Source: Palleronia rufa
Lineage (GTDB): Bacteria > Pseudomonadota > Alphaproteobacteria > Rhodobacterales > Rhodobacteraceae
DNA length: 52,491 bases
NCBI RefSeq assembly: GCF_000743715.1
Contig: NZ_JQEY01000001.1
Span: 782,081-834,571 of the forward strand
Direction: 5' to 3'
Made by a program: the position numbers and the translations under genes. Positions 1 through 52,491 of this stretch are shown here, piece by piece (position 1 is the stretch's first letter; each line of letters begins with the position of its first letter). Under the pieces are notes generated by a model. That model did not search any database. It was not told the DNA's origin and worked only from the letters and a program-made list of their open reading frames with translations.

Positions 1-32
1 CTCCTTTGTTGCAGTAAATGCTATCAAAGGAG
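1..32. repeat. short inverted repeat at window edge
   Basis: CTCCTTTG at 1-8 is the exact reverse complement of CAAAGGAG at 25-32, with a 16-base loop. It lies just ahead of and partly within the IS3 remnant. It could be a hairpin, a terminator without a clear T run, or chance. No function is proposed. Confidence 0.35.
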
Positions 33-185
33 CGGCATCAAACCGCGACAGGTCCACTTAGGCAGGACGTGTTCGAATACATCGAGCTCTTCTACAACCC
101 GAAGCGCAAGCACACGAACAACGGCATGCTGTCGCCCGTTGACTTCGAAATCAGACAGCAGAAACTGAAAGAGGCAGGTGTCTAG
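18..185 (+). pseudogene. IS3-family transposase (OrfB) C-terminal remnant
   Basis: The reading frame that ends at the TAG at 183-185 encodes a stretch beginning DVFEYIELFYNPKRKH and continuing with TNNGMLSPVDFE. This is the typical C-terminal tail of IS3-family DDE transposases. The frame is closed upstream by a TAA at 15-17, and only about 55 codons survive, so the catalytic core is missing. Sequence just after the stop (186-205) could be a decayed terminal inverted repeat, but its partner is outside the window. The remnant is followed at once by an IS110-type remnant, so this edge is a nested insertion site. Confidence 0.8.
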
Positions 186-209
186 GAAACTAGGGGCACC
201 TCAAACGGC

Positions 210-880
210 GGTGTGTACATTTCCAAAACCAGTCCCGAAGTCTGTCGCCTTTCCAACCGCAGGCACATGCGGTTTTCGAAGGACAGGGACGGGCTCTAGG
301 CGCTCTGCCAATGGCTCGGGAGCGCGCCGATCCGCGTCAGCTAAGCCGCGACGGGTCGCTTTCATCGCGATCTCGAGTCGGCGCTCTCGAAGGCGGGACA
401 CGGGCCGGTCAAGGTTAATCCCTCGCGGGCCCGCCGCTACGCGCAGGCGACCGGGAACGTCGCTTAGACCGACCGCGTCGACGCCGGGATGCGCGCGCAT
501 ATGGGATCGACCTTGGCGCCAGAGCCGACGCCGGTTCGCAGCGGGAGCATGCACGAAATCAGGGAACTGCATGTCGCGCGCGTGGCCCTGATCAAGGATC
601 GCATCGCCCGCCTGAACCGGCTGGACACGGCGCGCAACAGGATCGTCGTCCGCCGGCTCCAGGCGCGGGAACGTCAGACCGACAGGCAGATCGCCCAGAT
701 CGGTGCCGAGTTGGTCCGCCTCATCGATGCCGATCCCGAGCTGGCCCGGCGATAAGAGATCCTGATGCCCATGCGCGGCACGGGACCGGTGGCAGCCACC
801 GCGATGAGCAGATACGCCGATGCGGTCCGCGCTGACGCGTCATCGGAGATGTTGAGGTTCTTTCTGGAACAGGAGCCAGC
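210..880 (+). pseudogene. IS110-family transposase, degenerate
   Basis: Conceptual translation from about 216 follows the IS110-family (DEDD) transposase plan. It begins ISKTSPEVCRLSNRRHMRFS, followed by a tryptophan-containing block and ATGRFHRDLE. Next come KAGHGPVKVNPSRARRYAQA, TDRVDA, the coiled region MHEIRELHVARVALIKDRIA, and RLIDADPELARR near 725-755. In-frame stops (TAG at about 297, TAA at about 342, TAG at about 463 and TAA at about 753) break it, and similarity fades after about 810. It is clearly inactive. The exact 3' limit is uncertain. Confidence 0.8.
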
Positions 881-2018
881 CCAATGAACGCCGAAGTTAC
901 CTTGGGTGCGGCGAAGCGGGCCGGGCCGGTCCCGACATGGCAAACCCGCCGGGACCGCTTCTGACCCGAATACCGCGCGTGGTTCAGGGGCGCGGCGGCG
1001 GTGACGGCCCCGACCGCGCGGTCTGCAAGACTGCGCTGGCAAAACACATGCCAGAGCTGGTGCTTTCCACGCCCGGCTCACCGAACTTGCAGGCGGCGGT
1101 GGGCGGGAGGAGCGGTTCCTATCTACACGGTGCCCTCCGGGGGACCTCGGCGGATGCTGCCTGACTGCGCTGACGATGGTCGGCGAACGCGGCGCTACCG
1201 CAATCGCGACCCGTAGCCGAACTTCGACTGGGGCGCGCTGCTGAAATCGAACTGGCTGCACCCGTTCATCGGCATGGTGGAGTGTCGCTGCGGTCTGCGG
1301 GACCGCCCCAAAGACGCAGGGCGTCCGGTGGCGCTGGCCGTTGACAGAACGCGCCGCACGGCCCTGGGCGTCGGCATTTGCACCATCCTGCGCCATGTCC
1401 TGGAGACCTGGGCCGACATGGCGGCCGGGCTGAAGATGATCGACCGCGGGCCGCCGCCCATGGACCGGAACCTTGTCCCATTGGATGCGCCTGGCGCGAC
1501 CGCTTCGGTCGAGGTGCACGCCGGCGGGGCACGAAGGGGCGCGCACCGGCGATCGCCAAGAACGACTAACTGAATCGGCCGCTGCCGGATCGCGCGATGT
1601 CCACCCGAACGGCGGAACGGCGGACCGAACGGGCGCCGATCGCGGCCGAAGGCACGCCCGGTGACGCCGATTTCGGCGGTTCCGTCGGCGCCGCTCTGTC
1701 GGCGCGACTGTGCGCGCGGCTCCGGGACGCTCTACACCACGGCAGACAATCCGGCGGACCGCTCCATGCGGCCGATTTGGCGAAAGCAGGAGACGGCACA
1801 GCGCATCAATGGTTCGCGGAGCAGTCCCGCACCATCATACCGGCGACGACGCAGCGCAATCGTCACCCTTGTCCGAAGATCGGGTCGCTCGCGTCCCGCG
1901 GTCCCGGCGCAAGGATGCGGCGCGGTGGTTGGTGGAGGCCGAGGCGGGACGGCCGCACCGGGCGGCCTTCGGCGTGCTCTTCGTCGACCGCGCCGCCCGG
2001 GCCGTGTTTGCCCTGACC
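881..2018. other. unassigned decayed stretch
   Basis: I see no supportable gene here. Several overlapping frames stay open on both strands because of the high GC content, but none has a recognisable motif or a good ribosome binding site. A plus-strand frame around 1203-1570 (containing FDWGALLKSNWLHPFIGM) and another ending near 2018 may be scraps of former genes. The stretch lies between transposase remnants and the first intact gene, so it is most likely decayed mobile DNA. Confidence 0.5.
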
Positions 2019-2288
2019 TCAGTCCTTGGCGGACTTGGCGGACTTGGCCTCTTTCGCCTTGAGCTTCGCGCGGTCTTTGGCCTTGGCCGCGCGGGCCTCC
2101 CTCTTGGCGGCGGCCTTGGCTTCGGCCTCGGCCGCCGCTTCGTGCTCGATCCGGGCCGCACGCAGCTTTTCGGTCTTCTGCGCGCGAGCGGCGCGCTCGG
2201 ATTCGATGATACCGGTGGCTACGGCCGTGGTCTGATCGGCCTTGGTCTCGGATTTCGAGGGCTTGAAGAGGGCGTTCTTGCTGCTCAT
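2019..2288 (-). CDS. small Ala/Lys/Glu-rich coiled-coil-like protein
   Basis: This is an 89-residue protein starting MSSKNALFKPSKSE. The ATG at 2288 is preceded by a good ribosome binding site (gaaagga, about 5 bases upstream). An in-frame upstream extension would add a low-complexity Arg/Pro run and is rejected. From about residue 28 the sequence is dominated by Ala, Lys, Arg and Glu in heptad-like runs and ends in KSAKSAKD, so a long charged helix is likely. It has no signal peptide or membrane segment. The gene stands 144 bp downstream of an FAH-family gene on the same strand. I do not recognise a named family and propose no function. The lysine-rich tail would allow nucleic-acid binding, but that is only inference. 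Confidence 0.75.
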   Translation of the reverse strand: MSSKNALFKPSKSETKADQTTAVATGIIESERAARAQKTEKLRAARIEHEAAAEAEAKAAAKREARAAKAKDRAKLKAKEAKSAKSAKD

Positions 2289-2432
2289 GACTGTCCTTTC
2301 GTGCTCCCGCGCGGGGTCGGTCCGCGCGAACTCCCACGGGGGCGGGCGGCGCCGGCCGCGGGGACGGCCCGTCTCAATAGCAGCCAGTCCGCGCCACGCC
2401 AATGGAAATTCCGGCCAAGGGGCCGCGACCCA

Positions 2433-3275
2433 TCAACCCGCCACGCACGTCTGGCACTGTTCGCCCAGACCCGCGACCCCCAGCCTGATCCTGTCCCCGG
2501 CCTTGAGGAAAAGCGGCGGCTTCATGCCCATACCCACACCGGGCGGCGTCCCGGTCGAGATCACGTCGCCCGGATGGAGCGACATGAACCGGCTGAGGTA
2601 GCTTACCACATGCGCCACCCCATAGACCATCGTCCGGGTCGAGCCGTCCTGCACCCGCGCGCCGTTCACCTCACACCAGAGCGCCAGGTCCTGGGGATTC
2701 GGCACCTCGTCCCGGGTCACGAGCCAGGGTCCCAGCGGGCCAAACCCGTCGCAGCTCTTGCCCTTGGTCCACTGGCCCTCGTGCTCGGTCTGAAAGGCGC
2801 GCTCGGACACGTCATTGGCCACCGCGTAGCCGGCCACATGGGACAGGGCGTCGGACTGCGCCACGTGGCGGGCGGTGCGGCCGATGACGACGGCCAGTTC
2901 GACCTCCCAGTCGGTCTTTTCCGACCCGCGCGGGATCGGCAGGTCGTCATTGGGGCCGGCGATGGCCGAGGTCGCCTTCATGAAGATCACCGGCTCCGGC
3001 GGCACCCTCGCCCCGGTCTCGGCCGCGTGGTCGGCGTAGTTCAGCCCGATGCAGACGAACTTGCCGGTGCCGCCGACGCAGGGGCCGATCCGCGTGTCCG
3101 GGGGCAGTGCCGGCAGGGACCGGGGATCCAGCGCGCGCAACATGGCAAGCCCGCCGTCCGACAGCACGGCACCGGCGATGTCCGGGACCAGACCGGTCAG
3201 ATCGCGCAGCGTGCCATCGGGGGCGTACAAGCCGGGCCGCTCCGCCCCCGGGGGGCCGTGTCGCAGAAGTTTCAT
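2433..3275 (-). CDS. fumarylacetoacetate hydrolase (FAH) family protein
   Basis: The 280-residue protein has the FAH C-terminal fold. Visible motifs are GLNYADHAAE (about 78-87), the metal-binding acidic stretch DWEVELAVVIG (about 122-132), NDVSER, and the late STGTPPGVGMG loop. This length and layout match the group annotated as ureidoglycolate lyase or 2-keto-3-deoxy-acid (2,4-diketo-3-deoxy-L-fuconate type) hydrolases. They cleave a C-C or C-N bond next to a beta-keto or alpha-hydroxy acid with Mg2+ or Mn2+ in the cytoplasm. The start MKLLRHG has a purine-rich site (gaggagaag) upstream. Its neighbours do not reveal the substrate: there is no uricase, allantoin or fucose gene nearby. The family call is firm but the exact reaction is open. 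Confidence 0.9.
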   Translation of the reverse strand: MKLLRHGPPGAERPGLYAPDGTLRDLTGLVPDIAGAVLSDGGLAMLRALDPRSLPALPPDTRIGPCVGGTGKFVCIGLNYADHAAETGARVPPEPVIFMKATSAIAGPNDDLPIPRGSEKTDWEVELAVVIGRTARHVAQSDALSHVAGYAVANDVSERAFQTEHEGQWTKGKSCDGFGPLGPWLVTRDEVPNPQDLALWCEVNGARVQDGSTRTMVYGVAHVVSYLSRFMSLHPGDVISTGTPPGVGMGMKPPLFLKAGDRIRLGVAGLGEQCQTCVAG

Positions 3276-3725
3276 GCGGTCTTCTCCTCATCGCGATTCC
3301 GGCCCACATTGCCCGGGTGGACGGCGGGTGTCACGAAGGTGACGCGGATGGCAACCGGATCAAGATCTGCGGACCCTGACTGTCCTGAGCTGGACCCGGG
3401 GGGGGCGCCGGTTGGCTGACCGTCGCCCCCGATCGCCGGGCGGCTCGCCCAGAGGCGACCTCGTGGCTGCCTCCCTCGTTGATTCTGGCGTTCGTGCGCG
3501 CGTCCGTCGTGACCAAGGCCGTGGAATTATACGGCACAGCCTGCGCCGCCGGCCGCTCGTCGGAACGCGCCTGCCCGGAGTCAGCTATGAGGCTCTGGGC
3601 CAGCAGCTGACGCTCGGCACGGCGGCGAGGACGGCCGCGCTTGGCTGGATCGTGACCGGGCGGCCCTGCCGTGAGCGCATTGCGCGGACTTGAACGCGCG
3701 GACCGCCTGCCACAGGATCGGACCG
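3276..3725. other. intergenic stretch, no gene seen
   Basis: This 450-bp divergent spacer lies between the FAH gene (minus) and the DUF3445 gene (plus). Open frames exist on both strands but have no motif and no convincing start. It must hold both promoters. A run of G at about 3399-3404 is the only notable sequence feature. Confidence 0.4.
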
Positions 3726-4487
3726 ATGGATCCGTTGCAGACCTGTCTTCCCGACGATGCCGTGGCCCATTCCCTGCCGGGTACGCGGCCCTGCGCGCCC
3801 GGCGACTGGCTCCGCATCGACGACGCCTTCGCGGGCCAGATGGCGTTGCGGGATAGCCTTGTCCTGGCGCGGCCCGGCGACGTGATGGCTTGCCTGCCCG
3901 AAGGTGCCGCCCCCGCCGCAGAGCTTCTGGACGCCGTCCTGTCCGACCTGCCCACATTGGGTCATCGGGTTGCGTCCAACTCTGTCATCCGACCGGACGG
4001 CGTGGCCGTGACGCTCGACCCGGAAGCGCCGCTGGCGGTACTGGGCCGTCTGGTGCAGGAGGATTTCGCGGTGATGCTGCCCGGTCCGGAGGGGCACCGG
4101 ATGGTTGCGGGGATCGTGTGCTTCCCGTCCCGCTGGCGGTTGGAGCAGAAGATCGGGCGGCCGCTCGTGCGCATCCATCGCCCGGTCCCTGCCTATGACG
4201 CGGCGCTGGCCCGGCGCGTGCAAAGGCTGTTCGACGGTGTGCGGGCGGGCGCGCCGCTGGTTCGGTGGAACCGGCTGCCCTATTGGGAGCGGCGCCTGTT
4301 CAACCCCCGACCGGAAGAGGCGCCGCGTGCGCCGGAGGGACCGCGCCCCTATGTCAGGGTCGAGCGGCAGGTCATACGCCGCCTGCCGGAGACCGCAGCC
4401 GTCGTGTTTTCCATCCACACCTGGCTGGTGCGGGCTGACGCACCTTATTCGGCCGGCTGCGCGCGCTCCGGCGTGGCGGGCGACTGA
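3726..4487 (+). CDS. DUF3445 / heme-dependent oxidative N-demethylase-like protein
   Basis: The predicted protein has 253 residues and starts MDPLQTCLPDDAV. An ATG 36 bp upstream is possible but adds a poor N-terminus. The order of blocks is that of DUF3445: GDWLRIDDAFAGQMALR near residue 35, PLAVLGRLVQEDFAVMLPG near 105-120, the VCFPSRWRLEQKIGRPL core near 135-150, HRPVPAYD, RWNRLPY, and RVERQVIRRLPETAAVVFSI near the C-terminus. One characterised member is a heme-dependent enzyme that oxidatively removes methyl groups from small methylated amines. Here the substrate is unknown. Its last 43 bp overlap, tail to tail, the end of a BCCT betaine-type transporter gene, which fits a methylated-amine role without proving it. 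The C-terminal residues after the VVFSIHTWL block fall in the overlap and look atypical. Confidence 0.82.
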   Translation: MDPLQTCLPDDAVAHSLPGTRPCAPGDWLRIDDAFAGQMALRDSLVLARPGDVMACLPEGAAPAAELLDAVLSDLPTLGHRVASNSVIRPDGVAVTLDPEAPLAVLGRLVQEDFAVMLPGPEGHRMVAGIVCFPSRWRLEQKIGRPLVRIHRPVPAYDAALARRVQRLFDGVRAGAPLVRWNRLPYWERRLFNPRPEEAPRAPEGPRPYVRVERQVIRRLPETAAVVFSIHTWLVRADAPYSAGCARSGVAGD

Positions 4488-6097
4488 TCCTCGGCGATGT
4501 CGGTCGCGGTGCCGGGAAGGGCGTTCGGCATGTTGTGCTCTGCCTCTACGTCGCTGCGATAGCGCTGGTTGTGGCGGTGGACCATCAGCGGATCCCAACG
4601 GAGCGCTCTGAAGAGACCGATGGAGATCAGCAGAATCACCACCGCAAAGGGAAACCCGGCCACGACCGCCGCGGCCTGTAGCGCGCCAAGCCCGCCCGCC
4701 AGCAGCAGGACCGATGCCACAGCGCCCTCCGACACGGCCCAGAACACCCGCTGGATCTTGGGTGGATCCGGGTCGCCACCGGCGGTGAGCATGTCGATCA
4801 CGTAGCTGCCCGAATCCGACGAGGTCACGAACCACAGCACGATCAGCACGATGGCGAAGATGCTGGTCAGCCCGGACAGCGGATAATATTCCAGAAGCGC
4901 GAACATGGTGTTGCCGTAGCCCTCCTGGGTCGCTTCGATCAGGGTCCGGTCCCCGGACAGCGAGATGTCGATTGCGACGCCGCCGAAGGCCGAGAACCAG
5001 AAGAACATGATCGAGCAGGGCAGCAACATCACTCCGAAGACGAATTCCCGGATCGTGCGGCCCCGACTGATCCGGGCGATGAAAACGCCCACGAAGGGCG
5101 ACCAGGAGATCCACCAAGCCCAGTAGAAGATGGTCCAGGAATTCTGCCAGTCGCCGCCGGACCAGGTCTCTGTCCAGGTGCTGAGATCGATGAAGTTCTT
5201 CAGATAGAGCCCGTAGTTTTCGACGAACCCGTCGAAGATGAAGAGTGTCGGGCCGACGATCAGCATGAAGGCCAGAAGCACCATCGACAGGATGACGTTG
5301 ATGTTGGATAGCCGCTTGATACCGCCGTCGAGCCCGGCCACCACCGACATGGTGGCTAGCCCGGTGATGCCCGCGATCACCAGGATCTGCACCGTGACGC
5401 TGGAGCCGATGCCGAACACCGTGCCCAACCCGTCGTTGATCTGGATCGCGCCTAGTCCCAGGGACGTCACGATCCCGAACATGGTGCCGAAGACCGCGAG
5501 AATGTCGACGACATCGCCCCAGACGCCATAGATCCTGTCACCGATCAGCGGATAAAGGGCGGACCGGATCGACAGCGGCAGCCCCATGCGGAAGTGGAAA
5601 TAGGCCAGACTCAGCGCCACGACCGCATAGATCGCCCAACCCTGAAAGCCCCAGTGCAAGAACGTCAGCGCCATGGCCTCCTTCGCGGCCTCGACCGTCT
5701 CGGGTTCGGCGCGGGGGGGCGAAAAGTAGTGGTACATGGGCTCTGCCACGCCCCAGTAGATCAGGCCGATGCCGATCCCGGCCGAGAACAGCATCGCCGT
5801 CCAAGAGAACAGATCGTATTCCGGCGTCTCGTCCATGCGGCCCAGGCGGATGTCCCCGAACGGTCCCAGACCCAGATAGACCACGAACAGGACCATCGCA
5901 TTTGTCAGAAGCACCAGCGCCCAGCCAAGATTGGTCGCAAGGAATGTCTGCAGCCCGCTGAAGATCGTATTGGCGAGATCGTTGAAGACCGCTCCGAAGA
6001 GGATGAAGCCCAGGATCAGGATCGCCGAGATGGCGAAGACGGGCCTGTTCACCCTTGGAAAGATCCACAGGCGTTCCTGCGGGATCTTCGATGACAT
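4445..6097 (-). CDS. BCCT-family betaine/choline/carnitine transporter
   Basis: This 550-residue membrane protein has 12 predicted transmembrane segments in the LeuT-like BCCT fold. Diagnostic pieces are the glycine-rich stretch GIGIGLIYWGVAEP (about 109-122) and the tryptophan-rich substrate helix WAWWISWSPFVG (about 327-338), followed by ARISRGRTIREF. It also has the C-terminal TSSDSGSYVIDMLT block. It should bring quaternary ammonium compounds into the cell, usually with Na+. The charged C-terminal tail (about 50 residues) may serve osmosensing, as in BetP, but this is inference. The start is MSSKIPQERL with a near gggggat site. A gene of unknown function lies 102 bp upstream on the same strand, and DUF3445 overlaps the 3' end in the opposite direction. 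Osmoprotection and nutrient uptake are both possible. Confidence 0.93.
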   Translation of the reverse strand: MSSKIPQERLWIFPRVNRPVFAISAILILGFILFGAVFNDLANTIFSGLQTFLATNLGWALVLLTNAMVLFVVYLGLGPFGDIRLGRMDETPEYDLFSWTAMLFSAGIGIGLIYWGVAEPMYHYFSPPRAEPETVEAAKEAMALTFLHWGFQGWAIYAVVALSLAYFHFRMGLPLSIRSALYPLIGDRIYGVWGDVVDILAVFGTMFGIVTSLGLGAIQINDGLGTVFGIGSSVTVQILVIAGITGLATMSVVAGLDGGIKRLSNINVILSMVLLAFMLIVGPTLFIFDGFVENYGLYLKNFIDLSTWTETWSGGDWQNSWTIFYWAWWISWSPFVGVFIARISRGRTIREFVFGVMLLPCSIMFFWFSAFGGVAIDISLSGDRTLIEATQEGYGNTMFALLEYYPLSGLTSIFAIVLIVLWFVTSSDSGSYVIDMLTAGGDPDPPKIQRVFWAVSEGAVASVLLLAGGLGALQAAAVVAGFPFAVVILLISIGLFRALRWDPLMVHRHNQRYRSDVEAEHNMPNALPGTATDIAEDQSPATPERAQPAE

Positions 6098-6199
6098 GCG
6101 GTATCCCCCCTGGCGCGGTGCGCCGGCAACGTCGCGCCGCCGGCATCCTTCTACCCTACAGCAGCATCGCCAGAGTGCAAATCGCCGCTGTCTGGCGGC

Positions 6200-6712
6200 T
6201 CAGGCGGCCGCGTTGCCCAGTTGTGCCGGTACGTACATGCGCGCGGGACCCGCGAACCGCTGCGGCAGGTCCAAAAGCGCGTTCCAGGAAAATTCGTGAG
6301 GTTCCAGCAATTGCCGGGTCGGGCGCCAGAACACCGACGCAACGTCGTGGCGCGCGATGAGCCTGCGGCACATCTGAAAGCAGATCTGCCGCCCGACCTC
6401 ACGAGAGCCCCGGATCAGCGTGTTGCAGCTCACCGTAACCCTGTGGGTGCCGTCGTCGCCGCGCCGGGCCTGCGCCTCCACCCGGCCCTGATCGGTCGCG
6501 TAGTCCAGCGAGTTGCCGCGAAGAGCGAGATCGAGCCGATGGATCCGTGCGTCTGCCTGGGACAGGACGCCGGCCAGTGTTGCGGGAAGCTCACGGAACT
6601 GGAACTGCGCGTCCGTAGTCAGCGAAATCGTTGCGACAGTGTGGTGAGAAATCTCTATCATCTGTGCCAATACCCGGTTAAATGCTTCATCGAGGCAAGC
6701 ATCGCTGTCCAA
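6200..6712 (-). CDS. hypothetical protein, about 170 aa
   Basis: I do not recognise this family. The frame is soluble in character, with no signal peptide or membrane segment. It contains a long polar middle (RIHRLDLALRGNSLDYATDQ) and a cysteine-bearing block (VSCNTLIRGSREVGRQICFQ) before a proline/aromatic C-terminus. The coding frame reads smoothly from a TTG at 6712. The first in-frame ATG is at 6661 (MIEISHHTV), which would give 153 residues. Neither has a strong ribosome binding site. It sits upstream of the BCCT transporter gene on the same strand (102-bp gap), so the two could be co-transcribed. It has its own upstream region after the glnA terminator. Confidence 0.6.
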   Translation of the reverse strand: MDSDACLDEAFNRVLAQMIEISHHTVATISLTTDAQFQFRELPATLAGVLSQADARIHRLDLALRGNSLDYATDQGRVEAQARRGDDGTHRVTVSCNTLIRGSREVGRQICFQMCRRLIARHDVASVFWRPTRQLLEPHEFSWNALLDLPQRFAGPARMYVPAQLGNAAA

Positions 6713-6905
6713 AAGGGCCGCAATTTGTCACCCCCGCGCAATTATCGGGAACTATGCCGAGCGGGTGAACTATCGGTCGGCTCCTCCACCCCAGCATGCA
6801 TTAACGAACCTTACCTCAAGGCAGGTCCGTGCGACAAGCCCATCGCTCCCAGCGAATCCCCCGACGGGAATCGAGACAGACGACACCTTTCAGTGCAACG
6901 CAAAA

Positions 6906-6925
6906 GGGGCGCCGTTAAGCGCCCC
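6906..6925 (-). terminator. rho-independent terminator after glnA
   Basis: GGGGCGC (6906-6912) pairs perfectly with GCGCCCC (6919-6925) across a 6-base loop. Read on the minus strand the stem is followed by TTTTG. It lies 33 bp beyond the glnA stop codon, which is the expected place for the end of the glnBA transcript. Confidence 0.8.
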
Positions 6926-6958
6926 CTGTGACAATGTGATGACCTGCCTGTGGCGGGA

Positions 6959-8365
6959 TCAGCAGCTGTAATACATCTTGAACTCTATCGGGTGCGGCGT
7001 GTGCTCATAGGCATAGATCTCTTCCCATTTGAGATCCATGTAGCCTTCGATCTGGTCTTTGGTGAACACGTCGCCGGCGGTGAGGAAGTCCATGTCGGCC
7101 TCCAGCTCGCCCAGCGCCTCGCGCAGCGACGAACAGACGGTCGGGATGTCGGCCAGCTCTTCGGGGGGCAGATCGTAGAGATCCTTGTCCATCGCCTCTC
7201 CCGGGTGGGTCTTGTTCTTGATCCCGTCCAGCCCGGCCATCAGCAGCGCCGCGAAGCACAGATACGGGTTGGCGGACGGATCGGGAAAGCGCGCCTCGAC
7301 CCGCTTGGCCTTGGGGCTTTCGGCCCAGGGGATCCGCACGCAGCCCGAGCGGTTGCGGGCGGAGTAGGCGCGCAGCACCGGGGCCTCGAAACCGGGGATC
7401 AGCCGCTTGTAGGAATTGGTGGACGGGTTGGTGAAGGCGTTGAGCGCCTTGGCGTGCTTGAGGATGCCGCCGATATAGAACAGGGCCTCATCGCTGAGAT
7501 CGGCGTATTTGTCGCCGGCGAAGAGCGGCTTGCCGTCCTTCCAGATCGACATGTTGACGTGCATCCCGGTGCCGTTGTCGCCGGAGATCGGCTTGGGCAT
7601 GAAGGTCGCCGACTTGCCATAGGCGTGTGCCACGTTGTGGATGATGTACTTGTACTTCTGCAGCTCGTCGGCCTGCTTGGTCAGGCTGTCGAAGATCAGG
7701 CCCAGCTCGTGCTGGCAGGACGCGACCTCATGGTGGTGCTTGTCGACCTTCATGCCGATGCGCTTCATGGTCGACAGCATTTCGGAGCGCAGATCCTGGG
7801 CGTCGTCCACCGGGTTCACCGGAAAGTAGCCGCCCTTGATGCCGGGGCGATGGCCCATGTTCCCGGTCTCGAACTCGGTGTCGGAGTTCCATGAGCCGTC
7901 GGCGGCATCGACCTGATAGGAGACCTTGTTCATCGCGACGGAGAAACGCACGTCGTCGAAGAGGAAGAACTCCGCCTCCGGTCCCATGAACGCCGTGTCG
8001 CCGATGCCGGAGGACTTGAGGTACTCCTCGGCGTTGCGCGCCGTGCCGCGCGGGTCGCGGTCGTAGCGTTCCATGGTGTCGGGCTCATAGACCGTGCAAT
8101 GCACCGCAAGGGTCTTTTCGGCGTAGAACGGGTCCATGTAGGCCGAGGAAGCATCGGGCATCAGCTTCATGTCGGACTGCTCGATGGATTTCCAGCCGGC
8201 GATCGACGAGCCGTCGAACATGAACCCGTCGTCGAGGAAGTCCTCGTCGACCTGGTCGGCCATCACCGTGACGTGCTGCAGCTTGCCGCGCGGATCGGTG
8301 AAGCGGATGTCGACGTATTCGACCTCTTCGTCCTTGATGGTCTTCAGCATCTCGCTGTTGCTCAT
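6959..8365 (-). CDS. glnA: glutamine synthetase, type I
   Basis: This 468-residue GSI-beta subunit makes glutamine from glutamate, ammonia and ATP as a dodecamer in the cytoplasm. The beta-grasp start ([13 protein letters not shown]), the DGSS motif (about 51-54), the metal ligands in [11 protein letters not shown], the [11 protein letters not shown] block, the NRSGCVRIP arginine loop and the ATP site are all present. Tyr397 in [10 protein letters not shown] is the adenylylation site, so control by GlnE is expected. Full length matches the family. The gene follows glnB by 42 bp with no terminator between them, the classical glnBA arrangement of Rhodobacterales. The chosen start MSNSEMLK has a gaaagaggg ribosome binding site. 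Confidence 0.98.
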
Positions 8366-8407
8366 GGGTCCCTCTTTCTCCTGGGTGTGTCTGGGCGGGG
8401 CAGGCGG

Positions 8408-8770
<363 letters not shown>

Positions 8771-8855
8771 TCAGTCGCGAGAGACCACTTCCCACATCCG
8801 GCCTCAATCGACCAGCCTGCAGCGCGGGGACCGCGATCCCGGCTTTGGTATGGCC

Positions 8856-8872
8856 TGCGCCATTCTTGTGCA
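8856..8872. promoter_or_regulatory. putative NtrC-type site upstream of glnBA
   Basis: The 17-base sequence TGCGCCATTCTTGTGCA is an imperfect palindrome that resembles NtrC boxes (TGCACYA-N3-TGGTGCA). It lies about 110 bp upstream of the glnB start, inside the glnB-nnr divergent spacer. NtrC control of glnBA is established in related phototrophic Rhodobacteraceae. The match here is partial and I saw no clear sigma-54 element. Confidence 0.35.
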
Positions 8873-8984
8873 ACGTGCCTTGCAGTTGGGCGGTTTGCGA
8901 AGTCGGCATGCCGCGCGCGCGCGGATCTGTCCGCGACGGCCCTCGCGGCTAGATCGTGATGCGAAAGACGAACGGGAGGCACGC

Positions 8985-10520
8985 ATGGACAGGCTTCTGA
9001 CGGCCGCGATGATGCGCGATGCAGAGAGGGCCGCGATCGACGCGGGCCGGGTGACCGGGGCGGAACTGATGGAACGTGCCGGCCGGGGCGCGGTCGCGGC
9101 GATCATGGCCGCCTGGCCGGACCTTGCGCCACGCCGCGCGGTGGTCCTGTGCGGTCCGGGCAACAACGGCGGCGACGGGTTCGTCGTGGCGCGGCATCTC
9201 CACGCCCGGGGCTGGGCTGTCGACCTGAGGCTGATGGGCGACGCCGCCCGCCTGCCGCCCGACGCCGCCCTGAACCACGCCCGCTGGGCGGCCCTGGGCC
9301 CGGTCCGTGCGTTCCGCGACGAAGAGACCGAGGGGATCCGCGGCGACGGCGCGCCGTCCCTTGTCGTGGACGCGCTTTTCGGCACCGGGCTGAGCCGCCC
9401 GCTGGAGGCGCCCGTTACCGCGCGCACCCTGTCCGGTCTGGTCTCGGGTCCGCCGCGGACCCGCGTCGCGGCACTCGACATGCCCTCTGGCTGGTGCGCG
9501 GACAGCGGGCGTTTTCTGGCCGCCGCGCAGGATGCCCCCCGCACCGCCGCGCACCTGACGTTGACCTTCCATGCCGCCAAGCTGGGCCAGTTCCTGGGCG
9601 ACGGCCCCGGCGCCTGCGGTCGGCTGGAGCGAATCGACATCGGGCTGGAGCGGACCGGCCGGGGGGTTGCCTGCCTGGGCCCGGCGGACTGCCGCGACCT
9701 GCGCAAGGCAGGCGGGCACAAGTACGACCATGGCCACGCCCTTGTGCTGTGCGGCGGCCCAGGCAGGGGCGGCGCCGCCCGGCTGGCGGCGCGCGGCGCG
9801 CTCAGGATCGGCGCGGGGCTGGTGACGCTGGCCGTTCCGCCCGCGGCCCTGCAGGAGAACGCGGCCCGGCTGGACGCCGTCATGCTGCGCCCGGTCCGGG
9901 ATGCGGATGCGCTGGCCGGGCTGCTGGAGGACGGGCGGATCAACGCCGTGATGCTGGGGCCGGGTCTGGGGACCGGAGAGCGGACCCGCGCGCTGGTGGC
10001 TGCGGTGCTGGCCGCGCCCCGGGCGACGGTGCTCGACGCCGATGCGCTGACGAGCTTTTCGGACGACCCCGGGACGCTGTTCGCGCAGCTCCATGAGGGC
10101 TGCGTCCTGACCCCCCACGACGGGGAGTTCGCGCGGCTTTTCCCGGACATCCACGCGCCTCTGCAACGCGCCCCGCAGGAGGGACCGGCCACCTCGCGCC
10201 TGGACGCCGCCCGCGCCGCGGCCGGTCGCGCGGGGGCGACGGTGCTGCTGAAAGGCCCTGCCACGATCGTCGCAGCGCCTGACGGGACCGCCGCGATTTC
10301 CGCCGCGGTCTATGACGCCGCGGCCCCCGGGCTGGCGACTGCCGGGGCCGGCGATACGCTGGCCGGCATCATCGCCGGCCTGCTGGCGCGGGGGGTCGGG
10401 CCGCTCTCGGCCGCCGCGCAGGCCGCGTGGCTTCATGCCGAATGCGCCCGCCAATTCGGTCCCGGCCTGATCGCAGAGGATCTGCCGGAGATGCTGCCGC
10501 AGGTGCTGCGCGCGCTGTGA
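8985..10520 (+). CDS. nnr: bifunctional NAD(P)H-hydrate epimerase / ADP-dependent dehydratase
   Basis: The 511-residue fusion protein repairs hydrated NADH and NADPH. The N-terminal YjeF epimerase domain (about 1-200) carries GPGNNGGDGFVVARHL. The C-terminal ribokinase-like dehydratase domain (about 215-511) carries GGHKYDHGHALVLCGG, the LLKGPATIVAAPDG strand and the GAGDTLAGIIAGLLA nucleotide/anion loop. The ATG at 8985 follows a clear gggagg site. A longer frame upstream gives a low-complexity Arg-rich N-terminus and is rejected. It diverges from glnB and converges with glmS, so it is probably monocistronic. Its neighbourhood beside glnBA recurs in Rhodobacterales. Confidence 0.95.
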   Translation: MDRLLTAAMMRDAERAAIDAGRVTGAELMERAGRGAVAAIMAAWPDLAPRRAVVLCGPGNNGGDGFVVARHLHARGWAVDLRLMGDAARLPPDAALNHARWAALGPVRAFRDEETEGIRGDGAPSLVVDALFGTGLSRPLEAPVTARTLSGLVSGPPRTRVAALDMPSGWCADSGRFLAAAQDAPRTAAHLTLTFHAAKLGQFLGDGPGACGRLERIDIGLERTGRGVACLGPADCRDLRKAGGHKYDHGHALVLCGGPGRGGAARLAARGALRIGAGLVTLAVPPAALQENAARLDAVMLRPVRDADALAGLLEDGRINAVMLGPGLGTGERTRALVAAVLAAPRATVLDADALTSFSDDPGTLFAQLHEGCVLTPHDGEFARLFPDIHAPLQRAPQEGPATSRLDAARAAAGRAGATVLLKGPATIVAAPDGTAAISAAVYDAAAPGLATAGAGDTLAGIIAGLLARGVGPLSAAAQAAWLHAECARQFGPGLIAEDLPEMLPQVLRAL

Positions 10521-10565
10521 CGCCTCCGGACTGCAGGATCCTTCGCGAAAGAACCGGACCGCCGC

Positions 10566-12377
10566 CTATTCCACCGTCACCGATTTGGCGAGGTTCCTCG
10601 GCTGGTCCACATCGGTGCCCTTGGCGATGGCGGTGTAATAGGCCAGAAGCTGGGCAGGGACCGCATAAAGAAGCGGCGCCCAGATCGCCGGAACCGCCGG
10701 CACCTCGATCTCGGCCCAGGCTCCGTCGACGGACCGGAGCCCCTTCGCGTCCGACACCAGCACCACCCGGCCGCCACGCGCCATCACCTCCTGCATGTTC
10801 GACACGGTCTTGCCGAAAAGCGGATCGGACGGCGCGAAGACGATGACGGGAACGCTCTCGTCCACCAGGGCGATGGGGCCGTGCTTGAGTTCTCCGCTTG
10901 CGTAACCTTCGGCGTGGATATAGCTGATTTCCTTGAGTTTAAGAGCGCCTTCCAGCGCCATCGGAAACATCGCGCCGCGGCCCAGGAACAGGATGTCGCG
11001 CGCTTCCGACAGGGTGCGGGCGATGTCCTCCATCCGGTCCTCCGACTGCAGCGCCTGGGACAGCAGCGCCGGCATCTTGCGCAGGGTGGCCACGTGCTCG
11101 GCCGTGGCGTCCGGCGCCAGCGTGCGGCGCGCGGCGGCGGCCGACAGCGCGATCGCCGCCAGGACGGCAAGCTGACAGGTGAACGCCTTGGTCGAGGCCA
11201 CGCCGATCTCGGCCCCCGCAAGGATCGGGAAGGCCGCGTCCGCCTCCCGCGCGATCGAGGACGTCTCCACGTTCACCACCGCAAGCGTGCGGGCCTGCGC
11301 CTTGCAGTAGCGCAATGCGGCCAGCGTGTCCGCGGTCTCACCCGACTGCGACACGAAGATCGCCAGGGTGCCCTCCTCCAGCGGCGGCTCACGGTAGCGG
11401 AATTCCGACGCGACGTCGATCTCGACCGGCAGGCGGGCGAGGGCCTCGAACCAGTATTTGGCCACGTGGCAGGCATAATATGCCGTGCCGCAGGCGACCA
11501 TGACCACCCTTCTGACGTCGGTGAAGTCGATGCCGTCGCCGGGCAGGGTCACGGCATCGGCGCCCAAATAGCGGTTGAGGCAGATGTCCAGCACGGCGGG
11601 CTGCTCGTGGATCTCCTTGGCCATCCAGTGCCGGTGGCCGCCCTTCTCGACCCGTCCGGCGGTCTCCGCGATGCGGGTTTCCGGGCGGTCCACGGCGGTG
11701 CCCATCGCGTCGAAGATGCGGCAACTCGCGCGGGTGAGCACCGCCCAGTCGCCTTCCTCCAGGTAGATCAGCCGGTCGGTCAGGGGCGCCAGGGCGATGG
11801 CGTCCGAGCCGACGAACGCCTCTCCGCCCGCGTGGGCCACGGCGAGGGGGGAGCCGCGGCGCGCCGCGATCATCAGGTCGTCCTCGCCGTCGAAGAGGAA
11901 CGCCAGCGCGAACGCGCCTTCGATCCGGTCGAGCGTGCGTGCCACCGCCTCCTGCGGGTCCAGGCCGTCGTCCATGAAGGACTGGCACAGCAGCGCGATG
12001 GTCTCGGTGTCGGTCTCGCTCTCGGGGCCGTAGTTGCGGGCGCGAAGCTCGGCGCGGAGTGCGGCGAAATTCTCGATGATGCCGTTGTGGACCACCGCGA
12101 CGGGGCCGGCTCGGTGGGGGTGGGCGTTGATCTTGCTGGGTTTTCCATGGGTCGCCCAGCGGGTGTGGCCGATGCCGGACCGTCCCGGAAGGGGATCGTG
12201 CACCAGATGGTCCGACAGGCTGCGCAGCTTGCCCACGGCGCGGCGCCGGTCCAGGTGGCCGTCGTGGATGGTGGCGATCCCGGCGCTGTCATAGCCGCGG
12301 TATTCGAGCCGCCGCAGCGCCTCCAAGATGACCGGTGAGACCTCATAATCCGCCAGGATGCCGACGATTCCGCACAT
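10566..12377 (-). CDS. glmS: glutamine-fructose-6-phosphate aminotransferase (isomerizing)
   Basis: The 603-residue enzyme makes glucosamine-6-phosphate from fructose-6-phosphate and glutamine, the first step towards UDP-GlcNAc for peptidoglycan and LPS. The N-terminal Ntn glutaminase domain begins MCGIVGIL, with Cys2 as nucleophile after Met removal, and includes GHTRWATHG. Two SIS isomerase domains follow (VACGTAYYACHVAKYW near 300; ISYIHAEGYASGELKHGPIA). The C-terminus is the conserved PRNLAKSVTVE. It overlaps glmU by one base (TGATG), so the two are translationally coupled. I saw no glmS ribozyme upstream, as expected outside Gram-positives. Confidence 0.98.
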   Translation of the reverse strand: MCGIVGILADYEVSPVILEALRRLEYRGYDSAGIATIHDGHLDRRRAVGKLRSLSDHLVHDPLPGRSGIGHTRWATHGKPSKINAHPHRAGPVAVVHNGIIENFAALRAELRARNYGPESETDTETIALLCQSFMDDGLDPQEAVARTLDRIEGAFALAFLFDGEDDLMIAARRGSPLAVAHAGGEAFVGSDAIALAPLTDRLIYLEEGDWAVLTRASCRIFDAMGTAVDRPETRIAETAGRVEKGGHRHWMAKEIHEQPAVLDICLNRYLGADAVTLPGDGIDFTDVRRVVMVACGTAYYACHVAKYWFEALARLPVEIDVASEFRYREPPLEEGTLAIFVSQSGETADTLAALRYCKAQARTLAVVNVETSSIAREADAAFPILAGAEIGVASTKAFTCQLAVLAAIALSAAAARRTLAPDATAEHVATLRKMPALLSQALQSEDRMEDIARTLSEARDILFLGRGAMFPMALEGALKLKEISYIHAEGYASGELKHGPIALVDESVPVIVFAPSDPLFGKTVSNMQEVMARGGRVVLVSDAKGLRSVDGAWAEIEVPAVPAIWAPLLYAVPAQLLAYYTAIAKGTDVDQPRNLAKSVTVE

Positions 12378-13726
12378 CAGTTCGCCCTCTTGCGTTTCGC
12401 GGCGCGCAGCCGGTCCATGATCCTGCGGGCCAGCCCGTCCTTGTTGACCTGACGGGCCCGGCCCAGGGCCAGGGCGCCGTCCGGCACGTCGGCGGTGACG
12501 ACGGAGCCGGAGGCGGTCATCGCCTCGGCCCCGATCCGCACCGGCGCGACCAGCATGGTGGAGGATCCGACGAAGGCCCGCGCGCCGATCTCCGTGTGGT
12601 GCTTGAACACGCCGTCATAGTTGCAAGTCACTGTTCCGGCACCGATATTCGCCGCCTCTCCCACGGTGGCGTCGCCGATATAGGTCAGGTGGTTCACCTT
12701 CGCGCCCTCGCCGATCTCGGCTGCCTTGATCTCCACGAAATTGCCGACTTTCGCGTGGTTGCCGATCTCTGCGCCGGGGCGGAGGCGGGCGTAGGGGCCG
12801 ATGACCGCGCCGCGGCCCACATGGCAGCCTTCGAGGTGCGAGAACGCGCGGATCCGCGCGCCGGATTCGACCGTGACGCCGGGACCGAAGACCACGTTCG
12901 GCTCTACCACCGCGTCGCGGCCGATAACGGTATCCATAGCGAAAACAACGGTTTCCGGCGCGATCAGGGTCACGCCGTCGGCCAGCGAGGCCGCCCGGCG
13001 GCGGGCCTGGAACAGGGCCTCTGCGCGGGCGAGCTCAACGCGGGAGTTCACGCCCAGCGTCTCTGCCTCGTCGCAGGTGACGGCGGTGCAGACCAGGCCG
13101 CGGGCCCGCGCCACGGCGACGATGTCGGTCAGATAGTACTCACCGGAGGCGTTTTTCGTACCGACGGAGTCGATCAGATCGAAGATTTGTACGGCATCCG
13201 CGCAAATCACTCCGGAATTGCACAAGGCGATCGCGCGCTCCGCCTCTGTCGCGTCCTTGTACTCGACGATCCGCGCCAGCGCGCCGCCTTCCATGACCAG
13301 CCGGCCGTAGCGGCCCGGATCGGCGGCCTCGAACCCCAGCACCACGACGCCCGCGCCGGCGGCCCGCGCGGCGGCCATGCGCTTGAGCGTCTCAGGCCGG
13401 ATGAAGGGCGTGTCGCCGTAGAGCACGAAGACATCGCCCGCCGCTCCCTTGAGCGCCGCGCGGGACTGGGCGACGGCATGGGCGGTGCCGCGCTGTTCGG
13501 CCTGCTCGGCGATGGCGATGTCGGGGTCATGGGCGCGGGCGGCGGCGCGCACGAGCTCCGCGCCGTGGCCGACCACCAGCACCCGGCGGCCCGGCCCGAG
13601 CGAGTCGCCGGCCGACAGCGCATGGACGAAGAGCGGCGCCTGGCCGATCTCATGCAGAACCTTCGGCAGGTCCGAGTTCATGCGCGTGCCCCGCCCGGCG
13701 GCGAGGACGACGAGATGTGCGGGCAT
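12377..13726 (-). CDS. glmU: bifunctional N-acetylglucosamine-1-phosphate uridylyltransferase / glucosamine-1-phosphate acetyltransferase
   Basis: This 449-residue enzyme performs the last two steps to UDP-GlcNAc. The N-terminal pyrophosphorylase domain has LAAGRGTRMNSDLPKVLHEI, with the GTRM nucleotide loop and catalytic lysine. The C-terminal half is a left-handed beta-helix of hexapeptide repeats, with ARLRPGAEIG, VNHLTYIGDATVG and NIGAGTVTCNYDG forming the acetyl-CoA site. It is first in a two-gene unit with glmS, and its stop overlaps the glmS start. The divergent gph gene begins 97 bp away. Confidence 0.98.
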   Translation of the reverse strand: MPAHLVVLAAGRGTRMNSDLPKVLHEIGQAPLFVHALSAGDSLGPGRRVLVVGHGAELVRAAARAHDPDIAIAEQAEQRGTAHAVAQSRAALKGAAGDVFVLYGDTPFIRPETLKRMAAARAAGAGVVVLGFEAADPGRYGRLVMEGGALARIVEYKDATEAERAIALCNSGVICADAVQIFDLIDSVGTKNASGEYYLTDIVAVARARGLVCTAVTCDEAETLGVNSRVELARAEALFQARRRAASLADGVTLIAPETVVFAMDTVIGRDAVVEPNVVFGPGVTVESGARIRAFSHLEGCHVGRGAVIGPYARLRPGAEIGNHAKVGNFVEIKAAEIGEGAKVNHLTYIGDATVGEAANIGAGTVTCNYDGVFKHHTEIGARAFVGSSTMLVAPVRIGAEAMTASGSVVTADVPDGALALGRARQVNKDGLARRIMDRLRAAKRKRAN

Positions 13727-13823
13727 GGGGCGGACGCCTTTCCTTCTGACCCCTCGCGTTCTACTGCAAGCGGATCGGGGCGCAAGCGGACGCCTTCACG
13801 GATGTTGCGGGAGGTTACAGCCA

Positions 13824-14486
13824 ATGCGAACGGTCGTCTTCGATCTGGACGGAACGCTGGTCGATACCGCCGCCGATCTGGTGGCCGCGGCGAATGTCTG
13901 TTTCCGCGCCCGGGGGCTGGGCGACGTGCTGGACGCGCGGGCCGACGCGCGGACGGCGTTCCGGGGCGCGCGGGCGATGCTGCGCGCGGGGTTCGAGCGC
14001 GCGGGGCAGGGCGGGGAGGCCGAGGTCGACGCCGACTACCCGCGGCTTCTGGAGGCCTACGGCGCGGCCATCGCGGTGCATTCGCGGCCCTATGACGGCG
14101 CCTGGGGCGCGGTGGAGACGCTGAAGGCGCGCGGCTTCGCGGTGGCGATCTGCACCAACAAGCCGGAGGCCCTGGCGATCCGGCTGATGGACGCCATGGG
14201 CACGCGGCACGTGCTGCCCGCGCTGGTCGGCGCCGACACGCTGCCGGTCAGCAAGCCCGACCCCGCGCCCTATCTTGAGGCGGTGCGCCGGGCGGGGGGC
14301 GATCCGGACCGCTCGATCCTGGTCGGCGACACCGAGACCGATGCGCGCACCGCCCGCGCCGCGGGCGTGCCCATCGTGCTGGTGGGATTCGGACCCGAAG
14401 GGGCGGGCGTGTCGCGGATGGCGCCGGACGCGGTGCTGGAGCATTTCGACGATCTGCCGGACCTGGCGCTGCGGCTGCTGCCCTGA
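13824..14486 (+). CDS. gph: HAD-family phosphatase, phosphoglycolate phosphatase type
   Basis: The 220-residue HAD hydrolase has all four motifs: FDLDGTLVDT (nucleophile Asp8), ICTNKPE (motif II), SKPDPAPYL (motif III Lys) and GDTETDARTARAAG (motif IV). The helical cap at residues 15-90 and the length agree with Gph, which removes 2-phosphoglycolate formed by Rubisco or DNA repair. The start is the ATG at 13824, after a ggaggtt site. Other small-molecule phosphatases of this subfamily look alike, so substrate confidence is moderate. It diverges from glmU and is followed 94 bp later by a small exported protein and the carboxylase operon. Confidence 0.85.
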   Translation: MRTVVFDLDGTLVDTAADLVAAANVCFRARGLGDVLDARADARTAFRGARAMLRAGFERAGQGGEAEVDADYPRLLEAYGAAIAVHSRPYDGAWGAVETLKARGFAVAICTNKPEALAIRLMDAMGTRHVLPALVGADTLPVSKPDPAPYLEAVRRAGGDPDRSILVGDTETDARTARAAGVPIVLVGFGPEGAGVSRMAPDAVLEHFDDLPDLALRLLP

Positions 14487-14580
14487 TCGCGGCACTTTGC
14501 CCGGCGGGCCGGGGCCGCTAGGATCCGGTGCGAAAGGTGCGGTCGATGACGTTTCTTTTCCTCCCGGCGAACGATCCGCC

Positions 14581-14865
14581 ATGAGGCCGCTCGTGTGGCT
14601 GCCCGTCGCGATGCTCGGGGTGCTGGCGGGCTGGGCCGGCCTGCGGGCGCGCCTGCCCGATGAGGGCGCGGCGATCCGCCGGGCGGCGGCGGCCTATGTG
14701 GCACAGGTGCCGGGCGGCCGGGCCGAGGATTGCGCCGGGCGGCCGGGGCAGGGGGCGGCGTGGATCGTGGTCGCCTGCGCCGTGGGGCGCCCGGAGGAGC
14801 GGATCTACCGGCTGGACCGGCGCGGCCGGGCGCTGGACGGGGCGGACGTGGCGGACGGGTTCTGA
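14581..14865 (+). CDS. small signal-peptide or membrane-anchored protein
   Basis: The 94-residue product starts MRPLVWLPVAMLGVLAGWAG. This is a positively charged N-terminus and one hydrophobic helix that could be an uncleaved anchor or a signal peptide. The remaining 70 residues are a small soluble domain with two cysteines (EDCAGRPG and VVACAVGRPEERIYRL), which could form a disulfide in the periplasm. The gene starts 94 bp after gph and ends 11 bp before the AMP-ligase start, so it probably heads the carboxylase operon. No family is recognised. Confidence 0.7.
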   Translation: MRPLVWLPVAMLGVLAGWAGLRARLPDEGAAIRRAAAAYVAQVPGGRAEDCAGRPGQGAAWIVVACAVGRPEERIYRLDRRGRALDGADVADGF

Positions 14866-14876
14866 GGGAGGATGCG

Positions 14877-16424
14877 ATGCTGACACGCCAGCCCTACGAC
14901 GCGCTCTGCGCCGGGTTCGACTGGGACCTGCCCGAGCGGCTGAACATGGCCCGGCAGGTCTGCGACGCATGGGCGGCAAGGGCCCCCGACCGGCTGGCGA
15001 TCCTGGATCTGTCCGGCACCGGCCGGGTCGAGGTCAGCTACGGCGCGCTCTCTGCCCTGGCCGACCGGGTGCAGGCGGCGCTGCTGGAACGGGGCGTGGC
15101 GCGGGGCGACCGGGTGGGGGTGCTTCTCAGCCAGTCGCCGCTCTGTGCCGCGTCGCATGTGGCGATCTGGCGGCTGGGCGCGGTGTCGCTGCCGCTGTTC
15201 ACCCTGTTCGAGGAGGGCGGCCTGCGCGCCCGCGTGGGCGACGCCGGCGCCGCGGTGGTCGTGACCGATGCCCGGGGCGCCGGGGCGGTCGCGGCGCTGG
15301 GCGCGCGGGCGGTGACCGGGGCCGACCTGCCCCGGACGGCGGCGCGGGGCGCGACGGCGGACACCGCGCCCGACGATCCGGCCGTGCTGATCTACACCAG
15401 CGGCACCACCGGCAGTCCCAAGGGCGCGCTTCACGGCCACCGGGTGCTGACCGGCCATCTGCCGGGGGTGGAGATGAGCCACGATTTCCTGGGCCGGGAG
15501 GGCGACGTGATCTGGACCCCGGCCGACTGGGCCTGGATCGGCGGACTCTTCGACGTGGCCATGCCGGCACTGGCGCTGGGCGTGCCGGTGGTCGCGGCGC
15601 GGATCGCCAAGTTCACGCCCCGGGAGGCGGCGCGGATCTGCGCCGCCGGGGCGGTGCGCAACGTGTTCTTCCCGCCCACGGTTCTCAGAATGCTCAGGGC
15701 CGCGGACATGGCGATCCCCGGACTGCGTACCGTGGCCAGCGGGGGCGAGCCGCTGGGCGCGGAGATGCTGGCCTGGGGACGCGACGCGCTGGGCGTCACG
15801 ATCAACGAGTTCTACGGCCAGACCGAGTGCAACATGGTCGCCTCCTCGGCCGCGTCGCTGTTCGATCCGGTGCCGGGGACCATCGGCCGCCCGGTGCCGG
15901 GCCACCGGATCGGCGTGCTGGACGCCGGCGGGCGGGAGACGGCGGGCGAGGGCGACATCGCAATACGGCGCGGGTCCGCCGCGATGATGCTGGGCTATTG
16001 GCAGCGGCCCGAGGCGACCGCCGCCAAGTTCCGCGGCGACTGGATGCTGACCGGCGACCGGGGCCGCTGGGAGGGGGCGCATCTGGTCTTTGTCGGGCGC
16101 GAGGACGACGTGATCACATCGTCGGGCTACCGGATCGGCCCGTCCGAGATCGAGGACTGCCTGCTGACCCATGAGGCGGTGGCCACCGTGGGCGTGGTGG
16201 GCAAGCCCGACCCGGTGCGGACCGAGATCGTCAAGGCCTATGTGGTGGTGCGGGACGGGGTGACGGCGGACGCGGCGCTGGCGGCGGCGTTGCAGGACTG
16301 GGTGCGGGAGCGGCTGGCGCGCCACGCCTACCCGCGCGAGATCGCGTTCCTGGAGGCGCTGCCGATGACGGTGACCGGCAAGGTGGTGCGCCGGGCGCTG
16401 AAGGCGCGGGCGGCGGCGGAATGA
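14877..16424 (+). CDS. AMP-forming acyl-CoA synthetase (medium-chain/ACSM-like)
   Basis: The 515-residue ANL-superfamily ligase activates a carboxylic acid with ATP and CoA. It has the P-loop-like IYTSGTTGSPKGALH (about 170), the VASGGEPLGAEMLAWG strand and the NEFYGQTECNM motif. Later come LTGDRGRWE and the hinge/GREDDVITSSGYRIG, then the C-terminal PMTVTGKVVRRALK with the adenylation lysine. The start ATG at 14877 has a gggagga site. It opens a compact operon with carboxylase subunits, so its product acyl-CoA is plausibly the carboxylase substrate. The acid is not shown by the sequence. Branched or unsaturated short/medium acids are likely from the family. Confidence 0.88.
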   Translation: MLTRQPYDALCAGFDWDLPERLNMARQVCDAWAARAPDRLAILDLSGTGRVEVSYGALSALADRVQAALLERGVARGDRVGVLLSQSPLCAASHVAIWRLGAVSLPLFTLFEEGGLRARVGDAGAAVVVTDARGAGAVAALGARAVTGADLPRTAARGATADTAPDDPAVLIYTSGTTGSPKGALHGHRVLTGHLPGVEMSHDFLGREGDVIWTPADWAWIGGLFDVAMPALALGVPVVAARIAKFTPREAARICAAGAVRNVFFPPTVLRMLRAADMAIPGLRTVASGGEPLGAEMLAWGRDALGVTINEFYGQTECNMVASSAASLFDPVPGTIGRPVPGHRIGVLDAGGRETAGEGDIAIRRGSAAMMLGYWQRPEATAAKFRGDWMLTGDRGRWEGAHLVFVGREDDVITSSGYRIGPSEIEDCLLTHEAVATVGVVGKPDPVRTEIVKAYVVVRDGVTADAALAAALQDWVRERLARHAYPREIAFLEALPMTVTGKVVRRALKARAAAE

Positions 16425-16488
16425 GGGCGAAATCGCTCTGGCGCCGGGGCGGGGGGCGTCCTAGCCTTCGCGCGGGGAGGGACGGGCC

Positions 16489-18093
16489 ATGAAGCTGCAG
16501 TCGCGGATCCTGACGGGATCGGAAGAGTTCAGGGCCAATCGCGCCGCCGGTCTGGAGGCGCTGGAGACGGTGGCGGAGGCCGCGCGGGCCGCCATGGCCG
16601 GCGGCGGGGCGCGCGCGCGGGAGCGGCACCTGTCGCGCGGCAAGCTCTTGCCCCGGCAGCGGGTGGCCGACCTGCTGGACCCGGGATCGCCGTTCCTGGA
16701 GGTGGGGCTGACGGCGGCGCACGGGATGTACGACGGCGCGGCCCCCGCCGCGGGGGCCATCGCGGGCGTCGGGCGGATCCACGGGCGGCAGGTCATGGTG
16801 GTGTGCAACGACGCCACCGTGAAGGGCGGCACCTACTACCCGATGACGGTCAAGAAGCACCTCCGCGCCCAGGAGATCGCCTGGGAGAACCGTCTGCCCT
16901 GCCTCTATCTGGTGGATTCGGGCGGCGCCAACCTGCCCAACCAGGACGAGGTGTTTCCCGATCGCGAGCATTTCGGGCGGATCTTCTACAACCAGGCGCG
17001 GATGAGCGCGGCGGGCATCGCCCAGATCGCCGTGGTGATGGGGTCCTGCACCGCCGGCGGGGCCTATGTGCCGGCCATGTCGGACGTGACGATCATCGTG
17101 CGCGCGCAGGGCACGATCTTTCTGGCCGGCCCGCCGCTGGTGAAGGCCGCCATCGGCGAGGAGGTGACGGCCGAGGATCTGGGCGGCGGCGATGTGCACA
17201 CGCGGCTGTCGGGGGTGGCGGACTATCTGGCCGATGACGACGCCCACGCGCTGGCGCTGGCGCGGCAGGCGGTGGCCGCGCTGGCGCCGGAACCGGGCGC
17301 GGCGCTGGGCTGGGCCAGCCCCGAGGCGCCCGCCTACGACCCGGAGGAGATCCTGGGCGTGGTGCCGCAGAGCCCGACGACGCCCTACGATGTCCGGGAA
17401 ATCCTGGCGCGTCTGGTGGACGGATCGCGGCTCGACGAGTTCAAGGCGCGGTTCGGAGAGACGCTGGTGACCGGGTTCGCCCATATCCGCGGCTGCCCGG
17501 TGGGGATCGTGGCCAACAACGGGGTGCTGTTCTCGGAATCGGCGCAGAAGGGGGCGCATTTCATCGAACTCTGCTCGACCCGGAGGATCCCGCTGGTGTT
17601 CCTGCAGAACATCACCGGCTTCATGGTCGGCCGGAAATACGAGGCCGAGGGCATCGCGCGGCACGGGGCAAAGATGGTCACGGCGGTCTCCACCACCGCG
17701 GTGCCGAAGATCACCATGGTCATCGGCGGCTCCTACGGCGCCGGGAATTACGGCATGGCAGGAAGGGCTTACGGCCCTCGGTTCATGTGGTCCTGGCCGA
17801 ATTCGCGGATCGGCGTGATGGGCGGTCCGCAGGCCGCGCAGGTGCTGGCGACGGTCAAGCGCGCGGCGATGGAAAAGCGCGGCGAGACGTTCTCGGACGA
17901 AGAGGAGGAGGCGCTGAAGCGGCCCGTGGTCGCGCAGATCGCGCGCCAGTCCCACCCGCTCTATGCCTCCGCGCGGCTCTGGGACGACGGCTGCGTGGAC
18001 CCGCGCAAGGCGCGCGACGTGCTGGGCCTCAGCCTCATGGCGGCGACCAACGCGGCCATCGGGGAGACGCGCTTTGGCGTGTTCCGCATGTGA
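16489..18093 (+). CDS. acyl-CoA carboxylase, carboxyltransferase (beta) subunit, MCC-like
   Basis: The 534-residue protein is a full-length carboxyltransferase of the methylcrotonyl-CoA / geranyl-CoA type. Two crotonase-like halves are visible. The N-terminal half carries [15 protein letters not shown] and the acyl-CoA binding region. The C-terminal half has [16 protein letters not shown] and [18 protein letters not shown], which build the second oxyanion hole. It transfers CO2 from carboxybiotin to an acyl-CoA. The ATG at 16489 follows ggagg. With the biotin carboxylase gene two places downstream it forms an alpha6beta6-type complex. MCC (leucine breakdown) is the common call, but no isovaleryl-CoA dehydrogenase, hydratase or HMG-CoA lyase gene is nearby. 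Confidence 0.9.
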
Positions 18094-18124
18094 GGCGCCC
18101 GGTTCCGCGCCGGGACCCGCGCCC

Positions 18125-19114
18125 GTGCTGACCACCCCGTTCACCCGAACCTTCGGGATCGCGCATCCCCTGGCCCTTGCGCCCATGGCCGGAGCCGCGG
18201 GCGGCGCGCTGGCGGGGGCGGTGCGCGACGCGGGCGGGCTGGGGCTGGTGGGCGGCGGCTACGGCGACGCGGGCTGGGTGGCGGCGCAGATGGACCTTGC
18301 GGGGCCGGGCGTGGGCGTCGGGTTCATCGCCTGGTCCCTGTCCGACGCGGCGCTGGAGGCGGCGCTGGTTCGCGCGCCGGTGGCGGTGATGCTGAGCTTT
18401 GGCGACCCGGCGCCGTTCGCGGCGCGGATCCGCGAGGCGGGCGCGGCGCTGATGGTGCAGGTGCAGGACATGGGCCAGGCGCGCGCGGCGCTGGCGGCGG
18501 GCGCGGACCTGCTGGTGGCGCAGGGATCGGAGGCGGGCGGCCACGGGGCCACGCGCGCGACCGTGACGCTGGTCCCGGAGGTCGTGGATCTGGCGGGACC
18601 GGTCCCGGTGCTGGCGGCGGGCGGCATCGCGGACGGGCGCGGACTGGCGGCGGCGCTGATGCTGGGGGCGGCGGGCGCGCTGGTCGGCACGCGGTTCTGG
18701 GCGGCAGAGGAGGCGCTGGTGGCCGATGGGCTGGTCCGCGCCGCGATCGCCGCGGACGGGGACGCCACGCGCCGCAGCGGCGTGCCCGACGCGGCGCGGG
18801 GGCTGGACTGGCCCCAGGGTTTTTCGATCCGCACCCTGCGCAGCGCCTTTCTGGACCGCTGGGCGGGGCGTGAGGCGGAGCTGCGCCGCGATCCCGCGGC
18901 CCGGGCGGGCTGGTCCCGCGCCATGGAGGCCGGCGACGCGCGGGCCGCGACCCCCGTCGCCGGAGAGGCCGTGGGCCTGATCCGCGACCGGCCGCGCGCG
19001 GCAGAGATCGTGGCGCGCATCGCCGCGGAAGCCGAGCGTGCGCTGGCGCGGGGCGCGGCGATGGTCGAAGCCCCGCTCGACAGGGAGGAGCACAGATGTT
19101 CGGACGCATCCTGA
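18125..19114 (+). CDS. nitronate monooxygenase-like flavoprotein
   Basis: A 329-residue TIM-barrel FMN enzyme is predicted from a GTG start (VLTTPFTRTFGIAHPLAL). The match to the family begins there, while the frame open further upstream overlaps the previous gene. Signature pieces are PMAGAAGG (about 22), AQGSEAGGHG (about 135-145), LAAGGIADGRGLAAALMLGA and GTRFWAAEEA. This family covers nitronate monooxygenase and FabK-like enoyl reductases, which are hard to separate by eye. Its 3' end overlaps the biotin carboxylase gene by 19 bp, and only 31 bp separate it from the carboxyltransferase, so it belongs to the operon. It may act on an acyl-CoA double bond or detoxify alkyl nitronates. Confidence 0.85.
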   Translation: MLTTPFTRTFGIAHPLALAPMAGAAGGALAGAVRDAGGLGLVGGGYGDAGWVAAQMDLAGPGVGVGFIAWSLSDAALEAALVRAPVAVMLSFGDPAPFAARIREAGAALMVQVQDMGQARAALAAGADLLVAQGSEAGGHGATRATVTLVPEVVDLAGPVPVLAAGGIADGRGLAAALMLGAAGALVGTRFWAAEEALVADGLVRAAIAADGDATRRSGVPDAARGLDWPQGFSIRTLRSAFLDRWAGREAELRRDPAARAGWSRAMEAGDARAATPVAGEAVGLIRDRPRAAEIVARIAAEAERALARGAAMVEAPLDREEHRCSDAS

Positions 19115-21054
19115 TCGCCAACCGGGGCGAGATCGCCGCGCGGGTGATCGACACCTGCCGGCGCATGGGCATCGGGACCGTGGCGGTCCATTCCACCGCC
19201 GACCGCGCCGCGCGCCACGTGGCGATGGCGGATTTCGCGGTGGAGATCGGCGGCCCGGCGCCCTCCGACAGCTACCTGGCGGCCGACCGCATCGTGGCGG
19301 CGGCGCTGGAGACGGGCGCGGAGGCGATCCATCCGGGCTACGGCTTCCTGAGCGAGAACCCCGATTTCGCGGAGGCCGTGGCGGCGGCCGGTCTGGTCTT
19401 CGTCGGGCCCTCGGCCCAGGCGATGCGCAAGATGGGCCTCAAGGACGCGGCCAAGGCGGCGATGGAGGCGGCGGGCGTTCCGGTGGTGCCGGGCTATCAC
19501 GGATCCGACCAGGCCGACGTGCGGCTGGCGCAGGAGGCCGCCGGGATCGGCTGGCCGGTGATGATCAAGGCGGTCGCGGGCGGCGGCGGCAAGGGGATGC
19601 GGCTGGTCGGGTCGGAGGCCGGGTTCGCCGAGGCGCTGGCCTCTGCCCGGGCCGAGGCGAAGGGCGCCTTCGGCAACGACACGATGCTGATCGAGAAGGC
19701 GATCCAGCGCCCCCGCCATATCGAGGTGCAGGTGTTCGGGGACGGAACCCGCGCGGTCCATCTGTTCGAGCGGGACTGCTCCTTGCAGCGCCGCCACCAG
19801 AAGGTGATCGAGGAGGCGCCCGCGCCGGGCATGACGCAGGCCATGCGCGACGCCATGGGCGCGGCGGCGGTGCGCGCGGCAGAGGCCATCGGCTATGCCG
19901 GCGCCGGCACGGTGGAGTTCATCGTCGACGGCTCCAGCCTGGGGCCGGAGGGGGGGTTCTACTTCATGGAGATGAACACCCGCCTCCAGGTCGAGCATCC
20001 GGTGACCGAGGCGGTGACCGGCGTGGATCTGGTGGAATGGCAGCTGCGCGTGGCCGCCGGAGAGGGCCTGCCCGCGCGCCAGGCGGAGCTGGCGATCGAC
20101 GGCCATGCGGTGGAGGCGCGGATCTACGCCGAGGACGCCGGCGCGGGGTTCCTGCCCGCCACGGGGCGGATCGACGGGCTGGAGTTCCCCGGCGGGCTGA
20201 GGGTCGAGACCGGGGTGCGCGCGGGCGACGAGATCACGCCCCATTACGATCCGATGATCGCCAAGCTGATCGCTTGGGCGCCGACGCGGGCGGCGGCGTT
20301 CCAGCGCCTGTCGGACGGGCTGGGGCGGACGCGGATCTCCGGCACCGTGACCAACGTGGATTTCCTCAGGCGGCTGGTGGATCTGGACCGGGTGCGGTCC
20401 GGCGACGTCGAGACGGGACTGATCGCCGAGGCGCTGGAGCGGCTGGTGGCGACCGACCCGCCGGCGGTGCATGAGCTGGCCCTGGCGGCGCTGGCCGCGA
20501 CCGGTCTGGACGGGCCGGGCGATGCGCTGCAGGGCTTCGCGCTGTGGCAGAGTGCTGCCCGGACGGTCGCGCTGGAGGTGAACGGCGGCCGGATCGATCT
20601 TGCCGTTTCGGCGGATGGGGCGGACCGGCGCACAATCTTCGTGCAGGGGCAAGAGGTCGCGGCGGAGCGTCTTGCGGACCGCTGGCGGATCGGGCAGCGT
20701 CTGTGCCGACCGGCGCGGCGGAGCGGGCCGCGGATCACCGTCGGCGCGCATGTTGTCACGCATCTGGACCCGCTGGTGGCCGCGGCGGCGGCGGCCGGGA
20801 CCGGCGATGTCGTGCTGGCGCCGATGCCCGGACGGGTGGCGCGCCTGGGCGTGGCCCCGGGCGACGCGGTGACCGAGGGCCAGGTCCTGGCGGTGCTGGA
20901 GGCGATGAAGATGGAACACGCCCTGACCGCGCCGCGCGACGGCCGCGTGGCCGAATGCCTGGTCGAAGAGGGCGCGCAGGTCGATGCCGGCGCGGCGCTG
21001 ATCCGGCTGGCGGAGACGGCGGGCGAGGGATCCGCGGACCGAGACGGGGAATGA
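19096..21054 (+). CDS. acyl-CoA carboxylase alpha subunit (biotin carboxylase plus biotin carrier domain)
   Basis: The 652-residue protein joins an ATP-grasp biotin carboxylase (about 1-445) to a C-terminal biotinyl domain (about 575-650). It begins MFGRILIANRGEIAARVIDT and has the glycine-rich loop AGGGGKGMRLV, the catalytic MEMNTRLQVEHPVTE stretch and the biotin site EAMKMEH, with Lys605 as the modified residue. It carboxylates its own biotin using ATP and bicarbonate and passes it to the carboxyltransferase encoded just upstream. The layout is that of MccA/PccA/AtuF. The 5' end overlaps the flavoprotein gene by 19 bp, and the 3' end overlaps the GST gene by 4 bp (ATGA). Confidence 0.93.
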   Translation: MFGRILIANRGEIAARVIDTCRRMGIGTVAVHSTADRAARHVAMADFAVEIGGPAPSDSYLAADRIVAAALETGAEAIHPGYGFLSENPDFAEAVAAAGLVFVGPSAQAMRKMGLKDAAKAAMEAAGVPVVPGYHGSDQADVRLAQEAAGIGWPVMIKAVAGGGGKGMRLVGSEAGFAEALASARAEAKGAFGNDTMLIEKAIQRPRHIEVQVFGDGTRAVHLFERDCSLQRRHQKVIEEAPAPGMTQAMRDAMGAAAVRAAEAIGYAGAGTVEFIVDGSSLGPEGGFYFMEMNTRLQVEHPVTEAVTGVDLVEWQLRVAAGEGLPARQAELAIDGHAVEARIYAEDAGAGFLPATGRIDGLEFPGGLRVETGVRAGDEITPHYDPMIAKLIAWAPTRAAAFQRLSDGLGRTRISGTVTNVDFLRRLVDLDRVRSGDVETGLIAEALERLVATDPPAVHELALAALAATGLDGPGDALQGFALWQSAARTVALEVNGGRIDLAVSADGADRRTIFVQGQEVAAERLADRWRIGQRLCRPARRSGPRITVGAHVVTHLDPLVAAAAAAGTGDVVLAPMPGRVARLGVAPGDAVTEGQVLAVLEAMKMEHALTAPRDGRVAECLVEEGAQVDAGAALIRLAETAGEGSADRDGE

Positions 21055-21722
21055 CGATGATCGTCCTGCACCACTGCCATGAGACCCGCTCGATGCGGAC
21101 GCTTTGGCTGCTCCATGAGCTGGATCTCGAGTTCTCGCTGCGGGTGCGCCCGTTCGACCGGACCCTGCGCGACCCCGAATACCTGTCGCTGAACCCGTCG
21201 GGCCGCGTGCCGGCGCTGGAGCTGAACGGCGAGGTCCTGTGGGAGAGCGGCGCCATCGCCGAGGTGCTGTGCGAGCGCTTCCCCGAGCACGGGCTGGGCC
21301 GCCCGCCGGGCGACATCGACCGTCCCGATTACCTGGTCTGGCTGCATTTCGCGGAAACCATCAGCCAGCACGCGGCGGCGCTGACCCAGCAGCACATCGT
21401 GCTCTACGAGGACGCGCAGCGCTCTGCGGTGATCATGAAGATCGAGGCCGCGCGGCTGCGCAAGTGCTACGCCGCCATCCAGGGGCGCCTGTCCACGCCG
21501 GTCGAGAACCGCGACTACCTGCTGACCAGCGGATTCTCCGCGGCGGATGTCTGCGTCGGTCAGGCGGTCTACATGGCCCGGCATTTCGCCGCACTGGACG
21601 AGTTTCCGGAAGTCGCGCGCTGGTACGCCCAGATCACCGAGCGCGAGGCCTTCCAGAAGTCCCTGCCGCCCCCCGGCGCCGAAAGGCTCTACGAACGGGA
21701 CTTCTACCCGGCCTGGGGCTGA
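21051..21722 (+). CDS. glutathione S-transferase family protein
   Basis: This 223-residue GST has an N-terminal thioredoxin-like domain with HHCHETRSMRTLWLLHEL (likely glutathione-site Ser/Arg), the cis-proline region SGRVPALEL and ESGAIAEVLCERF. An all-helical C-terminal domain with the N-capping stretch SGFSAADVCVGQAVYM follows. It starts at the ATG that overlaps the carboxylase stop, so it is the last gene of the five-gene operon. GSTs in such operons may handle reactive acyl or unsaturated intermediates, but the substrate is unknown. The operon ends here: what follows is mobile DNA. Confidence 0.88.
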   Translation: MTMIVLHHCHETRSMRTLWLLHELDLEFSLRVRPFDRTLRDPEYLSLNPSGRVPALELNGEVLWESGAIAEVLCERFPEHGLGRPPGDIDRPDYLVWLHFAETISQHAAALTQQHIVLYEDAQRSAVIMKIEAARLRKCYAAIQGRLSTPVENRDYLLTSGFSAADVCVGQAVYMARHFAALDEFPEVARWYAQITEREAFQKSLPPPGAERLYERDFYPAWG

Positions 21723-21854
21723 CAGGGTCCTTGCGTTCAATCGCACCTGTCGGCGCGTCGAACGGCCCGCCGGTCCACGGGCGGCGACGTCCGCGACGTC
21801 TCAAGGCGGGACGGCCGCGACGGGCGCAGGCACTGCCGGGCGGTACCGGGATCC

Positions 21855-22361
21855 TCCACGACGACGACCTCGCGGCGGGCTCGGGAGCAACTGGCCAACC
21901 TTGACGCGGGCTATTTCGACCGGACGTTGCGGGACAAGCGGTTCGACAAGACGGTGCGGAAGGCCATCGAGGAAGGCAAGCCGTTGGACGCTGCGATGGT
22001 GGACAAGATCACCGGCCGATACAGCGACCGCATGCTCAAGTATCGCGGAGACGTGATCGCCCGGACCGAGGGCAACAAGGCGATGAACGCGGGTCGCCAC
22101 GAAGCCACGCAGCAGATGGTTGACGACGGCAAGGTGCCGCCTGACGCGGTGACGAAGATCTGGGACGCCACGCCGGGCAAGTTCACGCGGGACAGCCATT
22201 TGGCCCTGAACGGCACGGAAGTCCGCTGGGGTCAGCCGTTCGTGTCCCCGGTCACCGGGGCGATGCTGGACCACCCGCACGATGAGAATGCCCCGCCGTC
22301 AGAGACGGTGAACTGCCGGTGCTCCGAGCGGATCAGGATCGACTGGCGGCGCGCTTCCTAG
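21855..22361 (+). pseudogene. phage head-morphogenesis protein (Mu gpF / SPP1 gp7 type) C-terminal fragment
   Basis: The frame ends in PSETVNCRCSERIRIDWRRA, and the VNCRC motif near the C-terminus is the hallmark of phage Mu F-like minor head proteins. Upstream are VIARTEGNKAMNAGRHEATQ and the LALNGTEVRWGQPFVSPVTG block, also family-typical. The N-terminal part is missing: before about 21890 the translation is low complexity (TTTTSRRAREQ) and there is no good start, only a TTG at 21927. No other phage gene survives nearby, so this is a scrap of an old prophage. Its last 4 bp overlap a convergent lipoprotein gene. Confidence 0.78.
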
Positions 22362-22711
22362 AGACCGTGTTGGGCGCACTTCCCCGCAGCCACGCTGCCG
22401 ACATAATAGACCGCAGGGCGATCGCCTGACTTGCCCACGAAGTAGGGTTCGAACCCGGTATACCCGCCGAACGAGTTTCGCGAATTGATCTGCCCGCACA
22501 CGACGGTTCCCGCGAGCGTTTCGCCGTCCTGCTTCACGCTAGAGAAGGCAACCCGCTCGCTGCGCCATTGCGCGCTGCTGGGTTCCTTGAGGTTGTAGGA
22601 GATGACCCCCCGCGCCTGCTGAATGGCGGCGGGATCGTTTACGGATTGCGAAGTTTCCACGCTAACGCATGCGGAAACTGCAAGGGCTGGGATCAGCGCA
22701 AGGTGCTTCAT
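22358..22711 (-). CDS. small lipoprotein, hypothetical
   Basis: The 117-residue product starts MKHLALIPALAVSACVSVET. This is a short hydrophobic signal with the lipobox AVSAC (cysteine at about residue 15), so it should be an outer- or inner-membrane-anchored periplasmic lipoprotein. The mature part contains ISYNLKEPSSAQWRSERV and a second cysteine pair (VVCGQINSRNSFGGYTGFEP; GKCAQHGL). The GYTGFEPYFV block resembles small prophage-borne lipoproteins. I cannot name the family. A GTG 6 bp upstream is an alternative start. It is convergent with the phage head fragment and could be prophage cargo. Confidence 0.75.
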   Translation of the reverse strand: MKHLALIPALAVSACVSVETSQSVNDPAAIQQARGVISYNLKEPSSAQWRSERVAFSSVKQDGETLAGTVVCGQINSRNSFGGYTGFEPYFVGKSGDRPAVYYVGSVAAGKCAQHGL

Positions 22712-23049
22712 GCTCACTACATGGTGAGGGCCCCGAATGAAGAAAAGGGATCGTCATGGTCAAAACGTTTTCGGCCGGGCTGGATGATTTCGGGGCAATT
22801 TCACCGGCACGGCCCGGTCGGACGACCAGGGCCGACGGTTCGAACATCCGGGACGTTCCGCCGGCGCCGTTGCCAGCGGACATCGATCCCGGCGAGGGCG
22901 CGCGCGCAACCGCGTGATCCGGGGCCAGGGTCTTTCCCCCTTCGACGGCAGGCTCATTCACGGCGACACCGGATGGCCAGCCGGCACCCGCCCTTTGGCG
23001 TAGACCCGCTTCGGTGGGCACAGTGAACGTTTCCACGGAGGTGCCTGCG
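22712..23049. other. intergenic stretch with only a doubtful small frame
   Basis: A plus-strand frame at 22756-22917 (start MVKTFSAGLDDFGAISPA) is open for 53 codons. It has no recognisable motif and a weak ribosome binding site, so it is not called a gene. The rest looks like decayed mobile DNA leading into the IS3 remnant. Confidence 0.35.
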
Positions 23050-23850
23050 ATGTCCCGTTTTCGCCCCGCTTGTCCGTCGGACAGTCGATCCCGTCCGATC
23101 CGGCCGCACGCGTGAGGGACTGTCGCGCGCGTTCGAGCCGGCCGCCGCATCGGGCGCGGGATGGGTCCGCCGGGCTTATGCCGACGACGGCGCGCGCCGC
23201 GATGTCATGACAACGGCCGGGCGCGGGGAGTCGAGCCGCCTGCGCCGTGAGGTGCGCCAACTTCGGCAAGAGCGGGACATACCGGCAAAGGCTGCGGCCT
23301 GGTCCGCAGAAGGACGTCCCGAACGGGCGTATGAGCCGATGCGGACGAACCGGGCCGTTCATCCCATCCGCATAATGGCTCGCGTGCCGGGTGTCTCGCC
23401 TTCCGGCTTCCATGCGTGGCTCGGCGCCCGCAGTCGGCCCGGCAAAGACGCGACGCCGCCCTTTTCGCCGTATCCGCACCGTTCATGCCGTCCCCCATCG
23501 CACCGACGGCGCGCCGCGCATCCATGCCGCACTGCGTGCCAAGGGTCATGCGGGCCGCAAGCGGGGAGCGCCGCTGATGCGCGAGGCCACGATCGCGGGC
23601 GTCAGCCGAAGGCGCAGGGCGGTGACCGCCTCCGTTCACGCGCTGGGGCGCCGGACCGCCCAAGATCTTGTCCGTCGCGACTTCCCTGCCGATGGCGTGG
23701 ACAAGGTGTGGGTGGCCGACATCGCTTTCACCTCCACTGCGGCGCGCGTTCGTCCGCCATGGGCTTCGGACCAACGGCGGCCACATGGCGGACCTCGCCG
23801 CCGTGCCGGACGCCTGGTCGCGACGGATCGCCGGCCGGGCGTTCCGTCAC
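23050..23850 (+). pseudogene. IS3-family transposase (OrfA-OrfB), frameshifted
   Basis: Pieces of both IS3 ORFs can be followed in order through changing frames. The first is MSRFRPACPS at 23050. Next are RSGRTREGLSRAFEP, the OrfA leucine-zipper-like LRREVRQLRQERDI, and the OrfB start RTNRAVHPIRIMARV. These are followed by the HTH-21 region RIRTVHAV and APRIHAALRAKGHA, the DDE entry LVRRDFPADGVDKVWVADIA, and DAWSRRIAGRA near 23830. At least two frameshifts occur, and the copy stops before the second and third catalytic acids, where TraA sequence takes over in the frame. It is inactive. The long open frame across 23207-24802 is a chimera of this remnant and TraA, not a gene. Confidence 0.8.
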
Positions 23851-24925
23851 GAGGGTCGAGCGCGGCGAACGCAGCTTCGCCCCCGGCGACCGCGTGATGT
23901 TCGTGCAGAACGACCGTGGACTCGGCGTGAAGAACGGCACGCTGGGCAGCATCGCGGACATCGACCGCCAAGCGATGACCGTGCGCACCGAGGATGGTCG
24001 CGCCGTCCGCTTCGACCTGAAGGACCACGACCGGATCGACCGCGGCTACGCCGCCACGATCCAAAACGCGCAGGGCATGACGGCGGACCGCGCCCATGTG
24101 CTGGCCACGCCCGGGCTGGATGCGCACGGCAGCTACGTCGCCCTCACCCGGCGCCGCGACGGGGTGGAGCTGCACGACGGCCGCGACGACTTCGCGACAC
24201 CTGAGCGGCTGGTTCGCATCCTCGGGCGCGGGCGCGCGAAGGACATGGCACGCGACCATGCCGGGACTGACCCGGCCAAGGGGTTCGCCGCGCGCCGGGG
24301 CATCGACTTCGGGTGCCATGCCCCCGAGCCACCCGACCTGCGCCAGCGGCCCGACGATCTCGCCGAGGCGCGCGAGGCCGCGCTGCGCCCGGCCCGTGCC
24401 CGCGCGCGATCCGCCATGCCGAGTCCGTCCATGCCGTCTTCGAGGCGCAGGCCCAGGGGGACAAGGCCAACCCGGAGCAGATGCAAACCCTCAACCGCGC
24501 CCGCGACGCAATCGACGCCCTGCGCCCCGACGGCTGGCGCGATGCCGAGGCCGCCTATCCGATGCGAGCCTCGCGCGGGACGCCGCCAAGGGACAGCTCG
24601 GCCGCGCGATCCGCGCCCTGCAGCTCGACTCCGAGCTTCGCACCAGTCCCCGCGCCCGCGCCGACCGCTTCGTGGAGCGCTGGCAGACACTGGACCGGCG
24701 GAGCGGCGCGCAATACCGCGCGGGCGATTACGCGGGCTGTCGCGCCGCCCGCAAGGCCATGACCGACATGGCCCGGAGCCCGCAGCGCGATCCGCAGCTT
24801 GAGTCCGTCCTCGCCAACCGCAGGCGCGTCCTCGGCATCTCCAGCAACACCGGGCGACTCGGCCAGGAACTCGCCGTCAGCCACGGGCCGGACCTCGGCC
24901 GCAGCCGGGGCCTGGGTCCTTGACG
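23850..24925 (+). pseudogene. conjugative relaxase/helicase TraA C-terminal remnant
   Basis: Translation gives the helicase end of a Ti-type TraA/MobF-like protein: ERSFAPGDRVMFVQNDRGLG, VKNGTLGSIADID and RGYAATIQNAQGMTADRAHV. Motif VI-like GSYVALTRRRDGVELH follows. The C-terminal tail continues in two other frames (HAESVHAVFEAQAQGDKANP, then RFVERWQTLDRRSGAQYRAG, ending ELAVSHGPDLGRSRGLG at 24923). The relaxase domain is absent, replaced at its 5' side by an IS3 remnant. Two frameshifts near 24415 and 24565 break the tail. It shows that a conjugative element or plasmid once occupied this site. Confidence 0.82.
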
Positions 24926-25053
24926 CCTGTCCGATCTGCCGCCCTTCGCACGAGGCGGCCCTACGCCGAACCTTACGCGCTTGCCCTCCCATCCCGGCGC
25001 GGCCTGACGGGACCAATGCCCGTCACACCATCCCAGCAGGAGCCAGCACGGCC

Positions 25054-25231
25054 ATGCCCGACCCCGACCGCGCCATCCGCTTGCCGCTCGACACTCTACC
25101 GCGAGATCGCCGAGGGCGCCTTTCCGGCCCAGCTCCGCATCTCCGTGCATGGCGCGGGCTGGCGCGAGTCCGAGATCGATCGCTGGGTCGCCGACCCGGT
25201 CGGATGGCGGCCGGAAGGGGAGGGACGGTGA
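25054..25231 (+). pseudogene. AlpA-family phage/ICE transcriptional regulator, frameshifted
   Basis: The sequence begins MPDPDRAIRLP in one frame and continues in another as LYREIAEGAFPAQLRISVHG, ending GWRESEIDRWVADPVGW. This is the MerR-like winged helix of AlpA regulators. Residues between RLP and the LYREIAEG helix (about ten in family members) are missing together with the frame change. It directly follows TraA, as often seen in Rhodobacteraceae integrative elements. It is probably inactive. Confidence 0.65.
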
Positions 25232-25341
25232 CATCGTGGGATCACGTCGCCTCTTGGCAGCCGAAAACGGATCAGGCGGCACACTTGTTTGTCGGCTAAT
25301 TTAACGCCATATACCGTCAGGATGTCTGTTAGAGGCTCGCC

Positions 25342-25692
25342 ATGCAAATCGCGAATTTCACCGAAGCCGGTCAGTTCGAGCCGCGCCGTATCGCCGCGGC
25401 CCTGCGCACCTCCGCCGAAGAGGTGGCGATGACGGTCGGACTGGGCAAGGACGCGCTCCAGCGCCGCACGCGGATCGGCTCGGACAGGACCCAGCGTCGC
25501 CTGCGGGAACTGGTGGAGATCCTGAACAAGGTCGAACCGCGCTTCGGTTCGGCGCTCATCGCCTATGCCTGGTACCGGTCGGAGCCGTTGCCCGGGTTCG
25601 ACGGACGCACCGCGATGCAGCTGGTTCAGGACGGCAAGGCGCAACAGGTGCTCGAATACATCGACGCGGTGGACGCGGGCGTCTACGCCTGA
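25342..25692 (+). CDS. Xre/MbcA/ParS-type antitoxin (DUF2384)
   Basis: The 116-residue protein has an N-terminal Xre-like helical part (RRIAAALRTSAEEVAMTVGL) and the C-terminal DUF2384 toxin-binding domain. Characteristic segments are RRLRELVEILNKVEPRFGS and DGRTAMQLVQDGKAQQVLEY. Its stop (TGA) shares one base with the start of the RES toxin gene, the normal coupling of these pairs. Such antitoxins neutralise the NAD+-degrading RES toxin and repress their own promoter. The spacer at 25232-25341 would hold that promoter. It was probably carried in with the surrounding mobile elements. Confidence 0.9.
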   Translation: MQIANFTEAGQFEPRRIAAALRTSAEEVAMTVGLGKDALQRRTRIGSDRTQRRLRELVEILNKVEPRFGSALIAYAWYRSEPLPGFDGRTAMQLVQDGKAQQVLEYIDAVDAGVYA

Positions 25693-26117
25693 TGGCGCTG
25701 ACCGGCGATGCCTATCGGGGCTCGCTCTACCGCGCTCTGAACCCCGTCTATGCGCGCATGCCCTTGTCCGGGCGCGGAGCGGAACTCTACGGCGGACGGT
25801 TCAACCTCAAGGGCACGCCAGCGCTCTATTCCGCGCTCGATCCCGTCACGGCGCTGCGCGAGGCGAACCAGGTCGGCAGCCTGCAGCCGACGATCCTCGT
25901 GTCGTACAGGGCCGATATCGCGCCCGTATTTGACGCGCGAGAGTCCGAAAAACTTGCGACGTACGGCATGACCCAAGAGGTGCTGGCCGACTCCGGCTGG
26001 CGCTCTGCCATGCTGGAGGGTCGGCCCGTGCGGACGCAGGATTTCGCTCGCGATTTGATCGCCGAGGGCTATGCTGGCCTGCTAGTACGAAGCTTCGCGA
26101 AGGGGGCGAGACACTGA
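25692..26117 (+). CDS. RES-domain toxin, C-terminally frameshifted
   Basis: The 141-residue frame matches the NAD+-consuming RES toxins. The conserved Arg in YRALNP, the GGRFNLKGTPALYSALDP block and the late Ser in LLVRSFAKG supply the Arg-Glu-Ser signature region. Translation then stops with ARH. Reading on in the +1 frame gives TDLNLVLWNWTSERCSLEVI and DDEGRLDRM with a stop at 26200-26202, which is exactly the expected family C-terminus. A single extra G in the GGGGG run at about 26101-26105 explains the shift. The last 30 or so residues are therefore lost, or the base is a sequencing error. The antitoxin upstream is intact. Confidence 0.85.
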   Translation: MALTGDAYRGSLYRALNPVYARMPLSGRGAELYGGRFNLKGTPALYSALDPVTALREANQVGSLQPTILVSYRADIAPVFDARESEKLATYGMTQEVLADSGWRSAMLEGRPVRTQDFARDLIAEGYAGLLVRSFAKGARH

Positions 26118-26299
26118 CCTAAACCTAGTCCTATGGAACTGGACTAGTGAACGCTGTTCGCTTGAGGTGATCGACGATGAAGGGCGGTTGGACAGGATGT
26201 GACTTCTGCGGTTTGTGATTCAGGACGTCCGCTCGAGGGAAAAGGTCCTATTTGCAGAGATGCTGAGGATGAGCTGCTGCCGGTTCCGTGGACACAGAG

Positions 26300-27271
26300 T
26301 TAGGTGTCAGATCCCGCTTGATTGTATGGCCGCTTTTTGAAGAGCCTTGGCTTTTGGCGATGCCAGTCCTTGAGGGCGTCGATAGGCGTTCTGCCCTTCA
26401 GGACGGATTGCGGGAGCTGGCCGTTGTAGAGGCGGACATAGCGCAGGATCGTCTGCTCAAGGTCCTCGCCTGATCGGAAGCGATGACTCTGCAGGACGTC
26501 CTCGATCCGCCCGTTGAAGCGCTCCACCATGCCGTTGGTTTGCGGCCGCATCGGTGGTGCGAGGCGATGCTCGATCCCGAGGTCGGCACAGAGGCGGTCG
26601 AACTCGTGGTTGCCCGTGGCCGCGCGCTTGCGCAGGCCGAACAGCCGGTCGGTGAACTCCTTGCCGTTGTCGGTGAGAACACGTGTGATCTTCATCGGCG
26701 CGGCGCGCTCCAGGTCACGCAGGAAGCGGCGCGCGTTGGCGGCCGTCTTCGCTGGGTAGATGCGGACGAAGACCCATCGGGTCGCACGGTCAATCGCCAC
26801 GAAGAGGTAGCGTCGCCGCTGCTCGTCCGGCATCTGCGGCAGGTATTTCACGTCGACATGCAGATAGCCGGGCTCATAGGCCCTGAAAGGCTTGTGCGCA
26901 GGCTTCGGCGCCTTTGGTGTGAGGTCGCGGAGCTTGCTCACCCCATGTCGCCGCAAACAGCGATCCAGCCCGGAGCGCGAGACGTTCGGGTTCAGGAACT
27001 CGCGAACGACGGACAGCAGGTCGTCGAGCGGCAACAGCAGAGCCTTCCGCAACGCTACGGCAACCGCCTCCTGGGCAGGGGTCAGCGTCGTCTGCAGCCT
27101 GTGCGCGGTGTGGCTGTGGTCGTGAACGCCATCCCGCTTGCGCCACTTCCAGACCGTCTGTTCGGAGATGCTGTAGCGCTCCGCAACCATCCACGCCGGC
27201 TCATCGCTCGCCTGCATCGCAGCTCTGATCCTGGGTGTCGTCGTCGCCTGCTTGTGAAGAGAGATCAGCAT
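26300..27271 (-). CDS. IS481-family transposase
   Basis: The 323-residue protein is full length and unbroken. It starts MLISLHKQATTTPRIRAAMQ and has a helix-turn-helix (VAERYSISEQTVWKWRKRDG, about 29-48). The catalytic DDE triad is visible as HVDVKYL (first Asp), RVLTDNGKEFTDRL (second Asp) and GMVERFNGRIEDVL (Glu). The C-terminal YNQAGSDT is encoded within the terminal repeat and its stop lies at the junction with flanking DNA. It is probably functional and is the only apparently intact transposase fully inside this window. Confidence 0.95.
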   Translation of the reverse strand: MLISLHKQATTTPRIRAAMQASDEPAWMVAERYSISEQTVWKWRKRDGVHDHSHTAHRLQTTLTPAQEAVAVALRKALLLPLDDLLSVVREFLNPNVSRSGLDRCLRRHGVSKLRDLTPKAPKPAHKPFRAYEPGYLHVDVKYLPQMPDEQRRRYLFVAIDRATRWVFVRIYPAKTAANARRFLRDLERAAPMKITRVLTDNGKEFTDRLFGLRKRAATGNHEFDRLCADLGIEHRLAPPMRPQTNGMVERFNGRIEDVLQSHRFRSGEDLEQTILRYVRLYNGQLPQSVLKGRTPIDALKDWHRQKPRLFKKRPYNQAGSDT

Positions 27272-27370
27272 GATCGTCCCCCATCCCGAACCTCACGCAG
27301 AAACGACCTTGCCATGAAGAGCGCAGACCGGCGAGAGTCTATGTGATCGTCCGGGACTGAACATCTAACG
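26305..27370 (-). mobile_element. IS481-family insertion sequence
   Basis: A complete DDE transposase gene is enclosed by short imperfect terminal repeats. The left end reads GTCAGATCCCGC from about 26306, and the right end, on the other strand, reads GTTAGATGTTCAGTCCCGG ending at about 27369. Only the outer seven or so bases agree well, so the ends are approximate. The element separates the toxin-antitoxin pair from the tRNA-end repeat and inositol island. No clear target duplication was seen. Confidence 0.65.
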
Positions 27371-27602
27371 ACCTCCCAGGAATGTCCTAGCAATCGGGAG
27401 CGCCAAGCCACGGGCGGGTGGTTCCCAAGTGAACAATAAGTTGCCGTCGCGCTTGCAGCAGGTTTGCGTCCGCGGCGCCCCAACGGGCCAGAAGTACGCC
27501 AGAACCCGCTACCAGATGATTCCGGTATGCTTCCGGAGTGGCCGACAGGAATAATGTTTGGCCAAACAAAAACCCGCCAACCGATTGGTTTGGCAGGTTT
27601 AA
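27371..27602 (-). terminator. spacer with a strong minus-strand terminator at 27571-27599
   Basis: AACCCGCCAA (27571-27580) pairs with TTGGCAGGTT (27590-27599), with one G-U-like mismatch. Read on the minus strand the stem is followed by TTTTTGTTTG. It lies directly downstream of a tRNA-like 3' end on the minus strand (27605-27618), the usual place of a tRNA terminator. The rest of 27371-27560 contains no gene I can support. Confidence 0.7.
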
Positions 27603-27830
27603 TTTGGTTGCGGGAGCATGCAACTCACGATTTCTGCGATTGGTCGAGAGCGTGGTCCCGCGGCTTGTGGCGTAGAATTGGCAAGCGAGGCGAAAAAAGG
27701 TGCGGGTTAAGCGATTTCAACTTTCTTGCATACAGAGGAGCCCGCCGATACGCCCTGTGCACATGATCCGCACACGCGAACGGCCCGAAGGTCTCTGACG
27801 CCTTGGGTTTCGGTCCGACCCTCCAAGAGC
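27603..27830 (-). repeat. tRNA 3'-end repeat with arm, copy A (possible att site)
   Basis: On the minus strand 27618-27605 reads TGCTCCCGCAACCA, the acceptor end of an initiator-tRNA-like sequence (E. coli tRNA-fMet ends CCCCCGCAACCA), and a terminator follows. The body of a tRNA is missing. Instead the plus-strand sequence from 27617 (GCATGCAACTCACGATTTCT) continues for at least 90 bp, with about 89 percent identity to 50620-50709. A later part (27761-27806) matches 49414-49460. A tRNA end plus an element-specific arm is the structure expected at an island junction. Confidence 0.6.
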
Positions 27831-27968
27831 GCCATCCGTGCGTTTCTAAGTGAATACAATTGCAAGCTGAACAGAATAGAATTGGGGTCGCGCTTCCCGC
27901 GGTTTCCTCAATATGGTATATCCATTCGGCTGGCCGCAAGAATTGCGGCCAGCCCTTCTGCGCCTCGC
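27831..27968. other. short spacer before mmsA stop
   Basis: No gene is seen. A 115-codon minus-strand frame covering 27625-27972 runs through the tRNA-end repeat and is not accepted. CTGGCCGCAA and TTGCGGCCAG at 27931-27953 form an inverted repeat close to the mmsA stop, which is a likely terminator for that gene. Confidence 0.5.
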
Positions 27969-29468
27969 TCATCCCATCGTTGGCATGACGAATTCGGCGG
28001 CGGCCCGCACGCCGGACGGCCAGCGGGTAGTGATGGTCTTCAGACGGGTGTAGAAGCGCACGCCCTCCGGCCCGTGCATGTGGTGGTCACCGAAAAGCGA
28101 CTGCTTCCAGCCGCCGAAGGAGTGGAAGGCCATCGGCACCGGGATCGGAACGTTGACGCCCACCATTCCGACCTCGATATCGTGCGCGAAGGTCCGCGCC
28201 GCATCGCCGTCGCGGGTAAAGACCGCGACACCGTTGGCGTAGTCGTGGGCATGGATCAGGTCGACCGCCTCAGCGTAGTCCTTGCGGCGCACGATCGACA
28301 GGACGGGCCCGAAGATCTCTTCCTTCCAGACGGACATGTCGGGCCTGACGCCGTCGATCAGGGTCGGTCCCACGAAGAAGCCGTTCTCGTAGCCTTGCGG
28401 CGGGGTGAAGCCGCGGCCGTCGACGACGATCTTCGCGCCTTCCGCTTCGCCCTTGTCGATAAGCCCCAGGATTTTCTCCTGTGCGGCCCGCGTCACGACC
28501 GGGCCCATCTCGGACGCGCGGTCCGCGGCCGGGCCGACCTTCAGCGCCTCGATCTTTGGAACCAGTCGTTCGATCAGCGCGTCGGCCACCTGATCGGTCA
28601 CCGGCACCGCGACCGAGATCGCCATGCAACGTTCGCCGGCCGACCCGTAGGCCGCCCCCATCAGGGCGTTGGCCGCCATGTCGAGGTCCGCGTCGGGCAG
28701 GATGACCATGTGGTTCTTTGCACCGCCGAGCGCCTGCACGCGCTTGCCGTTCCTCGTGCCCGTCTCGTAGATGTACTTCGCGATCGGGGTGGAGCCGACG
28801 AAGCTGATCGCCTTGACTTCGGGATGGGTCAGGAGCGTGTCGACCGCCTCCTTGTCGCCTTGCACAACGTTGAACACGCCGTCCGGCAGGCCCGCTTCGG
28901 TCAGCCATTCGGCGATCAGGAGCGACGCCGACGGGTCACGTTCCGACGGCTTGAGGATGAAGGTGTTGCCGCAGGCGAGCGCGACCGGGAACATCCACAT
29001 CGGCACCATGGCCGGGAAGTTGAAGGGCGTGATGCCGGCGACGACGCCCAGAGGCTGACGCAGCGAGTGGCTGTCGACCGCGGTTCCGACATTCTCGGTG
29101 ATCTCGCCCTTGAGGAGATGCGGTGCGCCGACGGCGAACTCCACCACCTCGAGACCGCGGGTGACCTCGCCGAGCGCGTCGTCATGAGTCTTGCCGTGCT
29201 CGGCCGAGATCGCTTCGGCAAGTTGGTCGCCGCGCTCCCACAGGATCATCTTGAACCGATCTAGGATGCGCGCCCGGCGCAAGGGCGGGGTCTTGGACCA
29301 CTTGGCCCAGGCCGCGTGCGCCGAAGTGATGGCCGTCTCGACTTCTTCCCGCGAGGCGAGCGCGACGGTCTTTTCCGCTTCGCCGGTGGCAGGGTCGGTC
29401 ACGGGCTGGCTGCGGCCCGATGTCCCGGCCACGCGGGCGCCGTCGATGTAATGGGCGATCTCGGTCAT
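27969..29468 (-). CDS. mmsA: methylmalonate-semialdehyde / malonate-semialdehyde dehydrogenase (CoA-acylating)
   Basis: The 499-residue aldehyde dehydrogenase starts [18 protein letters not shown]. It has the MmsA/IolA features: [20 protein letters not shown], the NAD-binding [13 protein letters not shown], the nucleophilic cysteine in [14 protein letters not shown] (about residue 285) and [12 protein letters not shown]. It converts malonate semialdehyde to acetyl-CoA and CO2, the last step of inositol breakdown, and also serves valine breakdown. It is divergent from a LysR gene (80-bp spacer) rather than in the main iol operon, so it may be separately controlled. In inositol context it is also called iolA. 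Confidence 0.95.
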
Positions 29469-29548
29469 GGTATCCTCCTTCGGTTGCAGTTGCCCTCTAT
29501 ATCGCTCATTCGTTTCGGCATATAAATCGCCACAAAAGGCAATCCGTT

Positions 29549-30460
29549 ATGCAGAATCGAGTAAACAGCCGTAAGCCCCTGGATTGGGACGATGCGCGCC
29601 ACTTCCTGGCCGTGGCACGCGAGGGGCAGATGCTGGGCGCGGCGCGGCGTCTCGGAATCAGTCAGGCAAAGCTCAGCCGCCGCATCGCCGCTCTCGAGGC
29701 GGCCATGGGCGCGCGCCTTCTGGACCGCACGACGCGCGGCTCGACCATGACCGAGACGGGGCGCGCGCTGTTCGCCGCGGCCGAACGGATGGAAGCCGAA
29801 ATGCTCGGTGTGCTCGACTCTGCCAGCGGGCTGAACGATGTGGCGGGTACCGTGCGGATCGGGGCGCCGGACGGCTTCGGCGGCGCGTTCCTCGCTCCTC
29901 GGCTCGCCGACTTGCGCGAGGAGTTTCCGGCGCTTCGCATCCAGCTTGTGCCGGTGCCGCGCAGCTTCTCGCTGTCCGAACGCGAGGCTGACATCGCGAT
30001 CATGGTGGGACGTCCCGACAAAGGGCGCCTGCGCGTCCGGCGGCTGACCGACTATACGCTCGGGCTTTACGCATCGAAGGGGTACGTCGCGAGGCGGGGG
30101 CGGCCGGACAGCGTTGCGGACCTGCGGGCGCATGATCTTGTCGGCTACGTGGACGACCTAATCTACACGCCCGAGCTGAACTATGCCTCGGACATCCTTT
30201 CGGATTGGCGGTCGAACATCGAGGTGGCGACCGCGATCGGACAGGTCGAGGCGGTTTGCGCGGGCGCCGGGATCGGCGTGCTGCACGATTTCATGGTTGC
30301 CGGATTGGATCTCGAACCGCTGCTTCCGGATGTCCGGGTGGAACGCAGCTACTGGACGGTCTGGCACGAGAACCTGAAGACGGACCGCCGGGTTCAAGCG
30401 GTGGTCAATTTCCTCGACCAGACCGCGCGGGCCGAACGCGCTCTGTTCGTTCGCGCTTAA
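29549..30460 (+). CDS. LysR-family transcriptional regulator
   Basis: The 303-residue regulator has an N-terminal winged HTH (DWDDARHFLAVAREGQMLGA through QAKLSRRIAALEAAMGARLL, about 11-65) and a periplasmic-binding-like effector domain. The ATG at 29549 is preferred because upstream sequence in frame overlaps the mmsA promoter. It is transcribed away from mmsA with an 80-bp shared spacer, the classical layout for a LysR protein that controls its divergent neighbour. Its target is thus probably mmsA. The inducer is unknown. It ends 12 bp from the iolB stop (convergent). Confidence 0.9.
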   Translation: MQNRVNSRKPLDWDDARHFLAVAREGQMLGAARRLGISQAKLSRRIAALEAAMGARLLDRTTRGSTMTETGRALFAAAERMEAEMLGVLDSASGLNDVAGTVRIGAPDGFGGAFLAPRLADLREEFPALRIQLVPVPRSFSLSEREADIAIMVGRPDKGRLRVRRLTDYTLGLYASKGYVARRGRPDSVADLRAHDLVGYVDDLIYTPELNYASDILSDWRSNIEVATAIGQVEAVCAGAGIGVLHDFMVAGLDLEPLLPDVRVERSYWTVWHENLKTDRRVQAVVNFLDQTARAERALFVRA

Positions 30461-30471
30461 TGGAGCGCCGT

Positions 30472-31278
30472 TTACGCGTCGCGCTCCATGATCCACTCGA
30501 CTTCGGGCGCGGGCACGAAGCGCCACTTTCGCAAGGGGCCGGCCATCACGTTGAGGTAGTACATCTCGAACCCGTAGGGCGCGCCGCAGGGATGGTGTCC
30601 GCGGGGCACGAGCACGACATCGCCATCCGCAACCGCCATGGTCTCGTCGAGCCCGCCATCGTCGGTGTAGACACGCTGGATGCCGAACCCCGAGGCTGGG
30701 TTGAGCCGGTGGTAATAGGTCTCTTCGAGGTAGGTGATGCGAGGGAAGTCGTCCTCGTCGTGCCGGTGGCTGGGATAGGACGACCAGTGGCCTGCGGGCG
30801 TGAAGACCTCGGTCACCAGCAGGCTGTCGCAATAATCCTCTGCCTCCATCGCGATGTTGTTTATGTGGCGGGTATTGGTGCCCTTGCCGCGTTCGGTGAG
30901 GATGATGCCGTCCGGGCCGATGCGGCGTGCTTCGTGACCGCCCTTCCCCGGCGCCGAGCAGACCGCGATCACGCAGTCGGTCTCGGCCAAGGCCTGCCAG
31001 TCGGTGCCGTTCGGCAGGTAGAGGCAATGGGGCGGCGTCTTTTCGAACACGTTCATCCGCTCGCCCAAGACGCCCCAGTCTTGGCCGGCGCCGGTGATGG
31101 CGGCCTTGCCCTCGACCATCACCAGGATGACCTCGCGATCGCCCGTGGCCTCGGCGGCCGTCTCGCCCGCACGCAGACGGTAGAGAGAAAAGCCGACATA
31201 GCGCCAGCCGGCCGATTGCGGCGTGATCTCGTGGACCTTGCCATGCGTTCCGAAGGGTTTTCTCTGCAGGTCGGTCAT
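30472..31278 (-). CDS. iolB: 5-deoxy-glucuronate isomerase
   Basis: The 268-residue double-cupin enzyme converts 5-deoxy-D-glucuronate to 2-deoxy-5-keto-D-gluconate in the inositol pathway. Metal-site residues are visible in SYPSHRHDEDDFP and LEETYYHRLNP, and the HHPCGAPYGFEMYYLNVMAG block near the C-terminus is typical of IolB. The length fits the family. It is the last gene of the long minus-strand operon and its start overlaps the stop of a small membrane-protein gene by 4 bp. Confidence 0.95.
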   Translation of the reverse strand: MTDLQRKPFGTHGKVHEITPQSAGWRYVGFSLYRLRAGETAAEATGDREVILVMVEGKAAITGAGQDWGVLGERMNVFEKTPPHCLYLPNGTDWQALAETDCVIAVCSAPGKGGHEARRIGPDGIILTERGKGTNTRHINNIAMEAEDYCDSLLVTEVFTPAGHWSSYPSHRHDEDDFPRITYLEETYYHRLNPASGFGIQRVYTDDGGLDETMAVADGDVVLVPRGHHPCGAPYGFEMYYLNVMAGPLRKWRFVPAPEVEWIMERDA

Positions 31279-31490
31279 CGATCGTCCTCGCGGTCGCGTC
31301 CCCGCGCCCGGGCCTTGGGGGACAGGAAGAATTCATAGAGGCACCAGAGCCCGAGCGCGCCGAAGAGGATCGCCCAGAACACCGCGCCGGTGATCAACTC
31401 GAACAGCGCCCAGCCCAGGCAGAGCGCGACGATCAGCCCTCGCCGCCAGGCGGGGGCAAAGAAGGGATGGTCTGGATCAAACAGTTTCAT
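31275..31490 (-). CDS. 71-aa membrane protein within the iol operon
   Basis: The product begins MKLFDPDHPFFAPAWRRGLI and has two closely spaced hydrophobic helices (about 18-34 and 37-53) and a basic C-terminal tail (SPKARARGRDREDD). It resembles short DUF3329-like inner-membrane proteins that are scattered through Rhodobacteraceae genomes. It overlaps iolE by 14 bp and iolB by 4 bp, so it must be translated from the same message. A role in inositol use is suggested only by position: it could equally be a generic membrane protein captured in the operon. Confidence 0.8.
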   Translation of the reverse strand: MKLFDPDHPFFAPAWRRGLIVALCLGWALFELITGAVFWAILFGALGLWCLYEFFLSPKARARGRDREDDR

Positions 31491-32388
31491 GTGCAGTATC
31501 GAGACCGACCTCGACCGCCATCCGCTTCAGCGAACGCAGCCCGAGAGCCTGGTAGTGTTTGGGGTCGCGCACCGCGCTGTCCTGTTCCGCCTCGATCACG
31601 AGCCAGCCGTCGTAGCCGTGTTCGCCAGCGATCTTCAGAACCGGGCCGAAATCAACCGCGCCCTCGTCGTCACCGGGCACGGTGAAAGCGCCACGCCGCA
31701 CACCTTCGAGGAAGGACAGGCCCTGTTCGCGAACCTCCTGCGCGATATCTGGACGGACGTTCTTGCAGTGGATGTGGCTCACGCGGTCCATGTATTTCCG
31801 CGCAATCTCGGCCGGATCGGCACCTCCAAACCACGCGTGACCAGTATCGAGCAGCAGGCGCGTCTCGGGGCCCGCCATCTTCATGAAGCGGTCGATGTCC
31901 TCTGCGCTTTCGATGATCGTGCCCATATGATGGTGATAGCCCATCTTGATGCCAAGCTCATGAGCATAAGCCGACAGCGCCTCGTAGCCCTTCGAGAAGC
32001 GGTCCCATTCGGCGTCAGTCATGATTGGGCGGTCGTTAACCGGGGTTCCGTCGCTGCCATGTACCGTGTTCGAGCACTCGCAAGCATTGATGTGGTCGCC
32101 GCCAGCCGCCTTGGTAAATGCGATCCACTCTTTCAGGCGGGCCTTCTCGGTCTCGATGTCGTTTGTCAGGATGTTGGTCGAAAACCAGCCAGCGGCGAAT
32201 CGCAGGCCATAGGCTCCGAGCGCGTGCTTCAGCTCCGTGCCGTCGTCGGGCATCTTGTGCCCCTTCTCGATGCCGTCGAAACCGATCTCGCGGCAATCGC
32301 TCAGGCAGTCGTCGAGGCTCAGGTGATCGCCGATCGACCAGTCGTCGTCATTGGACCAGGCGATGGGGTTTGTGCCGTAAAGGATCAT
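31477..32388 (-). CDS. iolE: myo-inosose-2 dehydratase
   Basis: The 303-residue TIM-barrel enzyme dehydrates 2-keto-myo-inositol to the trione (diketo) intermediate. It starts MILYGTNPIAWSNDDDWSIG. Metal and substrate ligands appear in KMGYHHHMGT, LLLDTGHAWFGGADP, VSHIHCKNVRPD and GWLVIEAEQD, all in the usual IolE order. A longer upstream frame to 32520 is rejected because family members start at the MILYG-type sequence, and aggatc/gggaga precedes it. It lies 22 bp after iolD and is clearly part of the operon. Confidence 0.96.
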   Translation of the reverse strand: MILYGTNPIAWSNDDDWSIGDHLSLDDCLSDCREIGFDGIEKGHKMPDDGTELKHALGAYGLRFAAGWFSTNILTNDIETEKARLKEWIAFTKAAGGDHINACECSNTVHGSDGTPVNDRPIMTDAEWDRFSKGYEALSAYAHELGIKMGYHHHMGTIIESAEDIDRFMKMAGPETRLLLDTGHAWFGGADPAEIARKYMDRVSHIHCKNVRPDIAQEVREQGLSFLEGVRRGAFTVPGDDEGAVDFGPVLKIAGEHGYDGWLVIEAEQDSAVRDPKHYQALGLRSLKRMAVEVGLDTAHETV

Positions 32389-32410
32389 GGTAAGTCTCCC
32401 GAAGGACAGA

Positions 32411-34240
32411 TCAGTTGAAGGTTCTCTGAAGCGCCGCGTTCGCGTTGTAGCGTCCGCGCGCATCGTCCAGCCGGTCGGGCCCGCCAGTCTGTGGCACGGC
32501 CACATCCCACCAGTGGCCACCGGCCCCAGTTCCGGGCACGGCGTCGGTCTCGATCAGGATCACGCTCGGGACGTCGCGGCTGCGGGCCTCGACGATCTTG
32601 CGCTCCAGGTCGGCGATGTCGGCGGCTTTCTCGGCATGGGCGCCCATGGACGCGGCGTGGGCCACGAAGTCGATCTTCGGCCAGACGTCGCTGTCCTTGT
32701 ACATGTTGTTGAACTCGGCCCCGCCGCATTCGATCTGAAGGCGATTGATGCAGCCATAGCCCGCATTATCGGTCAGCACGACGGTGAAGGGCACCTTCCG
32801 CGCAGCCGCGGTGGCAAGCTCGGAATTGGCCATCATGTATGAGCCGTCACCGACGAAGCAGATCACCTCCTTCTCCGGTGCGGCGAGCTTGATGCCCATC
32901 GCACCCGCGACCTCGTAGCCCATGCAGGAATAGCCATATTCCATGTGATATCCGCCATGCGCGGCCTGCCAAAGGACTTGCAGCGCACCGGGCATTGTGC
33001 CGGCGGCGCACATCGCAACGGTCGTGTCCTGCGCCACGCGCTGGACCGCGCCGATCACCTGTGCGTCGGTGGGCGATGCGTTGGTGTCGGGCTCCGGCGC
33101 CGCGGTGACGCGGCCGACCTCGGCGATCCAGTCCTCGCGTGCCGACGGATCATGCGCGTCGAAGCGCAGAGCGCCAAGTGCTGCGGTCAACTTCTCGAGC
33201 GCGACTTTCGCGTCGGAGACGAGCGGCGTCGCAAGGTGCTTGGACGCGTCGTAGGGATGCAGGTTGATCGATACGAGCTTGCGCCCCTCGCGGCCGAAAA
33301 CCGTCCACGAGCCGGTGGTGAAGTCCTGGAAACGCGTGCCGACCCCGATGACAAGGTCCGCCTTTGCCGCCAGTTCGTTGCCGCAGCCCGATCCGGTCAC
33401 GCCCGGCGAGCCGAAGTTCAGCTTGTGGCTCGCGGCGATGCCACCCTTCCCGGCCTGGGTTTCCAGCACGGGAATGTTGTGGGTTTCGGCGAAAGTCCGA
33501 AGTATTTCGTCGGCTCCGGAATAAAGCACGCCCCCGCCTGACACGATCACCGGGCACTCGGCCTCGGCGATCATCCGGGCGACGTCGGCCAACTCGCGCG
33601 GATCGGGCTCCGGTCGCCGAATGCGCCATGTGTGCGGCGTGAAGAAGTCCTCGGGGTAATCGAATTCCTCGGCCTGCACATCCTGGCAGAAGGCGAGCAC
33701 GGCGGGGCCGCAATTCTGCGGATCGGTCATCATCGCCATCGCGCGCGGTAGCGCGGTCAGCAGATGTTCGGGCCGCGAGATGCGATCGAAATAACGCGCG
33801 ACCGGCCGGAAGCAGTCGTTCGCCGAGACCGTTCCGTCGTCGAAATCCTCGATCTGCTGGAGCACGGGGTCGGGGCGCCGGTTTGCGAAGACATCGCCGC
33901 AGATCATCAGGACGGGCAGTCGGTTCACATGCGCCAGCCCGCAGGCGGTGACCATGTTGGTCGAGCCCGGCCCGATGGAAGAGGTGATGGCCATCGCCTT
34001 CCGCCGCCGTTTGGTCTTGGCATAGGCGATGGCTGCGTGGGCCATGGTCTGTTCGTTCTGTCCGCGCCACGTCAGGATATCGTCCCGGTACCGATGCAGC
34101 GCCTCGCCGATACCGGCGACATTGCCGTGGCCGAAGATGGCCCAGACACCTTCGATGAAGCGCTCGCCCTCTTCCGTCATCTGGACCGAGAGCCATTTCA
34201 CCATGGCCTGCGCGGCCGTGAGCTTGATCGTGTTGGTCAT
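32411..34240 (-). CDS. iolD: 3D-(3,5/4)-trihydroxycyclohexane-1,2-dione acylhydrolase
   Basis: The 609-residue ThDP enzyme opens the ring of the trione to give 5-deoxy-D-glucuronate. The N-terminal pyrimidine-binding domain has WAIFGHGNVAGIGEAL with the activating Glu, and SSIGPGSTNMVTACGLAHVN. The ThDP diphosphate/Mg site is CFVGDGSYMMANSELATAAA (GDG to N). It begins MTNTIKLTAAQAMVKWLSVQ. The start overlaps the iolC stop by 4 bp, implying coupled translation. Length and motifs are complete. Confidence 0.97.
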   Translation of the reverse strand: MTNTIKLTAAQAMVKWLSVQMTEEGERFIEGVWAIFGHGNVAGIGEALHRYRDDILTWRGQNEQTMAHAAIAYAKTKRRRKAMAITSSIGPGSTNMVTACGLAHVNRLPVLMICGDVFANRRPDPVLQQIEDFDDGTVSANDCFRPVARYFDRISRPEHLLTALPRAMAMMTDPQNCGPAVLAFCQDVQAEEFDYPEDFFTPHTWRIRRPEPDPRELADVARMIAEAECPVIVSGGGVLYSGADEILRTFAETHNIPVLETQAGKGGIAASHKLNFGSPGVTGSGCGNELAAKADLVIGVGTRFQDFTTGSWTVFGREGRKLVSINLHPYDASKHLATPLVSDAKVALEKLTAALGALRFDAHDPSAREDWIAEVGRVTAAPEPDTNASPTDAQVIGAVQRVAQDTTVAMCAAGTMPGALQVLWQAAHGGYHMEYGYSCMGYEVAGAMGIKLAAPEKEVICFVGDGSYMMANSELATAAARKVPFTVVLTDNAGYGCINRLQIECGGAEFNNMYKDSDVWPKIDFVAHAASMGAHAEKAADIADLERKIVEARSRDVPSVILIETDAVPGTGAGGHWWDVAVPQTGGPDRLDDARGRYNANAALQRTFN

Positions 34241-36150
34241 GCGACCACCTCCTCCTTCGCGCCTGCGCGGGCGTCGTCCCAGATGCGGCAGAGCCGCGTA
34301 TAATTGTCGGCCATGGTCGCAATCGCATCGACGTCGTCAATCAGGCCTGCCATCCAGTCGCGAGCCACCTGGCCGAAGACGGTTCTGCCAACGGCAAATC
34401 CCCGGACCAGCGGGAACGAGGCCGCCAGCCGGAAGCTTTCGGCCAACTCGGCCTCGGGCGCATCAAGGCCCAGCACCACGATGCCGCGCGTCCGCGGGTC
34501 GTGGCGCTCAATCGCGGCGACGGCGTTCTGCCAGGCGGTGCGGGTCCTGAACGGCTCGAGCTTCCACCAGTCGGGATAAACTCCCGCGTCATAGAACGTC
34601 TGGATCAGTTTCGCGGAGGTCTCGTCGTCGACGGGGCCGACTTTCGACGGGATGATCTCCAGCAGGAACTCGAGGTTGTTGCGCCGCGCGGCCGTGAACA
34701 GCCGTTTGACCCGTGCGACTTGCATGCCTGCCGTCTTGTCGTCGTCGTCCGGGTGGCAGAACACCAGAAGCTTCACGACATTCTCCTTGGCCCACTCGCG
34801 CAGCCCGCCGAGATCATCACCCAGCTCCGGCTCGAACTCGATGGGACGGGATCCAGGAAGCTCCGTCGGCCTGCCGATCCAGAGCCCGGTTCCCGATGCC
34901 TTGTGCAGGGCTGAGCGGCCGATACGGTTGTCGCAAAGGATGCCGTAGCCCGGTCGCCCGTCTTGCACCCGAAGCGCAGCGTCAAGGCACAGCTCCTTGA
35001 AGGCCGACCCCTTTGCCAGGGTGTAGCCCTCCATCTCCTCGAGCTGCACGCGGTGATCGAAGGCGAAGGTCTTGACCGAGGTACAGTCGCCCGCGCGGTT
35101 CGTGGCCCAGTGAACCTGTTCGAGGTCCACATCATTGCGAAGGTCCGGCCGCACGATGCCCCGCTCGAAGAAGAACTGCAGCTCCTCCCACGACGGGTAG
35201 GCCGGGGTGCAGCCGTGACGCGAGACGGCGAAGGCGCCGCAGGCATTGGCGTATTTCAGTGCTGTCGGCCAGTCCTCACCGTCGAGCCAGCCCTTCAGAA
35301 GGCCCGACATGAAGCCGTCCCCGGCGCCCAGCACGTTGAAGACCTCGATGGGGAAGCCTGGGCCGGTCTGGCCATCGTCGAGGCTGCCCGGAATGTCGCC
35401 TTCGAAGGCCGAGGCCCCCATCGGACCGCGCTTGCAGACGAGCGTCGCGCCCGAGACCTTGCGTACCGCGCGCAGCGCCTCAATCGTATCGGTCGAGCCG
35501 CCGGCGATGTGGAATTCCTCTTCGGTGCCGACGATCAGGTCGAAGTAATGCAGGCTTTCCTGAAGCTTGGCCGTGACGGCCGCGCTTTCGACGAAGCGGC
35601 TCTCTCCTTCGCCGTGGCCGGCGACACCCCAGAGGTTCGGACGGTAATCGATGTCGAGCGCGGTCTGCAGTCCGGCCTCACGTGCGATCTTCAGTGCCTT
35701 GAGCGTCGCTGCTTCGACCTTGGGATGTGACAGGTGCGTGCCGGTCGCCACCACCGCGCGGGCGCTGCGAATGAAACTCTCGTCAATGTCCTCCTCGGTC
35801 AGGCCCATGTCGGCGCAATCAGACCTGTAGAAGATCAGCGGGAACTGCTCCTGGTCGCGGATGCCCAGAAGGACGAGCGCCGTCAGCCTGTCGGGATCGA
35901 CCTTCACGCCATCGGTGTTCACACCTTCGCGGGCCAGTTGTTCAGTGATGAAGCGGCCCATGTGCTCGTCGCCGACGCCTGTGATGACGGCCGACTTCAG
36001 CCCCAGCCGCGCCGTCCCGCAGGCGATGTTGGTGGGCGAGCCGCCGATATACTTGGAAAACGACCCCATATCCTCGAGCCGTCCGCCGATCTGATCGCCG
36101 TAAAGGTCGACCGAGGACCGACCGATTGTGATGACATCAAGGGTCTTCAT
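34237..36150 (-). CDS. iolC: 5-dehydro-2-deoxygluconokinase fused to DUF2090 domain
   Basis: The 637-residue fusion has an N-terminal PfkB sugar kinase (about 1-325) with IGGSPTNIACGTARLG and the catalytic/anion loop NVLGAGDGFMSGLLKGW. It phosphorylates 2-deoxy-5-keto-gluconate. The C-terminal half (about 330-637) is DUF2090, a TIM-barrel related to class I aldolases, with LLVFCHPDDDD and EIIPSKV. In many alpha- and gammaproteobacteria this domain is fused to IolC and is suspected to supply the IolJ aldolase step. No separate iolJ gene is seen in the window, which supports that idea. Start MKTLDVITIGRSSVDLYG. Confidence 0.96.
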   Translation of the reverse strand: MKTLDVITIGRSSVDLYGDQIGGRLEDMGSFSKYIGGSPTNIACGTARLGLKSAVITGVGDEHMGRFITEQLAREGVNTDGVKVDPDRLTALVLLGIRDQEQFPLIFYRSDCADMGLTEEDIDESFIRSARAVVATGTHLSHPKVEAATLKALKIAREAGLQTALDIDYRPNLWGVAGHGEGESRFVESAAVTAKLQESLHYFDLIVGTEEEFHIAGGSTDTIEALRAVRKVSGATLVCKRGPMGASAFEGDIPGSLDDGQTGPGFPIEVFNVLGAGDGFMSGLLKGWLDGEDWPTALKYANACGAFAVSRHGCTPAYPSWEELQFFFERGIVRPDLRNDVDLEQVHWATNRAGDCTSVKTFAFDHRVQLEEMEGYTLAKGSAFKELCLDAALRVQDGRPGYGILCDNRIGRSALHKASGTGLWIGRPTELPGSRPIEFEPELGDDLGGLREWAKENVVKLLVFCHPDDDDKTAGMQVARVKRLFTAARRNNLEFLLEIIPSKVGPVDDETSAKLIQTFYDAGVYPDWWKLEPFRTRTAWQNAVAAIERHDPRTRGIVVLGLDAPEAELAESFRLAASFPLVRGFAVGRTVFGQVARDWMAGLIDDVDAIATMADNYTRLCRIWDDARAGAKEEVVA

Positions 36151-36225
36151 GTCCGCATTTCCTTCATTCGTCTATCGGGTGGCCGGGCGACCTTGGGAGG
36201 ATATCGCCCGGCCTGTCCGCACCGA

Positions 36226-37032
36226 TCACTGAGCCGACGCGGTTTCCTTTACCCCTGCGGTCACGAAACCGATGCTCTCGCGCAGCGCCGCTTCGGGATC
36301 GTCAAGGGCGTGAACCTCCTCGGCAAACGGCTCGAAGGAGATCGGGCCATTGTACCCGGCGGCCAGAAGGGCCTTGATCTGCGGGATGTTCTCGAGCCGA
36401 TCCTTGTCGTCGACGAGCACGCGATGCGCGTCCAACATGTCGTCCACCGCAACGCGCGCGTCGGTCACGCCCGAGATATGTACGAGGCCGGTCCATTCGG
36501 GGAAGAACTCGGCCTCACCCGCGAGATGATGGTGGAAGGTGTCGTGCATCAGCTTGTAGACGCCCGCGCCGCCCGCGGCCTCTATGGCCGCGATAGCCTC
36601 GGCCTTGGTCCGCATGGACGAGACCGGAAAGCCCAGTGGCTCGACAAGGCCTGTCAGGCCCCGCTCGCGCAGGATAGGCGCCATGTTCTTCAGCGCCTCG
36701 ACCAGGTCATCGCGCGAAACTGTCGTTCCGTCGTTCAGCGGACACATCACCAGCGCCTTGGCGCCGCAGGCGGCGGCATAGTCGGCCATCTTCTCGGCCC
36801 GTGCCGGCAGATCGCCGGACCATACGTTGAAGGGATAGAGCGCATTGATCGACAGGATCGTCACGCCCGCCGCCTCGGCCGCCGCCTTGACGTCCTCGGG
36901 CGCCACATTGTTCATCACGTCGGGAATGTCGTTGCGGATCTCGACCTTGTCCGCGCCGAGACGCCGGACCATCGCGAAGAAGTCCTGAACCGAGAGCTTC
37001 GGCGCCGAGATGTGGTTGATAGCAAAGTCCAT
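36226..37032 (-). CDS. IolI-like TIM-barrel isomerase (sugar phosphate isomerase/epimerase family)
   Basis: The 268-residue xylose-isomerase-like barrel has IEIR-type strand DKVEIRNDIPDVM, SINALYPFNVW, the acid in LVEPLGFPVSS, MHDTFHHHLAGEAEF and GPISFEPFAEEVHAL. This order follows 2-keto-myo-inositol isomerase (IolI), which interconverts inososes so that D-chiro-inositol can enter the pathway. Hydroxypyruvate isomerase-like proteins look similar. It lies 75 bp upstream of iolC and 12 bp downstream of iolG, inside the operon, which favours the IolI role. Confidence 0.75.
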   Translation of the reverse strand: MDFAINHISAPKLSVQDFFAMVRRLGADKVEIRNDIPDVMNNVAPEDVKAAAEAAGVTILSINALYPFNVWSGDLPARAEKMADYAAACGAKALVMCPLNDGTTVSRDDLVEALKNMAPILRERGLTGLVEPLGFPVSSMRTKAEAIAAIEAAGGAGVYKLMHDTFHHHLAGEAEFFPEWTGLVHISGVTDARVAVDDMLDAHRVLVDDKDRLENIPQIKALLAAGYNGPISFEPFAEEVHALDDPEAALRESIGFVTAGVKETASAQ

Positions 37033-37044
37033 GACGAGGCCCCC

Positions 37045-38091
37045 TCAGTCGTAGAGCGCCGGGCGCGCCGGCAGGGAGATGTCCACGATCTTGCCGGTCT
37101 CCTGCGCCTCGACGCAGGCATCGGACGAGATCGCCGCGACGTAGCCGTCCCATGCGGACGGCCCGCCGGTGGTGCCGCCTGGCACGCGGTCAACGAAGTC
37201 CTGAAGCTCAGCGTCGAAGGCGGATTTGAACCGGTCTTTCCAGTCGGTCAGGATCGACTGTCCAAGGCGCGCCTCCTTGCGTGTGGCGATGGCCATCGGC
37301 TCGGGCAGGTTCGCGACCCCCTCCTCGCCGACGATCTGGCACTGGATGTCATATCCGTAGCGGCAGTTGACGAATATCTCGCAGTCGATCCGCACTCCTT
37401 TCGAGGTTTCGAGCAGCACGATCTGCGGGTCCGCGACCTTGGCATGGGCATGCTTTGTCTTGCGAGGGAAGATGACCTGCGCCGAGACGAAATCGTCGTC
37501 CAGCAGCCAGCGAAACGTGTCGATCTCGTGGATGAAAGTGTCGTGGATCGCCATCGGCGTCACGTATTGCTCCGGCACGGCCGGGTTGCGGTGGCAGGAA
37601 TGGATCATGAGCGGCTCGCCCAGTTCTTCCTCCATCGTGCGCTTGAGCATGTTGTAACCCTGGTCGAAGCGACGCATGAAGCCGACCTGAACCAGGCGCT
37701 TGCCGCCCTTCACCTCGGCGTCGACGATGCCCTTCGCGGCCTCGGCGGTTGTTGCCAGTGGCTTCTCACAGAACACCGGCTTGCCGGCTGCGATGGCCGC
37801 CAAAACGTATTGCTCGTGCGTGGAACCGGTCGAGCAGACAAGCACGGCGTCGATGTCGCCGGACGCGATCAGCGCCTCGCCACTTTCGAAGATCTGCGCG
37901 TTCGGCGCGTGCGCGCCCTTGAGCTTCTCGGCGTTGGCGGGCGCGTAGTCGTAAAGACCCACGACTTCGGCGCCGGTCAGGACCTCCTGAATGCGGCGGG
38001 TATGGTCGGTGCCGATCATGCCGGTGCCGATGACACCGATGCGGACAAGCCGGGTGCCGACGTCGGCTGAGATAGTCTGAGAAATGGTCAT
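37045..38091 (-). CDS. iolG: inositol 2-dehydrogenase, IolG type (Gfo/Idh/MocA)
   Basis: The 348-residue NAD-dependent dehydrogenase follows the IolG plan closely. It shows the Rossmann [20 protein letters not shown], the catalytic lysine in [47 protein letters not shown], the Asp/His pair in [14 protein letters not shown] and [20 protein letters not shown]. It oxidises myo-inositol to 2-keto-myo-inositol. The match to Bacillus-type IolG is much better than for the other three dehydrogenases of this island. It sits between two TIM-barrel genes in the operon, 10 bp from the upstream one. Confidence 0.92.
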
Positions 38092-38101
38092 TCCGTGATC
38101 C

Positions 38102-39001
38102 TCAGTTGAAATGCTTGTCGATGAGGCGCTGCATCTCTGCGCGCATGAACTTGCCGCTCTCGTCGGCCTTCTCTTCCCAGGCGAAGACGCAGGCGGTCAT
38201 GATCCCGTCGAAACCGATTTCGGCGAGAGTCTTGTAGAAATCATCCCAAGGCACCTCGCCCTGCCCGATATTCAGGTGCTGATGAACGCGCGCAGACGAG
38301 CCGGGCGGATTGATGATGTAGCGAAGCCCCGAACTGGCCTTGTGGTTGAACGTGTCCGCGATGTGAACATGGGCGAGCACGTCGGCGCACTCGCGCAGCA
38401 TCGCCACGGTGTCGTCGCCGAAATAGAAGGTGTGCGGCGTGCAGTAGAGAAAGCGCACGTTCTTCGAGTTGACCGTGCGGATCAGGTCGACCGACGGCTG
38501 CAGCGTCTCGACCCAATCCTCGGGGTGGGGTTCGATGTTGAGCTGGATGCCCTCCTTCTCCAGGACCGGCACCAGTTCCTCCATCGACCTCCACCACGCG
38601 TCCTCGCAGGCTTCGATCATGCTGCCGGTGTGGCAGCAGTAGCAGGTGCCCTTGTCAGGATGAGGGCCGCGACCGAATTCGCTGTTCATCGTATCGACGC
38701 CCATTTCGACGGCGATCTCGATGGCGCGCTTCCAATGGCGGACGGCTGCCTTGCGCTCCTCCTCGTCGTTCGAGGCCCAACGATACATCGGCAGGAGTGT
38801 CGCCACCTCGACATGGGCGTCGGAAAGCGCCTTCTTGAAACGCTTGATGCGGTCAGGAAACACGCGCGGCGCCTTGAACCATTCGAGAAAATCTGCGCGC
38901 GGGCTCAGCTCGATATGTTCATAGCCAAGCTCGGCCACCTTCGAAGGCAACTCCTCGAGGCTGAGGTGGCGGTGCATGAACGGGTCGAGGGCGATCTTCA
39001 T
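38102..39001 (-). CDS. sugar phosphate isomerase/epimerase family TIM-barrel protein
   Basis: The 299-residue protein starts [20 protein letters not shown]. It has barrel motifs [69 protein letters not shown] and [10 protein letters not shown]. The Glu-Asp/His-Glu metal ligands of xylose-isomerase-like enzymes are thus present. A CCH motif ([11 protein letters not shown]) is a distinctive addition. It belongs to the iol operon (10 bp before iolG). It may be an inosose epimerase or act on a polyol side substrate, but I cannot assign a reaction. Confidence 0.82.
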
Positions 39002-39107
39002 TTCGGGTGCCTCCGGGATGCAGGTGGCCAATGGCAGGGCGCAGGGCCTTGCCGCGGGCAGGTGGTCAGGCTGGCCGGACATCTCGGTCCGGCCGTTGAG
39101 GTGAAAG

Positions 39108-39941
39108 TCAGGCAGCGTCCGCGTATTCCGGCTGCGTCTTGGCGCCGGTGATGTAGGCGACCACGTCCTGGCCGTCGGTCTCCTCCTTGCGGAGGTTCGC
39201 AACGACGCGACCGCGTCGCCACACGACGATCCGGTCACAGAGATCCATCACCTGCCGCATGTTGTGGCTGATGAGGATGAGCGGCTCACCCTGCTCTTTC
39301 AGCGTTCGGATGATGTTCTCGACCTGCTCGGTCTCCTGCACGCCGAGCGCCGCGGTCGGCTCAACCATGATCGTGAGCTTGGAATGGAAAGTCGCCGTCC
39401 GCGCGATCGCGACGCACTGCCGCTGGCCGCCCGACATGTACTGGATCGTATTCGAGAGGTTGGGGATTTTAACCCCCGTCTTCTCGAGACCTTGGCGGGT
39501 CGCCTCGCGCATGCCCTTATAGTCCAGTACACGAAACGGCCCGAGCCAGTCGAAGCGTGTTTTTTCTCGGCCCAGGAACAGGTTATCCGGCACGTCCAGG
39601 TGATCTGCCAAAGCGAGAGTCTGGAAGACCGTCTCGATGCCTGCCTCGCGTGCCTCGAGCGGACCGTCGAATTCGACATACTGCCCGTCGAACCAGACCT
39701 TTCCGGCGGTGCGCTGTTCGACCGCGGTGATCTGGCGCACGAAAGTCGACTTACCGGCGCCGTTGTCGCCCATGATCGCTACATGCTCGCCCTTGCGGAT
39801 CTCGAAGTTGCAGTCGACCAGCGCGTGAACGCCGCCGTAGTGCTTGGTGAGGCCTTTGGTGCGAAGGATCACGTCTCCCAATTGGGTGTCTGACTTCGGC
39901 GCTTCGGCCCCTGACAGATTGGTCTGGATATCGCTTGCCAT
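39108..39941 (-). CDS. sugar ABC transporter ATP-binding protein with altered Walker B
   Basis: The 277-residue single-domain ATPase energises the inositol-type importer. Walker A GDNGAGKST is at 58-66, the Q-loop Gln at about 107, the signature MSGGQ at 169-173 and the H-loop His226 in LILISHNMRQ. Walker B reads KLTIMVEPTAALG, so the Mg-binding aspartate is Val193 (codon GTT at 39365-39363) while catalytic Glu194 is kept. GAT to GTT is one base. Start MASDIQTNL is chosen because it has a gggaggata site. Single-cassette FrcA-like ATPases dimerise, so both sites would carry the change. Confidence 0.93.
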   Translation of the reverse strand: MASDIQTNLSGAEAPKSDTQLGDVILRTKGLTKHYGGVHALVDCNFEIRKGEHVAIMGDNGAGKSTFVRQITAVEQRTAGKVWFDGQYVEFDGPLEAREAGIETVFQTLALADHLDVPDNLFLGREKTRFDWLGPFRVLDYKGMREATRQGLEKTGVKIPNLSNTIQYMSGGQRQCVAIARTATFHSKLTIMVEPTAALGVQETEQVENIIRTLKEQGEPLILISHNMRQVMDLCDRIVVWRRGRVVANLRKEETDGQDVVAYITGAKTQPEYADAA

Positions 39942-39952
39942 GGTATCCTCCC

Positions 39953-41029
39953 TTACTTTCCGATTGCAGCGCGGCGCTGGCGCCATTGATCGAGAACCAC
40001 GGCGCCGACGATGATCGCGCCCTTCACCATTTCCTGATAGTACGCGTCGAGGCGCAGGAACGTGAAACCCGAGATGATTACGCCGAAGATCATCGCACCG
40101 AGCACGGTGCCGAGGATCGATCCACGCCCGCCCTGGAGCGAGATGCCCCCGATGACGGCCATCGCGATGGCATCGAGTTCATACATCATGCCCATGCCGG
40201 CCTGCGCTGTCAGGTTCTTGGAGCTGAGCACCAGTGCCGCCACACCGGCGAGAAGACCCGCGATCGTGTAGACCAGCACCTTGTGCCGCGCGACCTTGAT
40301 GCCCGACATGCGCGCCGCCGCCTCGCTCGAGCCGATCGCATAGGTGTGCTTGCCGTAGACGGTGTGGCGCAGAATCAGGTGAAACAGGATCGCGAGGAAG
40401 GCAAAGATGAACACCGGCATCATGCCCGCACCGATGGCGGCATAGCTTTCGGTCGGGAAGGATACCGGCTGTCCGGCGGTCCACCACTTGGCAACACCGC
40501 GCGCTGACACCATCATGCCAAGCGTCGCGATGAACGGCGGGATGCCGGTATAGGCCACGAGCAACCCGTTGATCAGCCCCGCGACAAGACCGCAGCCGAT
40601 GCCCACGGCGATCGGCAGTATGACCGGAAGATCGACGAGCCCCTGCTCGAAGAAGACCGCGCGCGTGTTCTCGAGACCGTTGATCTCGCCGACTTGCGCG
40701 AAACTCATGGCGATCATCGCGGTGGCGGCGACTATTGAGCCAGAGGACAGGTCGATCCCGCCGGTGATGATCACTTGCGTCACGCCGAGCGCGATGATCC
40801 CGATGATCGAGACCTGAAGGATGATGATCTGCAGCCGGGCGACGTTGAACAGACCGTCCACGTTCTCGCGGGTGTTGAACAGGAAACTGTCGTTCATCAA
40901 GAGCCGTCCCAGCAGCTCAAAAATGACAACGATCAGAACGAGGGCAATCGCAACCCCCGCTTCAGGGGGCAAGCTGCGCTTCGACGTATCGAACGTCAGC
41001 CCTCCGATCCCATGCGATGCTTCGGCCAT
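39953..41029 (-). CDS. sugar ABC transporter permease (FrcC/RbsC type)
   Basis: The 358-residue inner-membrane protein has eight to ten predicted helices of the BPD_transp_2 family. Recognisable parts are VIITGGIDLSSGSIVA, NGLLVAYTGIPPFIATLGMM, the cytoplasmic coupling loop HTYAIGSSEAAARMSGIKV and the AVIGGISLQGGRGSILGTVL block. The start MAEASHGIGGLTFDTS at 41029 has a gggtcgaga/gaggagg region upstream. It lies 11 bp before the ATPase gene and 87 bp after the binding-protein gene. The substrate is inferred to be an inositol from the operon. Confidence 0.94.
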   Translation of the reverse strand: MAEASHGIGGLTFDTSKRSLPPEAGVAIALVLIVVIFELLGRLLMNDSFLFNTRENVDGLFNVARLQIIILQVSIIGIIALGVTQVIITGGIDLSSGSIVAATAMIAMSFAQVGEINGLENTRAVFFEQGLVDLPVILPIAVGIGCGLVAGLINGLLVAYTGIPPFIATLGMMVSARGVAKWWTAGQPVSFPTESYAAIGAGMMPVFIFAFLAILFHLILRHTVYGKHTYAIGSSEAAARMSGIKVARHKVLVYTIAGLLAGVAALVLSSKNLTAQAGMGMMYELDAIAMAVIGGISLQGGRGSILGTVLGAMIFGVIISGFTFLRLDAYYQEMVKGAIIVGAVVLDQWRQRRAAIGK

Positions 41030-41116
41030 GATCTCGACCCTCCTCCTTCGGATGTACGAATTGGCTCGGCAGGTCCCGGGCGCGTCGGCGACGCACCCGG
41101 GGTGATCCAACACGGA

Positions 41117-42061
41117 TCAGTTCTTAGTGGTGAACTCGGACATGTTCTCGGGCGTCACGAGCTGGAACGGCACGTAGACCCGCTGATCCACCTCTTCGCC
41201 GTTCGCGAGCTTGAGCGCGGCGTCGAGCGCGCCTGCGCCCTGACCGGCGGCGTCCTGGAAGACCGTGACGTCGAGCTCGCCCGCCGCCATCGCAAGAAGC
41301 GCGTCCTGGGTCGCGTCGATGCCGCCCACCACGACTTCCTCCATGGCGATGCCCGATGCCTTCATCGCCTGAAGGGCGCCGATGGCCATCTCGTCGTTGT
41401 TGGCGATCAGGGCATCGAAGGGCTCGCCGGTCGACAGCCAGTTGGTCATCAGGTCCTGCGCCTCGTCGCGCGACCAGTTTGCGGTCTGGCGGTCGATTTC
41501 CTCGATCTCGACGGCGCACTGGTCGTTGGCGATCACGTCGTCGATGTCCTGAGTGCGCACGACGGCAGCCTGGTTCGACAGCTCACCCATCATGACGTAG
41601 ATCCGCGCAGGGTCGGTGCCCTGCTCGGCCAGAATATCGCAGATCTCGATCGTCTGGAGTGTGCCGGATTCGCGCTCGTCGGAGGCGACGAAAGCCTGGT
41701 TGTCGGGCAGGGTTTCGATGTTGACCGGCATGCGGTTGACGTAGACGAGCGGCACACCGGCGCTTGCGGCAGCATCGGACATCGCCTGCGTGGCAGAAGT
41801 GTCGACCGGGTTCACGATGATTGCATCGACGCCCGAGGCAATGAAGTTGTTGATCTGGTCAAGCTGGCGAGCCACGTCGTTCTGCGCGTCCTCGACCTGG
41901 ATGTCGACGCCATCCATCGCCTCCGCCTGCTCGATCATGCCGTTGCGCAGAACGGTCAGGAAGTTGTCGTCGAACAGCGCCATCGAGACGCCGATCGTTT
42001 CTGCCATGGCAGAGGTGGACATCAGGGTCGCCAGTGTGGTGGCGGCGAATAGCTTCTTCAT
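41117..42061 (-). CDS. periplasmic sugar-binding protein of ABC transporter
   Basis: The 314-residue protein has a cleavable signal peptide (MKKLFAATTLATLMSTSAMA, cut before ETIGVS) and a type I periplasmic-binding fold (Peripla_BP_4). Motifs are QAEAMDGVDIQVEDAQNDVA, SGVDAIIVNPVD, LVYVNRMPVN and DALIANNDEMAIGALQAMKA. It captures the sugar or inositol for the permease and ATPase encoded downstream. It is the first structural gene of the operon, starting 325 bp from the LacI stop, so the promoter lies in that spacer. A gggaggagac ribosome binding site precedes it. Confidence 0.94.
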   Translation of the reverse strand: MKKLFAATTLATLMSTSAMAETIGVSMALFDDNFLTVLRNGMIEQAEAMDGVDIQVEDAQNDVARQLDQINNFIASGVDAIIVNPVDTSATQAMSDAAASAGVPLVYVNRMPVNIETLPDNQAFVASDERESGTLQTIEICDILAEQGTDPARIYVMMGELSNQAAVVRTQDIDDVIANDQCAVEIEEIDRQTANWSRDEAQDLMTNWLSTGEPFDALIANNDEMAIGALQAMKASGIAMEEVVVGGIDATQDALLAMAAGELDVTVFQDAAGQGAGALDAALKLANGEEVDQRVYVPFQLVTPENMSEFTTKN

Positions 42062-42318
42062 CTCGGGGTCTCCTCCCACTTGTGGTTTCCAGCCATCATC
42101 CCGATTGGCCGGGCGTGCCGCTGAAACGGCCAATTAAGTGCTTTGGAGGCGGATGGCCCTAAGGTCGGAGAGGAGCTTGCCTCACCAGTTCAGCGACAAG
42201 CAATCGCATCATCAGATACGGTCTCGTCGCTGTTTCCTCCCTTTGCCCGTGGGTTCGGCCCCACGTCTCCTCGGCAAGGACATCCATGATACAAGGCGAG
42301 GATTCGGTCAATCAGCGC

Positions 42319-42333
42319 GATGTATTTTACATC
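42319..42333. promoter_or_regulatory. operator-like inverted repeat GATGTA-TTT-TACATC
   Basis: GATGTA (42319-42324) and TACATC (42328-42333) form a perfect inverted repeat around TTT. It lies about 260 bp upstream of the binding-protein start. Its half-site GATG/CATC matches the second site at 42363-42378 and the one at 44517-44532, as expected for a LacI-family operator. Confidence 0.6.
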
Positions 42334-42362
42334 ATTTATGACAGATCACGACGCCTGCGAAA

Positions 42363-42378
42363 TGATGCAAAAACATCA
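42363..42378. promoter_or_regulatory. operator-like inverted repeat TGATG-N6-CATCA
   Basis: TGATG (42363-42367) and CATCA (42374-42378) are separated by six bases. The same motif with the same spacing occurs at 44517-44532 before the divergent iolG2 operon. It lies 9 bp from the LacI stop codon. Confidence 0.55.
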
Positions 42379-42386
42379 AACTCTGC

Positions 42387-43418
42387 TCAAATTGACTCTG
42401 GTAGATAAAGCCTCGGCTCAAGGAAGTGTTGGCCCGGTGTCTCGGAAGACCCCGTGCTCACAGCGCTTATCATCATCTCGACGAGATCGGCACAGAGCTG
42501 CGCGAGGGGTGTCGCAATCACCATCGTAACATAGCCGTCTACCAGTCCGGCACGGCTTTCCTCCGTCATTTCGTTCACCACGAGAGACACCTTCCCTGGC
42601 GGCCGAACCTCGCGCAGGGCCGCGATCGCACCCTCCATCCCGCCGCCAGCCACATAGATGCCACGCAGATCCGAGTGGCGCGCAAGAAGATCGATGGTCG
42701 CCTCGTGAGTGACGGTGCGCGTCTCGAGGTTCACAAGCGTATCGACAACGCTGAAGTCGGGTGCGCTTTCGCGCAGATAGCTGCGAAACCCTGTCTCGCG
42801 CAGCTGATGTCCGTGCCATCGACTACCGCCGACGAAGACGGCCACTTTGCCCGGCTCACTTTGCGTATTGCTTATGAGCCACGCGGCGATACGGCCGACC
42901 TGCATGTTATTGAGGCCGAGATAATTCTCGCGGACTCCTTGGGCGAAATCGTTGAGCAGGGCAAAGCAGGGAGTTCCTTGGCCTTGCAGCCTCTGCACCT
43001 CGCGATTGATATTCTGATGATTGACCGCGGAACTCGCCAGCGCATCGACCTCCCCGGATATCGCGTCGATTTCCTGCAGGAAGCTTTCCGGGTTCTGATC
43101 GGCGGCGTAGCGGATAACTGCCTTGCCGTGGATGTCGCGGCGATTTGCGACAGCCTGTTCGATCTCGCGCGCGAAATTCCGATAAAACTCCTGTTTCCCT
43201 TTGTGCAGCACGAATCCGAACGTCATCTTCGGCATAGTCGGCACGAGCCGCTGATCGATTAGGCCCGTTGCATGATACCCGATCCTGTGCGCTGCGTCGG
43301 CCACCTTGCGCACGGTCTCATCGCGCACCTGCACCCGCCCGTTGAGGACACGGTCCACGGTTGCCGTGCTAACCCCTGCTTCGGCAGCGATGTCCTTGAT
43401 GGTGGGCCTTGATGACAT
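42387..43418 (-). CDS. LacI-family transcriptional regulator (inositol operon)
   Basis: The 343-residue regulator has an N-terminal LacI helix-turn-helix and hinge (TIKDIAAEAGVSTATVDRVL then NGRVQVRDETVRKVADAA, about 6-45). A periplasmic-binding-protein-like effector domain follows (DALASSAVNHQNI, VAVFVGGSRWHGHQLRETGF, GIYVAGGGMEGAIAAL, IATPLAQLCADLVEMM). It precedes the transporter operon on the same strand. The binding protein, permease and regulator together are typical of a sugar-responsive unit. An inositol or an early intermediate is the likely inducer, by inference only. Confidence 0.93.
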   Translation of the reverse strand: MSSRPTIKDIAAEAGVSTATVDRVLNGRVQVRDETVRKVADAAHRIGYHATGLIDQRLVPTMPKMTFGFVLHKGKQEFYRNFAREIEQAVANRRDIHGKAVIRYAADQNPESFLQEIDAISGEVDALASSAVNHQNINREVQRLQGQGTPCFALLNDFAQGVRENYLGLNNMQVGRIAAWLISNTQSEPGKVAVFVGGSRWHGHQLRETGFRSYLRESAPDFSVVDTLVNLETRTVTHEATIDLLARHSDLRGIYVAGGGMEGAIAALREVRPPGKVSLVVNEMTEESRAGLVDGYVTMVIATPLAQLCADLVEMMISAVSTGSSETPGQHFLEPRLYLPESI

Positions 43419-43428
43419 TCAATCACTC

Positions 43429-43461
43429 CTGATGCAGAAACAGCTTAACGCTGATGCAGAA
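43429..43461. repeat. direct repeat CTGATGCAGAA upstream of LacI gene
   Basis: CTGATGCAGAA occurs at 43429-43439 and again at 43451-43461, with starts 22 bp apart (about two helical turns). It lies 11-43 bp upstream of the first LacI start and next to the stop of the second LacI gene. The GATG element echoes the operator half-site, so autoregulation is possible. Confidence 0.4.
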
Positions 43462-43488
43462 GATGTCGCAAGGAAAACGGTCAGTCGA

Positions 43489-44505
43489 TCAGCAATTCTC
43501 ACGAGTGTGGATGCGGACTGGCGTGATCGTGGTCATGGGGCCGGTCTCGAGGCGTCCGAAACGTTCGGCCAGCGCCTCGACCGAGATCCGCAACTCTAAG
43601 TCGGGGTTCTGATCGATGATCGCGTCGATGGCACCGGCGCGCAGCAGACGGCGACGATCCTCGGTCAGCTCATGGGTGATGAACACACATCGGTCCCGAT
43701 CAGGCACGCGAGCCAGCGCCTCGGCGATTTCGGCCGCACCCGCCGAGGCGTTGTAGACACCGCAGAGGTCCGGGTGCCGCGCAAGCGTCCACGCAACAAG
43801 TAGCCCGGCCCTCTCGCCGTTCTCCCCACTTTCAACCTCCTCCACAATTTCGACTTCGGGGAAATCCTCGGTGATCGCGGCGCGAAACCCTTCGCGCCGC
43901 TGTCTCTGCCCGATCATCGACATCATCCCGGCTATGAGAAGCACTTTGCCGCCCTCACGGCCCAGAAATCGGCCCATCAGGTGTCCAGCAACCCTCCCAG
44001 CGCGGTAGTCGTCCGGTCCGACGTAGATATGGGGAACATCAGGCCCGAAATCCGTGGCGAGCGCGACTACAGGCTTGTCCGTTGCCGCGAAGCTACGCAA
44101 GGCAACGACGATCTCGGGATCTTCGGCTGCGCAGATGATCAACGCGTCGAAGCGGGCGGCTGTCTCTTGGATTGTCCGCGCCGTGCGGCTCGGTGCGGCA
44201 GGATCGACATGCAGCACGGAAAGCTCGAAGTTGAACGGGTTTGGGCCCCGGTTCTGGCGCTCGGCGGCCTCTGCCAACGCCGCGTGGAACGGGTTCGATG
44301 GTGGCTGCACGAATACACCGATCCTGAGCGTGCGCGCGGCGCGGAATTCGAGCGCACGGTCGAGCTTCAGCCGCCGCGCCGCGAGCACCACGCGTCGCTC
44401 TTTCTCGGGCGCGACGCCGCCACGATTGTTCAGCACCCTGTCCACGGTCGCCAGCGACACGCCTGCCTCCCGGGCGACGTCGCGTGCGGTCGCCTTTGAT
44501 CTCAT
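43489..44505 (-). CDS. LacI-family transcriptional regulator, second copy
   Basis: This 338-residue paralogue starts MRSKATARDVAREAGVSLAT with the HTH at about 6-26 and the hinge VDRVLNNRGGVAPEKERRVV. The effector domain shows IGVFVQPPSNPFHAALAEAA, DALIICAAEDPEI, VGPDDYRAGRVAGHLMGRFL and GVYNASAGAAEIAEAL. It diverges from the iolG2 operon with a palindrome in the 116-bp spacer, so it or its neighbour regulates that operon. Its stop lies 70 bp from the first LacI gene on the same strand. Confidence 0.92.
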   Translation of the reverse strand: MRSKATARDVAREAGVSLATVDRVLNNRGGVAPEKERRVVLAARRLKLDRALEFRAARTLRIGVFVQPPSNPFHAALAEAAERQNRGPNPFNFELSVLHVDPAAPSRTARTIQETAARFDALIICAAEDPEIVVALRSFAATDKPVVALATDFGPDVPHIYVGPDDYRAGRVAGHLMGRFLGREGGKVLLIAGMMSMIGQRQRREGFRAAITEDFPEVEIVEEVESGENGERAGLLVAWTLARHPDLCGVYNASAGAAEIAEALARVPDRDRCVFITHELTEDRRRLLRAGAIDAIIDQNPDLELRISVEALAERFGRLETGPMTTITPVRIHTRENC

Positions 44506-44515
44506 GTCGCCTCGC

Positions 44516-44533
44516 TTGATGAGATTTCATCAA
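44516..44533. promoter_or_regulatory. palindromic operator TTGATGA-GATT-TCATCAA
   Basis: Seven-base arms TTGATGA (44516-44522) and TCATCAA (44527-44533) are perfect inverted repeats. The site lies in the divergent spacer between the second LacI gene and iolG2, 11 bp from the LacI start and about 90 bp from the iolG2 start. It contains TGATG-N6-CATCA, also found at 42363-42378. Confidence 0.65.
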
Positions 44534-44621
44534 TCTCGATGTATCGACCTCGCGTCGGCAATCGTAAAGAGGCGTCAGGCCGCTTTCGGAGGAGAACGGC
44601 CGCGACGAAGGGAGGACCGTC

Positions 44622-45641
44622 ATGATCAAACTCGCCTGTTTCGGCGCGGGCCGCATCGGCCAGGTTCACGCGCTAAACGCCGCGGCAACGCTCGGCGCGA
44701 CCCTTTCCTACATCGTCGATCCGGTCGCGGGCGCGCATGCAGAAGAACTTGCAACTCGCACCGGTGCGAGTCTTACCGACGCCGATACCGTCTTCGCAGA
44801 CGCCACTGTCGACGGCATCATCATCGCAAGCTCGACCGACAGCCACGCCCCGCTTCTTCTGCGGGCGGCCGAGGCGGGAAAGGCTGTGTTCTGCGAAAAG
44901 CCCGTCAGCCTCGATTTCGCGCAGGTGGCCGAAGCCACTCAGGCGGTCGAAGCGTCCGGCATCGCCTGCATGCTGGGCTTCCAGCGTCGCTACGACCCGA
45001 GCTTCCGGCAGGTTCGGGATCGCGTCCTCAGCGGCGCGGCTGGCAGGCTCGAGCATGTCGCGATGGTCTCCCGCGATCCGACGCCGCCGTCCGCCTCCTA
45101 CGTGCGCACCTCGGGCGGCATGTTCCGGGATACCGCCATCCACGACATGGACATGTGCCGCTTCCTGCTGGAGGAGGATGTCGCGACGGTCTACGCGACC
45201 GGATCGTGCCTGATCTCGCCGGAGATCGGCGAGGCCGGCGACATCGACACCCTGATGATCACGCTGACGACCGTCTCGGGCCGCATGGCACAGGTGATCA
45301 ACTGCCGGCGCGGGCCGTTGGGCTACGACCAACGGCTTGAGGCGCTTTGCGAGCACGAGGTGCTGTTCGTGGACAACAAGCCGGCATCGAGCGTTCGCAT
45401 CGCTCGCCCGGACGGCAGCACCGCTGCTCCTCCAATGAATTACTTCATCGAACGTTTCGCGGACGCCTATCGCGACGAGATGACGGCCTTCGTGGACCTC
45501 ATCCGCGACAGCACGCCGGCACTCACGACCATCCGCAACGGCTTCGAGGCGCAGCGGCTGGTCGAGGCCGCCATCGTCTCGGCCGGGACCGGCCAGGCGG
45601 TTGCCTTCGGCCCCGACTGGATGCCGGAGGCCGCGTCGTGA
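44622..45641 (+). CDS. inositol 2-dehydrogenase, IdhA type (Gfo/Idh/MocA), second copy
   Basis: The 339-residue dehydrogenase has the Rossmann start MIKLACFGAGRIGQVHALNA, the lysine motif VFCEKPVSLDFAQVAEA, the QRRYDPSFRQVRDRV segment, the catalytic DTAIHDMDMCRFLL Asp/His pair and the late NYFIERFADAYRDEMTAFVD. This resembles the rhizobial IdhA/IolG branch rather than the Bacillus-type IolG at 37045. Its substrate may be myo-inositol or another isomer. A gggagga site precedes the ATG. It opens a four-gene plus-strand operon in which every junction overlaps by 4 bp. Confidence 0.9.
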   Translation: MIKLACFGAGRIGQVHALNAAATLGATLSYIVDPVAGAHAEELATRTGASLTDADTVFADATVDGIIIASSTDSHAPLLLRAAEAGKAVFCEKPVSLDFAQVAEATQAVEASGIACMLGFQRRYDPSFRQVRDRVLSGAAGRLEHVAMVSRDPTPPSASYVRTSGGMFRDTAIHDMDMCRFLLEEDVATVYATGSCLISPEIGEAGDIDTLMITLTTVSGRMAQVINCRRGPLGYDQRLEALCEHEVLFVDNKPASSVRIARPDGSTAAPPMNYFIERFADAYRDEMTAFVDLIRDSTPALTTIRNGFEAQRLVEAAIVSAGTGQAVAFGPDWMPEAAS

Positions 45642-46540
45642 GCCTGCCGGAAGCCGTGCGCCTGGGCGTCAGCCCGCTCTCATGGATCAACGAAGTTATC
45701 GAGGAGTTCGGCCGCGATACACCGGCTGAAAACTGCCTGCGCGAGGCGGCGGAAGCCGGCTACGCCGGCGTTGAGACAAGCCGCAAATTCCCGACCGATC
45801 CCGCCGTACTGACAGACCTGCTGGACAGCTTCGGGCTGGATCTGGCTTCCGGCTGGCATTCAGGACGGCTGGCCGAGGACGGCGTCGAGGCCGAGATGGC
45901 GGCCGTTGCGGATCACGCCCGTCTGCTGTCCGCGATGGGATGCAAGGTCATGGTCTACGGCGAGACCGCGATGATGGCCGCTGGCGACCCGCTGGATGTG
46001 GGCATGTCGGCCCGTCGGATCATGTCCGAAGGCGACATGCCCGCCTACGCGCAGCGCCTGACCGACTTCTCCCACCGTCTGATAGAAGAACATCGCCTCC
46101 GGCTTGCCTACCACCACCACCTGATGATGGTGGCCGAAACCGGCGACGAGATCGACAGGCTGATGTATCACGCGGGTCCAGAGGTGGGCCTCCTGCTCGA
46201 CACGGGCCACGCGGTCGCGGGCGGCGTCGATTACACCCGGCTGATCGAGCGGCACGGCGACCGGGTGGCGCATATCCACCTCAAGGACGTGCGCAGGCAG
46301 GTCTTCGACCGCGTCCGTCGCGCGGACCTCAGTTTCAACGCGGGCGTGCGTGCGGGCATGTTCACGGTTCCCGGCGACGGCGATCTCGATTTCGGGCCGC
46401 TCGCCCGCTTCGTCGAGGACAGCGGCTATGCGGGCTGGCTCGTCGTGGAGGCTGAGCAGGACCCCGCGCTTGCGCCCCCCTTCCCCGCGGTCCGCCGCGC
46501 GCACGCCCACGTCACGAGCCTCTTCGGAGACGGACAATGA
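45638..46540 (+). CDS. IolE-like inosose dehydratase paralogue
   Basis: A 300-residue TIM barrel is predicted from a GTG start (VSLPEAVRLGVSPLSWINEV) that overlaps the iolG2 stop (GTGA). It shows the IolE blocks: GYAGVETSRKFP, LAYHHHLMMVAETGDEIDRL, GLLLDTGHAVAGGVDY, VAHIHLKDVRRQVFDRV, GMFTVPGDGDLDFGPL and GWLVVEAEQDPALAPP. The metal ligands are conserved as in the iolE at 31477. It likely dehydrates a different inosose or polyol ketone. The pairing with a second dehydrogenase suggests a parallel route for another isomer. Confidence 0.88.
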   Translation: MSLPEAVRLGVSPLSWINEVIEEFGRDTPAENCLREAAEAGYAGVETSRKFPTDPAVLTDLLDSFGLDLASGWHSGRLAEDGVEAEMAAVADHARLLSAMGCKVMVYGETAMMAAGDPLDVGMSARRIMSEGDMPAYAQRLTDFSHRLIEEHRLRLAYHHHLMMVAETGDEIDRLMYHAGPEVGLLLDTGHAVAGGVDYTRLIERHGDRVAHIHLKDVRRQVFDRVRRADLSFNAGVRAGMFTVPGDGDLDFGPLARFVEDSGYAGWLVVEAEQDPALAPPFPAVRRAHAHVTSLFGDGQ

Positions 46541-47718
46541 CACAAAAGACCATCAATATCGGCCTCATCGGCTCGGGTTTCATGGGGCAGGCTCATGCAG
46601 ACGCGTTCCGCCGCGCTGCGATGCTCTATCGCGACCTGCCTCGCGTGCCGCATCTGTCGATGCTGGCCGATGCCAGTGCTGATCTGGCCGAAAGCGCTGC
46701 CTCCCGCCTCGGGTTCGAACGGCACACCGGCGACTGGCGCGCGCTGGTCGAGGATCCCGAGATCGACGTGGTCGACATCACATCGCCCAATGTCCTGCAC
46801 CACGAGATGGCGCTGGCCGCCATCGACGCAGGCAAGCACGTCTATTGCGAAAAGCCGTTGTCGGTCACTGTCGTCGAGGCCGAAGAGATGACCGCCGCCG
46901 CGGAGGCGAAGGGCGTGAAGACCATGGTGGCCTTCAACAACGTCAAGACGCCCGCGGCCATGCTCGCCAAGCAGCTCATCGAGCGGGGCGAGATCGGCAC
47001 GCCCATGCGGTTCCGCGGCTGGTTCGATCAGGGCTTCTTCAACGACCCCGATCTGCCGTTCTCGTGGCGTTGCACCCGCAAGGAGGCGGGTTCAGGCGCG
47101 CTCGGCGATCTGGGCAGCCACGTGATTTCGGTCGCGCAATACCTGATGGGGCCGGTCGAGAGCACCATCGCCCAGGCCCAGACCTATTTCCCGACACGTC
47201 CCATTCCGCAAGGCGCGGCCAGCTACAGCGCGAAGGCCGCCGCCGACTCGCCCCGGCGAGAGGTCGAGAACGAGGATCAGATCCAGGCGCTCGTCCGCTT
47301 TGCGAGCGGAGCGGGCGGCACGATCGAGGCGAGCCGCGTGTCCGCCGGCAAGGTCTTCGGTATCTCGTGGGAGGTCTCGGGCACCGAGGGCACGATCCTG
47401 ATGGACGGCGAGCGGTTTAACGAACTGAAAGTCTCGCGCTTCGGTGATCCGAAACCCGACCGGGGGTTCAAGACGCTTCTCGCGGGCAGCCAGGTCCCGC
47501 AATTCTCGGCCTTCTTCCCGTTCGATTTCGCCGGCGGAGGGCTGGGATACTTCGACGTCAAGGTGATCGAGGTCCGCGACCTCATTTCGGGCCTCTGCGC
47601 GGGGCAGGACTGCGATCCGAACTTCGCGTTCGGCCTTGAGAACATGCGCATCATGGATGCGATGGAACGCTCCGTACAAACCCGCGCCTGGCAAGCTGTG
47701 GCAGGAGAAACCGAATGA
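46537..47718 (+). CDS. Gfo/Idh/MocA oxidoreductase (long, inositol/sugar dehydrogenase-like)
   Basis: The 393-residue protein is longer than the other dehydrogenases here. It has INIGLIGSGFMGQAHADAFR, the lysine motif VYCEKPLSVTVVEAEEM and the GALGDLGSHVISVAQYLMGP catalytic His region. It ends with a long C-terminal domain containing FENMR-like LENMRIMDAMERSVQTRAW. The layout fits the scyllo-inositol / L-glucose dehydrogenase branch of the superfamily, but the substrate is not certain. Start and stop both overlap neighbours by ATGA, so it is co-translated. Confidence 0.85.
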   Translation: MTQKTINIGLIGSGFMGQAHADAFRRAAMLYRDLPRVPHLSMLADASADLAESAASRLGFERHTGDWRALVEDPEIDVVDITSPNVLHHEMALAAIDAGKHVYCEKPLSVTVVEAEEMTAAAEAKGVKTMVAFNNVKTPAAMLAKQLIERGEIGTPMRFRGWFDQGFFNDPDLPFSWRCTRKEAGSGALGDLGSHVISVAQYLMGPVESTIAQAQTYFPTRPIPQGAASYSAKAAADSPRREVENEDQIQALVRFASGAGGTIEASRVSAGKVFGISWEVSGTEGTILMDGERFNELKVSRFGDPKPDRGFKTLLAGSQVPQFSAFFPFDFAGGGLGYFDVKVIEVRDLISGLCAGQDCDPNFAFGLENMRIMDAMERSVQTRAWQAVAGETE

Positions 47719-48734
47719 CCTTCCCGACCGAATTGCCGACATCCCGCATCCCTGATCCGATGGAGGCCCCTGCTTTGCGATGGGGGATCCTGGGCACCGG
47801 TTGGATCGCCGACCAGTTCATCCGCTCCGTCCGCGCACATACACGGCAGGAGATTGCGGCTGTCGGCTCGCGCAACCAGGACAGTGCCGACGCCTTCGCC
47901 GCCCGTCAGAAGATCGAGACGGCGCATGGCAGCTACGACGCACTCGTCAGGGATGACAGTCTCGACGTGATCTACGTGGCAACGCCGCACAACCATCACC
48001 GCGACCACGTGATGCTGGCGCTCGAGGCCGGGCGGAACGTGCTGGTCGAAAAACCGATGGCGCTGGATCATCCACAGGCGGCCGAGATGGTGGCGCTGGC
48101 CCGGAAGAAGGGGCTGTTCCTGGCCGAGGCCCTCTGGACCTATTTCCTGCCGAAGTTCGATGTGCTTGACCAGATCGTCGCTTCCGGCGCGCTTGGCGAG
48201 ATCAAGTCGATCCATACCGAATACGGCGAATACTTCACCCGCGATCACCGCATCTTCCGACCCGACCTCGCGGGCGGGCCACTTTACGATCTGGGGACCT
48301 ATCCCATCTCGCTCCTGAACCGGCTTATGGGGGTGCCGACGAGGGTCGTCGGCATGAAGCAGGACGATGAAAGTGGCGTCCACGGGCAGCTTTCGGTAAT
48401 CCTGTCGGACGCCCACGGCAACCAGGGAACAATGTCGACGACGCTTTATGGTCTAACCCCGACAAATGCCGCAATCGTAGGCACCGGCGGCACTGTGCGC
48501 TTCGGCAGCGAATTCAACCTGCCCGGCCCGTTCGAGGTGCTGTCCGCCGATGGCTCGATCCGACTGCACTACGAGGAGACCCCCGGCCGCCATTTCGAAG
48601 GGCTGTACTACGAGGCCGCCGAGGTCGCCCGCGCCATCGCGACGGAGCAGACGGAGACGCCTAAGCGTCCGCTGGATGCAACCCTCGACATGATGCAGAC
48701 CCTCGACCTCATACGCCGGGAGCTGCACATATGA
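47715..48734 (+). CDS. Gfo/Idh/MocA oxidoreductase
   Basis: The 339-residue dehydrogenase has an N-terminal extension (MTFPTELPTSRIPDPMEAPA) before the Rossmann WGILGTGWIADQFIRSV. It also shows VLVEKPMALDHPQAAEMV, FLAEALWTYFLPKFDVL, EYGEYFTRDHRIFRP and the DLGTYPISLLNRLMG region, where the usual catalytic His of DxGxH is Tyr. This pattern is found in the dihydrodiol/1,5-anhydrofructose-type branch. It is the last gene of the operon, and its substrate is unknown. An internal ATG at 47760 (MEAPALRWG) is an alternative start. Confidence 0.84.
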   Translation: MTFPTELPTSRIPDPMEAPALRWGILGTGWIADQFIRSVRAHTRQEIAAVGSRNQDSADAFAARQKIETAHGSYDALVRDDSLDVIYVATPHNHHRDHVMLALEAGRNVLVEKPMALDHPQAAEMVALARKKGLFLAEALWTYFLPKFDVLDQIVASGALGEIKSIHTEYGEYFTRDHRIFRPDLAGGPLYDLGTYPISLLNRLMGVPTRVVGMKQDDESGVHGQLSVILSDAHGNQGTMSTTLYGLTPTNAAIVGTGGTVRFGSEFNLPGPFEVLSADGSIRLHYEETPGRHFEGLYYEAAEVARAIATEQTETPKRPLDATLDMMQTLDLIRRELHI

Positions 48735-48844
48735 AGTCTGTCTACCAGGCTGATTTCATCCGATCCTAGGAGCGTAGAGGTCGGCTGCCTTTCCTGGGGA
48801 GACCCTGTCCGGCATGCGAACCTTAAATTCACCCATCCGGTCAG

Positions 48845-49255
48845 TCACCGCGCGACCTTTGCTCCGGTCGCGCGCCGGACCAGATCGACGAAAACACCGA
48901 ACGGTCGGGCAAGAATAATCATGAACAGGATTGCTGAGCCGATCGCGGTGAGGGCCTGCGCAACGGTCGCGCCTGCAATCAGGAGCGTCGCACCGTAGAC
49001 CGGAACCTGAAACGCAAGGAAGGCGCCAACATCTGTCGCTACCGCCACCATACGAGCCTGCGGTCGTACCCTCGAGAAAAGCCAGTCGCGCCACCGGGTG
49101 TAGGGTCGTCCCGTGAGGATCATGATCGGTACCATGACAAGGCGCGTCGTCAAAACCTCAGACGCATCCATGCCCGCAATGACGAACTCGGAAAACGTTG
49201 CGAACACGGTGAAAAAGAAGATCGTCGAAAGCGTATCAACTACCAAGGTTCGCAT
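48845..49255 (-). CDS. alaE: L-alanine exporter
   Basis: The 136-residue inner-membrane protein has four predicted helices and the AlaE family pattern: MRTLVVDTLSTIFFFTVFAT, FSEFVIAGMDASEVLTTRLV, the GRPYTRWRDWLF loop and LARPFGVFVDLVRRATG. AlaE lowers internal L-alanine. It is slightly shorter than the E. coli protein. It is convergent with the last dehydrogenase (110-bp spacer) and lies outside the inositol operons. A tRNA-end-arm fragment and IS5 sequence follow on the other side. Confidence 0.88.
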   Translation of the reverse strand: MRTLVVDTLSTIFFFTVFATFSEFVIAGMDASEVLTTRLVMVPIMILTGRPYTRWRDWLFSRVRPQARMVAVATDVGAFLAFQVPVYGATLLIAGATVAQALTAIGSAILFMIILARPFGVFVDLVRRATGAKVAR

Positions 49256-49413
49256 GGCAATTAGCTATCATTGTCAGGCGGATAGTCAAGTTGCGGAAGG
49301 ACACCGGTCGAGGCCCGTCAGGGCCAAGACCTGAAGGCGGCGGCATGATCAACAGGCAAACTTAGCAACGCCGCAAATCTGTCCGGGAAACGGGGATCAC
49401 CTAAACCCTGCGG

Positions 49414-49460
49414 ACATGATCCGCACACACAAATGGCCCAAGCCTATCTGACGCCTTGGG
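49414..49460 (+). repeat. fragment of the island arm repeat, copy C
   Basis: The 47 bp starting ACATGATCCGCACAC match 27761-27806 of copy A at about 83 percent and in the same orientation. The copy is cut at 49463 by the terminal repeat of an IS5-family element. It therefore marks the far side of the inositol island. Confidence 0.55.
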
Positions 49461-49462
49461 GT

Positions 49463-50282
49463 GGCATTATTGCACGAAGCCTGCCCGGGATTCACATCGT
49501 GAGTCCAGCGATATAGCAGGGCGGCATGTCCAAGCCCGCACCTATCCCCTACCGCACCCTGAACTGGTCGTCGGCGCTGCATGGACGCGGATCGCTGACC
49601 GTCTGGTTCGATCCGTCGATGCCGTGGCACGCTGCGTCGTAGGGCAAGCGCGGCGCGCAGCCGGTCCACAGCGACGCTGCGATCCAGGCTTGCCTGGCGG
49701 TGAAGGTCCTGTTCGGGCTCCCGCTTCGACAGACGACCGACTTCATGGCGAGTTTGCTGAAGCTGGCTGGTCTCGACTGGTCGGTGCCGGATTTCTCGAC
49801 GCTGTGTCGGCGACAGAAGACCTTGGCCGTGCAACTGCCCTACCGCGGTTCGGGCGGGCCGCTGCTCCTGCTCGTAGACAGCACTGGCATCAAGGTTCGC
49901 GGCGAAGGGGAGTGGCACGCGCAAGCATGGTGGGGCCAAGCGGCGCGTGTGGCGCAAGGTGCACCTCGCCGTCGACGAGAGCACGCTCGAGGTCCGGGCA
50001 GTCGAGTTCACCGGTAGCACCGTGGGCGATGCGCCGATGCTGCCCGCCCTGTTGTCACAGATCCCCAGGGACGAGCCGATCGCCTCGGTGACCGCCGACG
50101 GCGCTTATGACGGTCGCACCTGCCGCGACGCCATCGCAGACCGGAACGTTCATGAAATCTTCCCGCCGCGCCGCAACGCCAAGCCTTGGAAGAGGGGCAG
50201 CCCCGGTGCGGGGGCGCGGAACGAGCCTCTCCGCTTCATCAAACGCTTCGGCCGAACGCTTCGGCGGAAGTGGTCCGGCTAT
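49463..50282 (+). pseudogene. IS5-family element and transposase, broken
   Basis: The left terminal repeat GGCATTATTGCACGAAGC (49463-49480) matches 14 of 18 bases of the terminal repeat at 52246. The transposase begins at 49526 (MSKPAPIPYRTLNWSSALHG). It has an in-frame TAG at 49640, and continues with SDAAIQACLAVKVLFGLPLR, VPDFSTLCRRQKTL and LVDSTGIKVRGEGEWHA. It shifts frame near 49922, then resumes with RKVHLAVDESTLEVRAVEFT and SVTADGAYDGRTCRDAIA. It is cut off after RKWSGY at about 50282. The last 60 residues and right end are missing. Confidence 0.85.
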
Positions 50283-50502
50283 GGGCACCGTAATTCTTTC
50301 GGTTCAGGAGGATGATCAGGACCGCAGAGTAGAACAGCCCTGTACCACGGGCCGAATTGCCTGCGACGCAGCACGAAATCGCGCGATTAGAGCATGAACA
50401 TAGGATGCACACGACGCCGTGCAACTTCATGAAATAAAATCAAAATCGCGACCATCCATCACAAGAACGACGCCAATTGGCCGCCGTTCTACTCCGTCAC
50501 AG

Positions 50503-50540
50503 TTGGTTGCGGGGTGATTTGCACCTACGGGTCTAGGTCA
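50503..50540 (-). repeat. tRNA-like 3' end without body
   Basis: Read on the minus strand 50524-50504 gives GGTGCAAATCACCCCGCAACC plus the final A. This looks like a T-arm and acceptor end of an initiator tRNA (GGTTCAAATC...CCCCGCAACCA in E. coli tRNA-fMet). Nothing resembling a D-arm, anticodon arm or 5' acceptor strand is present, so this is not a tRNA gene but a possible att remnant. Confidence 0.5.
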
Positions 50541-50580
50541 TTGATATTGCTTAGGTTGATTGGGCGGCGATATCTCGCTA

Positions 50581-50619
50581 CCCCCCAAGACACTGAAATC
50601 AATATGGTTTCTTGAGGGG
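50581..50619 (-). terminator. stem-loop downstream of copy B tRNA end
   Basis: CCCCCCAAGA (50581-50590) pairs with TCTTGAGGGG (50610-50619) with one mismatch. On the minus strand it follows CCGCAACCA directly, the position of a tRNA terminator, as at copy A. No T run follows. Confidence 0.5.
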
Positions 50620-50850
50620 TTTGGTTGCGGGGGCTTGCAACTCACGATTTCTGCGGTTGGTCGAGAGTGTGGTGCCGCGGCTTGCCGCGTAGAATTGGAA
50701 GGCGCGGCGTGCATGGGACGGTTGGCGTCTTTCCAGGCTTGGCGCCTGAAAAGGTGCGAAAGTCTTGCCGTGCACACGGGTCGCACATGAGAGATGCCCA
50801 AACGCCTCATATCACTTTTGCTTCGGTCCCTTCCTCCAAAGAATATGGGG
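50620..50850 (-). repeat. tRNA 3'-end repeat with arm, copy B (possible att site)
   Basis: The minus strand at 50634-50622 reads GCCCCCGCAACCA, the end of an initiator-tRNA-like sequence. The following 90 bp on the plus strand (50620-50709) match copy A with 80 of 90 bases identical by hand count, in the same orientation. Farther on (to about 50850) only short blocks (GTCGCACATGA, TCGGTCC, CCTCC) still agree. Confidence 0.6.
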
Positions 50851-50873
50851 CGACGGTTGGATGGCCTGAAGGC

Positions 50874-51596
50874 TCACCGATTTCGAAGTTCATTGTACGG
50901 ACAGACATCATCTTCGAAGGGAACGTGTCTTCTGCGGAAATTGGTTTCCGCTAGTGCTTCCGGACTGCTGATCCGATCCATCCTGAAGTGCCGAAAGCCA
51001 TGGCGGTCAGGGTCCCAACCGACAAGGTACCATAGTGGCGGCAGGACGAGCATGGCCTGAGGCTCCACTTCCCGCTGGGTCTCGCGACCTCTTGCATCGC
51101 GATACCGGAACCGGAGGAGCCGTCGAGCAAGGAACGCGGTTTCGAAGGCAGGTAGCAGATCCGCATCCATTCGCCCCATATCCGATAGATCCTGAAGCGG
51201 CGACAACTGACCGATGTGCAGGCATGCGAGCATCGCGCGCAAATCTCTGACCTTGTCAGCCGACAGCGACCTCTCGATCTTGGCCAGGCCAAGGTCCGCA
51301 AGATCTGCGAAAGGCAGGTTTCCGGCTGCCCGCATGGCCGCGACGCTGATGAGCAACGCAAACACCTCCGGTACCAGAAGCTTGGCCGTCGTGTGCAGCG
51401 ATTGCGGATCGAGCTGCACTCCGCCGCCTCGCCCCACGTCGGAATGAATCACATATCCTTCTTCCCGCAAGGCACCGATATCGCGCAGAATGGTCCGCCG
51501 GGAGGCCCCGACCTCCTGCGAAAGCGCCCCGATCGTAGACGTGCCGTTCCGACGCAGCGTGCGGACGATCGCATCATGTCTGAGCCTTACATTCAT
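50874..51596 (-). CDS. WYL-domain transcriptional regulator (HTH_11 / YafY type)
   Basis: The 240-residue regulator starts MNVRLRHDAIVRTLRRNGTS. It has an N-terminal winged helix (IGALSQEVGASRRTILRDIG, about 20-40), then a linker and a C-terminal WYL domain (about 140-235). The domain includes FRYRDARGRETQREVEPQAM and PPLWYLVGWDPDRHGFRHFR, where LWYLVGWD is the motif after which the domain is named. It diverges from a Rid-family gene with a perfect palindrome between them, so it very likely controls that gene and itself. The ligand is unknown. Confidence 0.92.
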   Translation of the reverse strand: MNVRLRHDAIVRTLRRNGTSTIGALSQEVGASRRTILRDIGALREEGYVIHSDVGRGGGVQLDPQSLHTTAKLLVPEVFALLISVAAMRAAGNLPFADLADLGLAKIERSLSADKVRDLRAMLACLHIGQLSPLQDLSDMGRMDADLLPAFETAFLARRLLRFRYRDARGRETQREVEPQAMLVLPPLWYLVGWDPDRHGFRHFRMDRISSPEALAETNFRRRHVPFEDDVCPYNELRNR

Positions 51597-51616
51597 TCGC
51601 AAACGATAGCACAAAA

Positions 51617-51635
51617 GGTGCCAAGATTTGGCACC
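51617..51635. promoter_or_regulatory. perfect 19-bp palindrome, likely operator of the WYL regulator
   Basis: GGTGCCAA (51617-51624) and TTGGCACC (51628-51635) are exact inverted repeats with a 3-base centre. Flanking ACAAAA and TTTTGT extend the symmetry with one offset base. It lies 20 bp from the WYL start and 47 bp from the Rid-family start, in the middle of their 85-bp divergent spacer, so one bound protein could repress both promoters. Confidence 0.75.
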
Positions 51636-51681
51636 GTTTTGTTCTACCCCTTTTCAGCAACTGTAAAAAGGAGATTGCGAC

Positions 51682-52077
51682 ATGGAACGAACGGCAGTGA
51701 ACCCGTGGGATTGGTCGATCAAGCTGGGATATAACCAGGCCGAAGCGATCGAGGGCGCAACGCGCCAGCTGATCTGCGCGGGTCAAACGTCGGTCGACGC
51801 GAATGGAAATCCGCAACATGCCGGTGATATGCGTGCACAGATCGACCTCGCCCTGGACAATCTCGAGGCGGTGCTGAAAGGGGCTGACATGGACCTCGGC
51901 AATGTCGTCCGGCTCGGCATCTACGCGACGGACGTGGACGAGGCTTTGAAAAACTTCGACCTGATGGGGATGCGGTTTGGCCCTCACCAAGTGGCACCAC
52001 CGATGACCTTGCTTGGGGTCACACGCCTTGCATTATCGGGCCTGCTTTTCGAAATCGAAGCAACGGCTGCAGCATAA
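51682..52077 (+). CDS. Rid-family (YjgF/YER057c/UK114) protein lacking the RidA arginine
   Basis: The 131-residue protein has the chorismate-mutase-like Rid fold: LICAGQTSVDANGNPQHAGD, MRAQIDLALDNLEAVLKGAD, NVVRLGIYATDVDEALKNFD and LALSGLLFEIEATA. RidA enzymes hydrolyse reactive enamines and imines and need an arginine in a PxRS motif. Here the corresponding stretch reads APPMTLLGVTRLA, so that residue appears replaced. It would fit one of the Rid subfamilies without imine deaminase activity. A ggagat site precedes the ATG. The divergent WYL gene probably regulates it. Confidence 0.9.
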   Translation: MERTAVNPWDWSIKLGYNQAEAIEGATRQLICAGQTSVDANGNPQHAGDMRAQIDLALDNLEAVLKGADMDLGNVVRLGIYATDVDEALKNFDLMGMRFGPHQVAPPMTLLGVTRLALSGLLFEIEATAAA

Positions 52078-52245
52078 TTGAATGTGCGGAGCGGCTCTCA
52101 GTACAAATCGGAAATGCGGCCGCTTCGTCTCCTTACGCAGACAATCCTGAGTGGTAGCAACGTCCTAGCAAGCTAGCTTAATGCTTTACAGTGAACCTTA
52201 CAGAGGCATATCATAGAGGATCGCGGTGCGTTGGTGGAATTTCGA

Positions 52246-52491
52246 GGCTCTGTTGCACAAAGCTTTTAATACCCGAGATTCCCCTTTCCCCGGACGGATT
52301 CATCCCACGGCCTCTGTGACAGGGATGCCAAGGGCGGTGTAGCCGTTCATGACGGCGATGCGGACCTGGACTTCCGCGACTTGTCGGTCGAAGTCCCGCG
52401 CCATGAGGCGCTGCCCCAGCAATTTAACGCAGTGCATCTTGGTTTCGACGCGGCTTCGGCGGTGGTATCCGCTCCAGTTTCGCCAGATCGC
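52246..52491 (-). mobile_element. IS5-family insertion sequence, right end (runs off the window)
   Basis: The terminal repeat GGCTCTGTTGCACAAAGC starts at 52246. It encloses the end of a transposase gene read on the minus strand. It is of the same family as the broken copy at 49463 but in the opposite orientation. The other end is beyond the window. Confidence 0.8.
52300..52491 (-). CDS. IS5-family transposase, C-terminal part (partial at window edge)
   Basis: The last 63 codons read in the minus direction are open to the window edge. They include RNWSGYHRRSRVETKMHC, VKLLGQRLMARDFDRQVAEV and MNGYTALGIPVTEAVG with the stop at 52302-52300. This is the usual C-terminus of the IS5-family transposases whose N-terminal two thirds appear at 49526-50282. 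The catalytic Glu region (RSRVETKMHC) is intact. Whether the whole gene is functional cannot be seen. Confidence 0.88.
   Translation of the reverse strand, partial: AIWRNWSGYHRRSRVETKMHCVKLLGQRLMARDFDRQVAEVQVRIAVMNGYTALGIPVTEAVG

Follow-up and report, generated by a model that had tools for sequence, protein, structure and literature searches.

A candidate inositol island between tRNA-fMet 3′ ends in Palleronia rufa, and an arm that resembles the displaced end of a serine recombinase gene

By analogy, the closest precedent for the locus described here is the group of islands at the tmRNA gene (ssrA) of Dehalococcoides. There the gene of a large serine recombinase (LSR), DsiB, stands at attL and overlaps the RNA gene by its 3′ end, islands occur in tandem, and those without an integration module are proposed to be cis-mobilizable; the authors suggest that the recombinase gene may work fully only when the element is circular or when a neighbouring island supplies the 3′ fragment (PMC3146451). 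Our locus is similar in having an LSR at attL overlapping an RNA gene, tandem islands, and LSR-less islands, but its target is tRNA-fMet, its hosts are Alphaproteobacteria, its missing 3′ end appears in the attR arm, where it forms a conserved tail whose stop is fixed, and genes running through into that tail were found. Three further comparisons can be made: i) as in the CIME (cis-mobilizable element)/accretion model (PMC5704250), the inositol interval has no integration or transfer genes among its larger genes, may retain both its ends, and appears to have stood in tandem at one site, but its proximal end differs from a standard LSR attL, which makes it a candidate CIME only; ii) as in Islander-type tRNA islands (PMC4383910), an intact tRNA lies on one side, a displaced 3′ fragment on the other, and arrays are tandem, but the LSR here appears to target a tRNA gene through a short core of ~12 bp, whereas according to that text (online 2014) no serine recombinase was known to use a tRNA gene as its target, and the portion of the 2025 TIGER/Islander resource note used (PMC12424338) does not settle whether such cases were listed later; and iii) Sinorhizobium meliloti has phage-related elements at its tRNA genes for fMet/Met (PMC11476347), which likewise show fMet as a target in Alphaproteobacteria, but their integrases are of the tyrosine type, one ambiguous case excepted. 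Serine-recombinase islands at tRNA-fMet were absent from the literature matches listed, a set lying largely outside subscription journals.

The window is the whole stretch of 52,491 nt analysed here, in which an earlier note had placed inositol genes between 3′ ends of an initiator tRNA (Table 1). Exact minus-strand matches of the 10-mer CCCGCAACCA do occur at the three places named, 27605 (copy A), 50504 (C), and 50622 (copy B), with another at 4102. Allowing up to one mismatch gives 12 matches vs a shuffled mean of 5.55, a number reached in 1 of 100 shuffles, and the 9-mer CCGCAACCA has 87 places in the whole genome vs 57 for the reversed pattern; because the count is only modestly over shuffles, the 10-mer by itself is weak evidence, and the evidence for tRNA-derived repeats is the sequence context, not the short tRNA word. 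The 90-bp arm reported behind two copies was found again, A (27603-27692) and B (50620-50709) being identical at 80/90 positions in the same orientation, and a 92-nt arm occurs at only 2 places in the whole genome; the third fragment, reported at 49414-49460, now spans 49406-49460, is 82% identical to 27753-27807, and aligns with the far portion of the arm. It is this arm, not the short tRNA word, that rules out a chance origin of the repeats. The terminator-like stems described after two copies hold for A and for B (-20.7 kcal/mol after the CCA, z -3.0); the hairpin after C (z -1.0) is equalled by 35 of 200 shuffles. We rejected C as a separate, third element end: it resembles a decayed T-arm within the proximal arm of the inositol island, and of the three tRNA ends said to bound the region A and B remain as element ends. 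As stated before, no tRNA body is attached; the window has no tRNA gene, and the flanking DNA examined, which has tRNA-Arg and tRNA-His, has no fMet body. The native fMet terminator gave no match as a source of the outer flank of A, nor did that flank match any of the fMet downstream regions compared, and its hairpin had no homologue in the loci compared.

Table 1. Features of the candidate inositol island and its surroundings, in window positions.
Feature	Position	Strand	Evidence or remark
rve-type IS outside attR A	26301..27367	-	second copy inverted at C1:836131-837197
Terminator-like hairpin outside attR A, in tRNA-terminator position	27555..27602	-	-24.8 kcal/mol, z -3.8, after CCA of copy A
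Core of attR A, tRNA-fMet 3′ end, putative left end of inositol island	27603..27614	-	TTTGGTTGCGGG on +, CCCGCAACCA on -
Distal arm A, ~230 bp	27603..27830	+	end estimated by alignment; partly common to 17 other attR arms
Putative displaced recombinase C-terminal coding end A	27607..27675	+	VAGACNSRFLRLVESVVPRLVA, then stop
Half-site ACGATTTCTGCG	27627..27638	+	inverse complement of fMet-side sequence at LSR end, C8:76472
mmsA, methylmalonate-semialdehyde dehydrogenase, first cargo gene inside attR A	27969..29468	-	TIGR01722
iolB, iolD, iolC (with aldolase domain) and isomerase-like gene	30472..36150	-	TIGR04378, TIGR04377, NF047869
TIM-barrel isomerase-like gene within iol block	31477-32520	-	PF01261
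TIM-barrel isomerase-like genes, iolG-like dehydrogenase, sugar-type ABC transporter (ATPase, permease, binding protein)	36226..42133	-	
Two LacI-type regulators	42387-43418, 43489-44505	-	43489-44505 under its models' cut-offs
Three GFO/IDH/MocA oxidoreductases	44622-45641, 46537-47718, 47715-48734	+	within 42387..48734
AlaE-like L-alanine exporter	48845..49255	-	family match
Arm D, truncated third distal-arm copy, probable trace of a further element end	49406..49460	+	alignment
Degenerate transposase gene, right part of island	49520..50315	+	69-73% DNA identity to genome's other IS copies
Proximal arm of LSR-less islands: spacer hairpin, C (50504-50530), repeat arm	50330..50621	-	
Core of attR B, also putative right end of inositol island	50620..50631	-	sequence match
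Putative displaced recombinase C-terminal coding end B	50624..50692	+	VAGACNSRFLRLVESVVPRLAA, then stop
Remnant taken for next (LSR-type) island: rest of arm B and regulator	50693..52245	.	ends at IS beginning 52246
WYL/HTH regulator in LSR-type island remnant	50874-51614	-	family match

The 90-bp arm looks as if it contains the displaced 3′ end of an LSR gene. A core/arm search gave 28 places, of which 19 were classified (13 attR, 5 attL, 1 neither; A, B, and the genome's own attL among them) and 9 with two mismatches were left out; the control pattern matched in five genomes of the search. Core and arm are common to all 18 attR arms aligned from Rhodobacteraceae, and in 17 of these the LSR frame encodes a tail close to VAGARNSRFLRLVESVVPRLVA and has its first stop at one shared codon, 22, the other two frames varying widely; the G116 arm is without this stop. 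In the 11 codons that the search pattern left free, the synonymous share of codon differences is 0.43 vs 0.23 when columns are shuffled (reached by 42 of 2000 shuffles), and an earlier test on 21 codons, partly set by that pattern, gave 0.39 vs 0.24 (18 of 1000); these counts use 16 and 15 distinct sequences from the 18 arms, leaving out arm D of this genome, and the G277 and Aestuariivita arms are identical, apparently from one organism. With so modest a synonymous excess, and with one antisense frame at 0.42, as high as the tail frame, the argument rests on the shared stop position and on genes that run through. LSR frames pass through core and tail in LSR2 of Kangsaoukella, in N. ostreopsis (Nioella), and on a plasmid of P. 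aminovorans (Paracoccus), all with LSR domains, and N. nitratireducens has the same order of frame, core, and tail in a piece of 161 aa that gave no Pfam match. Similar tails lie on plasmids of Rhizobiales and Rhodospirillales, where 9 of the 12 read (11 from 25 places, Methylosinus included, and R. leguminosarum as the twelfth) stop near the usual position; of the other three, that of R. leguminosarum is not in frame where the core lies, and two, of A. ampelinum and R. ruizarguesonis, overrun the usual stop. Since these plasmid tails came mostly from a protein search, their similarity was selected for, but their stops were not. The arm had no match in phages. The in-frame tail, the common stop, and the LSR genes through core and tail thus suggest that the arm is the 3′ end of a recombinase gene cut off by integration.

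The genome-wide search that the earlier note had called for found one intact fMet gene in this assembly, at C8:76484-76560, on another contig than the window. Adjoining it, a 549-aa LSR (Resolvase, Recombinase, and Zn_ribbon_recom domains) reads into the tRNA gene, and its reading frame ends within antisense tRNA (...SLVAGVGFEPTTFRL); the cores of A and B provide the displaced 3′ end of the target expected at a distal end, and in Kangsaoukella, G173, and a Methylosinus plasmid the displaced end has fMet at the opposite end. Beside fMet on C8 stands CGCAGAAATCGT, which as an inverse complement matches the half-site of arms A and B exactly, and three of the 6 genome places of the 11-mer CGCAGAAATCG are arm A, arm B, and the C8 fMet site. 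LSR similarity stands beside the tRNA end at 13 of 25 fMet-type loci of the genus (3 of them short), some of these at longer fragments. The search for further arm copies also succeeded: several genera have related arms where LSR islands end, and the arm has links both to tRNA-fMet and to a recombinase. The note saw no integrase in the window and advised looking for one beside further copies: the recombinase is the LSR on C8, and tblastn finds no LSR inside the A-B interval, which has no such enzyme of its own. A tyrosine integrase at C8:68302-69285 was discarded as the cause; it lies after a guaA-like gene (the name is taken from the translation), ends in an IS, and has no tie to the arms.

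The A-B interval, 23 kb with the inositol genes between core B (50622) and attR A (27605), looks like a CIME beside a remnant LSR island, judging from its sequence. By tblastn, LSRs are absent from A-B, from Kangsaoukella island 3, and from the G173 and G140 islands, with matches only in the two LSR islands of the tandem array of Kangsaoukella pontilimi (G332), which runs fMet, LSR1 ... attR1, LSR2 ... attR2, LSR-less island, attR3. Both ends of A-B match those of Kangsaoukella island 3 (10.8 kb), G173 (10.7 kb, GroEL-like cargo), and G140 (18.2 kb, nar-like genes), all of which have other cargo than A-B, and homologues of its proximal arm lie beside the intact fMet gene in G173 and G140 and beside attR2 in Kangsaoukella. 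This architecture, shared with three other islands, supports the proposal that the inositol block lies between integration ends at one tRNA gene, and A and B, as attR-type ends of fMet islands, support repeated integration of related elements there. Among the larger A-B genes scanned, all are metabolic, transport, or regulatory except one without a match, and conjugation families are absent; the iolG-like dehydrogenase scores 494 bits with the best iolG model, under its cut-off of 540, and the displayed matches of the ABC transporter genes are all under model cut-offs. attR A is clear, and the proximal end consists of the core and a conserved arm without the LSR half-site ACGATTTCTGCG. That arm includes a repeat (GTGATGGATGG...), and a 201-bp query matches 25 of 394 family genomes, 20 of them in parts only with the tRNA piece absent, so that the repeat alone is no marker of an fMet island. 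Nor is GC decisive (left flank 69.9%, island 63.6%), since other stretches of the genome range from 61.9 to 70.2%. With its distal arm kept, a different proximal arm, and no LSR, A-B fits a CIME moved with or by its neighbour's enzyme; its mobility we infer, since the right side has no LSR-type attL half-site, the interval no recombinase, and the locus no clean empty site.

In none of five relatives compared is the inositol block at the corresponding place, and neighbouring core synteny is broken there; the clean junctions that the earlier note had asked to look for were not seen, no precise empty site lacking A-B being found among the relatives compared. Neither outcome named beforehand as contrary, a block syntenic everywhere or a dispersed arm unlinked to tRNA, was observed. 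With fMet on another contig, and ordinary chromosomal genes both right of B on C1 and left of fMet on C8, a rearrangement or misjoin must be assumed. C8 itself looks rearranged, because a block found after guaA in G402, G403, and G405 is sited here at C8:10.7-17.4 kb; this block was not seen after guaA in G066, G398, and G394, and the comparison of these 6 relatives did not yield the original neighbour of fMet. Target duplications proved uninformative as proof of an IS exchange, none being usable at the pair of IS copies suggested as the site of exchange or at three more of the IS group.

We consider it likely that two islands formerly stood in tandem at one tRNA-fMet gene, a history built on what can be read directly from the DNA: the ends, the coding tail, the genes spanning LSR, core, and tail, the parallel LSR-less islands, and the broken synteny. 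An LSR island would have lain nearest the tRNA, its attR B and a stub persisting in the window, and beyond it the 23-kb recombinase-less inositol island, from core B to attR A. The attP of such LSRs would lie inside the 3′ end of the LSR gene itself; recombination with the fMet 3′ end would leave most of the gene at attL, ending in antisense tRNA, and send the native 22-codon end to attR, where the 90-bp arm begins with it. The inositol island would have moved only with, or by, its neighbour's enzyme, and a later rearrangement, perhaps IS recombination or a misassembly, would have parted the pair from fMet. Recombination activity, the order of events, the IS exchange, and past mobility are what we infer from this pattern.

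Several other readings deserve weighing. A and B might be true fMet island ends with the inositol genes as resident DNA trapped between the scars by IS-driven rearrangement: A has an IS copy beside it and B one to its right, a transposase remnant and the truncated arm D lie inside A-B, and iolB occurs in 8 others of 14 genus genomes, though G399 and G405 have it in pieces only. But equivalent pairs of ends enclose other cargo in three genomes, mmsA lies ~140 bp inside the arm, and GC falls 6 points below the left flank, so we think this unlikely. It is a little less likely still that the conserved arm is a DNA signal (an attP arm, a transfer site, or a replication site) rather than a coding end; many arms are conserved for some 140 bp beyond the stop, and the slight synonymous excess with its antisense equal fits such a signal, but the one stop codon of 17 arms, the LSR frames entering the tail in phase, and the plasmid tails that stop alike speak against it.

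We give much less credence to tyrosine-integrase islands or phages as makers of the tRNA fragments, with the serine recombinase a bystander. The fMet fragments of genus genomes are mostly 38-51 nt (some cut by contig ends), longer than the A and B core, tyrosine integrases occur in this genome, and PMC11476347 describes tyrosine-integrase elements at fMet in Sinorhizobium; however, the gene adjoining this genome's own fMet is an LSR, the genus loci with LSR similarity include some of the longer fragments, and A and B bear the LSR tail. That short tRNA-like matches met an unrelated dispersed repeat by chance is scarcely credible: the modest excess of the tRNA word would allow it, but the 92-nt arm is rare in this genome and returns, together with the tRNA core, at the ends of LSR islands in several genera, which refutes it.

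Under the tandem-island history that we prefer, the locus connects serine-recombinase islands at tRNA-fMet, as a family, with an island of catabolic genes. It would also supply sequence evidence for the Dehalococcoides proposal that integration splits the recombinase gene and that an adjacent island can hold the missing end, thereby making tail swapping testable, and the orphan tail with its CCGCAACCA core may mark distal island ends in draft genomes. More tentatively, the fMet gene could act as a switch, an LSR alone at fMet having an antisense-tRNA tail and regaining its native tail on the circle or beside a second island; the model case is Kangsaoukella, where LSR2 reads into attR1. If so, tandem accretion would re-arm the recombinase, and cargo islands without an LSR of their own, the inositol block among them, would be mobilised.

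A single intact initiator tRNA (fMet) gene was found in the 3.85-Mb draft genome, on contig C8 with 5S- and 23S-like rRNA sequence upstream (as read from the sequence), and directly downstream of it lies a 549-aa large serine recombinase (LSR; Resolvase, Recombinase, and zinc ribbon domains) whose reading frame enters the tRNA on the opposite strand. The earlier note had seen no integrase in the window; a recombinase of the serine type adjoins fMet on C8, and no LSR lies between cores A and B. Between tRNA and recombinase lies CGCAGAAATCGT; arms A and B carry its inverse complement, ACGATTTCTGCG, and are thus attR halves, opposite to the C8 half, of one type of site. The 11-mer CGCAGAAATCG occurs six times in the genome, including once each at the C8 fMet side, in arm A, and in arm B. 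The repeats described in that note hold up: all three tRNA-like ends are present, arms A and B agree at 80/90 positions, the third arm fragment exists, no tRNA gene was found in the window, and the 92-nt arm occurs at just two places in the genome. By itself the short tRNA word exceeds chance only modestly, which does not hold for the arm and its context. C8 also carries a tyrosine integrase with an arm-binding domain, behind a guaA-like gene and ended by an IS.

Positions of features (C1, contig carrying the window; G, relatives' genomes; L, stretches examined)
Feature	Position	Remark
RecD-SH3 match	window 21927-26117	stretch shared with the Mu F-like and Xre/RES genes; match weak, under cut-off
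Core A	window 27603-27614	attR-type
A-B right end	window 50330-50621	
~100-bp repeat	window 50363-50462; C1:67945-68063	
tRNA-like piece C	window 50504-50530	
Core B	window 50620-50631	attR-type
nuoD	C1:171005	opposite strand
IS right of B	C1:834326-835375	
IS adjoining LSR island	C8:69262-70311	same orientation as the IS right of B
Tyrosine integrase	C8:68302-69285	L017 8302-9285
Intact tRNA-fMet	C8:76484-76560	
Kangsaoukella array	G332 C3:840001-1000000	L056-L063
Kangsaoukella double cores	G332 C3:845787-845891; C3:919387-919491	L056; L059
Second LSR family	L134 13056-14793	G066

Translated in the LSR frame, 18 of 18 attR arms read VAGAxNSRFLxL..., and 17 reach a stop after the same 22 codons (the exception is genome G116); in the two other frames the first-stop position varies widely. 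Among codon differences in the 11 tail positions outside the search pattern, 43% are synonymous, versus a mean of 23% with columns shuffled, a share equaled or exceeded in 42 of 2000 shuffles, and one antisense frame also reaches 42%. Recombinase frames with LSR domains cross the core into the tail in Kangsaoukella pontilimi (LSR2, into attR1), N. ostreopsis, and a Paracoccus aminovorans plasmid; N. nitratireducens is arranged likewise, although the 161-aa piece examined has no Pfam match, and plasmids of P. versutus and P. denitrificans encode related LSRs that cross a similar core into different tails. The common stop, together with LSR frames running through the core into the tail, shows at the sequence level that integration splits the recombinase gene: the body remains at fMet, terminating in antisense tRNA, and the native end is transferred to attR.

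Half-sites with at most two mismatches are present in 18 of 394 family genomes (a control pattern matched in five), and the 19 of 28 places inspected include 13 attR and 5 attL; a stricter pattern marks 11 stretches of GTDB genomes, from Jannaschia, Aestuariivita, Kangsaoukella (2), Nioella (2), Roseivivax, Cognatishimia, Thioclava, an uncultured Rhodobacteraceae, and a Roseobacter metagenome-assembled genome. LSR similarity lies beside the tRNA end at 13 of 25 fMet-type loci in the window's genus, three being short matches only, and a complete Methylosinus plasmid has its own tRNA-Met gene, initiator-like in sequence, which is entered by an LSR frame and has its matching attR about 52 kb away. 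In K. pontilimi a tandem array at fMet comprises LSR1-attR1 (~73.6 kb), LSR2-attR2 (~49.9 kb), and an LSR-less island ending at attR3.

That array totals ~134 kb and carries conjugation-, nitrate-respiration-, GroEL/ES-, arginine-deiminase-, and alternative F-type ATPase-like genes or blocks (named from translations, not family searches). At the proximal end of its LSR islands two cores lie 96 bp apart, that is 32 codons in frame, so that the recombinase frame passes both; a similar piece is kept outside attR in Roseivivax, Cognatishimia, and Thioclava arms. The genus has a second LSR family as well, ~38% identical, which likewise adjoins fMet ends and enters the tRNA in a different frame.

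The inositol interval A-B spans 23,017 bp from core to core and holds mmsA, iolB, iolD, iolC, isomerase-like genes, LacI-type regulators, three GFO/IDH/MocA oxidoreductases, and AlaE, with an iolG-like gene and a sugar-type ABC transporter scoring under their models' cut-offs. Its left end is the attR arm common to the family, and its right end has homologs directly behind intact fMet (G173, G140) and behind attR2 (Kangsaoukella). Three other islands have both ends, with GroEL-like (G173), nar-like (G140), and other genes (Kangsaoukella; all named from translations), and none of the three contains an LSR. We call A-B an island mainly because of this common frame with exchanged cargo. The ~100-bp repeat GTGATGGATGG...TGTTCATG... 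near its right end has matches in 25 of the 394 family genomes, its neighbors varying among the loci inspected, and resembles an end of a different mobile element.

Synteny with G066 covers the window genes from 3.7 to ~21.7 kb, and in all five relatives compared (of 13 others in the genus) nuo genes come next; in P. rufa nuoD is at C1:171005 on the opposite strand. None of the window's inositol genes had a match within the 13 to 39 kb examined past the synteny point in these five. iolB is present in 9 of the 14 genomes of the genus, Palleronia rufa among them (in G399 and G405 in pieces only); in G066 and G402 it lies hundreds of kb from the syntenic place. Between 21.9 and 27.4 kb are a Mu F-like gene, an Xre/RES toxin-antitoxin-like pair, and an IS; the RecD-SH3 match falls in the stretch of the first two, which separates the core flank from attR A. 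The IS right of B and that beside the LSR island are identical at 1047/1050 positions, the other three being N in one copy, and an exchange there would bring A-inositol-B next to LSR-fMet in the correct orientation and may have separated the parts; the C8 side of the IS is full of ambiguous bases, so misassembly is equally possible.

CIMEs (cis-mobilizable elements) and accretion have been described (PMC5704250), and according to one database paper (PMC4383910) serine recombinases were not known to use tRNA genes as targets. Among the literature matches listed, with most subscription papers outside their scope, we recognized no description of an fMet LSR-island family or a displaced recombinase tail. 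The closest precedent is a serine recombinase gene of Dehalococcoides that overlaps tmRNA; the authors suggested that it may be fully functional only in circular form or with the missing end in a neighboring island (PMC3146451). In the fMet islands the split may have consequences for recombinase activity.
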